64,000 nucleotides of DNA, from NCBI GenBank assembly GCA_963930775.1, contig OZ005689.1:5518001-5582000 (forward strand), in the 5' to 3' direction. Positions 1-64,000 of the stretch are shown here, piece by piece. The notes beneath the pieces are model-generated. The model made no database searches and was not told the DNA's origin. It was given only the letters and a program-made list of their open reading frames with translations. The translations under genes were made by a program, and so were the position numbers. The DNA comes from Cliona cf. orientalis. Lineage: Eukaryota; Porifera; Demospongiae; Clionaida; Clionaidae. How positions within the stretch are numbered: position 1 is the stretch's first letter; each line of letters begins with the position of its first letter.

Positions 1-291
1 TACCATTGAAGAAGGAAGTGAGAGTAAACACACCCCCTACCATGAAAATTCGCTAGGTTTAGCTTCTACTACTAAGTCCCAAAGTCAAGTGGCAACCCAA
101 GCCATGGCAGTTGCTCAGGTACTAAACCAACCTAAACCAGCAAAATACTGGTTTAGAGCACCAAAACATGCATGGCAATAGCTAGATAAATCAAACTCTT
201 AGTCTACTGAGCGTATGCATTTCAAATTTGACATTAATAAATTTTGAGTGTACAAAATTAATGATCACAGCTATTCAACATTAAGACTCAC

Positions 292-519
292 ATTGAATTG
301 ATTAATATTCCAAGAGGTATTATTGCAGAGAGTCAGGTCAGCCTGGACAGCCAGAATGTCGCTCTTGTGGAGTGAAACGTTTGTGCCTAGCTCAGTCTCT
401 TGGCATGGAAACAGTTCCTTTAGCTCTAGAGTGAAGCTACCTTCGTCAGTTTGACCGTGTACGACCACATAGAGGAATGATCCAACCACGTAGATCAGCA
501 GCCTTGCTTCAAACATCAT
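292..519 (-). CDS. SIDT-B: first exon of a second SID1/SIDT-family gene (partial)
   Basis: This is a 76-codon first exon starting at ATG 519 and ending in phase 0 at a GTGAGT donor (292 is the last coding base). It has a hydrophobic signal peptide followed by a segment that aligns with exon 1 of SIDT-A: both contain PCQET, then NVSL, a [18 protein letters not shown] block and a final Asn before the intron. Intron phase and position are identical in the two genes. It starts only about 390 bp beyond the stop codon of SIDT-A on the same strand, so it is a tandem paralogue. The rest lies beyond the left edge and cannot be judged. Two tandem ATGs are present (519, 516); I use the first. Confidence 0.75.
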
Positions 520-904
520 CACTCATATAGCTACAGTCGGAGAGGACGAATTAATTAACTGTCATGTCAACTACATGATGCGTGCAAATATGGGAGTGGC
601 TCGATGGGCGTGGTTAATATGGATGAAGGGTCCGGACACGACACCAGATGAACTGTGGTGCATCCGGTGGGGCTAATTGTAGATAAAGGTCATCATGGTC
701 ACCTCCAGTAGTGTAGTCTCATCCCCATAATAATCATTATTATTGTGCAGACCAATGGAGATTACTTCCAGTACACGGTTTAATTATGAATAATATTTCA
801 CTTACATCAGATTCTGTGATTACATCACACAAAAATAATAATTAACCAGTACATTCAGTTTATCATGCAGCGCATGTTTGTGATTAACAATTTATTTTAG
901 TTCA
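520..904. other. SIDT-A 3' end to SIDT-B 5' end spacer
   Basis: This short spacer must hold the 3' UTR of SIDT-A and the promoter of SIDT-B. An AATAAA polyadenylation signal reads on the minus strand at 896-891, nine bases after the SIDT-A stop. No coding potential was seen. Confidence 0.5.
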
Positions 905-3900
905 TCAAAAAATGTGCAGGTCCACTCTTTTGACATCTTCTATTCCATCGTCAAGTACTAACACAAACTGGGGAGAAAGAGAAAATAAAATTTAATCCAC
1001 AAGGTGCAAATGTGGTACTATAATTACAGCGGAAACTGTTAGAGGTTCCAACTTTCATGCATTTTGTGCACAGACTACTAGCTGCCATTATATCCACGAA
1101 AATTTAATAAGCACGATTGTATAATGTATAATGGGCATGGTCTTGTACATCTGTGAAAACTATATGCTTGGCTGTGAAATCGAACCCATCAAATCTTTCC
1201 TGCTATACAGTAGTTTAATAGGTTACTTACCATGAAAGCAAAGAACATGCCGAATGCGGAGAGGAAGTGCCAGACATCATGGTTATCATAGAAATCTAAC
1301 AGGGTACACTCCTTGTTCATCTCACGAGATTCAGCAGGAGTGACCTGAGACAAAGAGAGAAGTAGGGTGGTTAATAATTTATATCTCTCTCCCCCTCACC
1401 CAACTCTCTCTTTCTCTCTCCCTCTTCATCTTTAATGTTCACATAACCTACCCTAGTACCGCACAGCGGAAAACTTTGGTGAGGTTATCGCAAATTGAAA
1501 CTTCATGAAGGCCATTAATTTTGAGAACCATTTCACCAAATTTAATGCTCCCCAAACTTACCCGCTATACGGTATCTCCACTTCAAAGCTTCTGTGGTTG
1601 TAACTATCTTGCACATTGAAATATACTGTGTGTGCAGCTTCCTCTCTCCCTCTCTCCCTTACTCTTCCGCTTCCCACCCGTACCACATCAAGTACAATCT
1701 GGGTACTATTAGACAACAGTCACATGACATTGTACTTGTACACTTACACTCCAGTCCGTCACAGCTACACCCATGAAGAAGTAGAAGGCAGTGCCCCACA
1801 CCAAACCAATAACAACGGGTAGTATAAGGGCCAGCCAAGTCAATGGCTCCTTAAACCACAGCTGTGAAAAAATTGAACCATGTTAATTACTGCATGAGTT
1901 GTAATATAAAATTAATTTTGTCATGATTAATACAAATGTTTTTTTGTATTACGTAATCTTGCTCTTGCACTGACATTCCACATACACACAAGCAGTAACC
2001 AAGTGTTACATGCATGGGATACCAAGAGATTATACATACCGTAAATCGCGAATATTTCGTGTCTAAAATATTTCATGTGATAAATTTTCACATTAAATAA
2101 TTTTCGGACAAACGATCCTGTACCGCATTATTGTTAATATTGCGCATGTATTTTCGTGCATTTAATTTTCGCATAAGCTAGGCTGTCCGAAAATATTTTA
2201 ACAACGAAATATTCACGATTTACGGTAGTCAAGTGCAACCCAACTATATATTCCAGTAACTGATTTTTGTCCATGACCCCTTTCATCATTGGATTGTACA
2301 CTCATCTCAGCCATATTATATTCTCATAAAAAACTTCAGTCACTAGTAGGCATCAGCTACAAATAAACGAACAAACACACTAATGGTTTGTAGGAGGAGG
2401 GAACTTACTTTTGAAAGGAAGTACATAACAAGGAAGAGGATCAGATTAACCAAGAAGAAGGCAAGAATGGCTGTGGCGATGTCCAACGTTTCGTACAGAA
2501 TAAGCGCAGCTATTGCCCTGTATAATCATTTTGTAAATCAATAAAGTTAACTCTTAATCTAAGCAGGGTCACCATGCAGATAATTAATTTTACCAAATTG
2601 TCTTTCTATGCCACTGAAAATACTTGTGCTTAGGGCCATGCATATTGTCTTTAGGTAAGAAACAGTACTTACAGGATCACATTGGCAATGAAAGCCAAGA
2701 GAAGCTTACAGAAACGAACCTACAAAAATAGCATAGCATACAGTGACACAAAGGTTTTGAGTAAATGATAATCTTCTGCTCCTTACTTTGTGGATTGGGC
2801 CTTTGAATTCCTTGCAGCAAGGGATCCAACTCTTGACCTGCTTTACCACATTCCTCCACAGGCTTCCTGAATAAATAATAATATTATTATTAAGGATCAT
2901 TCATTCAATTACATTTTGTACCATACACATGCAGTATAACATCCGTACTCTGTTATTAATAATTTGAAAAAACGGCTCTTAATTGGTACTGGTGCATGGA
3001 TTTATGTTTGGCAATCTGAATCATATTATGCTCATGCAGTGTTATAGGCATGCACTTGTTCAATTTAATTTGGTGATTTCAATTTAGTGACCATCAAAAA
3101 AGTTGAAAAGCTCATCAAAGAGTTTCCCATTATCATGACATTGTATATTGATATTCCACCATATAATCCTTACCCCACTTCCAGTCATGGAAGTAGTAGA
3201 AGGAGACAAGGAAAGCCACCAGGAGTAAGAGGATGAGGAGAAAGATGGGGAGCCGAGTGGCTATCGGGTCCTTACGACTGAAATACTGCATAATAATATA
3301 ATACAGAATTAAATCATCCAATTTAACATAAGAAATTAGCATTAAATTTTTATGAATTCTCATAATGTGAGAGATTTACAACCTTTACCAGAAAGGGGCG
3401 CATATACATTGTCATCATCACTACTGTACCGCATTAGTGTTATTAATACACATAAATCTTTTGAGTTTCACATATCTCCTGCTGACAATCAACAAAAACT
3501 TTGCCCTTAAATTTACGATCAAGCTACAAGTACTTGGAAACAAGACAGCTATGTTGCATCTGGACCTAAACCTGTGATTGTGGGAGGGGCATGATCAACC
3601 ACTAACCTCTGAGCTAAGGACACCTCGCTACAGCAGACAAAAGTATTGGTCCCAATGGTGTTTGTTTTAGAAGGGTTCCACTGTATCCCCAGTAGCAATT
3701 GGTTTAGAGGTAATTATGATGAAACCTATGGTGTAAATCTACACGTATGTCATGAGGCAATTATAACAAAATTTAGGCCCTTGATAAGACCTTTCTGAGA
3801 CTAACTTACGTGTATCCAGCAAATATATTATGTACATTACACACATAATACCGCAAATCCGGAAATTTTCGTGTAATTAAATATTTGTAATAAAAATTTT

Positions 3901-6900
3901 CGTGTTTAAAAATTTTCGTAGGATGACTCGATCTGCCTACGAAACATCGAATTTTTTTAGCAAAAATATAGTAGCTAGCACCCCAGGCGTCGAGATCACC
4001 AACGATAATGGAGGAGCTACTTGAAAGACGTTGTTGTGTCCGCGGCTACCATGTAAAGATTGAGCAGAACACGCAGACGTATGGTATGTATGCGCACATG
4101 CGCGCTAAAAGTTCGTACCGCAAATATTTCGTTGTTTTATTATTCAGGGTAGAAAATATTTCTAACTTCGTAGTCTTGAGCGACTACGAAAATATTTCAA
4201 CAATGAAAATTTCCGGATTTACGGTATTAGTAACTTTCTCTAACAATAATTAGTATCACTAGCCAAACTTCATACGTTCCCTTGGCTTATGTAGTCCCAT
4301 GGATAAATAAGCCAGTTTGTACTATATACATGTAGCTATAGCATGCATGCATGCAGTATGCTTATAGCGTGCCACAATTGATCTGAAGTTTGGAAGCTGT
4401 ACAGTAACTGTGCCGTCGAGTTTGTCTTTGCAATTGAAGCATCGAAACTCGAGATCAAGAGTCTGTCTCCGACCTCCATATCTGTGACTGATGTAAAGTA
4501 TGTATGTACTATATTGACAACATGTACATGTACATGTATCATGATACTAATTTAAACTTTTTCATATTAAACCCAGCTGAGTGTTCTCAGTTATACAATG
4601 AGAAAGACTTGTGAGCCGAAACATCTGGCTACTATTGATGCTTGTTAATTTTATATGTCAATTTTAATGCTGGTACTTCACGTTCCTAATGATACTCATC
4701 TGTATACGGATGTGGTAGAATCTCCTGTCCATGCATGCAGCTGAGGAAATCATGAATCTCGAGCTATTTGCATTCATAGTGTCAATGTGATATGGGATCT
4801 AGGTAATTTTGACCGTCACAAATAAATTATTGCATAACAACAAAAACAAATGCACATTGAGCTCAAACAAAAAGTGAAGTACAACGGAAATAACAAGAGG
4901 AGATCAAAGATATCCACTGAATCAGATGTGAGACTAAAAAAAAATTTACCCATCATTATTAGAAGCAAAAAATTAATCACAAGTAGCACCAAAATGGATT
5001 TAATAGGCCTTGCAAATGCAAAACTCATAAAACGATCAATACAGCTTGAACAAAATACATATACTGTATTAAATAAACTATACCGCCTTTCATGTTCACG
5101 GCACTGAGAGTCATCTTCATACTGAATGTATGGCACACGACCATGCAGAAGGGCACCAGTTTCATCCAACTCACTTGAACTGTCTTCGCAAACATGATGT
5201 TGTGAATACATTGGTGGACTGTCCATATCATGTGAATAAAGTTTCTGTAAAATAGAACTGTAGTACTGCTTATTCTTCTCCAGTATTTCAACGAATTTTG
5301 AAAAGTGATGGCAGTCTAATTTAATCTTATTCTGCACAGCTCTTATCAGGCTTGCTGCTCTGGTGTGTGTTGATTTATAGCAATTTGTGAAGTCTTCATG
5401 GTTATCTTGCGTGATCATACCACAACTCAGAAGATGGTCACTGATGTCCTGTAGATCACCCTGAATGGCAGTTCTCAGTTCAGGTGTGAGTCGAACAATT
5501 AGTCTATATTCTGGCAACTCAGAGCTAGCTGTTGAAGAGATGAAGCTTATTTCTTTTATGCCTTTCATTATATCCAAACTGAGTCTCACAGTTGTTTGAA
5601 ACAACTGGAAGTGTCTCCAATAAGTATAACATTTTTGTGGTGTACATACGTAGCTAGGATTTTGGACGTATGACCTTTCAATGTAGACCCACAGGCACTT
5701 GTAGTAGGAGTCAACTTCAAGTTTATGCAACATACCGCATACATACACCTACGCAGCATACTAATACTGTACTGAAAGTGTAATATTGTGGGCAGATCAG
5801 CCCTCGTACCATACAGTAAGTGTAAGCCCTGCACTTGAGCCTGATTGTGGAATGTGATTCAGTAGTAACCACTAATTACTGTAACATTATCTTGCATTTG
5901 CTGTGCTTAGCGTGCATGCCGCGCCATATACAGCAATGCCCACACTCTCTCTTTGTGATGTCACACAGTCCTGAGAAATAAGAGAAAAATGGTTCTGGTC
6001 GACATTTTGTATTCAACATGAGTAAGGGATTTAGCCAAGGATATCGCACTGCATCATGCGCTTACATTATTGATGTCGACTTTTCGTGCTATCCTTCAGT
6101 GAGTATGTGTTCTCGACTTGCAAAACATCCCCTATGGCTCAGGATAGCTAACTTTGATTCAGTCGCATTACTTTTGCATCCCATGCATACAATAGAGTCG
6201 GTAGACTCTATAAGTAGGGATGGCACGGACACTCCCATATTATACGTATTACATTATAAACACCCAAATATCTCAAAATAGGGAACTTTTTAAGTGCCAA
6301 AATCAGAATCTCCAGCAAATTATCTATTGAGAATGTGATTATCCCTACAAATCTTGTTTGTGTACTTTTTGACCCTGCCATCCCTACTTCATCCTTCAAC
6401 TTTATTCAATTGTTTTTATACTTGTGCTACGTTAAATGCTGGTACTTCATGTTCCTAATGATACTCATCTGTATGGATGTGGTGGAACCTCCTACCCATG
6501 CAGCTGAGGAAATCATAAATCTTGAGCCATTTGCAATTGCATTCACAGTGTCCATGTGATGGGGTCAAGGTAATTTTGACTGATAGACGGCACAATGTTA
6601 GAAACGAGTACAACAAAGGAACGATAAGTTACAACCAAAAACCGCGCACAACATAAGAAATAACAACAAATCGTACACTGATGTGATATTGAAATAAAGT
6701 TTACCCATTATTAATAGAAGAAAAATACCAAACACAAGGTGCACCAAAATGGATTTAAAAGGACTCTCAATTGCAAGATCCACAAAATACTCAAAAGTCT
6801 TGTCTATACAGCTCGAACAGAAAACAGATACTGTCTTAAAAAAATTATTAACAGTATACTGTCTTTCAGATTCGCAGCAATGAGAGTCATCTTCATATTG

Positions 6901-9900
6901 AACATATGGCACATGACCATGTAGAAGGACACCAGTTTCATCCAACTCACTTGAACTCTCTTCACAAATATGCTGTTGTGAATACATTGGTGGACTGTCC
7001 ATATCATGTGAATAAAGTCTTTGTAAAATAGAACTGTAGTACTGCTTATTCTTCTCCAGTACTTTAACGAATTTTGAAAAATAATGGCAGTCTAATTTAA
7101 TCTTATTCTGCACTGCTCGTATCAGGCTTGCTGCTCTGGTGTGTGTAGGTTTATAGCAATTTGTGAAGTCTTCATGGTCATCCTGTGTGATCATACCACA
7201 ACTCAGAAGATGGTCACTGATGTTCTGTAGATCACCCTGAATGGCAGTCCTTAGTTCAGGTGTGAGTCGAACAATTAGTCTATATTCTGGTGACTCGGAG
7301 CTAGTAGCTGAAGAAATGAAGCTTGTTTCTCTTATGCCTTTCATTATATCAAAACTGAGTCTCACACAGTTCTTTTGAAAAAAAATGGGAGTGTCTCCAC
7401 TAAATATATTCACGTTAACATTAAAGTGTATATATAGCTATGATTTTAGAGGTATGACCTTTCAATGATTTATTCACAATCAGAGAGCCACATGTACCTA
7501 CAATTGTTTGGCTCTATACCCTATACAGTGGCTGCATACTACAGTTACATCACGTAAACTTTTATTTGCCTTCTACTGTGGAACCTGCTTCATTCATTAT
7601 CCTTACATGTACATGTAACTGCCTTTAATATAGGTTACTACCATCAGTGTTCTCCCTAGAATACCTAAGGCATGTCGGCCCAATAAGCCTTCAGTACAGT
7701 TTCCTTTGATGTGGGAATAGGAATAATCCATGTGCTTTGACGTGGCCACAGGCTCCACCCAAACTATACCCTCCCGTCATGCCTTGAATTTAGCTTGGGG
7801 AGAACACTGAGCATGATGCACCAAGAGTAAATAATAAGGAGGGGAGGAGAGTGTCGAACGCGCTATATACCTCGTGTAATATGTTTTCGGCAAGTAACGT
7901 GACTTGCAGCTGTGCACACGTGACTAGCCCAAGGGGCCCAACACTTGATTTTTCTTAGAACTGAGAAAAATAGAGGCGTTTTTCATGAGTTTTATGCTAG
8001 ATTCTTTATAAATGCTCGTTTTATATTGTGATCTGCTCGTGCTTTCGGTCAAAATTGCGCTCGCGTTAGCTTGCACTCGAGGCCACGCCCACAACGTACC
8101 ATTTGAATCAAGCACTCTGATTGGTCAATTTTTGAATTCCTGGCGCATGACTTTCCAAAAACATCTTGTACGGAGTGTTCGATACTCTCTCCCCCTTCTT
8201 ATTATTTACTCTTGGAAGCACTGAATAAGATTTTAAATTATTGATTTTCCAGTCCTAGAAAGGCTCCATAGGCCCTGAATTTTTTCATAATACATTGTAG
8301 ATCACATCATAGTTAATTCCCTCATGACCACAGAAGCTAGACTGACAACCTGCATGTTACTTTCTCTGACAAATATATATATAGCTGATCAAATGTCACG
8401 CGTTCTCTTGGCTTACGTATTTTCATATGTAAATAAAGGTGCATAATATTATATGTAATTGGTGCTATATACACACGATCTTTTTGCCATAACAATAATA
8501 ATATGCATAACTATGCAGCCACTGGGGATATGGTAAAGTGAACTCACTATTCCCACTAAGGTGCAGATAATGATGACGGCAAAGGAGAAGAACGCTATGA
8601 AAGCATTGGCGTGGATGTCAGGGTGTCTCTGCTGGAAGACCTTCACCAGTAGCAGCCCTCCAATGATGAACATAAAGGCAGTGTCTGCATACAATAGAAG
8701 AATGAGTCATACCATTATATGTAGAAAATTTCGCCAGGAGAAAATTTTCGCCAATTTCACCAACTGCTCTCATTAGTGAAAATCTTATCACACTAATTTT
8801 ATCCCGTATTAATTATCCCATACACGGCACATAAGCAATAATGATTGTGTTCCAGGTTAGATTTGATAGGAAATTAAATTTATAGGTCCACAAAAATGAA
8901 GAAACCTTTTTAATCATGAATGTCTACAACAGATTGAAGAACACCCCACAGTAATACCTTTTTCACATGCATGTAAAGAATCTACCAATGATTTACGGCT
9001 TAATGTACCAAATTGAAAGTTAGCATCATTCGGACAGATGTGGTAGAAGGAGCTCATGAATCCCTCAAGAATCAGAGCTATGCCCATGGCATAGTAGATA
9101 CCAAAGAACCGTGGTAATCCATAACTCTAAAAAAAAAACATGCATGAATGACAGTGATTATAACATTGAGTGCAATTCAATCAATCAATACGGCAGGATT
9201 ACCACTCATGCACATGCAAGGTGTTCAGTACATTAATTATTGTAAATAATAACTCACATCCACTGTTGCCTTATCTGCTTCTCTCTGGCGTAGATAACAA
9301 CGGTGCCTATATACGTATTAATCAGAGCAACATACATCACATAACTGGTCACATAATCACGAAATCATGTCACTGTGACTTAATTATTTACTTGATTGAC
9401 ACCACGATGAGGAAGAGAGCACCAAGCGCAACATAGCCAACGTTACTAAAGACATTATTGAAGGCACTCAGAGCACTGAGGGGGTGGGCACACTTGAAGT
9501 TATAGTAGCATTGGTCCTGATCACCACTGAAGTTGAGAACCTATATGTGTATAAAAACATAGTATAATCGTATAAGATACTTTTATATACCAAGAGCTAA
9601 ATTTAGTACCCGCAGAAAAAAGTGTCCTTAAGGTACTGTATGTACCTGGCCTCGTCCCCTGGGGTCAAGGCTATACTGTACCATTAGCCTGATTAGGCAT
9701 ATCTCTCACAAAATAAAAAAAAAATTGACAACTTTGCAGTGACAAATATGATATATGCATGCATTCAGAATCAAACAACCTATATTTTGTATAATAGTAT
9801 TTTATATTATATAGCTAGCATTTCTTATCATTTTGTTTGAGCATAGTATGCTCCTGCACTTACTCTTTGCTCTGAGAGCACAAGCTGGAAGGCTGGAAGG

Positions 9901-12900
9901 GCATAGAAGATTCCTACAGTGATAGCATTCCTACACAGAAAGAGAGGGAGAGAGAAAGAGCGAGAAAAGAGAGAGAAAGGTGAGATTGATGTATAGTGAG
10001 GTTTATGTACTTAGAATCTTACCATCCATAAACAGCATAGCGCTTGTGAAGTTGTGAATAACTCTTCTTGCTTATTCTCGGAACCATCATCTTTCCTTCA
10101 TCAGTCTGGAAAATATTTACAAGAGGAAGTACAATTAATTTTATAGAGCAAATAGTTTTCATCTGGGATTTGATTTTGTTACATTAACCTTAATATAATA
10201 TAATACTGGTAGATACATACACACAGAGATACAATAATATCATGACATTGTATACTTACTTCATACTTGATACTGATTTCGATAGAATCGGAATCAAGCA
10301 ATCCATTACTCGATGAGTTCCCTGTGTACATATACATGTAATATAAATCAATTTGCATGCATAGAATCACCACTATACACATATGGATCGAGATAGGCAA
10401 ACAGCTAAGATGGAAATAATTTTCTGTGGCTGCCCTGAACCACAAAAGGATGACATTGTGCAACATGTACCTTTCGATGCAAATACTATGGAAATGGTCA
10501 TCAACTACAAAAATCACAATAATTATTGCTATATAAAGCAGTTCTCCGCTTTAGTTTTCCATGCTAGCTACAATCATACTGTACAAATTTTGGCAACTCT
10601 AATGAACCAATGAACACCCTTTACCATGCTACAATAATAATGATTGTGCACACATGTATACCCTGTTGAATGTAGTCAGTGTCCACAATATCATCGGTCA
10701 CCTTACCATTCATCTGCTCAGTGGCTGACGACTTCTGTAAAGCCGGAGCTGCATATATAATCAGAAAGTATATCACATACTAAATAGATTCTCATCCAAA
10801 CCCACATAAGACATAAAATCTAATCTCCTAGTTCTTATGCCTGCCCCTTGTATTGAGGGGGATGGGTATGAATTTTGATGGTGCATTACTGTTAGTAGTG
10901 TTCCAGGCAGGTGACCACATAGACATTAATAAATAATAATGCTATTATTAAGTGCCCATGCACCACATTTCATAGGATTCAATCAATGTACATGTAACAG
11001 CTTCTACAGTGGAACCCCTCTAAAAGGACACCATTTGTGGTCCCAGCTACATAGAGATGTGTACAAGTACAAAGGTAGCCCTAAATGAGGACATGCACCT
11101 CCTTTAATCAGGACACTTGAAGCTGTCCCAAGGGTGTCTGGAATAGAGGGGCTCCATATTGTACAGGTATATACATGTAAATGCCCAAATCGTGTATGAG
11201 TTGTGTGAAGTGGGCGCTCGCCCCGGACACTATAGTACGTACATACACATGTACGTACCAGCTTGTGATTTTCCTTCTTCTATTGTATTATAGCGCTTAG
11301 TACTGGCTCCATTCTCCTGGATCAGTGAAATAGTCTCATCCCCTCTGGACCTTCTACACCGGCGGATGACTTTTTGAAGGAGTGGGATATCACAGAATCC
11401 AACACACTTGAATGGCTTCTGCTTGCATGGATGTTTCAGATCCCACGTTGGAACACAGCGACTAAATCAATTACAACAAAAATTAGTTTTCTAAGAATTC
11501 ATTCTCAGAATATACCCCAATTGCAAGCACGATTATTCAAGGTGAAACTTTGACTATGGTATAAATGAAGAGTAAACACCGTTCTTTCCCTCACCTCTCT
11601 CTCTTTTTTCTCTTTCTCTCTCTCAAATTCTCCCCTACCCCACCCTATTTAGTACCTCATATATCGGGTATACACCTACATGTATATACACACGCACTAC
11701 ACGTATACGCACTCTGTCTCACTACCACGTACACGTACATGTGCATGTACATACTATACTATGCACTCATCAATATACATGTACACACCAGCTGCAGTGT
11801 ATTACGGAATGGAAAGTGTTCAAGGACGTAACGCATACACACAGATAATAACAACATCCACATAATATGCACACATACATTGTAAGTGACACTGATACAA
11901 CTTACAGTTTAGGGAAGCAAAGGCAGAGCACAATGAGAGTGAGGACATAGGGGATGACAAAGAAGAAAACAACAGGCACAAAGAAGGCACGCCAAAGACT
12001 GGACACTATAGGAGAGGAAAATATATAGAGAGAGCTAGTGAATGAAATAAAATTAATGGAATTTTAATATTCTAAGGGTGTACATGAAGATGAAGGAAGA
12101 AGAGAAGGAGAATGGGAGAGAGATGGAGAGGGAAACAATACGTAAGAAAGAGAAAGAGACGGGGGAGGAATTGAGTGTATGCACATAGGCAGTGAAAGAG
12201 AGGCTAGGGACGCAGGGACAGAGTGGGGAGAGAAACAGAGAGAAGGGGAGGAGAGAGGGAGAGAGACGTAGAAAGGGGAGGGGAGAGAGAGCAAGGTATT
12301 ATAACTAACATGGCTTCAACTTTTTGATGGTGATATTCAACTGCTGCTCGTAGGTATCATTGCCATCACCTGGAAACAAATCACAAACTCCATAACTATA
12401 AATGCCATTAATAGTGAGCAATCAACATTATCATAGATACCCTACACATGTACATGTGTATATAGCTAATTCAGGAATTTTTTATTGCTATATAAATTTT
12501 GTTTTATGCAAAGTGATGAAATTTTTTTTACGCGAAAGTAGTTTATCAGTACTAAACTTACATGTACATGTATACAGCAAGTATAATATTATGGCACACA
12601 TTAATAAAATACATTTACTTAAAGTGCATGCATGTACATGTACATGTAGCTACATGAAAGTAACAACTGTTTAAAAGTTTTGTGTTCAAAAATGACTTGT
12701 TTTCACTGAACATAGAGTTCGATGAGTTCAAGTGGAATATCTTCACGCGACGAATGATTTGAAGTGCAAATCCTCAACTCAATGTCATCAGTTGTTGCAT
12801 TTCGTACGTTTTTAGTAAACCATGGAGGATTGTTGAGCTGACAGCATGTGCTGGTCGACGTACAGCCCTGACCATCCCAGAGAACATCATTGGAGTGAAA

Positions 12901-15900
12901 AGTCATAAAATAATTATCAATCCAGTTGGAGTGTAGGCCACTCTCGCAGAAATAATCACTTCCAACGAAAGCGGAAATACTGTGATTGAAATCTGGGGCA
13001 TCGCAGGGACAATGTTCATTCGCAAACTGACTGGTCGCTTCAGTAAGTCCAGCAGCAAATGTCCAGATATGCTTCCGGCTGCCGGCAACTCCATGAGTTA
13101 GACTCACACCATCAACATAATGGCTTTCGATATTCTGAGATGAGTGACCAAATGCACTAGTTGAACCAAACTGGTATCCCCTTATCCTCCCACATACCCA
13201 GCTATATGGTATACTTCCAACACTAAACGTGGTCGAAGAACATCCAAATATATCCGTGTGCATTCGTCCACAAGTCCTCTTGGGGTATGACGTCAAACTA
13301 AGTCCAGCAGGGCAGTTGTAGCTGGTGTCAGTCATGTTGATAAAACCAATGCGTCTCCAAGATGATCCACCGCACATGTTTGCAGATGCAATAGCCGAGT
13401 TTGTAATCTGATGGATTTCTTCTCTCGCTCTCTCCCTCTCTTCTGTTGAAGGACACTGCAAACTATCATCTCTCCCAAGCACCTTCATATTAGTCGTTTG
13501 AACCCAGCCATTGGCTACGATAACACATCTTGGTGTTAGCCAGAGCGTCAAAGCACAAATTAAATAGGTAACGGCACGGCTCATTTTTATAAAAGAGAGT
13601 AATAATTTGCAAGTGCAACAATGACTGAAAGGTACTAATATGATTTTACTTTGGCATATATATATACACTCCGGAGAATCATAAGACTTGCATGAGATAT
13701 GCAAGTCTTTATGTACAAATAAAGTTCCCAAATTCTTACATAAGAGTTGATATAATAGATTCCCACTGCAGATATATCACACTGAGTTTCGAGTATAAAC
13801 TATTCCCAAGTGTATCAATATCAGCAGGATTCCAGCTTGGCATCACATATAGATACATGTACATGTACATGTGGTATTCAGTGAGTATAGGCATATTGTA
13901 AACAGGGAGTGATATTGCAGATATTCTCATGAATGAGTAATTTAAACAGCTACTGGCTTTTAACTCACTGTTTATGTTACATTGGGCAAATTTCATACTG
14001 GGAATTGTTTCTAGGCTGTACCAGCGTAGAATCATCCCATGTGCAATTACATGTACACTGTACATGTACCTCTACGTTTTATTGATTGGTATAAAAATTA
14101 ATTGTCAGTACAATAATGTACATTATACATGTACATGTATGTATCATAATATTATATAATTAAAATTTTTAGAGTGGGGAAACTTTCAAGGAGAAAACTA
14201 TCATGAATTTCATGGTTTGACTGCAGCCACCCATGAAAGTTTTCTCCATGAAATGTCATTCCACATTTTACAAAGTTAGCATTAAAAACTGGGAATGGGC
14301 CTGGAGACAAGGCTACACTAGAACAGAGATAGGCATTGGCACAGTATGTAACACTGAATCTGGGAATGGGCCAGGAGACAAGGCTACACAAGAACAGGAA
14401 CAGACATTGGCATACACGTAGTATATAATACTGAATCTGGGAATGGGCCTGGAGACGAACAAGGCTACACAAGAACAGGGACAGATATTGTCATACATGT
14501 AGTATGTACACTGAATCTAGGAATGGGCCTGGAGACAACAAGGCTACACAAGAACACCGGGGACAAACATTGGCATGCACTCACCTGGCTTTTTGTCATG
14601 GCAAACGTGGTAACCAGTGGCGATCAGTACCAGCAGAAATTCACGATCTACAACCTGATGTGCCTACGAACAGTATGGAACAATATCCATAAATGTAATC
14701 CTATTCCAACAATGGAATAGAAAATGGAAATCAGTAGGTTAGGTATTTTATCATAATTTTGGAGGGTGGGCCCTTAATTCTTTCCAATTAATGTACAAAT
14801 GGATAATCGACCCCCTACATTTCTATCTATAGATGTATTGGCTTTTGGGAAGGGCAGATAATTAGAGTATCATGTTTATGCTAACAAAATGCATGATCTA
14901 ATTAGCGCAAGAAATTCGCGTTCTAGGATTTTTCATTGTGTACCTTAATGGAGCATGTGACGACCTTTACTAGAAAATTACGCAAAATTTAAAATAGTTA
15001 CTGTTTAGTTTGCGTCCTATTGGCATAAACATGGTAGTTATGACAGGAGAGAGAGAAAAAGGAATGTGTGCATAGAGGAGGGGACAGAGGGAGGAGATGA
15101 GGGGAGAAAGTGCAGACAGTTGGGTATCGATAGGAAGTGGGTGGGTGGATGGATGCGAGTACAATTGTAGGAGAGTGGGAGAAGGGGAGGGGGAGAAAGG
15201 ATTTAAAAAATGAGTATCAAGAAGAGAGAGGAAAAGAGTGTGGGGGGAGGAAGGAGATGAGAGTTAATTACCTCAACAGTGAGAACAGCTGAAGTGCTCA
15301 TAGTCTGGTAGATTCCCTTGCTTCTGGCATTCTCGAGGACGTCATTCACCGGACACTAGTAGTGGAAGGTGAAAAAGAAAAGCTCACTGACGCAAAATTT
15401 ACAGCTATAATTGAAATTGTACGAATCACTGATTCAGTTATTAAGGTACGTCTTTAATTTTACTTTGAAAAAAACAAGGCAAAGAGAATTTTCTTCACAA
15501 AAGTTTGTATCATGGACATATTTTTGACCTTCTGCCACAAGCCATATGCACCAGTGAAAGGGAACATTACATGTAGCTAAATCTTGAGAGCCAGTAGATA
15601 TATGAATTATTGATCTTAATTTTATCCTAGCAAGGGAATGCATCAAATCCAGTGGTCTGACTCTCAAGATTAAAGTACTAACATTAACATGCATAGATAT
15701 TCAATGTTGTAAATAAACTCACTGTTTTATTCTGCACGGATACAATGGCACACCTCTTGCTGTCCGTTGCCACATCAACGGTTACCACGTCAACACCTTC
15801 CTCCATCTTGAAATAGAAAATCTGCCCAAAAATCAATCATAAAGATTATTATAACAATTACAAACACCAGCTGTCCACACGTTCTATTCCTGCATGCTTA

Positions 15901-18900
15901 ATTATACATATATATAGCATAAAAATTATTAGATCATAGTTGTAACAAATACTGCAATCTGATAGGTCATTAGCAGGTATCTATATGTGATAGTACCCCT
16001 ACAAGTCTGATAGAACCCCTACAAGATTTTGATAGAACCCCTACAACTTTGTATCCTCGGGCTATTACAGTGTTTTACTATATGATCTAAACCTGTTAGA
16101 CACTGTTTAGTCGGTTTCCACGTGATTTAGAAGACCTCAGGGCTCCGTAGAACCCTCGCTGCGCTCGGGATTCTACATAGAGCCCTTCAGTCTTCTAAAT
16201 CACGTAGAAACCTCCTAAACAGTGTCTAACTAATATATATGCGACTAAATGTGGCAAATGGGCGCATCAATCACGTTCGAAAATCGCCGTTTTATGCCTC
16301 ACTTTGGTGGCTTACTGCTCGGGATAGGAGGCTTACTCAGGCTTCTAACGTTGGGTCTGTGAAGTAGAAGGTCCAAACTGCTAATAAACCAAGTGGGAAG
16401 CCTAGGGCTCCTGTCACAAATTTCCCCCAAAAAGAAACTGTTTTCCTTGATTCATATCTACGGCACAGAATATGCACACCCAAGAATACAGCTTTATATA
16501 CACATCTATGTGTACCTGTGGGGAGGATGGGGAGATGACCGTCTGATGCTGCTCATTCAAACTGCAGGAGCATGAGAGAGAAAGGAATGGATCAATACAT
16601 ACACGTAGAAATAAGTCTAATTAATTAATTCATGCAATATTCCCCTCAAGAAATTTGTCAGAAAAACTGCACATGATATTAGTCATTTTTGGTTATAGGT
16701 GTTACAACCGTATAGCGGGAAACTTTCAAGGGAGAAAAGATGACTAGGAAAGAAGTATTTCGCAGAGAAAATTTTCAAGGGATGTTAATAGATGGGTGTG
16801 GCACACCTAAATTTCGTGGAGAAAACTTTCATGGGTGGTTGTAAAATCACAAAATTTGTGAAGGTTATTTCTCCCTCAAAAGTTTCCTGCATGCAGTACT
16901 CCGAAACTTTACCTTGGATCTCAACACTGATTCAGAATTGTACATGTACCGTATAGCGGGAAATTTTCGAGGGAGAAAACTTTCGCAGATCAGTAGGAAA
17001 GGAGCATTTCGCGGAGAAAACTTTCGCGGAATGTTAAAACTGGCCGCATAATGGGTGTGGCATGCCTAGAATTTTATGGAGAAAACTTTCGCGGATGGCG
17101 GGAAAATCGCGAAATTCGAGAAAGTTTTCTCCCTCGAAAGTTTCCCGCTATATGGTATGTACATATGCAGTACATGTACATGTACATGTACATGTGTACA
17201 TGTGTGCATGTATGTTAATACACTTTGTATGTACCACAATAAGGATACAAATTGCAACCAAGGCTGGAGTACTATTCACCACAGACATGGCCATTGAGTT
17301 CCATGATGGACACCTGACACATGTACTAAAATACCATTCTTCAAGGCCCCATATAAGCCGGCCTTTATGAGTAACACTATAGTATTACGTAAGTACATGT
17401 ATGATTTTATAGATGCCACCTACAGTACATGTACATATGTACACATTGTATAGGTTCTGAATGAACAAACATGAATAGTGCAAATTATCCTTTTGGTCTA
17501 TAGAGAATGTCAGTTTATGGTAAGTGCAATACGTACTACATGTATGCCATCAGCTACACATGTTCACGAGTCAACAACGAGCACTTCAATAAACCATCAC
17601 TTATGTTTTCTTTGGCAATTAACCAAGCACCCGCTAGCTAATATAAGAGACTTACCTACCCCACCAAGATGTACTGTCGATCTCATACAGCGACACCGGT
17701 GTATAGTGGTCACTATGTAAGGCAACCACTTCCTTTTTAAAGGTCACATAGTTCAGCCCCTAGCTATATATAGCACTTGGCAAATTTCACATTTCATACA
17801 CCTAGCTTAGCCACCTCTCTCGTAGAATATACACGTACTCTAACTATCGTACAAATTTTTTTAAGTGCCATAATACATGTAGTTATCTGACAGTTATTGG
17901 GGTGCATGAGATGCATGGTCGAATGCATCCCAATTACTGGCAGATAACTATTTTGTTGGTAGTTGACCTCTGTTCATCATTGGCCTACTTTATGATGACC
18001 CAACCCCTTCCCGTAGCTGGCAAATTGCCTATAAAAAAACTTTGGTTGCTAGGCAACTACCAACAAATATGCATGTCCTCTCATTTTTTTGCATGTGCAA
18101 AAGGAGAGAGAAAACCAGCAAGGGAACAAATTAACACTAACGTATAGAATAATGTATACCTCAGAGTGAAATTATCGACTGGATCAATCCTGACAGAGTA
18201 GTTGAGGGGGTCCGGTGAACTGGTGAAGACATCGATGTAGAACATCGTGGGTGTGAGACTGGGGTCCTCAACGGGGCACAGCGTCCGACTCACATCGGTA
18301 AACATCAGCGAAAACCTGGAGAAATGGTCGATTGGGGGGTTAAAGGTTGTCGAATCAAGTTATACTACACAGACATAAACATCCACCATGAATATCTCAC
18401 TAAATACCATAATATAGCCAGAAATATTAAATTTGGCGGTTGCATGAGCCCCAAATCGCTATAATTGCAAGAATATTAGCGGATTTAAATTTGGCAGTTC
18501 GTAGTCTATCAAGCTAGACCCCTTTTTCGCCCGACGACCTTTATCTACTCTATCCACACGCGAAAAAGGGTCTAGCAAAGGTCAGGTTTAATCAAATTTT
18601 GTCTGGCCAATCAGATTCAGCTTTTGAAATTCATGCAAGCAATTTATGCATGGGTGTAGAGTATATAGCAGTTGGCAAAAACGGGCACTAGACTATATAG
18701 GCCTACTATGCTTTTAGTGTTTTTAGAGCTTACTTTCAAACATATGATAACATCAGACTGGACCATCTGCTGCTGTTCTCTTGCTTTTGAGCCAAGCACA
18801 CACTCGTATGGCTTCACCAAATGAATTGCATTCCAACACTGACCTTTGCTAGACCCCTTTTTCGCGTGTGGATAGAGTGGGTAAAGGTCGTCGGGCAAAA

Positions 18901-21900
18901 AAGGGCTCTAGCTTGATAGACTAGGCAGTTCGGTACAGGATCGAGATACGTATGTACATACACTGTATACTAATTATGCGAGTAGGAAATTTTGGCAGAT
19001 TTTAATTTGGCAGTTGTAATATAAATAGCCAAACCGCTGGTATTAAATTTTTAGCACAAAATCTATAGCTCTATTAATAGCCCACATAGGCTGCTTGCAT
19101 CCATAATAATTATTCAAAGCAAAAAACTTTGTATGGATCAATAACACAATTAATACTGGATGGATATGTTCCAGTACCTTAGTGCTATACTCTAGGTACC
19201 ATGTTTGTGCTAATAAAACACAAGCTAAAAAGTTACAATTTTAAATTTTGCACGATTTTCTGGTAAAGGTCTTCACATGCTCATTAAGATACACTATGAA
19301 AAATCCTAGAACTCAAATTTTCTTGCACTAATTAGATCACGCGTATTATTAGCATAAACACGGTATAATTCTAAAAAGGTCAATCTCACTAAGGGGGGGG
19401 GGGGGTGTGCTTGCATTTTGGGAAATTATGTTATGCTCTTTTATAGATTGATATCATTTTAACACCATGAACTTGTATCCATATTCAGTAAAAGGTACCA
19501 AGAATTGACAGTTTACTAAATCTTGTGCTTACACAAGTACATGTATGCAAATCTTAATCAGAAGAATTACAAATCTTGGCTTTGTATTATTATAATATTG
19601 CCGTAGTGTCCCAGGCAAGCATCCACTCCTGGGTAAGTGCTCATGCACCACATTTCAAATAATAGTATATTATACGAACGTATGCAGTTTGTATCCTGGG
19701 TAAGTGCCCATGCATGCAGACCGAAATTGTGAGTTACTTATATTTAAGCGCCCATGGATGCTAAGTTAACCCGGGACACTACGGTGTACACAGCAGCTGA
19801 GTGCTACGTCTCTCAACATTGATATCGGTGCTGAATAATAGTAAACAGATGGATAAGTGGCTGCATGATTTATAAACAGGGTTATGCTACAGCTACGTAG
19901 GAGTCCATTTGATATGATTCAATGGGTCAATCATGACTGAAAGAGGTGTCCTCTTTTTAGGAATGAGAGAGAGAGAGCTGGCTAGATATCTAGATGAATC
20001 TCCCTATTCAGGACCTATGGAAATGAGGCCACCTCCCTAGCAAGGACACTCACTGCCTCTTGTCCAAGCTACAATGTACATACGTAGAGTATTATTACAG
20101 AGAAGTATACAAGACCATTTCTGATACAGTAAAAGGACACCTCGAATACAGGATATCAATGGATGTATACATGTATCATGCAATAGAGAATGAACACCTT
20201 TGCAAACTGACACACTCTATAATATCCACTGAGGTAGCACCTTTGAATGTAGAGAGTGCACTAAACATCCTCACAATAATATTCATACATTCTACATGCT
20301 ACAGTACATGCACTCTTAATAACAATGCTTGAGTAAACTGCTCCCCCCCCCTCCCCTCTTCCCCCTGAAAGGTCATCATCAAAGAGATAAAATGCATAGT
20401 CTAGAGGTGAGGTAAAATAATAGTCATGTGCCCCTTCACCAGGTGCCAATACTCCAGTTATTTGCCCCCCCCCTCCCCACCATCAAAGGGATACACTAGT
20501 CTAAGAGCTGTTGCCACTCCACCTGGAGTTGCTCCAGTGGATCCCCCCCCTCCCCCCCCTCCCCCCCCCCCCCCCCACCCAATGGACACTACCGAAAGAT
20601 ACAATGCAAGCTACAGTGTACATGTACATATATGCATGACATTGTGTACATTGTATGGTGTCATGGTGCTGCCCCCCTTAATTCACAAAGAAGAAGCTAG
20701 GGTCTGGAACATGCAAGTAAGCCATTATTCCAGTTGTCTCTTATACCCACTTTACACTTAGCAGTTACACACTAATCACAGCGTATTATGTACAAGAAAT
20801 GCGAGCGCTCGAGTATACAGAACCAGGTGAACACAGAAACAACAAAAACATCAGTAGATAGCCCATGCATCCACGGACGGTAATAGACCACCTTGTATCC
20901 TGGTGCCATGTGGTTTGGGGGATTATTCAACAGTGCCTCCAAGTATACGGACTTATCAGTATTTTTACTGAATTCTGACCATAAATACTGATAAAAGTTT
21001 AAAAATACTGAAAACTGGGGTAATTTAGTACATACATTATATATGGAATTCTTTGTAAAAATACTGAAAAATACTGAAAATGCATGCAAAATACTGAAAA
21101 ATGGGAAGATTTATACTGAAAGACAGGAGAGCAGCTTGGAGGCACTGAATCAGGATGTAAGGCCACAGCTATATAGCGGCACTACAATAGTGCTTGTATA
21201 AGTATCCATAGTCACTACGTCAAAGTAGCCTTGTCCCCTGCAGGCCCTCTCTCGATCTCCCAGCTTTTAATGTTGCACGCTTTTATTAAAGCTGGGAGAT
21301 AGAGAGAGCTAGGGCCTGGGAACGAGGCTAACGTCAAAGATATTTGCAGGACGTACATATAATTTTAAAAAATTCAGTGGCAACCAATAATATCTCATGA
21401 ATACGACTTACCCCTCAGGCTGTAGAGGAATACTGAATGACACTGTTCCATTGAAGCTCTGTCTTGCTGTAAAGATCACCGGATAAGTGCTGTTGGCATC
21501 AGCCGCAGCAGACAATCTGAAGCCCTGCATGTAGTTCAAGCATCATTAAACACCTTTAAATTATCGTAATCTGGTATAAGCATTTGCTGCTGATTGATCC
21601 ATAGGGTTAGTTCATGCAAGCACTCTGAACACTAGGCTAAGAGACTTATAGAATTTGTCATCAGTAGCTAATAATTAAGTCAAATTATCACCTTGAAGAT
21701 TAATTTTAGTAATTGAATAATATTGATGATGCATTAATATGGACTCTGATTACCTGCATGCTGAGCACAAAGTATAGCTTAGCTAGTAACTAGAAAGAGC
21801 TGAATAGGGAGGGCCATAGACGGCCTACAATTCACATTAATTAGTACCAATCATGCAGAGGGTACTACTCATAATTTTCATTTAAGTAAACTATATTAAA

Positions 21901-22148
21901 CATACGTTGTACGGTCCAACGTTCCAGGACGAGTTGCAGAAGGTCAGGTTAGCCTGCACGGCCAAGATGTCGCTTCGATAGAGAGACACATTCGAGTCCG
22001 GAGCTGTCTCTTGGCAAGGGAGCACCTTCTTTAACGTCAGGTCGAATCCATCGTCGTCCGCAGCTGCACCGCTAGGTGACGATACTAGCGAAGCTATAGC
22101 AAAGAAGCTCAACAGCACGCACGCACGGTATCGCCATATAGTGATCAT
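905..22148 (-). CDS. SIDT: SIDT-A: complete SID1 transmembrane family protein, 25 exons
   Basis: SIDT proteins are multipass membrane proteins linked to dsRNA uptake and cholesterol binding. Exons, 5' to 3': 22148-21906, 21524-21412, 18315-18160, 16561-16516, 15821-15723, 15355-15272, 14654-14585, 12369-12310, 12005-11906, 11461-11259, 10748-10662, 10321-10260, 10105-10023, 9930-9864, 9540-9392, 9282-9258, 9126-9009, 8684-8548, 3285-3174, 2866-2787, 2719-2673, 2517-2409, 1861-1748, 1344-1231, 967-905. All phases agree and give 846 aa, close to the 820-830 aa of vertebrate SIDT1/2. Visible marks are a signal peptide, a glycosylated ectodomain, [30 protein letters not shown], the CREST-superfamily histidine in SSFYHICPN, and DNHDVWHF near the C terminus. 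Exon 16 is only 25 nt. Introns host three other genes and many repeats. Confidence 0.93.
2037..2227. mobile_element. MITE-like element with TACCGTAAATCG inverted ends
   Basis: About 23 bp at the left end (TACCGTAAATCGCGAATATTTCG) recur, inverted with one mismatch, at the right end. The inside is AT-rich with no ORF. It lies in a SIDT-A intron. Confidence 0.65.
3556..3632 (-). mobile_element. Possible tRNA-derived SINE head
   Basis: The minus strand reads a box-A-like TAGCTCAGAGGTTAGTGG, followed about 40 nt later by a degenerate box-B-like GGTTTAGGTCC. The spacing suits a tRNA-derived promoter, but the sequence does not fold as an intact tRNA by eye. I see no defined tail. Confidence 0.35.
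3849..4226. mobile_element. MITE-like element with TACCGCAAATCCGGAAATTTT-type ends
   Basis: The left end (TACCGCAAATCCGGAAATTT) and the right end (AAATTTCCGGATTTACGGTA) are inverted copies with one difference. Two further AAATATTTC-rich blocks inside suggest a nested or compound element. A short ORF across it (4008-4253) is not credible as a gene. Confidence 0.6.
4816..5568 (-). CDS. CARD-like/two-transmembrane protein, copy 1, nested in a SIDT-A intron
   Basis: Intronless, 250 aa from the ATG at 5568; an upstream in-frame ATG at 5748 exists, but homology with copy 2 begins only just before 5568. Residues about 24-105 form an all-helical block ([15 protein letters not shown], then [17 protein letters not shown], then [14 protein letters not shown]) that reads as a death-fold domain, most like a CARD. 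A polar linker of about 85 residues follows, then two hydrophobic segments at about 190-212 and 219-248. CARDs make homotypic contacts in apoptosis and innate immune signalling, so a membrane-tethered adaptor is possible, but that is inference. It is a tandem direct duplicate of the gene at 6598-7344, transcribed like its host gene. No further conserved motif was seen. Confidence 0.65.
   Translation of the reverse strand: MKGIKEISFISSTASSELPEYRLIVRLTPELRTAIQGDLQDISDHLLSCGMITQDNHEDFTNCYKSTHTRAASLIRAVQNKIKLDCHHFSKFVEILEKNKQYYSSILQKLYSHDMDSPPMYSQHHVCEDSSSELDETGALLHGRVPYIQYEDDSQCREHERRYSLFNTVYVFCSSCIDRFMSFAFARPIKSILVLLVINFLLLIMMGKFFFSLTSDSVDIFDLLLLFPLYFTFCLSSMCICFCCYAIIYL
6328..6425 (-). mobile_element. 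SINE body fragment
   Basis: This stretch, containing GATTATCCCTACAAATCTTG and then CCCTGCCATCCCTACTTCAT, is almost identical to 48200-48275. There it follows a tRNA-like head, so I read this as a truncated copy of the same SINE. Confidence 0.5.
6598..7344 (-). CDS. CARD-like/two-transmembrane protein, copy 2, nested in a SIDT-A intron
   Basis: Intronless, 248 aa from the ATG at 7344. It matches copy 1 along its length: the CARD-like block ([32 protein letters not shown]), the MYSQ-containing linker and the start of the hydrophobic C terminus are nearly identical by eye, whereas the last 60 residues diverge more. The duplication also includes noncoding DNA: about 140 bp downstream of both stops (4668-4815 and 6438-6580) match, so the unit is about 0.95 kb, repeated 1.77 kb apart. 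Both frames are open, which argues that both are or recently were functional. Function unknown beyond a likely death-fold interaction domain at a membrane. Confidence 0.65.
   Translation of the reverse strand: MKGIRETSFISSATSSESPEYRLIVRLTPELRTAIQGDLQNISDHLLSCGMITQDDHEDFTNCYKPTHTRAASLIRAVQNKIKLDCHYFSKFVKVLEKNKQYYSSILQRLYSHDMDSPPMYSQQHICEESSSELDETGVLLHGHVPYVQYEDDSHCCESERQYTVNNFFKTVSVFCSSCIDKTFEYFVDLAIESPFKSILVHLVFGIFLLLIMGKLYFNITSVYDLLLFLMLCAVFGCNLSFLCCTRF
7817..8220. mobile_element. MITE-like element with about 40-bp inverted ends
   Basis: CCAAGAGTAAATAATAAG and about 25 further bases at 7821-7860 recur inverted at 8174-8218 with a few mismatches. The roughly 400-bp inside has no convincing ORF. 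Confidence 0.6.
12703..13584 (-). CDS. Secreted cysteine-rich protein of unknown family, nested in a SIDT-A intron
   Basis: Intronless, 293 aa from the ATG at 13584, which directly precedes a clear signal peptide (hydrophobic [11 protein letters not shown]); upstream in-frame codons to 13731 look non-coding. No membrane segment follows. The mature part has at least 16 cysteines and motifs such as [33 protein letters not shown] and CPCDAP, ending with an acidic ELIELYVQ tail. I do not recognise a named domain; the pattern suggests a disulphide-rich extracellular fold. It lies in the 2.2-kb intron between SIDT-A exons 7 and 8, on the same strand as its host. Lack of introns suggests retroposition or an ancestrally intronless family. 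Confidence 0.7.
   Translation of the reverse strand: MSRAVTYLICALTLWLTPRCVIVANGWVQTTNMKVLGRDDSLQCPSTEERERAREEIHQITNSAIASANMCGGSSWRRIGFINMTDTSYNCPAGLSLTSYPKRTCGRMHTDIFGCSSTTFSVGSIPYSWVCGRIRGYQFGSTSAFGHSSQNIESHYVDGVSLTHGVAGSRKHIWTFAAGLTEATSQFANEHCPCDAPDFNHSISAFVGSDYFCESGLHSNWIDNYFMTFHSNDVLWDGQGCTSTSTCCQLNNPPWFTKNVRNATTDDIELRICTSNHSSREDIPLELIELYVQ
14289..14572. repeat. Minisatellite, four imperfect units of about 72-80 bp
   Basis: GGGAATGGGCCTGGAGACAA, GGCTACACAAGAACAGG and ACTGAATCTGGGAATGGG recur at about 14289, 14363, 14438 and 14520. The array ends about 10 bp from the donor of SIDT-A exon 7 (14585). Confidence 0.75.
16095..16230. repeat. Inverted repeat with a CCCTCGCTGCGCTCGGG core
   Basis: GTTAGACACTGTTTAG at the left is exactly complemented at the right end, and the arms continue inward with few mismatches to a GC-rich core. 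The DNA could form a long hairpin. A related element is at 27066-27208. Confidence 0.65.
16707..16900. mobile_element. Degenerate MITE of the TATAGCGGGAAACTTTC family
   Basis: The left end CCGTATAGCGGGAAACTTTC faces an inverted, mutated copy (AAAAGTTTCCTGC) near 16880. Internal GGAGAAAACTTTC blocks match the better-preserved copy at 16947-17157. Confidence 0.5.
16947..17157. mobile_element. MITE of the TATAGCGGGAAA family
   Basis: TACCGTATAGCGGGAAATTT with the following GAGGGAGAAAACTTTC is complemented at the right end (GAAAGTTTCCCGCTATATGG), with internal repeats of AGAAAACTTTCGCGGA. It is about 210 bp with no ORF. Confidence 0.65.
18502..18923. mobile_element. Nonautonomous DNA transposon with a 9-bp target-site duplication
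   Basis: The ends (TAGTCTATCAAGCTAGA...) are inverted copies extending about 80 bp, including a GGTCTAGC-flanked CCCTTTTTCGC block. GGCAGTTCG occurs directly outside both ends (18493-18501 and 18924-18932), a convincing 9-bp duplication. A short minus-strand ORF in the middle is not a recognisable transposase. Confidence 0.75.
19611..19784. mobile_element. MITE-like element with CCGTAGTGTCC ends
   Basis: CCGTAGTGTCCC at the left is complemented by GGGACACTACGG at the right. Internal GGTAAGTGCYCATGCA blocks recur. A longer relative lies at 62976-63455. Confidence 0.6.
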
Positions 22149-22268
22149 ATTTTGCTGTTAAAATACACACCGTGACACGATACTTTCAATTCGACCCTGG
22201 CCCTACCGGCTGTGATCGATAGTTGCTGACTCGACATTAATTTTTGTAAGTCACGTGATTTCCAAATC
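22149..22268. promoter_or_regulatory. Shared head-to-head promoter region of SIDT-A and PIGV
   Basis: Only 120 bp separate the two start codons, so both 5' UTRs and core promoters must overlap here or extend into transcribed DNA. I see no clear TATA box. The interval is less AT-rich than its surroundings. Confidence 0.5.
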
Positions 22269-24162
22269 ATGAATATGGGCCTGAAGGAAGTATTGGGTAC
22301 AGCTAAGGACTGTGGGGCTGTCATCAAGTGGGCAATCATCTCAAGAACATGTCTCCTAGTCCTTCAAGTGAGGAATTTTATCAAAAAGCCCAGCATTTGG
22401 TTGTGTCTTCAACATAATACTAGTGTTTTCAGAGCCACCATAGATTGAGTCTATGGTGCCACCATGATGATCAAGTTCCTGCTATCTTTTATTTACAGGC
22501 CATATCTCACAATTTAATTCCCGATCACCATGGATCGATGGAGGATGTATTCATGAAGGCGCACAGGACTCCGCCCCATGACATCATCACCGAGACGGCC
22601 TTCGGTGGTCTGGACAACTGGGACTCAGAATACTTCATCTTTGTAGCTCAAAATGGCTACCGAGAGTTCGAGCAATCAATGGCCTTCTTTCCTCTCTACC
22701 CCCTGCTCATGCATGCCCTATCCAACACTCTCTTCTATCCACTTACGTTCTTGATATCGTATCGAAGTCTGGCGCTAATTTCTGGTGTAGTTATAAACTT
22801 TATTGCCTTTCCATTTGCCACTAGTGCTCTCTATCTCCTCACTCACGAAATTACTCGGAACAGACGGCTCTCTTTTCTCGCTGCAGCTCTGTTTTGTATC
22901 AATCCTGCGAGTGTCTTCATGACGGCCGTCTACACAGAGTGCCTCTTCGCATTGTTTGCATTCCTTGGTCTATTTCTTCTCGAAAAGCACTGGGATTGGC
23001 TGGCCGCTCTTTCCTTCTCCCTTGCTGCTGCCACGAGATCGAATGGCATCCTTCTGTGTGGCTTCTTAGCTTTCAAGTGGCTTCTGTACGTCCATGATGC
23101 TCATTCAAAGCATAGTGGATTTACATGTAGCCAATTTTTGGGCTATACATTGAAGCAGTCCTTTATCACTGCTCTGCAATGTCTTACTGTATTGCTACCC
23201 TTTGCTGTGTATCAGTACTATGCCTATGCACTCTACTGTACTAGAAGGGTGGATTCAATCGACCGTACAAATAACAAGAATGATTGGTGCACATGGGATT
23301 CTATATTGCCACCGCTTCACTATTCTCATGTTCAAAGTTACTATTGGAACGTTGGCTTCCTGCGATATTTTGAACTCAAGCAAATTCCTAACTTTCTGCT
23401 GGCTACTCCAATGATCATTCTGTCCATGTATTGTCTAGTGAGATTTTTAGCAGCTCTGATGGTGGTCAAGAGGAAAGAAGAGAAATCTGAAAGAAATTGG
23501 CTAAGGTATCAATCCCTTTCCTTTAGCTGTTTCACACTTCATATGCCATTAATGGTATGATACCCTTTAGATACTTGTCACTTTGAAATGGGATAACAAA
23601 TTTATTATTATTAATGGACAAGTCTAGGCCCCCATTCTCTACAAGAATATATTATATCTCTTGATTTTAACAATTACACTATCATTTTTTCACCAGGAGA
23701 GAGAGACTGGTTCCATATATCGTGCATCTTGGCTTTCTTTTGCTCACTGGGGTCTTCTTCATGCATGTTCAGGTATGGATGCATGCATGCACTTGCAATC
23801 TCGACGACCCTTTACCAGTTTCTCTCCCTTCCCTCCCTCCCTCTCTCCCTCCCTCCCTCCCTCCCCCTCCCCCTCCCTCTCTCCAGGTGATCACACGCTT
23901 CATATGTTCCTCCACCCCCGTCATATACTGGATATCAGCAGACACCATCCTGTCCACTCTAACTCAGCTGCAGTATGCAGCTGTCCTGGAACCTAAGCTA
24001 TACAGCTTTAGAGAGATGTCACAACGTATTGTGAAGATGATTTTGTGTTCTAGGACTCAAAATAATTGGTATGTCAGGACTAGTCAATTCATCCTAGGTT
24101 ATTTCCTGGTGTATACATTGGTAGGTTATATTCTTCACTGTAATTTTTATCCGTGGACCTAA
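22269..24162 (+). CDS. PIGV: PIGV, GPI mannosyltransferase 2, four exons
   Basis: Exons 22269-22367, 22499-23505, 23697-23772 and 23887-24162 splice in phase with GT/AG borders to 485 aa; vertebrate PIG-V is about 490 aa. PIG-V is the ER multipass enzyme that adds the second mannose to the GPI anchor precursor from dolichol-phosphate-mannose. Family landmarks in order: VLQ followed by NLIPDHH, GGLDNWDSEYF, FFPLYPLL, the NPASVFMTAVYTE stretch, AAATRSNGIL, LPFAVYQYYAYALYC, YYWNVGFLRYFELKQIPNF, MHVQ joined to VITRF, SSTPVIYW, and the C-terminal LHCNFYPWT. The many hydrophobic segments fit the family topology. An in-frame second ATG lies two codons downstream of the start. The third intron contains a CCCT-rich low-complexity tract. 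Confidence 0.95.
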
Positions 24163-24625
24163 ATGCTATTACAGTCATAATTAAGACATGACATTGTACA
24201 ACCTTACGAAGTAGAAGTTTTGGGGTCTATAAGCCCTTGGTAGAAGTAAGCATTAAATTGTTCATAGCTCCATATAAAAATCTTGGATTACCCGGAGGGT
24301 ACAACTACACTATCAGGCTAACAAGTCATTAAAGACTAATAAAATCATACATATCCTTAATCGCTGCACTTTATAAAATTAATAATAGTCTAAGTTCACT
24401 ATCTAATTCCAGAAATTTTAATGTATGCATGGAGTATAAATTTTTGTTTGTTACTCTTAAAATTAATAATATATCATAGAATCTGATACAGCTAGCTATT
24501 AGCTATACATTTGTACGATTTGGCCGAGAGCCAACAGATACTGTAGCAGTAATCTCAACTTCATTAGTGCTTTCAAATTTTCTTATTGCTATTATTATAG
24601 TAAAGTGTACATGATAATAATAATA
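24163..24625. other. Convergent 3' spacer between PIGV and R1
   Basis: AT-rich with no gene. It contains two copies of the recurrent 10-mer ATGACATTGT (24188, 24635, the latter just inside the R1 terminal exon) and TAATAATATTA-type runs. Confidence 0.5.
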
Positions 24626-27600
24626 TTATAAAATATGACATTGTGCATGTATGCATAATATAATATTATTTATTTTACCATTCTGATTCAGTGGCTCAAT
24701 AGAGATTTCCTTAAATTTTTCACGGATTCTCTCTTCTATGGTCTGTTTCTCTCTTGTTGAATAGGCGCACACAAGACAAACGTGATGCGGCTTGTTTGCA
24801 TCACCAGGGACCAGATCAATTAAAGGAATTTCTCTATCATAGTGCTTAATTTCCATGTCGTCATGTGATTTTAAAATCTCATCGAGTTCCTATATAGAAT
24901 GGGCTGTTAATAACTGAAACACTTGTGACCATAATATTATCTCCTAGCTGTATAGCTATAATGGCGCATGAAATTGTGGTCATAAACGGTCATCACTGAC
25001 ATCGATATGGCATGTCGGCTCCTCAGTCACAGAGACCTTAATAGTGACAAGTTTCGATATACTTCTATCACAGAGATGAACTCGATAGCGTAGCACATAC
25101 ATGTATACATGTACAGCTTCCGAACTTCGTACGATCGTGGCAGCATGATATTATGTGATATATATAGTGCAAGGCTAGCGAAGGGATTGGCACCCGACTA
25201 AATTACCTTGACCACAAAAAAGTAAATTGCTACCGGGAATATAATTAAGGCCACTCAAAATCACTTACTAGTTGTTTCTCATCATCCCCCCCCCCTCCCC
25301 CCTTGATCATGATTTCCACTCGGATGTATTGCATCAGCACAATTCAACCACTTAATTTTTTTGGACTGTTGAATTTGAACTTATGGTTTTGACGACCATT
25401 TCCCATCAAACTTATGATTAAACGACAATTTCCATCCGCCTGCCGCATCAGTTTTGGGCTGGGGGGATGAGAAACAATGAACCAGAATTGATTTGGAATG
25501 GCATTATGATCATCTTCTTTAAGTTACCTTTAAGGATGTGTAGAAACATCCTATAGAATTTTCTACTTGATACTTAATGACGTTTAATTCAATACCTGGC
25601 TCCAAACGTATTATGCAGGCTGCATTCAGAAGAGATGCACATAATATTTTTCATCGTGCTATAATTATATCACTTCTAGTATTATAATATATATGTACCT
25701 TTAGCTAAAAATTTAGCAGATCTTAGACCACATTTTTCGAGTTTTATACGAAGAGACTCTCTAGTGAACTTGAAAATATGACCCTCAACAATGAACTCAC
25801 GGTATTCATCACTTTTGTCTTGATTTAAAGTATTCAAATAGTTGATATTAATACCATTATCCTATGATATTATTATAGTAATATATATTAGACAATTATT
25901 TTTTTGTTGTTCCTTACATTCAAAATAGTCAGCACACGAATAAGAGCCCCACAAACATGATTGACAGTAAACTCCAAAGTAGTCCGTGAACCTAAAAATA
26001 TAAAACCCTTGGCACGTTGCATGGCATTTGCTTCACAAACAGGCAACAATACAATAATATAATAGGCCATGCAAACTACAAATTAATGTCATTGATTTCC
26101 TAGGTTAGCATGAGCACCCGCATATACTTCTCAGCCTTCCTACTTCAACTCCTTCGTAACCCTCGCGTATGCGTACATACCGTACATGCCGTATACAGAG
26201 TATGACACACGACGTTCTATTTATACCTAAAGTCATGCTACCGCTAGCTGGGAAAAGTTAAGAGGCTTATAGAATCAGCAAAATTAATGATGTCAAAACT
26301 ATCGAATAAACTTAAGCATTTTCTGCAAAATCCACAATGTCATATAAAATCATACATTTGGAATGCCCGCATTTTGGACTCGTAAACGAACATAATAATT
26401 ATGATATTTTTCCCACAGCCCAGTAGTATTGTGACTTTGGACGCATAATAGGATGTTTATTTACTAGTTAACTGCATGCACTGTATTTTCAATCAGTGGC
26501 ATGGAATTTAATCTATTGCTAGATCTAGTGGGTGCAGCTATGTCCAAATGTAATTATATTTGGTGTTTCTATACTAACATGACGTTGTGCATTACCGTAA
26601 CGTTGTATCTGGTCAGAAAAAGCTCGTGAAAATTCTTGTTTTGCACACTCAATGCAACATAATGCAAGGGCCTAGGCCTTGCATTAAATATTAATATATG
26701 AGGTATTAAGAATCTTAAGTTTGTATATATAATACCATATACTTTTATAATATACTACGGGGTGCCGCTAAAAATCATTACAGAATCCTGATTGCATAGG
26801 CACTTCCAATTAGAACCGAAAAATTTGCGAGCGGGTCAAAGGGTGCCTTAATTAGGGAGGCATCTGTAAGAACTGCAATTAGAACGGTTCTGGATCAGAG
26901 CTCAAAGTAACCGGTACTATTTAGTGGCAGTGACTATATATATATCAGTGGCAAAAACAACAAAAATATAGGGTTTTAGCTATAGTTTCAATTCTTTTGG
27001 AAGTACTGCCAAATCATATTTGAGTTGCTGGTACAGTAGCATCAGAACGGTTGTCTCTAAATAATAGTTAGAGACTGAGTCCAAGGTCTCTACGCATTTT
27101 AAAAGACCTGAAGGCCCTGGGCTGTAGCATCCCGAGTGCAGCGAGGGTGCTACTAAGGGTCTGAGGGTCTTTAAAAAGTGTAGAGACCATTGGATGAGGT
27201 CTCTAACTGATTTAGAATATAGCAACTGTAACCATGACATTTACCCTGGGGACTAGGCTAGTGTTGCACCTCTCTAAGAGGTCTATAAGTGACCTGAGAG
27301 GTCTCTAAGTGAAATAATGGACCTCCAACTGACCAATCAGATTACTGTATTTGTTACAACTATAATTATTCAGAAAGACATCTGAGCAGTAGGTAAGTGC
27401 CCATATTATAATTATTATATTAAAATGTAACAGACAGCTTACAGTTTGACATCTAAAGTGCTAGCTCAATAGCTTGATGGACAGTATGGCGGTATTGTGA
27501 TATAGCACATGGCAATACGTTCCAATTAAATAGGCGCTGCCAATCCTGGCGCTGCCTAAATAACTGATGTCAGGAAAGGCTAGCTATAGAACCGAAAAAT

Positions 27601-30600
27601 TGTGCAGATCTCAAAGGGCGCCTAAATTAGGGTGGCACCTATATTAGAACATATACGGTATTATACTTGTGAGTACCTCGCTTTGTGAGGTCGGACTCAT
27701 CAGATTCTGAAACATGTGAATGTAGAGGTTCAACATCAACACCTGCTCCTGGACCAACACACTGCCGTATTCTGCTACATAGTGCCTCGACGTCTACATG
27801 TTCTCTTCTTGAGCACTCGTACACAATGTGAAAACCTTTGGGTTTCTCGCCACTCTGACGTTGTATAGTGTCAACACAAGATATGCTAATCCCTTTTTCC
27901 TGCAAATTGGACAATCATTAATATGCATGCATGATACGATATAATTATAATATATGTATATATTAATCAGTATACTCACCTGGAAAGCATAAAGTACTTT
28001 CACGAGAGAGCCTGGTTTATCTTCGACAAATACATTCATGCCCTTAAGTGATTGATATCGTTTATGACCACGACACGATTGTTTGATAAAGATCAGCATA
28101 ATAACTAAGAATCCCACCAATAATATGATGGTCAATAAAGCAGTTACTTCTATTGCAGTTTCATTGCTTTTATCTATAGTATAAAAGATAATAACAATAA
28201 GTATGATAATCATTTTTTATCATTACCTGAATCCAACGTTCCTTCGATAATGACTGTCATAGTGCCATTTCTTTCAAAAATAACAAAGTAGCAACGAGAT
28301 ACATCATTGGGAGTTGTCGTAGTTGAGTCTCCAAGAATATTATTATCTGAGTCTGCTTTCCCAAATAGATTTTCACAGTTGATCCCATAGGTTGAGTTAG
28401 AAATGGACAATTTTGTGAAGCCATTCAATTTTGTAGGTTCATTCGAATATTCACAGACAATCTCTCTCTTGTCATTGATATCAAATAATTTATTGACACC
28501 ATCTACGTACATGCAGATAACATGCAGCTAGCTATTCACTGCAATATCATAAGAAATATTATGTCTTTACAGCTCCATGCATTAAGTTAAACTTTAATTA
28601 ATAACTATTGATCCAGGAGGATTAATAGATCATGAAAGGTAATAAAAATTAATTATAAAGGTCATACCAGCAAATATAATAATTGTAGGAGGACTTTCTC
28701 CAAACATGTTAGTGGCAAAGGCAGTCACCATGATATTAGCATCCGGAGAGCAAGATGAATCTTCCAATATGTGCTTGTAGACACCCTGCTCACAGTGGGA
28801 TGCAGGGATTATTGTGGTGTTACACTTCATGCCAGAATCAGCATCAGTGTAAATAATAGTATAGCTGTCAGGACCTGGTAAATTTGGAACTGCCTATAAT
28901 AAAAATTAATATCAGGTATGCATACAATAGACTGCATGACCATTATGTTACCCTAGATTTACCATTATAGTTCACAACACAGATGTCATTGACAAGAACT
29001 GTTATTGGCATGGCATCTGCTCAGGTGCATATTATAATATTATTATTATTAATTCACCCCACCCCTCGGGCCATGCCATAATATTATTATACTTGTGTCA
29101 TACCCCCTACCACTTTCCTATCTTTGCTATAGTATATAGGTGGGTATGTGGGGCAAACAATAATACTATAATATATTGATAAGTGCATAATACTCTCAAA
29201 GGTATTGTCGACACCTAGACTAAATACGTACACAAAAACAGTTTGCTCAACAAAAAAACACGTATCACTGAATAGGCCTCACTGAGTGGAAGCTATACTA
29301 ATATCCCATGCAAGCATGGATTATCCATGTCCCAAAGGTATTCTGTTAATACCCATGGGGTATAAAATAATAACATACATATCTGAAGACCCCCATGGGT
29401 ATTACAGTAGTGGATGCCTAAATTTTTGGCTTGATGGTGCAAACTGGCAGCAATTTATATATAATAATATATATAAATTGCTGCCAGTTTGCACCATCAA
29501 GCCAAAAATTTAGGCATCCACTACTGTAATACCCATGGGGGTCTTCAGATATGTATGTTATTATTTTATACCCCATGGGTATTAACAGAATACCTTTGGG
29601 ACATGGATAATCCATGCTTGCATGGGATATTAGTATAGCTTCCACTCAGTGAGGCCTATTCAGTGATACGTGTTTTTTTGTTGAGCAAACTGTTTTTGTG
29701 TACGTATTTAGTCTATGGGTCGATCATCCGGAATCAATATAATTATTATATAACTGCGGTACCCTTCCTTTACAGTGTAGCTACTGTAATAATGTACATT
29801 ATTTAATATGGACATCTAATGGACTCACAACTTCTTTGATTGTAACACTCAGTTGTAGAAGTGCATTTTTCGATATCAAAAGAAGGGGGGCTTCTGGTAC
29901 TATAATAAAGATAATGTATTAATAATTCTGCATTGGTTGTAATTATTATATTACCTCCCCATACAGTAGCAATTTTTTACTTTTCTGGTTAATATGAGGT
30001 AATTAGGTATAATCTATGAGGAAAATTCAGGGCCTCAATGGAGCTTTTCTGGTATTTGAAAATCGGTATGTACGTAGAGTATCTAGCTAGTATCTAACAC
30101 ATGTATCCAGCGAATATACCTTATAAGCTGCATGCTACTTTGTCTGTAAACTTCTTGCCTTGCGTAATCCCTATAGCTAGCCTGCGCCAAAGCATGCCGT
30201 CCACAATCCATCTATGATTGAAGCATCAAGGTTTGTCACTTTCAAGGTTGAGAGTCGGTCTCAAATCTAGACTCCATCTCCGCAATTGGAGCATCTATTG
30301 TGCGCATTATGTTGACGACATACTTATGCACTGTTTTCACTATGCAACTAACTGCATGCATGGGGATATATATATGGTATATATATTATAGTGTTCCATT
30401 ACAATTAATACCTTTTAGCACCACCTGAAGTATGCTACTCATATTTCCAACCTCTTCATTACACTTTGACTGTACAGCTATACTACATAGTTGTATATCT
30501 GTGGATATTAATTTTGTAAATCTTCACATACAACAGTAGCTGAATCTATACTTTCATGACAGGAACCACAGTTTGTTGCGTGAATATTATATCTGAAGGG

Positions 30601-31526
30601 AGGGCACACCAGGCTAGAATTTAATGGGTCCCAGCTGAATTTGAGATGTGTTGTATTCACTTCCTCCAGATGCAAATTCATTGGGGAGTCTGCATGTATT
30701 AAAGTTATATAATTAATTGTTGGGATTTTGCTCAACAGTGACTTCAAAGCAAAGTCTGAGTCAACAATATTATGACTTCAATCATGCACAACTGCAACTT
30801 GAACATGGTATTGCATATTACTTTCATCTGTATCTGGCCAGCTCAACCCACCAGGGCCATCCCCCTCTCCTATTCATAATGCTATAACTAGGTCTGACAG
30901 AGAGTTGGTAAAACTAAATTAAATGATCTGGAAGCTAGTGCAGAGATTGTAAATAATGTTTCTGGTATCATAATGTGGTGCTGCATGTGCACAGAATCAT
31001 GATCATGAGGAAGACTTAGTACACATAATGCATACCTATCATTGTCCATGTATTGACATCTCTCTCTATATCAGTATAATGAGCACAAGTAATCATACTG
31101 CCATTTGAGAGTGTGGTCATTGTTAGATTGATAATGAACCTTGAAGTGTAAATTAAATTTGCGCTGTCTCTACTCATAGCTTTGACCGTGATGGCACCAC
31201 CATTGCACGCCTGATACCGTGTGGTGAAATTGTCATCATGATTTAGCGTAACATCACTGCTTCTGTGACAGTCCTTGATAAAACTTGCTCGCCATACAGT
31301 TGCCCCTGTACCGTTGATGCTACACTCAAAGGAAAGTTCACTCTCTGGACAGACACAGCCACTTGGAGGCAGTGAAAATCTATTTTCTTGCAAAGGATTG
31401 GAAAGATCTGGAGAGTATAATATGTAATATTAATGATATTATTCCTATGAAAATTAAAATTAATAGTTTCCTACCAACTAAATCTAGAGTTGCCAACAAA
31501 ATTATGATATAGACAGCTGACAACAT
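24626..31526 (-). CDS. R1: Ig/FN3 transmembrane protein with three predicted cytoplasmic ACT domains
   Basis: Exons: 31526-31475, 31407-31036, 30689-30412, 29899-29829, 28893-28668, 28502-28227, 28173-27980, 27899-27677, 25991-25918, 25861-25699, 25619-25528, 24889-24626. About 760 aa if read through. Order: signal peptide 1-17; Ig-like domain to 141 (CVCPESELSFEC ... ITCAHY); FN3-like 142-233; linker; FN3-like 258-332; a cysteine-containing module to 424; TM about 436-455; ACT1 about 468-560 (MNVFVEDKPGSLVKVLYAFQ, EKGISISCVDT); ACT2 564-642 (LEFTVNHVCGALIRVLTILN, DNGININYLN); weaker ACT3 from about 650 (VIKYQVENSIGCFYTSLK). Ectodomain introns are phase 1; a phase 0 intron splits every ACT domain at the same place. 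Exon 3 has a 2-nt frame disturbance near 30525 (TAA), so the copy may be broken. The ACT call is by motif reading only. Confidence 0.72.
27066..27208. repeat. Inverted repeat with a CCCGAGTGCAGCGAGGG core
   Basis: AGTTAGAGAC at the left is complemented by GTCTCTAACT at the right, with AAAGACC...GGTCTTT inside and a GC-rich core like that of 16095-16230. The following ACCAATCAGATTAC...TTGTTACAACTATAATTATT also appears, inverted, beside that element. Confidence 0.6.
29216..29715. repeat. Near-perfect 500-bp palindrome in an R1 intron
   Basis: The 250-bp left arm is complemented by the right arm about the centre 29465/29466, with essentially no spacer; by eye only a position or so differs (AATAATAT against AATTATTAT near the centre). 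Both strands encode the same 75-residue open frame, which is a by-product of the symmetry. No target-site duplication is evident at the ends. Confidence 0.9.
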
Positions 31527-32350
31527 GACATTGTACACAATAGTGGTTAGAGCTTCTTAAATAACCGCCAGCAACTTTGAGTTCTGACTGTGTGATGTCC
31601 AGTTCCACTCTAGTTATAGTCTGCAATGTCCTAATAAGTTGGTGTCCTATAACATATCACAACGTTTTTGCGCATGCGCAGGAATTGGGCTCGTTTAATT
31701 ATGTCGCGCATGCGTACGTGGGCACGTGGGTACAACGGACCCTCCGAGAAGCGGACAAGTGCCGTGTTACCGATTGAATTTAGCATAGTTTTAGTACATT
31801 AGCAACCTCCGAGAAGAGGACGCTTCTCGATTCCGGACAGCGGACAAGATCCAAGCTCCCAACGTCACTTTTATAGCGGACATCCAGAAACCACGCCCTT
31901 AAAATTAACGGTGCCACGCCCACCTTTGTCGCAATCTAGGCGGTCGCGATATTATGCTGCATGCGCGATAATAATATTAGCCTTGAATCCAGATAACGAT
32001 TTTGGAGTAGCCAGTACTTCAGAAACAAAAAAATTCAGCCTGTGCTATGTTGATACTGAAAACAGAACATATCACCCGATCAACCACTTGATTATCATCC
32101 CTACTGCTCTTGTTATGCATTTTAGTACATTTACTAAGATAATACAATCAAATGGGTTAAAAAAATCATGAACCTCGTGCATGCGTGCACACGGGGTAAT
32201 AAGAGTAAGTTTATAATCATAAAGCATGAGCTATTTATGGAAATGTATGACACACACGTCTTAGTGACATCTATAGCTACAGTGTACATGTGCATACACA
32301 AACTTGTGCTCATTAATATACAATAGGTAAAGTCAAGTCTTGTGGTTAAT
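31527..32350. other. R1/R2 intergenic spacer
   Basis: About 0.8 kb between the R2 stop and the R1 start on the same strand. It contains short direct repeats of CTCCGAGAAG with GCGGACAAG (31742-31850) and one ATGACATTGT copy overlapping the R1 start codon. No gene was seen. Confidence 0.5.
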
Positions 32351-35300
32351 TCAATGTTTAGCGATAAAGGGTAAATCCTTCTGTAGCTGTGATTTCATAT
32401 GCACTGGAAAAGCAAGTTCAAGAAGTAATTTTTGCTGTCCTTCCTTAGCAAGATCCAGTTTGGCTGATATTAATTTACATTTCTGCACTGATGGTAGCTG
32501 TATGAGATGTATAAAAATTAATTTTGGTTGTATTCAACTTTAATTTGACCTCCAATATATTATAATTATTAAGGGAATGTGTGACAGGTAATAGTAATAT
32601 TATAATATCATGGGCACAAGGGATCTATGACATTGTGATATATTGCACCAAAGCTCAAGGGCGCTTTGTGGACTCGAGCTTTGGTGCAGTATGAGCTTAG
32701 CTCAGTTGACTAGCTAGCTAGCTGACAATAGCTATATCTATCTATACTAGCTACTAATAGTCCAGCATCAACAATAGTGGCGTCCTTTAGTTTCCCATGC
32801 AATCGAGAGAAGCATACAACACTAGCTAGCTAGCTAGCTGTTGCACGTGAATGATTGCTAAATAATATGGATCTCTATACATGTAGAGTAATTTACCAAT
32901 CATCGGATATCGTCGAATCCCGGACATGCGGTTTTAGATGAGTTGGTTGGAATCACAGTCATGGTAGGCCATATACTAAATGATTCCATGCTTCCTACAA
33001 CTTTCTTTAGCTTACAAGTGGAGCTAGCCAGTAGTCATCCTCTATTTGCGTCCGATTCATCGAAAATGATTGGGTGGAGTCCCACTGGTGGGCATGGCTA
33101 AACATGATCGAAATGGTGGACCGGAGTTAGTTGCTAGTGCATGTACCTGTAGCAGCGTTGACCGATTCTGATCATCACCAAGATAGAATATGCAAGCATG
33201 TCCGAGATTTGAAGCGGAGGTCCGGTTTATAAATTTGTAACATTGTATCTTTGAGCACAATTTGCAACAAAGATTGGGACATACGGTTTGCGTCATTCGT
33301 TAGCTGACTGGTAGCTCTATCTACTGAGTACTCTATCATTTAAAATTATTGTTATGTCCGAAAGTTATGGGTTGCTTTATAAAAACCGTCCGGATTTCGA
33401 TGATCTACTCTAATTCAAATTTTCGTTTTCATGGATTTCAATATTCGATTTATGTGGAACACTTTAGTACAGCTATTTGCCTTGGAGCTCTCATAATACC
33501 ATGGATCCTATTGGCCAGATTTTATAAGTAACCAAGTAAAACCTACAAGTAACTAAGTTACTTAGTTACCTCCCATTGACCAATCAGATTACAGAAAAGT
33601 GCATGGCAGTAAAAATTATAATAATAATAATATTATACTCTTGGTGACATCTGCAATAGTCAATAGTACAGAATCTGATGGCCTGGGTATGCCATTATGC
33701 ATGACAAACACGTTCAACTAAATAATCGTTCATAATATTCATGAATACTTTAGCTATAACTTAAGTGAATGCATGCATCAAACCATATTATCCTGCTTGT
33801 AATAATATTATAAGAAGTTACCTGCATCACGTCTAAAGATTGTCCTGGGGTATTTTCAATCTCAAATTCAACAGTTCCTGTCTCAGTATCTGCGTGATAA
33901 GTCACAAAACATGGCATTCAATTTGATGTTTGAGCTAATAATTGTGTACCTTCACCAAGGATTACATCACACTCTTTCAGTTTCTGTTTTAGAACCGACA
34001 GTTCATCTCTGCTTAGGCAATCACATATAAGAATAAAGTTGCGAACATCACATCCGTGAGACTTAGTTTCGCCACCTCCATCCAAACGAATAATGTTGAT
34101 TTTACGATTCTATTAATATAATAATTGCATGAGACTGTCATTATCTAACTGTCTACTAGTATATGAAACGATTACCACTGCATCCCTAGTATATAGCTTC
34201 ATTGTATATGGTAAAGGGTCATTATATATGTAAGCATACTTAAGTTATGCAATGTTACATAATCGTTAAATGCTTTAAGTGACATAACTTCAAAATTAAA
34301 ACAGATGCATTGACAAATTTATAGAACCATTTTCCACATTCACCTGTATCTGTACCAAATTTCATGATTCGATACCCTTACTGTTTCAGAAAAGTAAACT
34401 GCTACTATATAGGGATGTAATTATTCAGAAAGTTGGGAAGATAAGGCCACACAAACTAAATTCGCTGTTTATCGTCACCACTTTTTCCATTTTCCATGCG
34501 GGCGAGCGGTCATTATTCATTATTCATTGTTCATTTTCTTCATCGTTGCGAGCCACGCCCCTCACTCAAGGGGCGTGGTTTACCATTAACGGGCAATGCT
34601 AAGGTTAAAGGTCATGCGTGCTCATTGAGGACAGCGAGTCTAAGGCAAGTTTTCTACTTGTTAGGGTGTCATTAGAAGGGAAATAAACGCTTTGGACGTG
34701 CTGTGCATAATATATGTCGAACATTTGAAGGTTTTGTGCAGTGTTCATGTGATTAATAATGAATAATGAAAATTTTGCTGGATCTTCAAAATAGCATGCG
34801 GGCGGTGACGCTTAACAGTGAATTTAGTTTGTGTGGCCTAATAATTATGTCCCGAGTCCCAATTCATAAATCGATTCGGCCAACCGATGAGGTAATTATG
34901 ATGAATAATGATGAAACCTATGATGAAATTAGAGCTCTGTAGAGCACATACCCTGCGCGCATATCGCGCAATTTATAGATTTATTTTTGGTGCATGGCTA
35001 TATTTGAGAGAAATAGTGGAAATGCTGCTTAGTTGCTGGGGGTCCCGGTGACACTTGAAAAGCGCTCTCTGTACCCAGACCTAGGAAGACATGCACTTTT
35101 ACCTAAGGCCAGTGTTAGTTGTAAACGTATTTCTGGTCACCCGCCCGCATGCTATTTTGGAGGCCGCCTGTTTTGGCCATTATTGTCATTATTTGGCTCT
35201 GCGCATGCTCAGTTCAATTACCAAAATTAATGTCACCATCCTGTCTGTGGTTTGTCCAGGAAATGTTCAAATTGTACAGGATATGCTGAGGTAAAATAAT

Positions 35301-38300
35301 GGAATAATGAATAATAATAACCGCCCGCCCGCATGGCTAAGTGAGCCCTGATGTGACCAGAAACACGTTTACAACAAACAGTGGCCTAAGCTATATTTTG
35401 TTGTAATGTTAAATAGTATAGCTATCTTACATTATGATTGGTCCATACGCTTCAGATTTCAGTCACTATAGACTTCACGAGCATTATTTAGAACGTCGAC
35501 GATCTTTACCAGTCACACGCTTGGCCACTTCGTTGTGCGCATGAGCAGAAAGCACAATGAGCCTGCATCATGCATTAATCATTGTGGGCACTGTCAATGT
35601 TTCTAATACTTCCTCCCAGAAGTTGTTGTCAGTCACCAATAGTTTTTCTTTAACTCAAGTTGTCACTGAACCCACCCGTATAGCTATCGAATTCTAGTAC
35701 CCTCATTGACCTTATTTTTTTATCCTCTCCCTCACAGCTCTCTTCCTGTGTCACTATCCCGCCACTTGCAAATTCCGACCACCTTGGTCTACAACTTTCA
35801 TTATCAACTACGGGTAACTCTCGTCGTGCTCATCCTAAAACAGAGAGGAAGTTGTGGAAGTATAACCAAGCAGATTTTGATCTGGCTGCCGAAATGATAA
35901 ATGATGCAGATTGGAACTCCATACTATCTGAAGACATCAACTCGAGTTGGAATAAATGGCATAGCAAATTTATGGAAATTATGCATGCTTGCATTCCTCG
36001 CGTAACAGCAAAATCCAAGAAAACTCTCCCCTGGATCAATAGGCATATCCTCCAGCTGATAGCAAAACGAAACTCCTGTTATCGCCGTTTGAAGAACATT
36101 GCTGATGACCGCAGAGATGCTGATCTTTTAAAGTACAAGTCATTGAGAAATAGAGTTGTGGGACTCATCCGGGAGGAGAAAAGGAGATACTTTGAAAACA
36201 TTAATTCATCAGACCAGAAAGTGTTTTGGAAGGCTGTCAGGATGCTAAATAACACAACCTCTTCTATTCCTACTCTTGTATCTCATTGTGATGGGTCACA
36301 TGCAACTACAAGTAATGAAAAGGCCAAATTGCTGAACCACTATTTCTACAGTTGCTTCAACAAATGTCTTCCCCCGCTTTCTGATGAGGATCTTCAACCT
36401 CCTGCATCCACAAGTTGCTCAGAATCAATCTTGATAGCTGAGGAATATGTGGCTTCTGCTCTGCAAAATCTTGATGTCTCCAAATCTACAGGAATCGATG
36501 ATGTATCTGCTAGAATGTTGAAGCATACAGCACTAAGTATAGCCCCTAGCTTAACGAAACTTTTTAATCTTAGCATCACTGCTGGCTGCCCTGATAACTG
36601 GAAGATAGCGAGAATTGTTCCAATTCCTAAAGCAGATGATATGTCATCCCCAACTAACTTTAGACCAATTTCGATCCTCCCCATTGTTAGTAAAGTCCTG
36701 GAGCGCCATATATCGAACATCATCATGGATCATTTGGAACATGTTGCTCCCATTTCTCCTAATCAATGGGGTTTTATGCCAGGTCGGTCAACCATCTCTG
36801 CTCTACTCTTGATCACCAATACTTGTCTTCAGGCCTTGGATGACGGTCATGATGTGTGCACTATTTTCTTTGATATCCGCAAGGCATTCGACTCGGTACC
36901 ACACCAACTTCTGATGGAGAAACTGAAAGCGATCGGTTTAAATGACTACCTGTTGCACTGGCTACACACTTACCTTTCCAACCGAAAGCAAGTTGTGGTT
37001 GTGGATGGAGAGTCATCTGAGGAGCTGCCTGTCTTGTCTGGTGTGCCCCAGGGATCCGTTCTTGGGCCACTGCTTTTTCTTGTATATGTCAATGAAGTAA
37101 CAGGTCAAGTCTCTGCTGACAGCAGTGTTGTACTGTTTGCTGATGATATAGCTCTATATCGAGTAATAACTTCCATTGAAGACTATGCACAGCTACAATC
37201 TGACATCGATTCAATAGCTGATTGGGTGGATGAGAGTCGCCTTTCTCTCCACTCAGGTAAATGTCGTGCCATGCTGTTCAGCCGAAAGCGTACCCCATCC
37301 CACCAACCACTGACTCTTAAGGGCAACCAACTGGAATTTGTTAACAAGTATAAATATCTTGGACTGATCTTCTGCTCAAGCCTTCACTGGTCTGAGCATA
37401 TTAACTTCATTTGTACTAAAGCAAGAAGGCTGATTGGGCTATTATATAGAAGGTTTTACGAATTTTCAGATTCTCAGTCGCTTCTCAAACTTTATTGCTC
37501 ATTCATTCGCCCCCATATGGAGTATGCCTCGATTGTTTGGTCCCCTTATTTACTTAAGGACAAAACAGCTATTGAGAAAGTGCAACACTTCGCATTAAGA
37601 GTATGTCTAAAGGACTGGTCACTTAATTATGAGGAATCACTAGATCTTGCACAACTGCCATTCCTGGAAGCACGAAGAGACAGTGCAAGCTTATGCTTCT
37701 TGTACAACATCATTCACCAGAATATGGATTTTGAAAGTGCTCCAATTGCAGCCAGATCTGTAGCACGGTTTACTAGGCATAGTAATAGCCACCAACTGCA
37801 ATTGCCATTCTGTCGCACAAGCCAATACCAAAACTCATTCTTTCCAAGAACAATTTCGGAATGGAACTCCCTACCTGAAGGGCTGCTTACTAATAGTGTC
37901 ACTCTCTCATCATTCAGACAAGCTATCCTTTCAAACTCTCACTAACTTTTATAATTACATACTATGCATCACTTATTTATTATACTAACTCTTTATGTCA
38001 TAGCTTATAATATTATTGTCTTTGTATAGGTACATGCTTGAATTAGCTCTTGGCTACTCGTGTATCTTCTGCATTTTGCAGGAATTCTATATAAAAAAAA
38101 AAAAAAAAAAAAATAGGCGTGGCTACAGTGGCCAACAAAAAGACACAATTTGTGACGCTCGTGGACCATATCCCTCGATTTGACGCGCACTGAAGCCAGT
38201 TTTTCGCCCAATTCTATTGATTCGTTGTACTTACGAGTCGCTTAGACGCCTACATCTCGAGATATGGCGATTTTTGTGCTAACGACAACGACTACGACAA

Positions 38301-39714
38301 CTAGAGCTCTATAGAGCACATACCCCGCGCGCTGCAGTGTCGACGACCTTTACCTACATATTGTGCCAGGTTGTGCGCATGAGCAGAAAGCACATGGTGG
38401 GTAGTGTCCATAGGCGTGGCCAACAAAATGCCAAAATGCAGTATTTGCGATGCTTGTGGACCTTGCCAAACGATTCGAAGCATAATGAAGCCAGTTTTTC
38501 GACGATATCGACGGATATACTGTACTTACGAGTGGCTCAGATGCCTAGATCTCCAGATCCGGCGATTTTGTGCTAACAACAGACACAACCGATCACTTTA
38601 CCCCTTGCGCATGCGCGCGGGGTAATTATGATGAAATTGGGGTGAAAACCGCTTCAAAATGTTTAGCTCGCATGACAGGGTATTGGGACCCAGAATTCGA
38701 ACCTAGCGTAGAAGAGATCGTGGATTATCGATGATACATGGCGATTCTCTCAGTTCGCTTTCTTTGGCGAGCTCGCACTCTGGGGGGATTTCCCTATTCA
38801 GTCTAGCACATGGCAGTGGAGGTCACATCCGAGTCAACCGGCTCAAGCCGCGCGCCCCAATATACACGTATACGGAGTATGCACACTGACAGTTCGTCGA
38901 TGTATCCTAGTTCGAATTATGGCGGCATAGGGACTCGGGATGTAGAGTCTAGGTTGTTCATAACATCCCGTAGTCCCAATGAACAAAAAGGAATTCGGCT
39001 CTTGCTATGATGGAAACCTATGATGTAATTGCTGTGAAACTGTTTCAAAATGTTTAGCGTGCACGAAAGGTTGTTGGGACCCAGAATTCGGACCTAGCGT
39101 AGATTCGAGATCATGGACTATCAATTGATATGATATTATGGCGACTTTCTCAGTTCGCTTTCTTTGGCGAGTTCGCACTCGGGGGTATTCCCTATTCAGT
39201 TTAGCACATGGCAGCGCAGGTGGAGAGGTCACGTCCGGTTCATGTCAACCGGCTCAAGCCGCGTGCCCCAATACACGCATAGCTATATGGAGCATGTGCA
39301 GTTTGTCGAGGTGTCCTAATTCGAATTTTAATATGGCGGCATACAGTAGCGCAGCATAATACTTTTCATGAGGGACGAGGGATGTAGCTAGTCTAAGTTT
39401 TTCATTACATCCCGGCGAGTCCCAATTAGAAAAAAAAAACAATTCGGCCGACCGATGAGGTAATTATGAGTAATGATGATTAATGATGATGAAAATGCGG
39501 TTAAGACTGTTTCAAAATGTTTAGCGCGCATGAAATCTTATTGGGCCCAGAATTCGAACCTAGCGTAGAAGACGTCGTGGACTATCGATGAGATATGGCG
39601 ATTTTCTCAGTTCGCTTTCTTTGGCAAGCACGCACTCGGGGGGATTTCCCTATTCAGTCTATCTAATTCGGGGCGAGCCTGAGCGAGCCCCGAATACACG
39701 AGAAACCGGAAGCG

Positions 39715-39750
<36 letters not shown>

Positions 39751-42700
39751 TTATTTATTTATTTGTGCGTGATCTTGCATGGCAACGACTCAATGCGCAT
39801 GCTCAGACACCACGTGGTAGCTTACCTTTGACAGGTAAAGGTCGTCATCAACGCAGGTAGAAGGTCAAATCTGCGCGTAATCGTGGCAGTATGCAGTGTG
39901 GCTCGAGCTCAAGGGCCTTGGGAGGATTGTGGAGCGTGCTATTGGGTAACTTTCGACCTTATTCATCTCGAGTTGTAGCCATGGCAGTGGCAGTCATTCA
40001 CGGTTGGTACTATTTTCAGTTGTACTGTAGCTACAGGTAGCTAGAGCTGTACCTTTCTCCACCGTACTCAAGGATGTCAAGAATAATGGCCAACCTGAGA
40101 GCCTGGCTGCTCCAATTCGGTCAATTTGTTGTGCTTTATAGCCTGCTCAGTTAGTAAATCAAAACCAAGGTATTTTTATTTAGTAACACACTTTACAAAT
40201 AAAAACCCTGGAGTACAGCTGATGCCACGAGCGAAGGCTCGCCCCGCCTGATGATATCATCTTCCTAGTATAGCACATGGCAGGTACTAGGTGGAGGTCA
40301 CGTCCGGGTCAACCGGCTCAAGCCGCGCGCCCCAATACGCGTATACGGAGCATGCGCAGTTTGTCGATGTGTCCCAGTTCGAATTATGGCGGCGTACAGT
40401 AGCTAAGCGCGGTGCAATACTTATGAGGGACTCGGGATGTAGTCTCTAAGTTGTTCATTATATCCCCAGTAGCAATTTACTTTTCTGTGGTTATGAGGTA
40501 ATTGTGGTGTAATCTATGATGAAATTATGATGCAACCTATGAGGTAATTATGAAAAAATCTAGGGCCTCACTGGAGCTGTTCTGGGACTTGAAAATCAGT
40601 AATATTTTTCGCGTGTATCCAGCGAATACATTACAAGCTGAGCGCTACTTTCTCTGAGAAGTACCGTTGGTTGAACTTTACGTGTTTTCTTGGCTTACAT
40701 AATGCCGTGGATAAATAACGCTAGCCTTGCACTATATATAGCATGCATCATCACAAGGGGCTGGCCCGCGCGAGACCACAGCAGCGCGACCAATCTGAAG
40801 TTTGGAAGGAATACTGTGCTGTCGAGTTCATCTCTGTGATTGAAGCATTGAAAATTGTCGCTGTTGATGTCAAGGTTGAGAGTCGATCTTAGATACCATC
40901 TCCATGATTTCTGGGGCCAGCATCGATCGTTGTGTACACATTCTATTGACGACCTTTTGCCACACGCACCATTATACTATGCAGCTACTGGGGATATGAT
41001 CATTGTAATATAGTATGGTCAAGTGTTCATAATATAAATAATAATAATATTATTACCACGCTGGCGTAGGAAGCATGGGTGCACCGGGTGCTGGTGCACC
41101 CATGAAATTTCTGAGTGGAACACAATGTCATACTTCACTCTGAAGTGTTTAATTTTATATTGTCGATTAGCGTAAACATAGGCACCAGAGCACCCGTTCA
41201 CCAAATCGTCTTCCTACGCCTATAATAACTGCATGCCATGCAGGCCAGAACAAACTTAGGTAAAAATCTATTCCTTACTCCTAGATTATTCCTTACTGCT
41301 TTCCCGGCCCATTTAGCTATGATGGTTGGCAAATTACGCACTCAGTAACAATTTACTTTTTTGCGGTTATTAGGTAATTATGATGAAACCTATGGTGTAA
41401 TCTATGAGATAATTCAGGGCCTCGATGGAGCCCTTCTGGGACTTGAAATTCAGTGAAATAATGTAGAGTATCTTGTGCATATATCCAGTGAATACCTTTA
41501 ATATAAGCAGCATGTTGCCTTCTCTGACGAGTAGCGACGGCTGAACTTCGCACGTTCTCTACGAATCCCGTTATGTACTGAGAAACCCGCGCGCCATAAG
41601 CGCACGGCCCAGCCCCCGTAGGGGGCTGGGCTAAATTGCACAGTATTATATGAACGGCTAAGGCTAGGTAGGGTTTGGGTTTAGGGTAGGGTTTGACACA
41701 CAAGGGTTAGTAGTAGTACTACTATTGTCTATAAAATCGTGACAAAAGAGCAACTGGCAGCGGCGTTCACGGTGGTGCAGTGGCTAGGACTCTGGTGTAT
41801 GGATTCATGTACCCCAGTTCGATCCTCGCTCTATTCATTCTTCCCCTTATACTCTGGAAATTTTCTAAGTGAGGGAGGCGCGCGGTACATAACGGGATTC
41901 GTTCTCAGGCTACGCCCGTGGATATATATATATAGCCCTGCGCTATATATAACACGCACCATGAGCAGCGTGCCGCCGGACCAATCTAGCTGTACTGCGC
42001 TGTTGAGTTCTTCTTACTATCCAGGGGCGGATGTAGGATTTTTAGTATGGTGGGTTGTAGGCATAATTGCGCGCGAAGTGCGCGGAAAATTTAGTGACCA
42101 CACCCACTTTTAATGAGCCACGCCCACTTTTAATCATCTTCGCGCGCCCCAGGGAGTGACTCTAGGTACTATAACACTGTATGTATAGAGCTTTGCCACG
42201 CCTAGCACCACAGTTGACTCTTGTGGTCTATAGTAGATTATTCATAGCTGAAGCCATGTTCAGGGTGTACCACTAACCACCGTGCACCACTGCCTGTTGG
42301 TTTGAGGCCAATTATGTACTACACAGCTTGTCTGCTGCTAACCATATAGTGGCAGCTACTGTGCCAAGCTATAGTAAGCCTTGTATATAAGTGGGAGGGG
42401 CTGCTCAAAATCGTTTGGGGGGGGTTGCAACCCCCTGAACCCCCCCCCTAGATCCGCCCATGCTATCTTAGCTTTGAAATTTTTCACTATCGAGGTCCAG
42501 AGACACTTTTAGATTCCTGATGATCCGAGGCTAGTCTGCGACTGAGGCGCCGGCATCGTATAGTGACTATATTGACGACCTTTACCACATACACCATTTC
42601 AACTATGCAGCTACAGAGTGCATGGTCAAGTTTTCATTATTCCACACGAACGTGTGAAGGAATTTTAATGAGCTGCAAATGATATTCAGTGCCCTTTCAG

Positions 42701-45700
42701 GAAGTTCCAGTCAAGTTCCTGTCACGCCCATTGGTGGGAATCGAATGTATTGCGCTCTATGGGAGCATAGATGATGGAAGTAGCGTGCGTTTTGGAGGCT
42801 ACACAGACTGAGCTACAAATTGGATCATACATGTAGTTTCCCATCCACCGCCTCCATTAGTCTGGCGGGCCAGCCCCTTCGCAAGAGGGAGGAAGGGTCT
42901 GGTGTCATTGTACCGCTGCAGCCAGGAGTGCAGCCCAATCAGATCGCTCCACGTCACCACTAATATTGCGTGGCTACTGGTATGCAGGCCGACCAATCAG
43001 AGGCCCGCTCTTCTTGTTCAATAAACAGTTGGGGTTGTCCCTACCACGCGTTCTGACCAACCAGGTGCTAGATCTGCATGAGGCTGGCGATCATAACAAT
43101 TTATTAAAAAACGAAGAGCAGGCATCTGATTGGTCAGCCCGAGTATTTAGATAGCTCCACAATATTGGTGGTGACGTGGCGCGATCTGATTGGGCTGCAC
43201 TCCTGGCTGCAGCGGTACAAATCGCGTATAGGCATGACACCAGACCCTTCCTCCCTCTTGCGAAGGGGCTGGCCCGCCAGACTACGCCTCCATGCCTTTC
43301 AAGCCACCGCCAACTTTTTCTATTATTGCACTTGTTTCCTATTAAAACGAAAATATTGATGATGTAATTGTAATAATTATGGTCTGTTCCATGTGCACTC
43401 AAGTTGCAAGCTGAATTTGCAACGTCGGTGGCTCATTCATGTGTAGCTACTAGCCTCGTCCCCAGGCTCTACCCGTGAGTGGCTTAAGCTTCATTCATAG
43501 TTTTAAGATTATGCTTGCCATGTCAGCTGAAGATTACGGGATTAGCTCTTGAGTCATGTACCCGGCAGCCATTTATGATTTATACCACATCCGATAATAA
43601 TGAATAAGGATTAACCACCCGCCTGCATACTATTACAGGATGGGAAACAACTATAATTATTGTAGTGTCCATATACATGTTACAGTGTAATCCCACAATT
43701 ATGCTCCCTAACACATAAGCCCCCTGCACTTTAGCTCCTGCATCTCACTCGTGCCCAGCCCTGCTTTCACGTACGCAGAGGGTAGCCTCGTCCCCAGGAG
43801 TGGCCTGGGGACGAGGCTACACGGAGAGGTCTGGACAAACGTGTATAATTATAGGGCCCGTATTGCCCTTGCAGCCTATATAGCTACAGTGCACGCCAAT
43901 CAGATGCACAGATCAAGTCACATGACTGCTTGCGCATGAATGGAATGCAAATTAATGACGTGCCCAATGGAATATTTATTAATCAGAAATACGTGACGTT
44001 AGCTATACTAGGCATATTACATCAAAATTTTAGATTATCTCTTACACTTTCTTTGCTATACACACAATAATAAAGGAGGCTACAAGATACAATTTAGTCT
44101 TTGTTCCGTAAAATTTCATTGAATGGTTGCGGAGATATGGCTGTTTTAATATTTCTAAACATCACAATTCATTTTTCTGCCAGGCTTGTGTGTACTATTC
44201 CAATAGGGGAATGGCACGTAACATGTTGATTGCTTTAGAGGCCTATAACTCAAAAACTACACTACTGATTGACTCCAAACTTGAAATATAGCACGTAAGT
44301 ACCTCTCTGCTTATTGTATCGATGAAGTTAACATGCATTAATGAATAAAAAAAATTTGGTGTGCATACCTGTTTGACTGCTATTGTAGCTAATACTTCAC
44401 TGCCTCAGAATTCCAGAAGCTGACTTCATGCATGATTTTTTGAAATTTCTAGTTTAGATGTCCACTCAAACATATACACAATGTACATAAACTCTCACAG
44501 TGGTACACACATGTTCACACATGTACATGCACATTATGCACATATTTTAATATTGTTTTCTGAAGTGGAATCTATTCTTAAAGTGTAAGACAAGCCCTGA
44601 GTTCCTTAGAAGCAACAAAGAGTTTAAAGTGCATGCACTTTCTATGTGGCATATTTTTTGGCAGAAATAGTCTAGCTAGGGGTAGTTTGAGCCAAATATT
44701 TCATTTTTCGTATTTTCAACGCATTTTCTCATGTGTACACATGCTATTTTACACAAAATAAAATGCTGATTGAGCTCTTTTCGACCGTACACTTCAAAAA
44801 TGGTTGAAACTACTGAAAAATTTGAAATTAGCACCTTGAAGTACCCCTAGAAGCATAAAATGCCCTGGAGAAGTGAGCAGCATGGAGCAAGTTGAAGTTA
44901 TCCATTAGCAATATTGTTGTTGTAGTTGTAGTTGTTGTTGTCGTCGGCACGAAAATCGCCAGATCTCGAGTTCTAGGCGTCTGTGCGTGTTGTAAGCACA
45001 ACCAATCGATAGATATCGGTGAAAAACTGGTTTGTACGCGCTTCGAATTGCTCAAAAAGGCTTACTAGTGCTACAAATCGTGCATTTTCTGTTCTGTATG
45101 CCTGTGGTTTGTCGACCACACCCACTCTTTTAGTATGCTGATGCAACTGCGCATGCTCAAGCTCAGTGTTGAAAAGGGTCGTCAAGTCATAAAACAGCTT
45201 TGCCCAAGTTGCAATATTGCAGAGTATTGCAAAGCGCGCGGGGTATGTGCTCTACAGAGCTCTAGTTGAGTATGTGGTATTTTATGGAGTTTTCCTGAAG
45301 CCCTGCAATTCCGGAAGTGGTTGCAACCCAACACTTTGGATACTGCAGTGTAGTGCTATCTTTAATGCTGAAGCCTGTGGTGCAAGTTTGGTGTTCGTAG
45401 CACATTGTAGTGAGTAGTTATGATCCCTGAAACTTCATAATATTTAAATGTGTGCAGGTTTTCTATAGGCAATTTTTTGTGATTCTGACATGCCTAGCTA
45501 TAGCTAGCTACTTTCTTCGGTAGTTTTGAGGCTCCCCCCCCCCCCCCCCCCCCCCGACTGGATATTAGAGTCCACAATATAAAAGCAGTAGCTTCAGCTA
45601 GCTAACTAGCTGTTAGTATAAATAGCATTATTATGCCTTACTTTGTCATTTTTCTACAGTTTTGCCCAAAGTACAGAAATTGCGTGCCCACGACAGTCGG

Positions 45701-48700
45701 TAATGGTCGTCACACTGAAGTGTAACGCTCCAGCCTGCGAATAAGCCCTCTCCCCACCTTTGCCCAATGCTAGCATGCGCATGCATAAAGTGGGGTCATG
45801 ATTGCGGAATTTTACGATGATAGCATTATCACGTACCCCTAGTACTTCCATTGCCTCTGCAAGGGTACCTCTTTCATCTTTGACAGAGAAAGACAAAATT
45901 GTACGGTTTGCAGGATGTACAGTTGATCCTGCAGTAATAATGATATTAATTATACAGTATTATGACATAATATTGTGCATGCTATAACTCCGTATTCAGT
46001 AACTTAACATACCAGATTCTAAATCATCATCATTGGCTTTGTTCTCCAATTTAACCACTTCTGCTTTAGCTTTAAAAAGATCCTTAATCAAACGTTTCAC
46101 CTTTATTTTAGGACACTCGTACGAAATATGAAATCCTTTGCAAATTATAGAATCCTTTATTATTGTTTTTGGATAAGTGTGCACAATAGTTATGTTGACA
46201 TCGTGATCCTAAATTATGAATATTAGTCATAGTTTTGAAATTGATAAAATAAATTGATGTAATTATAGTCTAAGCTTGTCTCCAGACCCCACCCTCAAGG
46301 AGGGAAAAGAGTCAGGACTCAGGTGACGGGCTGTTTGCTTGGTCTAGTCTCGTTCCCAGACCCGCGAGAAAAGGGTCTGGGGACATTGGAAGCCTTTTCA
46401 TGGTCTTGCACACCATCACATGATTGTACGTGCTCCAATACAATTTGAAACTTATGCAAAATTTAATAATCATATTATTGCTGAGCTTGCAGAACCAAGA
46501 ATCAGTGCCAATGTCCGCAGACCCTTTCCTCCTTTTGGGGGGGTCTGGGGACAAGACTAGGCCAGCTCTGGGCCTGAGTGTGCACTGACACAATTGCACT
46601 TAGCCTCGTTCCCAGGCTTTCTGGGAGAAGGCCTATAAGGACGAGGCTAATTATAAATAATGCAAAGCTCAGATCTAATTTTTCAGTAAGTATAGCTACT
46701 AGTGCCGCTGTGTGGGTGCATGATTTCAAATTTGTATCTACAATAAGCAATGGCATGTACAAGCTTGTTAATGAGTCATAATAATTATGACTGTGCTAAA
46801 GCTGCAATCTGATTGGTATGCATGTGCAAATTCCTCTTATTAACTACATAATATTATATTAAAATTATATAGCTGGACCAAGCTTTTTGCCCAAAATCAC
46901 CAGATCCATTAGTATATATACTCTCCTCAAGGGTGGAGTCAGGGGATGAGACTATAATAGGTATACCTTAAACACTTGTAGTGCTTTGGGAAGGGAATTT
47001 GGCTCATCACTGACATAAAATTTAATGCTATGTTGAGTGATCCAATGGAAATCTTTGATGACTTTTGCAATGGCTAGAAGGCCTATTAGGGATAATAGAC
47101 TGAGGATTCCAATGGCAACTTTGTAACCTATAATCGATCCAAATTAAAAATTAATAATAATTATTATTATGTTACAGGTTGTTACTTATATTATTGTTGG
47201 TATCATGATATCATGACATTGTGTACATGTATTATAATAATAGTGCCTACTATAAGCCCCGTTTACACTAGGCCCTTATAATCCAGATTAGAATCCGGAT
47301 TAAACTAATCCAGTTTCTGTATAAACACCTTAATCCACTTTTAGTATCCACATCCTGATGTGGATTAAAAGTAGATTACATATAAAGTTATGGGCCATGA
47401 AAATATTAATCCGGATTAAGCACAGCTAGTGTGTAAACGATTTAAACTGGTTCAATTTTAATCTGGATCAGTGCATGTGTGCATGTAAACCGGACTTATG
47501 TGTATAATATCTCGCTATCATATTTATACCCTATACATGTGTGCTTATCCTAGTATATGAAATACCCATGGCTATATTCAGCTACTGTATCATTGATTCC
47601 TTGAAAATGTGTCACACGGGCCCTTACCTGGGAGTGTATGCTTGCCCGGAATATGCAATGTCTCATTAGGTGGCCATAAACAACTTACCATTGCTTATAG
47701 AAATCAGTTCTCCATCTGATTCATCTTTCAATATAACTTGAAGAATATCACTAAGATTACCAATAAGACTATTAACCGCACCACCGCACCTTCTCTGCAC
47801 AGCAATACTGCACACTTGTACATCAGCCATTTCTAAATCCAAAATTTCACAATATACAGTAGTTGAATTAACACTGTCAAGACACACTCCACAATTTTTG
47901 GTGAAGATGTTGTATGTTAAGAGAGGACAGTTAGAAAGCACGGAGTCCCAACTGAATTTTAGATGTGTTTCATTTTTCTGCTCCAAACGCAAATTTGCTG
48001 GTGGATCTGGTGGTAAAGTTCAATCAGAAGCATAATTATAATAATATTATGAAGGGAAGAAGCATGATTATATTTATATTATAGTGCATGGTATATTATA
48101 CCAGAATTTAGGTACATTAATTAAAATTCCACACTCTAACAATGTAATTTCTCCCACATGCATGCAGCGCATGACAATCGAGAAAAGCAAGCGTAATAGT
48201 GGATGTGATTATCCCTACAAATCTTGTTTGTCCTTTTTGACCCTGCCATCCCTACTTCATCCTTCAATTTTATACTTGTTATTATCATGGATAAAGTGCC
48301 TTGGACTTGTGGGAATTGAAACCCCGTGCAACCCTTTATAGCTATGATGGGAGCACAAGACCTTAACAACTGAACCAAGCTGCCAGACATGTACACACAC
48401 AGCACATGCAGATGCATGCATGAATATCATGAAATAGATTCATAAATAATTAATGCAATTCACCACGATATTAAGGGTATAGCTGTACAAATAAACAATA
48501 GCCAGTATAATATTATATTAAGTTCTGTATAATTTATTTAACTTAATCATGTCTTAATAATATATTATAGAGAGTGCCCCAGATCCCATACTTTGGACTT
48601 CTCATTCCTTATTAAATTTTCTCCTTAGGAATTCAGAAACTAGTCAACAAAATTTTAGGAGCCACCCATACATGCTGCTTATAATAATATTATATGCATG

Positions 48701-49212
48701 CATGGGAATCAAATACAGTGATTATTATGTACCTATCATTGTCCATGTACCAACAATAGTTACTGTTCTGTTTAAATGATCATGAGCACAAGTAACCATG
48801 CTGCCATTTTTGAGAGAGATCATTGTCATGTTGATATCCAGCTGTGATGTATACATTCCATTCTCTACTGGCCTAAGATTATGTGGTCGGGCTACCACAG
48901 CTCCATTATTACATATCCCATAGTAGTTGAAAGTATTGAATTGATTGTGAACAAGTGGGATTCCAACCGATTTGGTGAAGAAATTTCCATTCCATACCGT
49001 TATTCCTTCGCCTTCAATGCTACATTCAAAGGTAAGGTTACTGCCTGGACAGATACAGCCAGTTGGAGGCAATGGAAATCTATTTTGTTGCCATGAGAGA
49101 CCTGTAAAGTGTGCAATGAAGTATAATTATTGAGATCTACAATCATACATCGTGTAGCTAAAGTCTTACCAACTTGAGTGGCCAGGAAGAGAATAATGTA
49201 GACAGCCGACAT
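32351..49212 (-). CDS. R2: Ig/FN3 transmembrane protein with three predicted cytoplasmic ACT domains
   Basis: Exons 49212-49170, 49101-48733, 48006-47689, 47127-46967, 46208-46013, 45928-45837, 34109-33950, 33889-33822, 32497-32351 give an uninterrupted 517 aa with consistent phases. Signal peptide 1-14 is nearly identical to that of R1. An Ig-like domain follows to 137 (CICPGSNLTFEC ... VTCAHD), one FN3-like domain to about 243 and a TM at 246-267. ACT1 runs about 275-350 (IKFYVSDEPNSLPKALQVFK, DHDVNITIVHT); ACT2 about 370-446 (LSFSVKDERGTLAEAMEVLG, NRKINIIRLDGG); ACT3 about 450-517 (VEFEIENTPGQSLDVMQ plus a terminal exon). The ACT2 start closely resembles the regulatory ACT domain of aromatic amino-acid hydroxylases, but their ESRP phenylalanine-binding motif is absent. 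It lacks the second FN3 and extra module of R1. The intron inside ACT2 is 11.7 kb. Confidence 0.8.
35596..38113 (+). mobile_element. 5'-truncated CR1/L2/Jockey-like non-LTR retrotransposon
   Basis: The element reads from the last part of an AP-endonuclease domain to a poly-A tail of about 21 A (38093-38113). The endonuclease end is split by one frameshift near 35680-35696: VVTEPTRI lies in one frame, STLIDLIFLSS and the SDH catalytic motif in the other. It lies antisense to R2 in its large intron. Confidence 0.85.
35699..37945 (+). CDS. LINE ORF2: endonuclease remnant plus reverse transcriptase
   Basis: A continuous frame of about 748 codons ends at 37945. Order: the C-terminal end of an AP-like endonuclease (PLANSDHLGLQ), a linker, then a reverse transcriptase with NFRPISILP, WGFMPGRST, FFDIRKAFDSVPH, SGVPQGSVLGPLLFLVYVN and the catalytic LFADDIALY, followed by the C-terminal region typical of CR1/L2/Jockey-type LINEs (RRLIGLLYRRFYEF, then SLPEGLL). 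The enzyme copies its own RNA at a nicked genomic site. No stop codon interrupts the reverse transcriptase, which suggests recent insertion. The N-terminal endonuclease is missing or shifted, so the element is probably not autonomous. Confidence 0.88.
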   Translation, partial: TLIDLIFLSSPSQLSSCVTIPPLANSDHLGLQLSLSTTGNSRRAHPKTERKLWKYNQADFDLAAEMINDADWNSILSEDINSSWNKWHSKFMEIMHACIPRVTAKSKKTLPWINRHILQLIAKRNSCYRRLKNIADDRRDADLLKYKSLRNRVVGLIREEKRRYFENINSSDQKVFWKAVRMLNNTTSSIPTLVSHCDGSHATTSNEKAKLLNHYFYSCFNKCLPPLSDEDLQPPASTSCSESILIAEEYVASALQNLDVSKSTGIDDVSARMLKHTALSIAPSLTKLFNLSITAGCPDNWKIARIVPIPKADDMSSPTNFRPISILPIVSKVLERHISNIIMDHLEHVAPISPNQWGFMPGRSTISALLLITNTCLQALDDGHDVCTIFFDIRKAFDSVPHQLLMEKLKAIGLNDYLLHWLHTYLSNRKQVVVVDGESSEELPVLSGVPQGSVLGPLLFLVYVNEVTGQVSADSSVVLFADDIALYRVITSIEDYAQLQSDIDSIADWVDESRLSLHSGKCRAMLFSRKRTPSHQPLTLKGNQLEFVNKYKYLGLIFCSSLHWSEHINFICTKARRLIGLLYRRFYEFSDSQSLLKLYCSFIRPHMEYASIVWSPYLLKDKTAIEKVQHFALRVCLKDWSLNYEESLDLAQLPFLEARRDSASLCFLYNIIHQNMDFESAPIAARSVARFTRHSNSHQLQLPFCRTSQYQNSFFPRTISEWNSLPEGLLTNSVTLSSFRQAILSNSH
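38651..40480. repeat. Cluster of four copies of a 160-400-bp dispersed repeat
   Basis: Copies at about 38651-38990, 39039-39450, 39509-39665 and 40264-40480 share GGACCCAGAATTCGAACCTA, GGCGATTTTCTCAGTTCGC, GCACATGGCAG and CAACCGGCTCAAGCCGCG. The order is constant but each copy is differently truncated. No coding frame is conserved. Confidence 0.7.
39717..39764. repeat. Microsatellite (TA)n followed by (TTTA)n
   Basis: About 14 TA units run directly into about five TTTA units. Confidence 0.9.
41063..41220. mobile_element. Short inverted-repeat element with GGCGTAGGAAG ends
   Basis: GGCGTAGGAAG at the left is complemented by CTTCCTACGCC at the right. An internal GGGTGCACCGGGTGCTGGTG block has a mutated inverted partner. 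Confidence 0.6.
41761..41900 (+). mobile_element. tRNA-derived SINE head
   Basis: A box-A-like TGGTGCAGTGGCTAGGACTC and a box-B-like CAGTTCGATCCTCGCTC stand about 32 nt apart, as in a tRNA-derived RNA polymerase III promoter. No clean cloverleaf or CCA-adjacent stem is visible, so I call a SINE rather than a tRNA gene. The 3' limit is uncertain. Confidence 0.55.
42640..42820 (-). mobile_element. tRNA-derived SINE
   Basis: The minus strand reads TAGCTCAGTCTGTGTAG (box A-like) and then CATTCGATTCCCACC (box B-like) about 60 nt later, with a non-tRNA tail following. The box spacing is larger than in a tRNA. Confidence 0.5.
42861..43285. repeat. Large inverted repeat, arms of about 110-120 bp
   Basis: TCTGGCGGGCCAGCCCCTTC...ACGTCACCAC at 42861-42960 is complemented by GTGGTGACGTGG...GGCCCGCCAGA at about 43159-43282, with a few differences and about 200 bp between. 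This is consistent with a foldback or nonautonomous DNA transposon. Confidence 0.75.
45530..45800. mobile_element. MITE copy with poly-C tract, one end degraded
   Basis: It matches 53390-53660 along about 250 bp (GCCTTACTTTGTC, GGTAATGGTCGTCACAC, CCTCCCCAC, TTTGCCCAAT, CTAGCATGC) after a run of about 22 C. It ends within about 40 bp of the donor of R2 exon 6. Confidence 0.6.
48185..48385 (-). mobile_element. tRNA-derived SINE with body
   Basis: The minus strand starts with a tRNA-like head (TTGGTTCAGTTGTTAAGG, then GGTTTCAATTCCCAC). It continues into a body ending near GATTTGTAGGGATAATCACA, the same body found at 6328-6425. It lies in an R2 intron. Confidence 0.6.
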
Positions 49213-50105
49213 AACCTACACAATTACTATGATATTATCAGTTCACCAAGAAATGTTAAATCAACAAGGTCCAGCATGCATAATCTTACCTCCAGCACTA
49301 CTTGAGCTCAACAATGGAGACCCACATGCACCGAATTCCTTGCCGCAAAACTTACTAGTAGTAGTAAGGGGTCTTGTCCAATTTAAAGTCCTTGTGGAAA
49401 AATTAACGTCATTATGATGTTAACATTTTACACCCCCCCCCCCCCTTCCTCCCTCTCTTAACGTTACAGCATTTCAGCATAAATTCAACACTGAAACTCT
49501 GATTCTGCTCCATTTAGCCTACACATTCGGTATTCATTTGTATTCTACAGTGCTATAGCTATATTATCTTCATGGATTCATGCATACCTGTGCTTCTTTG
49601 ACAGTTTCTTGCTTGCCTGTAGCTACGTGCACGCTTTTAGCTACGTAGTGCTTGATACAGCTGTCACTAAAAAGCAAATTTTGACACTGCTGGAGGTGTG
49701 TCTAGACTTGTTCAACCATATTAATGACGTAAATTTTTCCACAGGGATTAGACTTTGAACAAGCCCCCCCTCCCCCCCCCCCCCCCCCGCTAAGCTGTTA
49801 CTAATGCTATGTATTAGATAAATCAATGACTTAGTAAAATTCAGTGTTTACCTACGTATACAGCTGAACTTCCAGATGGTGTCTTACCACACGCAATCTG
49901 CTACTTGTGAATTTCTATATGAATGCCCGTTTATGCGCATGCGCAGAGATTGCGTGCATTTCAACGCGCATGCGTAAGTGAATACATTGCGCATTGTCTA
50001 TGTTATGAAATAACAATGGTGAACGTTTGAAAACTTGTAACACACTGAAATATACAACGGCTATAATAATAATAGCTAGCATGCAAGACATGCCAAACTT
50101 TCTGG
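49213..50105. other. R2/R3 intergenic spacer
   Basis: Holds the R2 promoter and R3 3' UTR. Long C runs stand at about 49431-49445 and 49765-49788. The two lie in partly inverted repeat context: TTTAAAGTCCTTGTGGAAAA and the following ACGTCATTA have a complementary copy at 49722-49750. No gene was seen. Confidence 0.55.
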
Positions 50106-52710
50106 CTATGCTGTATCTGACACACTGCCGTGCATGGCATATGCCACATTCTCAGTGGTGTTCATATGTGACAGTGATTGCCCTTTAATGTCAATCTCTT
50201 CATAGATGATACACTTTGCTTCAAACTGTCTCTTAAACTTTGCTCTGTCTTTGGCTAAGATACATGCTGCAATTGAGCAGGCCACTGAAATGGAGACTGT
50301 AACAATTAACGCCACCAATGCTATCGATAGTGCTGTTGTGAGTACTAAATTGCTTGCATTTCCTTCTGATATCCCTAAAGACAAATTTAACTTTAATGAA
50401 CTGTAAATAAGTAGCAGCAGGTAGCTTATGATATATAGAGGCTCACTGGTTTGTAGTTTGCAGCTGCATCGAGGAGTGGATCCATTCCACACACCATTTT
50501 CTGTACACACTCGAACTGATGTGCCATTCATGATGCCACTTAGACCACAATGCAAGCAAGAGTAGAAAGCAACAGATCCGATCTCCGTTCCACTGTAGCA
50601 GGCGATGCCATTTTCTACACCAAGGGAGTGAAATGGGGCCTCACACTTTACGTCCATAGGTAGCATTGGGGCATTACCCAAGACTGTTGGATTGCATACT
50701 GTAAATTGAATTAGATAGGACCAGCTACAATAAGAGTTATGTACCAAATCTCACCTACATGCTGGCTCTCCCTCTCCTTTTCTAACCTTTTCACGTGAAA
50801 TTAACAGTGAAAAAGGAGAGGGACGAGATCTCAGCTATCATAATACCTGTGCTGAAGGTTCCTTTCATCATGGCTGTGAATGTACCATTGCTAGCAGTCG
50901 CAATATAGCAGTACTCCATCCCAATGCTGTCTAAAAGCACTGGCAGATGTATGACCACAGAGTCTGATGTAAATGTGGTATTGCTGACACGACTGTGAAT
51001 GGCCATGTTGTCACACTCTTCAGTAGTAGGTCCGTAGGCTATAGAGCATGACTTCATGTTCTTACCCTGATCATCAATGAATTGACAAATAATTGCTGCT
51101 GATAGTAAATCAACTGTCACTTGGACATAGTTATTGGTTGTACCTATAAGGAAGGGAATTCATTATCAAGTATAGGTGATACGAGGGATTAATATTGTAT
51201 TTTTCCTGGGCCATATGAAATCTTCAGCTTACTTATTGATACTGGTGTAGATGTTGTTCCATTGCCAAGAGCATTAGTGCCAAATACTGTTACAGTGATA
51301 CTGTCTGAGAAAGGACAGAGAGATGAAGAGAGTTCAAACACATTCTGGCAGACTCCATGGCTACAAGAGGAGGCTGGGATCGTTGCTAACCCACAATTGC
51401 TACCAGATATCGTATCAGAATAATCTATTGTGTATGAAGCTGCAGAACCATCTACTCCATCAGAGAACAAGAAAGGATCCTGCAATAACATGAAGGGAAA
51501 AAATTACAGGAAATGTATGTAGCCACTAGTACAGTATAATTCTTTTAGAACGTACTGTTTCATTAAAAGAAACCTGAATTTCTGTAAAGTTTCTGCCCCT
51601 TTCTGAGAAACAAGGCACAGTTTTGACTAGTGAAATGACAGGTACTGTACACAAGAAGTGTTGACAATGAACATACAATAATTTTCGAAGTGAAGCCATG
51701 AGCTCACCTAGGAGTATAATGGGGACACTAGTGCTCGATGGTCCATGGTTGTTATTACAAATTGTCGTTTGAACTTGAAATAAACAGACTGAACCATCCA
51801 CAGACACACTCACACATGTTGCAGATGTGTCAATAGTAATAGTGGGACAAACACCACAGTTTACTGAATTGATACTGTACATGTATGAAAGAGCATGGCA
51901 GCTGCCATTTACAGGGTTCCAGCTGAATGTCAATGTTCTAGAGCCCACACTGCTGAGGTGAACATTGTCAGGTGGAGGAGATTGTTCTAATTTGGAGGAA
52001 TACAAGAGTACTAGCTGTTATGATAGCTTAGGGGTACATCTATAAAAATCTTAATAATGCACAGTCACCATGCATACACCAAATTAACCCAAAAGCTCTT
52101 GGTTTTTAACTATAGGTTTATATTATAGATGTCAGTATATGATATAGCTACACAGACCAGCTACATAATGTTATGAAGAGCAATATCAACTTCGATAAGC
52201 CATGGAATCTAGAACTTACCTGATGTAAAGTTCACCAAGAAAGATCCAACAATTGTAGTGCCAGTAATGTTATAATGTGCACACATGATAGTCTCTCCAT
52301 TCATGCTTGAGCTTAGTGTAACATTTAATTGAGATATGTAGCGGCTGCTTTCCACTGAAACACCTCGAGCAAGTATCGCTTTATCATTGCATGTCCCTTC
52401 GGAATCAACGAACTGATTGTGGCGAAGCACTATCTCCCTCAGGGGGCAGTTGAAAGCACTTCCCCTCCAAACAGTTGAACCCACTCCTATCACGCTGCAT
52501 TCAAACATCAGGATCTGACCAGGGCATACTATGCAATCATTATTTTGATTTAACAAAACCAACGAATTTTCAACTGTTGCAGAACCTGAGAATAATTAGT
52601 ATGTTACAGACAGTCCTGACTTAGTTTATAATAGCTGTAGACTGACCTTTCTTTGTAACAGTGAATAAGCACAAGAATAAAATTGAGACTACACCTGATG
52701 AGAGGTCCAT
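50106..52710 (-). CDS. R3: Ig/FN3/Sushi transmembrane receptor with short tyrosine tail
   Basis: Exons 52710-52647, 52585-52220, 51986-51708, 51644-51556, 51479-51233, 51143-50847, 50698-50447, 50374-50106 splice in phase to 620 aa. Order: signal peptide 1-21; Ig-like domain to 143 (CIVCPGQILMFEC ... IMCAHY); FN3-like 144-236; linker; FN3-like 267-348; cysteine module to 447; Sushi/CCP about 465-530 (CEAPF ... CYSGTEIGSVAFYSC ... NGVWNGSTPRC); TM about 541-570; cytoplasmic tail of about 50 residues. The first six exons match those of R1 one for one in phase and motif (for example IPASHC/IPASSC), so R1 and R3 are paralogues. The tail has IIYEEI, a textbook SH2-binding-type sequence, and NVAYAM. 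No ACT domain is present. Ligand unknown; a cell-surface recognition role is inference. Confidence 0.8.
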
Positions 52711-53068
52711 TTTAGTTGGCTCTTACTTTCTCACACTCATAATATTATGTGTTATCTCAAGCTACCCCCACTCTCATATATACAGCTACTGGAGATACTA
52801 TTATTGTATACTTTGCAGTTGAACAGTTTATAAAAGGGAAACGGGAACAGCCTTAAACTACTATACAAGTCAAAAGCAAACAACAACCATAAATCATAAT
52901 AATATTATTATGCCAAGCATCATTACTATTGTGGGAGGGGCTGATATGCTCTGCGTTCGCTTCACGACCTTTACCGGTACCTTCATCAGTAGACATGCAC
53001 TTTCAAACCTTGAACTCTGACCTTCACGTGGCTTTGCTGAAAAAGAAACGGCAGGTGTGAGTGCAATA

Positions 53069-53290
53069 ATGTTCAGGCATCTCAATCTGCCACCCTGTCT
53101 TGAAGTCAGGAAGGCACTGATGCAAGTAGGTTCATGGGACTATTTGCCAAAGGGTGCATACAACGAGGTACGAAGCTCAGCTTTTCCAGTCTTTTCATAA
53201 TTTGAACTATCTAGGGTGATTTTGTTTCATGAAAGCTCTCCTAGCCAAAACTGAGATATTCACAATCTACTGGAGGCCCTTGGAAGTCTG
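53069..53290 (+). pseudogene. Degenerate duplicate of the SMYD-like 5' end
   Basis: It begins with an ATG and a frame related to the first 30 residues of the gene at 59324 (HLNLP, then CLEVRK), but base losses shift the frame soon after. It then follows the same foreign sequence as the duplicate at 57986 (AAAGCTCTCCTAGCCA, CTACTGGAGGCCCTTGGAA). No MYND or SET part follows. Confidence 0.7.
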
Positions 53291-53368
53291 CAATCGCTAA
53301 TAATAGCTATTATTAGGCCACTTCAAGTCAATCATTATAGTTTCTGGTCACACCAGTTGTCTCAAGTA

Positions 53369-53701
53369 CCGTAGAATCCCGCGATTACGCCCCCCCCCTC
53401 CCTGACTGTAAAATGGAGTCCATTAGTCAATAAAAACAGTAGCTACAGCTAGCAAACTAGCTATTTGTGTCATAATATGCCTTACTTTGTCGTTTTTCTC
53501 GAGTTTTGCCCACCAAACAGCCAGAGAAAGTACAGAGATCGCGCGCCCACGTGGCATTCGGAGGTCGGTAATGGTCGTCACACAGAAATGTTAGGATCCC
53601 GCTTATAAACCCCCTCCCCACTTTTGCCCAATCCTAGCATGCACAAAGAGGGGGGGGGGGGGGGGGGGGGGTGGGGGCGTAATCGCGGGATTCTACGGTA
53701 C
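53369..53701. mobile_element. MITE with TACCGTAGAATCCCGCGATT ends and internal poly-C/poly-G
   Basis: The left end ACCGTAGAATCCCGCGATTA is complemented by the right end. C-rich sequence lies just inside the left end and about 25 G just inside the right end (about 53647-53671), so the homopolymers are part of the element. A second copy is at 45530-45800. Confidence 0.75.
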
Positions 53702-54695
53702 ATGCAGACAGGCGGGTGGTTAGGATATGGGACTATGACTATAATTAAAATACAGGAAGAGGAAGTACTTAGTTATTAAATCATACAGATGCACGGTAGC
53801 AACCTCAAGAGCAAACAACAGCCTGTCAGATATTATCATCACACACAACTCGCTATTCAAGTTCACAGGCAGTTTAACAGTAACATTTACATACCTGCCA
53901 ACCTGCAGATAGTCTTGTGCTTGAAATTTGTATAAAAATTAATGTGCTTGATTTGGGGTATTTTTGCTTGAAAATGCTACTGGCTTCTCCAAAATGTATT
54001 AGCATATATGGGCCAAGTTCTCACAAAAAATGAGGGATTTAGTGATTTTTGTGAGGGATGGGTACCATTTTTGCTTGAAATCAAGCAGATAGCTAGATGG
54101 TTGATAGGTATGCATTTAAGGTAGAATGATAACCACAGTGCATTAACAAGTTTAATGTTCGATCACCATCATGGCATGTGCAGCAGGCAATGAGCTCGAG
54201 GTATAGATCAAGACTTTAAGAGTATCTATAATAATATTATGAACGAGGAAATGGCACATCAGTACATGCAGGAATGTCCTCACTCAGCCCATGCACAAGC
54301 TACACTCACGGTAAAAGTAAAGGTGGGTAGTGTCCACCACTTTGTCTCCCGGGACACACCAAATGGGCAATTGGTGTGATAGGGGAGACATAATATATAT
54401 AATGGTGGACACTATACCCACCTTTTTATTTTACAGTGTAAGGTAGCATTCTCTGAGTCTGGGAACTAGACTAGCTACTCTTTCCTTTTTCCTGTTTCCC
54501 GTTCCATGACACCAGAGGGCACAGTACTGGCAGTGAGTCAGAGGCATTAGCTACGTGATATTTTGTTACGTACCTTATGGAGCTATATAATAATACTATT
54601 GGAAATGTAATATTATACACTGCATGAGAGATTTTGACTAACTATGTACACTAGTGTCTGCAATATCTCTCTGGTCCCTAAGATCTGTCCCTGCC

Positions 54696-55569
54696 TCAAG
54701 ATTGTCTGTGGCTGCCGTGATGATCTCTGTCTCTGCTCCTTGGCGATCGAGAACGTGAACGAGACCTCCTCCTCTCCTCCTCTCTCCTCTGTCGATCACC
54801 ATCTCCCCCTCTCTCCCTCTCTCTTGAGTCCCTCCTTCTCCTTCCTCTATCTCTCCCTCTCTCGTCTTCTATGTCCACCTTCTCTATCCCTTTCACTCCT
54901 GGGCCAGCTAAACTTCCATCTGAGCTTATTCTTGGCTTCTTCCTTCCTCTCTCTTGTTATAATAAGGTTAATTTACAATAATAAATGAATGCACAGGAGT
55001 GCAGAACTCTCACCACTACATGCATGTATGCATGACTCATGCATGTGTAGATCTATAGCATGTATGGCTCACTGTGTGTATGCCTGTTAAATATCAGGAG
55101 TATTGAAATAATTATAATTATACCCTGCACGTGATTCAGTGAACAGGATTCTGGTACCCTTCTCTTTAGAGTCAGTGCATGATCTAAGAGATGGGGGGAG
55201 GCACCTGACTAGCTATGTCACTATATAAACTGAAAGCCTCTGTGACATACTTAAACTGAATTATGCACTTAAGAGCCACTGCCTAGGCCTGTTTACACTG
55301 TCACTGCATTGATCACTGACCAGCAAGGCATAGAATGGCATGTAGCTGCCATGTAAACACAGAATGGCAACAGCTGCACACTACTATACCACTGGGCAGG
55401 ACTTAACGTGACCACTCTTCCTTGATGCCCGGTAATCCTCAGATGCGTACTTCTCCCTTACCATTAATTTTAACACAGGATGGTTGGGACGGATGGACAA
55501 AAATCGCCAAACGATTGCAGTAACCCTCCACCTATGCTTTGCTATGAAGGTTGATGATGATACGGCCAT
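54696..55569 (-). CDS. Candidate two-exon gene ending in an RS-rich domain
   Basis: A possible first exon 55569-55462 (36 codons from ATG, ending at a strong GTAAGG donor, phase 0) can join an exon ending at stop 54696. The second exon carries KKPRISSDGSLAGPG, KVDIEDERGRDRG and then an arginine/serine-rich tail with RRRSRSRSRSPRSRDRD. RS tails are typical of splicing-related nuclear proteins. The join is weak: the acceptor near 54950 lacks a pyrimidine tract and the purine-rich tail could be simple sequence. The N-terminal part is unrecognised. I would not rely on the model without transcripts. Confidence 0.3.
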
Positions 55570-56746
55570 TGTGAAATAAAAGGTTTATTTTAATATTTGG
55601 GTTACCATGCACCAGTTGCAACTATATTGGGGATAACTGAAGCCTGGCCTGAGCTAAAATTAGCCACTGAAAGATTCTGTAATTACCAATTAAATATAGA
55701 GGCTTCTGTTGTCTTTTAAGTATAATATTATAGATCGAGTCTACTAGTCTAAGAATATTATTATCATGATATCCAATAGGAGGTAAGAGTTTGGCTTCAG
55801 CCTTTTATGTATAATATTATAACCATATTATTATTCGTGACCATCTGGTGGTCTTGGAATGCATTCACAAGTGCAGTCTGCAATTGGATCTGGCACCATT
55901 AATCATCAGAGTAAGTATTATAGTTTCTAAGGTTCTCATGGCTGCTTCAAATGCTTAGTGTCGGTTGAAGCTTCAGACTTTAAATAATATTGATCATAAT
56001 AGAACGGCATTTCTAATGTTGTTGCCCTGTATTCAGTACGATTGATGGTCAAGGCTCAAATTACGTACTACCTTTTTGTGACAAGATGATGAACCTGGAG
56101 CATGCAAAACAAGTGCAACTGAGGTAAACCAAGTTGGGTTTTATTTTTGTAGTCATGCATGCAGGCAAATAATAGCGATAGCTAATATGTGACCTGCTAT
56201 GGAAAAATAGACCAATGGCATTTGCAATTTTTCATAAAAACTGAGTTTTTGGCATGGATTGATAGCCCAATGTGTGCTAAATCCAAAGGTGCAAGTATCA
56301 TGAAAAGCGAAGTTATAACCATTTTTATGCAGTTGGGTATATTATAGATACATTCGTTTTTCAGAAAATACGCATTTTTAATTAAATTTAGTATTATATA
56401 TATTATAATGTGTCTGAACAAATATTTCGCTTATAAGTAACGTTTACATGCTGCAACCACATGAACATTGTATATCAATATGAAGCCAAAAATCTACATT
56501 TTCTGGAGGACTAAAAAATAGAAAATTGAAAAAATTTCATTTTTCCCACATTTTGCCTATTACTGGAAACTGAAATTTTATTGCAAAATTTAATGGTCTA
56601 TTTTCTCAAATTCGGTCACTTATTTGTCCTTAGGCTCTTGGATAATCATGAATTACAACCCTTAGCTAAACCCATAATTATTTGATTAGCTATATCTATC
56701 ACGCTAGCCTCAAATCAAGGGCCTACGAGCCGAGGCTATTAGACTG
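55570..56746. other. No gene recognised
   Basis: AT-rich, with TATAATATTATA-type runs. One short plus-strand open block at about 56037-56124 is flanked by AG and GTAAAC but has no partner exon in phase. Confidence 0.4.
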
Positions 56747-57773
56747 TCAGGCATGTTGATCTGCACGCATGAAGAATGACTGAATGAATATTACTGATAT
56801 TGGATCTGTAGCAACCTCATAGATATAGTCTTGGTTGGTAATCATACTACAATCATTTTTGGTATATGCAAACTCAATCAACTTCATGCACACACCTTGT
56901 TCTGAATCAATGTCCTCGCTCAAGTAAGTCACCTCACCATCATCAAGACTTTGCTGTAGTGCATTCCGTATTTTCTTTTTGCCAAACTCAACATCAATCT
57001 GTACATTAGCTTGAGCATTTGTTTCATTCCCAATTTGTACAGCTAATCTGGCACATTTACATCTGCATGGCAATTATTATATTAAGAAGGAATGTTTCCG
57101 CTGTGAAACTTAAGTTCTACATGTTACAGTAGGGGCTTGTACTAGCTGTATATAGTGTGGCTTCATCATTATGATAGTACATAAAGATTAATATTATTAT
57201 ACATGTACATTGTACCTTACTTATACTATATAGGTAAGAGGCTAATTAAAGGTATAGCTATAATAAACACTGCATAAATAAGGAAGACTAACAACTGAGA
57301 TAGTTGAAAAATTTAATTGGCAGCTATACCTTTCCTGAAAAATATGGGCTATAGGGTACAAAGTATAAGGTAGCTACTGAAATTGTGCTTTACTTGTTAT
57401 TTTCATCGAAGATGTCACCCTGGTTATCCAGCCTCATATTCTTTGCCCAGTCCCTGTTGGGGACAACATAATGCGGATTTTTCTTGGGGACATCTTGTAA
57501 TTTCATTATCGGTTTTTTAGGTCCAGCACTACATGAATCAAAATCTACCCCCACTCCGATGAGGTTGGTGGCAGCCTTGTATTCTTTATTTTCTTTTTCC
57601 AGTTTAGTAATCCCTGAAACATAAATAACTAAATGACTAGGGCGTCATATCTTAACATTGCTGTAGCTAGTATAGTAAAATTTAATAGCTAAAAAAGTTA
57701 GCTACCTACCTGGTGGATGCCCAAGTAGCACAAGAAGATCTATCTCTGAACTTGCGATTGCCAGCCCAGACAT
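56747..57773 (-). CDS. Three-exon gene of unknown function, divergent from the SMYD duplicate
   Basis: Exons 57773-57710, 57613-57394 and 57062-56747 splice in phase to 199 aa. The N terminus is short and mildly hydrophobic. Exon 2 starts with a charged, possibly coiled stretch (ITKLEKENKEYK) and has a lysine/proline-rich part with NPHYVVPNRDWAKNM. Exon 3 has paired CKCAR cysteines and then an alternating strand-like region (NVQIDVEFGKKKIRNALQQS ... IYEVATDPISVIFIQSFF). No signal peptide or membrane helix. I do not recognise the family. A second possible first exon (59029-58975) has the same donor phase and a similar ending (GHPSG against GHPPG), so this gene may use two promoters. Confidence 0.6.
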
Positions 57774-57985
57774 GGTGCCAGAATGCTCGTCTTGGACTGA
57801 GTATAATAATTTTGTGATTCGGTGTCACTATCATCGGGTTTCGTTTCCAGCTCGTGTGCATGATGGCCTTTTAATATAGCGACCTTTATCGTCTATGTAA
57901 TATTAACAACCTTTACCTTCATCAATCCACAAAGGATTAAACCCTGACCTCCACGTGGACTTCAAGAGCAAGCTCTCAGACAGAG

Positions 57986-58192
57986 ATGTTGAAGCATCTC
58001 AATCTGCCGCTCTGTCTTGAAGTCAGGAAGGGCACTGGTGCAAGTAGATTCATGGGACTATTTTCCAAAGGGTGCATACAACGAGGTACGAGGCTCTTTT
58101 CCATTGAGCTATCTAGGGTGATGAAAGCTCTCCTAGCCAGAGCCGAGATATTCACGATCTACTGGAGGCCCTTGGAAGACCGCAATCGCTAA
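57986..58192 (+). pseudogene. Truncated duplicate of the SMYD-like gene 5' end
   Basis: The first 39 codons match the gene at 59324 with two changes (AKGC to SKGC near residue 28, then divergence after RLFS), and the 100 bp upstream of the ATG match too (CTCCACGTGGAC, CAAGAGCAAGCTCT). After residue 39 the sequence switches to unrelated DNA shared with 53190-53290 and stops at codon 69. The zinc finger and SET domain are absent. Confidence 0.8.
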
Positions 58193-58974
58193 TAATAGCT
58201 ATTGTTAGGCCACATCAAGTCAATCATTATAGTTTCTGGTCACACCAGTTGTCTTAAGTACATGCGGACAGGCGGGTGGTTAGGACTATGGGACTATTGC
58301 TAATTAAATACAGGCAAGAGGAAGTACTTATTAAATCATACAGATGCACTGTAAGCAAACCGCAAGAGCAAACAACAGCCTGTCAGATCATTTTATCACC
58401 ACACACAATTCGCTATTCAAGTACACAGGCAGTTTAACAGTGACATTAATTTTAAGGCAGAATGATACAGTGCGGCATTAACAAGTTTAATGTGCAGCTG
58501 GCAATGAGCTCGAGGTATAGATCGAGACTTCAAGAGTATCACACTTAGCAATGGATTGATAATAATATAAGGCCACTACAAATTGCATAGTTGTTTCCCG
58601 CTATTTCCCGTTCCATGACACCAGAGGGCACGGCACTGGCAGTGAGTCATCATGAAAATGTCATGTGAGAAGACATACAAAGCGTACAAGATGTATGCCG
58701 CTCTCCATTGCAACTGTCCGAGCCGGGCCTGCTTCTAGAAGGACAGTAGTTAGTGACTTCTGATTTTTGAACTTGGTTCAAAAGTTACTGCCATCCCGGG
58801 TATATTATTAATTTCAAGGCTTATTCAGGAAATTCTGCCGTCGCCAATGCTCTTGAATAATTATTTGTGAGATTTCTATCAACTGAAAGTAGGACATCCC
58901 TGGAACAAATTCGGGTGGGCTTCGCTAGTGCATTGTACTGTAAGAATATAATAATAATAAAAAAAACCAATTAC

Positions 58975-59029
58975 CTGATGGATGTCCGCCATCAGCAACC
59001 ACTGAACTTGGCAGCTCCTGAGCAGACAT
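58975..59029 (-). CDS. Alternative or duplicated first exon of the 56747-57773 gene
   Basis: Starts at ATG 59029 and runs 18 codons plus one base to a GTAATT donor, phase 1 like exon 57773-57710. The residues begin MSAQELPSS and end GGHPSG. It lies upstream of and divergent to the SMYD gene, exactly as the other copy lies divergent to the broken SMYD duplicate. Joining it to exon 57613-57394 keeps the frame. It may equally be a dead duplicate. Confidence 0.45.
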
Positions 59030-59323
59030 AGTCTCGCGCAGCCAGTCACTTACGGTAGTCTCCGAGTCTCGTTCCCAGACTCCGTGTCATAAAATTTTGG
59101 GAACCCCGAGTACCTAAAGCGCCTCCCTGTACGATATGATTCGGTGTACGTGTCATTATTGAATTTACGTGTGCATGACAGCCTTTTAATATAGCGACCC
59201 TTTACCTTTACGTACACATCTCATTTACAGCGGTAATTATAGCGACCTTTACCTTCATCACAATCACAAAGGGTTAAACCTTGACCTCCACGTGGACCTC
59301 AAGAGCAAGCTCTGGCAGAGAAG

Positions 59324-60934
59324 ATGTTGAAGCACCTCAATCTGCCGCTCTGTCTTGAAGTCAGGAAGGGCACTGGTGCAAGTAGATTCATGGGACTATT
59401 TGCCAAAGGGTGCATACAACGAGGTACAAGGCTCTTTTCCAGAGAAATTCACACAACCGGGATCGGTGGGTACACCTTAAACGATGTGAGATCCGTCTGC
59501 CACTACTGCCTTGAGGGTATCACCAACACCCACCCCATTGTGTGTAGAAAGTGTCGAATCATCAGTTACTGTAGCAACGAATGCCTTGAAGCTGCCCGCC
59601 CACTTCACTTGCTAGAATGCTACGGAATCGCCCAATTGGAAAAGCTTCGCGGAAAGGTAACTCTGAAAATCCCACGACCCTCCTCTTGGCTTGACGACTA
59701 CGAGCACTACTGGCTACCGCCGCATGCTATTCTGGCCGCACATATCATCAATAAGGGCATACTCAAAGAAGATCAGGATGCTAGCAATTGGATTAAACAT
59801 GTCACCACTCCTGAGACGCTGCCACCTATAAAGGCTGGTGTCTTTTCTCAGCTAGAAGAATACGTGCGCCTCCTAGTTCCAGAGGAGATTAGTGACCTAG
59901 AAATCAAACGTGCCTTACGTGCCGTAAGTATCAATGCCGCCACCGTTGGAGGTGGCCCTGCTGGTACCATGACTGTTGCCGTCTACAGCAATGAGTATTG
60001 CTTACTCAACCACATGTGCAAGCCGAACTGTGAAATTGATCGGGAAGAAGACGGAACGATTGCTGTGTACACTGTCGATGATGTGAGGCCTGGTGAGCAG
60101 CTCGGGATCAGCCTTGTCACGAGGGAGTATTACATGAACGTCAGAGAACTGAGACGTGCAAAGTTGGTTGAATGCTTTGGATTGGACTGCGAGTGTTTCG
60201 TGTGTCGGAGGGAAACGCTACCTGGATCTAAGTTGTGGCTTCTTGAACAGCAAAAATCATCACTTATTGCTCCTTGGTCTCATGCGATGGCTCGACAGAC
60301 GATGATAGCGGGCTGGGGTCTACTCTGTGACGGTAGCCGTCCTTCACTAGTCGATTCTCCATCCAAAGTCATCGAGATCTTGGAACCAGCAATTGAGTCC
60401 CAGAAGCAAATCCTGGATCAACGTAATGTCATCCTGGTTCTGACCGCTACGACACTCTTTTTGATGTACTGTCGATTGGAGGAAAGTGAGCTGGCTATTG
60501 ATACCTATTACAGGTACCTTGGTCCAGTGGGCATAGCATCACTGAAGGAGTATGGAACTCTGAGAGATGTGGCAGATATTACTGGTAACGTTTGCATCCG
60601 CTTTTTCGATCTTGAGAGGATGATCGAGTTCAACGACATGTTTAAGCTGACTCAGCAGTTGCATCCCCGGCATCCGTCACACGAAGCTCTCTGTGACATC
60701 CTGCACTTAACTCCGCCCACTGGAGAAAACCAGGACGCTCTCTCAGCTGAAGACTTGGAGATAGATAAGGAGGAGCTGATACGAGAGTGTCACGACAGAG
60801 CTGATCGACTTGGAGTTCCTCGAGAGTTTTATGAGCAGTTTGCTCTGGATATTTTTGAGCAGCATTCACAGTTCACAATACCGGACTTGCTTCGAGCTGC
60901 TCAAGAGTTGTATGACGAACAGCAGCAGTACTAA
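59324..60934 (+). CDS. SMYD-like SET and MYND domain protein, intronless
   Basis: One uninterrupted frame of 536 aa. SMYD proteins are SET-domain methyltransferases whose SET domain is split by a MYND zinc finger. Seen here: an N-terminal SET part (residues about 10-40, RKGTGASRFMGLFAKG); a perfect MYND ligand set C59, C62, C74, C77, C83, C87, H95, C99; the SET core with LLNHMCKPNC at 227-236 (usual NHSCxPN) and PGEQLGISL at 256-264; a post-SET CxCxxC (C289, C291, C294); and a helical C-terminal half. The usual catalytic tyrosine of the ISY motif is Leu264 here, and the NHSC serine is Met231, so methyltransferase activity is doubtful. No introns, which suggests an old retrocopy. Two broken copies of its 5' end lie upstream. 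Confidence 0.88.
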   Translation: MLKHLNLPLCLEVRKGTGASRFMGLFAKGCIQRGTRLFSREIHTTGIGGYTLNDVRSVCHYCLEGITNTHPIVCRKCRIISYCSNECLEAARPLHLLECYGIAQLEKLRGKVTLKIPRPSSWLDDYEHYWLPPHAILAAHIINKGILKEDQDASNWIKHVTTPETLPPIKAGVFSQLEEYVRLLVPEEISDLEIKRALRAVSINAATVGGGPAGTMTVAVYSNEYCLLNHMCKPNCEIDREEDGTIAVYTVDDVRPGEQLGISLVTREYYMNVRELRRAKLVECFGLDCECFVCRRETLPGSKLWLLEQQKSSLIAPWSHAMARQTMIAGWGLLCDGSRPSLVDSPSKVIEILEPAIESQKQILDQRNVILVLTATTLFLMYCRLEESELAIDTYYRYLGPVGIASLKEYGTLRDVADITGNVCIRFFDLERMIEFNDMFKLTQQLHPRHPSHEALCDILHLTPPTGENQDALSAEDLEIDKEELIRECHDRADRLGVPREFYEQFALDIFEQHSQFTIPDLLRAAQELYDEQQQY

Positions 60935-62583
60935 GTGGACTAACCAACCTTATAAAGATTAAAAGTTTAGTAATTTCCCTCGTTGAATTTAATTAAAGCA
61001 ATTATCACTAATGTTATGCTGCTATCACTTATTGTAATCACTGCCCATCGATCATTCATCTATATTATACCGGTATTATCACTATTGCTAAAAATCACTG
61101 TGGCAAGAATAATAATATTATTATGTTTATGGAGAATAGTATGTTTGATGACACAATCATGGGATCATGTGACTAATATTATTATTCTGCATGATCACCT
61201 ATAACAGTGTATGATCACAAACAGTATCCTGCCTATGCTATATAGATTGCCCATTAGTACAGAGATGGACAGCAGAACAAACTTTATTGCATTGGTCACA
61301 CTTTCGATCATATCATGCCAACAGCAGCTGATCTATATACATGTAACTCACCACCATAATATTATTATGAACAATGGCGATGTTCTCGCTCTGTTCAAAC
61401 ATTGAATCTACAGAACTATTGATAGGTATGACAAAGAATAGACTTCATCTCTCGCTTTGCTTGAGGCTCGATGGCCGGCCTGCTCAGCAGACCTCCCGAA
61501 ACACAATGTAGATGAACCAATATCAAAATTAGAGCATCTGTAGAAATAATCATAATATTATAGCTGATTATGTAAAACTACATGACATTGTATAAAACGA
61601 TACAAAAATGAATTGTATCAATGTATATGTTATTATGACAAGTAGATGCGTGCATGACATTGCATGTACAAGCTAAGCTGAATGTTTCTACTTTCATTGT
61701 AATCAAGAAACAGGAAAAAGCAGGATCAACTTGTTGAAGCATCCTACATAAATAATAGTGAATACAGTACATCAGCACTGGTCCAGGAACTGCCTGGTGT
61801 AGTTATGTAGTATATTATATGTAGTACCAGGAGTAGATTAGATAGGACTATTATCTATGGTTGAACTACATGCAAACGTGTTCCGGGAGGATGACGTAGA
61901 TAGTATGCGAGTAAATGAATCTGAGGTCATGTAGGTGAGTAGAGCGGGTGTGTCCCACCCAGACCACCATAGTACCAGCAGCACTATACAGCTCAGTGCA
62001 GTCTGTGTTTACATAACACCCACTTCATGATTTCAAGTACAAGATGTGATAGCGCATGGCAGCCTTGATTACAATTTGTGTATGTCATCCTACTGGAACG
62101 CTGTTATACGTTACTACATTTGTACTGTAGTTCAACACTCCTATCTAATCTACTCCTGGTAGTACAATATCACAGAAGGACCTAACTAAGTGATTAGCAG
62201 CACTTAGCGCTGTTAAATTTTCAAATATTTTATAAAAATATAGGTTCGACTGTATTACATACATAAGAAATGTTGGCAAATAATACGATTTTCCACAATA
62301 ATATTATTATTGCCAATTAGCAAAATTTATCAAAGTTTCTTGCTATGTGCACGTGCATAGAAATTTTGCCAGGAGAAAATTTTTCACCAATTTCACCACC
62401 TGCTCTCATTGGCGAAAATAAACTATCCTTTGCATAGAGCATGTGGCCACCTCTACCACATTAATTGGCAAAGTTTTTTTTTCCATCCATTTCTTCAAAG
62501 GTAGCAGGGCTTAATAGTGAATTTTTTATCCAGAGAATATTTTCATGTATACGGTACACCATAGACTAGTATTATATACTTAC
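60935..62583. other. SMYD 3' flank and R4 3' flank
   Basis: No gene recognised. It contains an inverted-repeat element at 61821-62165, one ATGACATTGT (61582) and a stretch near 62360-62430 related to 8725-8790 (GCCAGGAGAAAATTTT, TGCTCTCATT). Confidence 0.55.
61821..62165. mobile_element. MITE-like element with ACCAGGAGTAGATTAGATAG ends
   Basis: About 45 bp at the left are complemented at the right (CTATCTAATCTACTCCTGGT), including GGTTGAACTAC against GTAGTTCAACA further in. It is about 345 bp with no ORF. Confidence 0.7.
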
Positions 62584-62886
62584 TTATTCACTTGACTCTG
62601 CGACGGGATCCCTGTGATCTGTTAGTGGTTCTGGTTTATAGTCATAATTCACTGGACAGTCTGAAATTTGAAGACTAGAATATTATAACAAGCATAAATT
62701 ATTATACTATAGTCCATGCAGCTTGGCATCATACTTGGTAAGTTTTCGGATGCTGACTTTTGACGTTTCATCTTGATGATTACAGTAACTATGATACCGG
62801 TAATAGTCAAGGAGACCAGAATTACTACCACAATAATGATAATAATTGTATGTACATGTAGATTAGATGACTGACGAGGAACTTCT

Positions 62887-62917
<31 letters not shown>

Positions 62918-64000
62918 ATTATACACCATGATGTAATGCAACAAAGAACAACCATAATAATTATTATAATAGTACCATAGTGTCCCAAGTAGGCGTCCAT
63001 GGGCGCTTATACGCCTGTCAATGACACCCCCCACTACCCCACCCATGTGCTATAGAGGGGAGTTGACGGGGAATTGACAGGAGTTTCCCCCCGAGGGTAC
63101 GGGATATTGACACAGCAGGCTTTAGCAATCCCCTATAGCAATGTCGGGACCTATAGGTGTATTGACATTGGGCAGTGCCCCAGGGGTGGGGTTTTCTACA
63201 CAGCACTTGGTCAAATCCCCACTATTCCCCCACCCAACCTGGGGGTGGGAGGGGGGGGGTGGCGGAGTGGGGATTGTCATTGATAGGTGCATTATTAAAC
63301 ATACATGGCAATTTTGGCCCGCATGGGTGCTTACCCAGGACATAATTTCCATACATTTATACAGAAGCTGCTACATTAATCCCTTGAGATGAAGTATACA
63401 TGTAATACCGGTATGGGCGCTTACCCGGAAATGGGCGCTTGCCCAGGACACTATAGTAGTGTAATCCCTATGGGGGTGTGCAACAACTCTTGTATGTTTA
63501 TTGGCCTATCACCCCACCTCATCATTGGTACACCCTATGACTATCTACACCCCTATGGTAGCTGGCAATAATATTTACCTTAAAAATGCTGGTTGTTAGC
63601 TATAGGCAATGACCAACAATGTGCGCTACAGTTGCCACAGTATAAGTGGATCAGATAATGTAGTGTACACTTTCGATGCATGGGAATAGGCTAAGCGTTA
63701 TCTAGTGTGTTAGGCATAATAATTACACTAGACTCTTTTACTAAATTTTTTGGCAAACTAGTCACACAGCTGAAATGTTGTACATATTATGTGCCTCTAA
63801 ATATTGTGTGAGGCTTAAGCATCAAGTTCGAATTCAACATGATGTTTGTGCCAGGAAGTACCGTATAGTACTACGAACCTAATAGCATACACTTCGGTAC
63901 GCTTCCACTCCAACTTCCATTAATGAGGCAAGTTAGATTCAAATCATCTCCACGTGCACTATAGCCTTCATCACACTTGTAGGAGACCACTGAGCCAACT
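62584..64000 (-). CDS. R4: 3' end of a Sushi-domain transmembrane protein (partial)
   Basis: Three exons are visible: a CCP/Sushi exon from the window edge to 63891 (VGSVVSYKCDEGYSARGDD, then CLINGSWSGSVPKC); a transmembrane exon 62884-62735 (about 25 hydrophobic residues rich in I/V, then a KMKRQK stop-transfer); and a terminal exon 62660-62584 with NYDYKPEPL and a stop. Exon 62735 joins 62660 in phase. Direct joining of the CCP exon (phase 1) to the TM exon at the best acceptor would make a stop, so either another exon lies between or the acceptor sits three bases further on; the poly-C tract of the acceptor is a 30-base homopolymer. The tail is short, like that of R3. Confidence 0.6.
62887..62916. 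repeat. 30-base poly-G tract abutting a splice acceptor
   Basis: On the minus strand this is a poly-C run directly followed by the CAG acceptor of the R4 transmembrane exon, serving as its pyrimidine tract. Length is likely unstable. Confidence 0.85.
62976..63455. mobile_element. Inverted-repeat element with CATAGTGTCC ends
   Basis: CATAGTGTCCCAAGTAGGCG faces a complementary CGCTTGCCCAGGACACTAT at the right. Internal GGGCGCTTA blocks recur. It is related to 19611-19784 and about 480 bp long. Confidence 0.6.

What the first reader, a model, noticed from the sequence alone, without database searches (positions are those of the whole stretch)
24626..49212. Receptor-like proteins R1 and R2 combine Ig/FN3 ectodomains with three cytoplasmic ACT-like domains
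Seen: both genes encode a signal peptide, an Ig-like domain, FN3-like modules, one TM helix, and then three repeats of a pattern 'strand-x-D/N-x-x-G-x-L-helix / INI-strand / strand / helix'. Examples are LSFSVKDERGTLAEAMEVL and MNVFVEDKPGSLVKVLYAF. Known: this is the ACT-domain signature, and the R2 ACT2 start resembles the regulatory domain of phenylalanine/tyrosine hydroxylases, where ACT domains bind amino acids and dimerise. Inference: these would be surface receptors whose cytoplasmic part senses a small molecule or dimerises through ACT folds. I know of no described animal receptor of this type. The ESRP phenylalanine-binding motif is not present, so the ligand may be different or absent.
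Basis: partly seen in the sequence, partly recalled or inferred. Interest (0 to 1): 0.92.

Follow-up and report, generated by a model that had tools for sequence, protein, structure and literature searches.

The report
Surface receptors with cytoplasmic ACT-domain tails
This animal genome, probably a sponge's, carries a small family of cell-surface receptor genes whose inner tails are strings of ACT domains, the amino-acid-sensing module of the enzymes that hydroxylate phenylalanine and tryptophan; my limited searches found no record of such a receptor.

Summary
The finding holds, with corrections. Two tandem minus-strand genes, R1 (31526-24503) and R2 (49212-32351, with an 11.7-kb intron), encode Ig-like and FN3-like modules, one transmembrane (TM) helix, then ACT repeats. 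Pfam ACT passes its cut-off in R2 (35 bits) and R1 (31.4 bits). TM and the start of ACT1 share one exon in each gene, so this is no separate soluble gene. Units 1 and 2 are secure; unit 3 is marginal in R1 (3/1000 shuffles) and unsupported in R2 (76/1000).

An intact paralogue on another contig, R4, has four ACTs (64.8 bits). Two C4 genes have four ACT-like units each, below the Pfam cut-off where scanned. [quoted passage not shown]). Eleven of 14 units keep an intron at the position of human PAH intron 2, which this genome's two AAAH genes lack. R4 ACT1's predicted fold best matches TPH2. Ligand binding and dimerisation are untested; R1 is frameshifted as assembled.

The parts
31475..31526 (-). 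R1 exon 1: hydrophobic N-terminus, putative signal peptide (MLSAVYIIILLATLDLV)
   Evidence: ORF and donor site; Kyte-Doolittle 2.13; no signal-peptide predictor available
31036..31407 (-). R1 exon 2: Ig-like module
   Evidence: splice sites; no Pfam hit; 46% identical to R2's exon in the R2 search
30412..30689 (-). R1 exon 3: FN3-like module 1, with a 1-bp frameshift at about 30511 in the assembly
   Evidence: Pfam fn3 E=0.01, below cut-off
29829..29899 (-). R1 exon 4: FN3-like module 2, first part
28668..28893 (-). R1 exon 5: FN3-like module 2, second part
   Evidence: no fn3 match
28227..28502 (-). R1 exon 6: membrane-proximal module of unknown fold
   Evidence: no Pfam hit
27980..28173 (-). 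R1 exon 7: TM helix and first half of ACT1 in one exon
   Evidence: TM KD 3.26; Pfam ACT
27677..27899 (-). R1 exon 8: second half of ACT1
   Evidence: 33.3 bits, 0/1000 shuffles for the unit
25918..25991 (-). R1 exon 9: ACT2, first half
25699..25861 (-). R1 exon 10: ACT2, second half
   Evidence: 32.0 bits, 0/1000
25528..25619 (-). R1 exon 11: ACT3-like, first half (degenerate)
   Evidence: 8.7 bits, 3/1000
24679..24889 (-). R1 exon 12: ACT3-like, second half
24503..24588 (-). R1 exon 13: C-terminal tail and stop
49170..49212 (-). R2 exon 1: N-terminus, possible signal peptide (MSAVYIILFLATQV), under the hydropathy threshold used
48733..49101 (-). R2 exon 2: Ig-like module
47689..48006 (-). 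R2 exon 3: FN3-like module (no Pfam fn3 match)
46967..47127 (-). R2 exon 4: TM helix and first half of ACT1 in one exon
   Evidence: KD 2.46
46013..46208 (-). R2 exon 5: ACT1, second half
   Evidence: 36.8 bits, 0/1000
45837..45928 (-). R2 exon 6: ACT2, first half
33950..34109 (-). R2 exon 7: ACT2, second half, after an 11.7-kb intron
   Evidence: joined unit reaches Pfam ACT 27.7 bits, 31.0 bits, 0/1000
33822..33889 (-). R2 exon 8: ACT3-like, first half
32351..32497 (-). R2 exon 9: ACT3-like, second half, stop
   Evidence: unit not supported by sequence (76/1000)

Best explanation
R1 and R2, with R4 on contig C3 and two genes on C4, are single-pass cell-surface receptors. A member of a large local family of Ig/FN3-type surface proteins gained the regulatory ACT domain of an aromatic-amino-acid hydroxylase (AAAH) behind its TM helix, as a module bounded by phase-1 introns, and multiplied it in tandem. 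Most likely way of working: binding outside brings receptors together, and the tail ACTs pair side by side, as the PAH regulatory domain does. That gives a dimer or cluster whose stability is tuned by a small amino-acid-like ligand at the ACT-ACT interface in the units that keep the glycine loop. SHOWN: gene structure, shared TM/ACT exons, ACT membership of R1, R2 and R4, AAAH kinship, and the predicted fold of one paralogue unit. INFERRED: cytoplasmic side (from order of modules, K/R flank and sequon distribution), capture by exon shuffling, pairing, ligand tuning, and any downstream partner.
For: Pfam ACT over cut-off in R1, R2 and R4 (64.8 bits, four stretches). TM and ACT start in one exon in R1 and R2; TM plus whole ACT1 in one exon in R4. 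11 of 14 receptor units beat 1000 of 1000 shuffles against a profile of the other 13, and the genome's own AAAH ACT scores 39.2 bits, 0/1000, against the 14-unit profile. The ten-unit profile's 11 best PDB matches are PAH or TPH regulatory domains (1.7e-9 to 6.3e-6); other ACT families start at 6.3e-4. A phase-0 intron splits 13 of 14 units: in 11 at one alignment column, in R1u3 and R2u3 three columns earlier; R4 ACT1 has none (donor/acceptor contexts). That column equals human PAH intron 2 (codon 56/57; PMC6081236 passages; ungapped alignment). Single-sequence AlphaFold2 of R4 ACT1: pLDDT 74.4, E-H-E-E-H; best Foldseek match the TPH2 regulatory dimer with L-Phe, E=7.8e-4. Glycine of the beta1-alpha1 loop kept in 10 of 14 units. 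PAH pairs through residues 43-48 and 61-67 (PMC4822156 passages), which align with that loop and with the family's N-I-x-x-V-N/D-T stretch. dN/dS 0.41 over 205 codons of C4a/C4b ACT exon pieces. More sequons before than after the TM: R1 11 vs 1, R2 7 vs 2, R4 6 vs 3; K+R in the 15 residues before vs after it: R1 1 vs 5, R2 1 vs 2, R4 0 vs 2.
Confidence: 0.5

Rival explanations
1. Adaptor reading: the ACT tails bind no small molecule and act only as protein-protein adaptors, as TRADD-N or plant bHLH ACT-like domains do.
For: Residues aligned with the PAH interface stretch 61-67 are altered in R1, R2 and R4; 4 of 14 units lack the loop glycine. A fold related to ACT is used as a signalling adaptor in animals: TRADD-N, greatly expanded in the sponge Amphimedon (PMC8195603 passages).
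Against: No TRADD-N (PF09034) match in Pfam scans at E<=10. Ten of 14 units keep the loop glycine, and the position of PAH Ser67 stays S/T in 8 of 11 units by eye on the alignment (R1u3, R2u3 and the last C4 unit not counted).
Confidence: 0.27
2. Docking reading: the tail ACTs pair with the regulatory ACT of this animal's own AAAH enzymes, so the receptor holds or switches aromatic-amino-acid hydroxylation at the membrane.
For: The receptor ACTs are closest to PAH/TPH ACTs, and two tandem AAAH genes with ACT domains sit on C13. The PAH ACT forms a side-by-side dimer (PMC4822156 passages).
Against: No evidence of co-expression or contact; identity to the enzyme ACT is only 20% for R1 unit 1 and 27-28% for R4 unit 1.
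Confidence: 0.13
3. Model artefact: unrelated receptor and soluble ACT-gene exons lie next to each other and were joined wrongly.
For: No transcripts; R2 needs an 11.7-kb intron; R1 has a frameshift.
Against: TM and ACT start share one exon in R1, R2 and R4; ACT units follow a TM on three contigs with consistent intron phases, and C4a and C4b conserve blocks at the modelled exons.
Confidence: 0.03
4. R1 and R2 in particular are decaying copies of a once functional ACT receptor such as R4.
For: R1 frameshift in the FN3-1 exon; degenerate unit 3 in both; transposon-like insertion in an R2 intron (judged by eye).
Against: All splice sites of the models are canonical, the R2 frame is open for 517 codons, and ACT units 1-2 are well kept.
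Confidence: 0.07

Closest known systems
Regulatory ACT domains of aromatic-amino-acid hydroxylases (PAH, TPH1/2; TH more distant)
   Same: Best profile matches in the PDB, best Foldseek match, same intron position as human PAH intron 2 in 11 of 14 units, same beta1-loop-alpha1 signature
   Different: No biopterin-dependent catalytic domain; three to four tandem ACT units; attached to a TM receptor; HIES stretch changed except that C4 units 1-2 keep IES
Plant ACR (ACT-repeat) proteins and CASTOR1
   Same: ACR proteins are built of two to four ACT repeats (PMC3173338 passages); CASTOR1 is an arginine sensor (PMC5187391 and PMC5020642, search listing only); that CASTOR1 has ACT repeats is recalled
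   Different: No receptor ectodomain or TM (recalled for CASTOR1; for ACR1-8 no motif other than ACT); the ACT subtype differs: ACT_7 hits R1 only at E=0.039, below cut-off
TRADD-N adaptor domains, expanded in the sponge Amphimedon
   Same: Domain structurally related to ACT, used in animal signalling (PMC8195603 passages)
   Different: Different sequence family; no PF09034 match here
Ig/FN3 receptor tyrosine kinases of animals
   Same: Single-pass receptor with Ig/FN3-type ectodomain; a probable FN3 receptor tyrosine kinase of this genome lies on C3 (L069/L070, judged by eye)
   Different: ACT repeats in place of a kinase

Membership tests
ACT domain (Pfam PF01842) | score over the curated cut-off (27 bits, whole protein) | tested here: met
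   R2 35 bits; R1 (571 aa after the frameshift) 31.4 bits; R4 tail 64.8 bits. Single units: 1 of 6 in R1/R2 passes alone, 4 of 6 match at E<=0.016, the two third units do not match. NOT met for the C4a tail: 21.2 bits
[quoted passage not shown]
ACT domain (Pfam PF01842) | small-ligand binding at the interface | not testable with these tools
   needs binding assays
AAAH enzyme family | AAAH-type regulatory ACT | tested here: met
   11 best PDB profile matches are PAH/TPH (TH only 0.087); own AAAH ACT 39.2 bits
AAAH enzyme family | Biopterin_H catalytic domain | tested here: not met
   no such match in Pfam scans of R1 (after the frameshift), R2, R4 tail and C4a tail; these are not AAAH enzymes
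TRADD-N adaptors | PF09034 match | tested here: not met
   none at E<=10; HMMER filters drop weak ones
CASTOR-like (ACT_7) | PF13840 over cut-off | tested here: not met
   R1 14.2 bits and its unit 2 15.6 bits vs 27; no such hit for R2
Single-pass Ig/FN3 receptors | one TM helix between ectodomain and tail | tested here: met
   R1 3.26, R2 2.46, R4 3.9 (Kyte-Doolittle); hydropathy only, no TM predictor
Single-pass Ig/FN3 receptors | Ig domain | tested here: inconclusive
   no Ig-family Pfam hit; weak immunoglobulin matches for a 12-sequence profile
Single-pass Ig/FN3 receptors | FN3 domain | tested here: inconclusive
   R1 FN3-1 fn3 E=0.01 below cut-off, FN3-2 none, R2 none
Single-pass Ig/FN3 receptors | signal peptide | tested here: inconclusive
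   R1 N-terminus KD 2.13, R2 under 1.6; no predictor; R4 exon 1 not found

The most novel reading that the evidence does not exclude
An animal lineage built a receptor class that carries the sensing half of a neurotransmitter-type enzyme (the AAAH regulatory ACT) as its signalling tail. External adhesion or recognition and internal aromatic-amino-acid (or monoamine precursor) levels are read by one molecule, possibly by direct pairing with the cell's own AAAH enzymes at the membrane.
Probability: 0.2. Interest if true: 0.93.

Novelty: new variant of a known kind. Interest (0 to 1): 0.74.

Why it matters
ACT domains are known as allosteric parts of metabolic enzymes and soluble sensors. A receptor family whose tails consist of AAAH-type ACT repeats would link cell-surface recognition to amino-acid sensing or to a new ACT-based clustering mode, probably in an animal without neurons. 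It also suggests a metabolic regulatory domain reused by exon shuffling, with an old intron still marking its origin. The paralogues give five genes in which ligand binding and pairing can be tested at once.

Tried and rejected
Rejected: (1) a separate soluble ACT gene (shared TM/ACT exons). (2) A 29-33 nt mini-intron to bypass the R1 frameshift: too short, and it would remove the conserved Cys (by eye). (3) TRADD-N or CASTOR membership. (4) C3:11364221 as another ACT receptor: by eye it is an FN3 receptor tyrosine kinase, and the ACT family profile, run on one strand's frames, finds nothing convincing there (best 7.9 bits). (5) A tree of 15 ACT sequences is poorly resolved (supports 13-75); it hints at R1u1 with R2u1 (75) and AAAH with C4 unit 2 (72). 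(6) An intron in the same column in all split units, as I first wrote: the check shows 11 of 14, with R1u3 and R2u3 three columns earlier; odds left unchanged, as the secure split units all agree.

Led nowhere: three protein-database searches with R2, R1 and R4 tails; plasmid tblastn with R4 ACT1 (none). Literature: 'ACT domain' with sponge+transmembrane+receptor (2 papers; of PMC8195603 I read passages, of PMC8217762 only the listing), Amphimedon (the same 2), transmembrane+fibronectin (3, listings only, none about such a receptor by title), cytoplasmic tail+receptor+metazoan (0), Porifera (0), 'ACT domain-containing'+receptor+cnidarian (0). 'Not in print' means only these searches in an open-licence library. 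In the VIA list (50 rows shown) no AAAH row appears. The organism was not identified by any search.

Rows dropped: C4b units 1-3 and C4a's last unit were left out as near-copies; four of 14 units (R1u3, R2u3, C4 unit 3, last C4 unit) were left out of the profile; one search used 205 codons of ungapped pieces, not whole exons. Of the 93 matches only C3:11364221 was looked at outside C4.

Full report
Gene models. I rebuilt both genes from the minus strand. R1 has 13 exons from 31526 to 24503, R2 nine exons from 49212 to 32351. All 12 and 8 introns are GT-AG. R2's last three exons (34109-32351), which complete ACT2 and hold unit 3, lie beyond an 11,727-bp intron. R2 is open for 517 codons. R1 has a 1-bp frameshift in the FN3-1 exon at about 30511, in a run of A: an assembly error, an allele, or real decay.

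Domains. Pfam finds ACT (PF01842) over the curated cut-off in R2 (35 bits, two stretches) and in R1 after the frameshift (31.4 bits, two stretches). Unit by unit, four of the six R1/R2 units match (E 2.2e-6 to 0.016); the two third units do not. In leave-one-out tests a profile of the other receptor units recovers R1u1, R1u2, R2u1, R2u2 at 31-37 bits with 0 of 1000 shuffles as good; R1u3 8.7 bits (3/1000); R2u3 1.9 bits (76/1000). So two ACTs are secure in each gene and the third is a remnant or a very divergent unit. Both genes put the TM helix and the first half of ACT1 in a single exon (28173-27980; 47127-46967). The ectodomain labels are weaker: no Ig-family Pfam hit, fn3 at E=0.01 for one R1 module only, none in R2.

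Paralogues. A Pfam ACT search of the whole genome at E<=10 gave five places: two AAAH genes on C13 over the cut-off, and three below it (E 0.10, 0.19, 0.77) that turned out to be parts of further receptors. The intron-split R1 and R2 were not among the five, so this search undercounts. R4 on C3 (4298001-4318000) is complete except for its first exon: Ig-like, FN3-like, FN3-like, membrane-proximal module, TM, four ACTs; 11 of 11 donors GT, 12 of 12 acceptors AG, one open frame. Its tail scores 64.8 bits, E=5.6e-18, four stretches, and its TM and entire ACT1 are in one exon. C4a (C4:4955001-4972000) and C4b (C4:3030001-3050000, minus) have FN3, TM, a second FN3 after the TM and four ACT-like units. 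The C4a tail reaches only 21.2 bits for ACT, but its units 1-3 beat 1000 of 1000 shuffles and the C4b last unit 990 of 1000. A C4a-C4b comparison conserves blocks at these exons, with dN/dS 0.41 over 205 codons of ACT pieces. A search with C4a gave 93 matches; those outside the two C4 loci centre on its FN3, with one weak match reaching into ACT1 (C19:5326909, E=0.11, not inspected). The matching search with R4 did not complete, so the family may be larger. The ectodomain belongs to a large family: 113 matches in this genome for R2 at E<=1, the window's own exons included, 83 of 535 candidates scored.

Origin. Of the PDB matches of the ten-unit profile, the best 11 are PAH or TPH regulatory domains (TPH2 1.7e-9, PAH 2.7e-7); other ACT families start at 6.3e-4 and TH at 0.087. 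The genome's AAAH ACT scores 39.2 bits against the 14-unit receptor profile. A phase-0 intron between helix 1 and strand 2 splits 13 of 14 units (one C4 copy counted): in 11 at one alignment column, in R1u3 and R2u3 three columns earlier; R4 ACT1 has none. On the ungapped alignment with PAH the column lies between residues 56 and 57, and human PAH intron 2 follows c.168, codon 56 (PMC6081236, passages). The two AAAH genes of this genome have no intron there. By my estimate a chance match of position and phase within one domain is about 1 in 240. Module borders are phase 1, the usual class for shuffled extracellular modules (recalled). I infer that an AAAH-type ACT module with the old intron was captured by a receptor and multiplied.

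Mechanism. PAH's regulatory domain dimerises side by side on Phe binding, through residues 43-48 and 61-67 (PMC4822156, passages). In the receptors the first stretch keeps its glycine in 10 of 14 units. The second tends to read N-I-x-x-V/L-N/D-T rather than N-L-T-H-I-E-S, except in C4 units 1 and 2, which keep I-E-S (alignment, by eye). Pairing therefore seems likely to survive, and ligand choice to differ. I put pairing with ligand tuning at 0.5, adaptor-only at 0.27, docking of AAAH enzymes at 0.13.

Novelty. No homologue was found in the protein database with three tails, but how many spliced eukaryotic proteins it holds is unknown. Six literature searches listed no such receptor. In one phylogenetic study PAH was not confined to Bilateria, while TH and TPH were, apart from one Amphimedon sequence judged rogue (PMC10244343, passages); so the source ACT was most likely PAH-like (inference).

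Noticed in passing
window 50107-52711, minus: A third tandem receptor (R3) with the same kind of Ig/FN3-like ectodomain, a Sushi-like module (20.6 bits vs cut-off 20.7) and TM, but a short tail with tyrosine motifs (by eye) and no ACT.
   Followed up: partly
window 35684-37945, plus: 753-codon open frame, by eye a LINE-like reverse transcriptase, inside the 11.7-kb intron of R2.
   Followed up: no
window 29286-29645: Near-perfect inverted repeat in an R1 intron: almost the same 75-aa frame is read on both strands.
   Followed up: no
window 30511, minus strand: 1-bp frameshift in the R1 FN3-1 exon, in a run of A.
   Followed up: partly
C13:540826-546836 (L001, L002): Two tandem AAAH genes with the whole ACT in one exon, lacking the intron that human PAH and most receptor units share.
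   Followed up: yes
C4 genes (L045-L048): A canonical FN3 (Pfam 6.2e-15 in C4a) lies directly after the TM helix, so an FN3 may be intracellular there.
   Followed up: partly
R1u3 (25619-24679) and R2u3 (33889-32351): Both degenerate third units have their phase-0 intron three columns earlier than the other units, which may point to a shared origin of unit 3.
   Followed up: no
own genome, mainly C1:2.76-3.01 Mb, also C2, C4, C10, C13, C16: Large family of related surface-receptor exons (113 matches); their tails were not surveyed.
   Followed up: no
window 4816-5748 and 6598-7437, minus: Two tandem paralogous frames ([14 protein letters not shown]...) followed by hydrophobic segments, possibly membrane-anchored; not identified.
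   Followed up: no
window 22424-23560 plus; 59285-60934 plus: Flanking genes: PIG-V mannosyltransferase (3e-67) and a SET/MYND protein.
   Followed up: partly
C3:11355001-11368000, minus (L069/L070): Probable FN3 receptor tyrosine kinase (by eye), found through its FN3 similarity to the C4 genes.
   Followed up: partly
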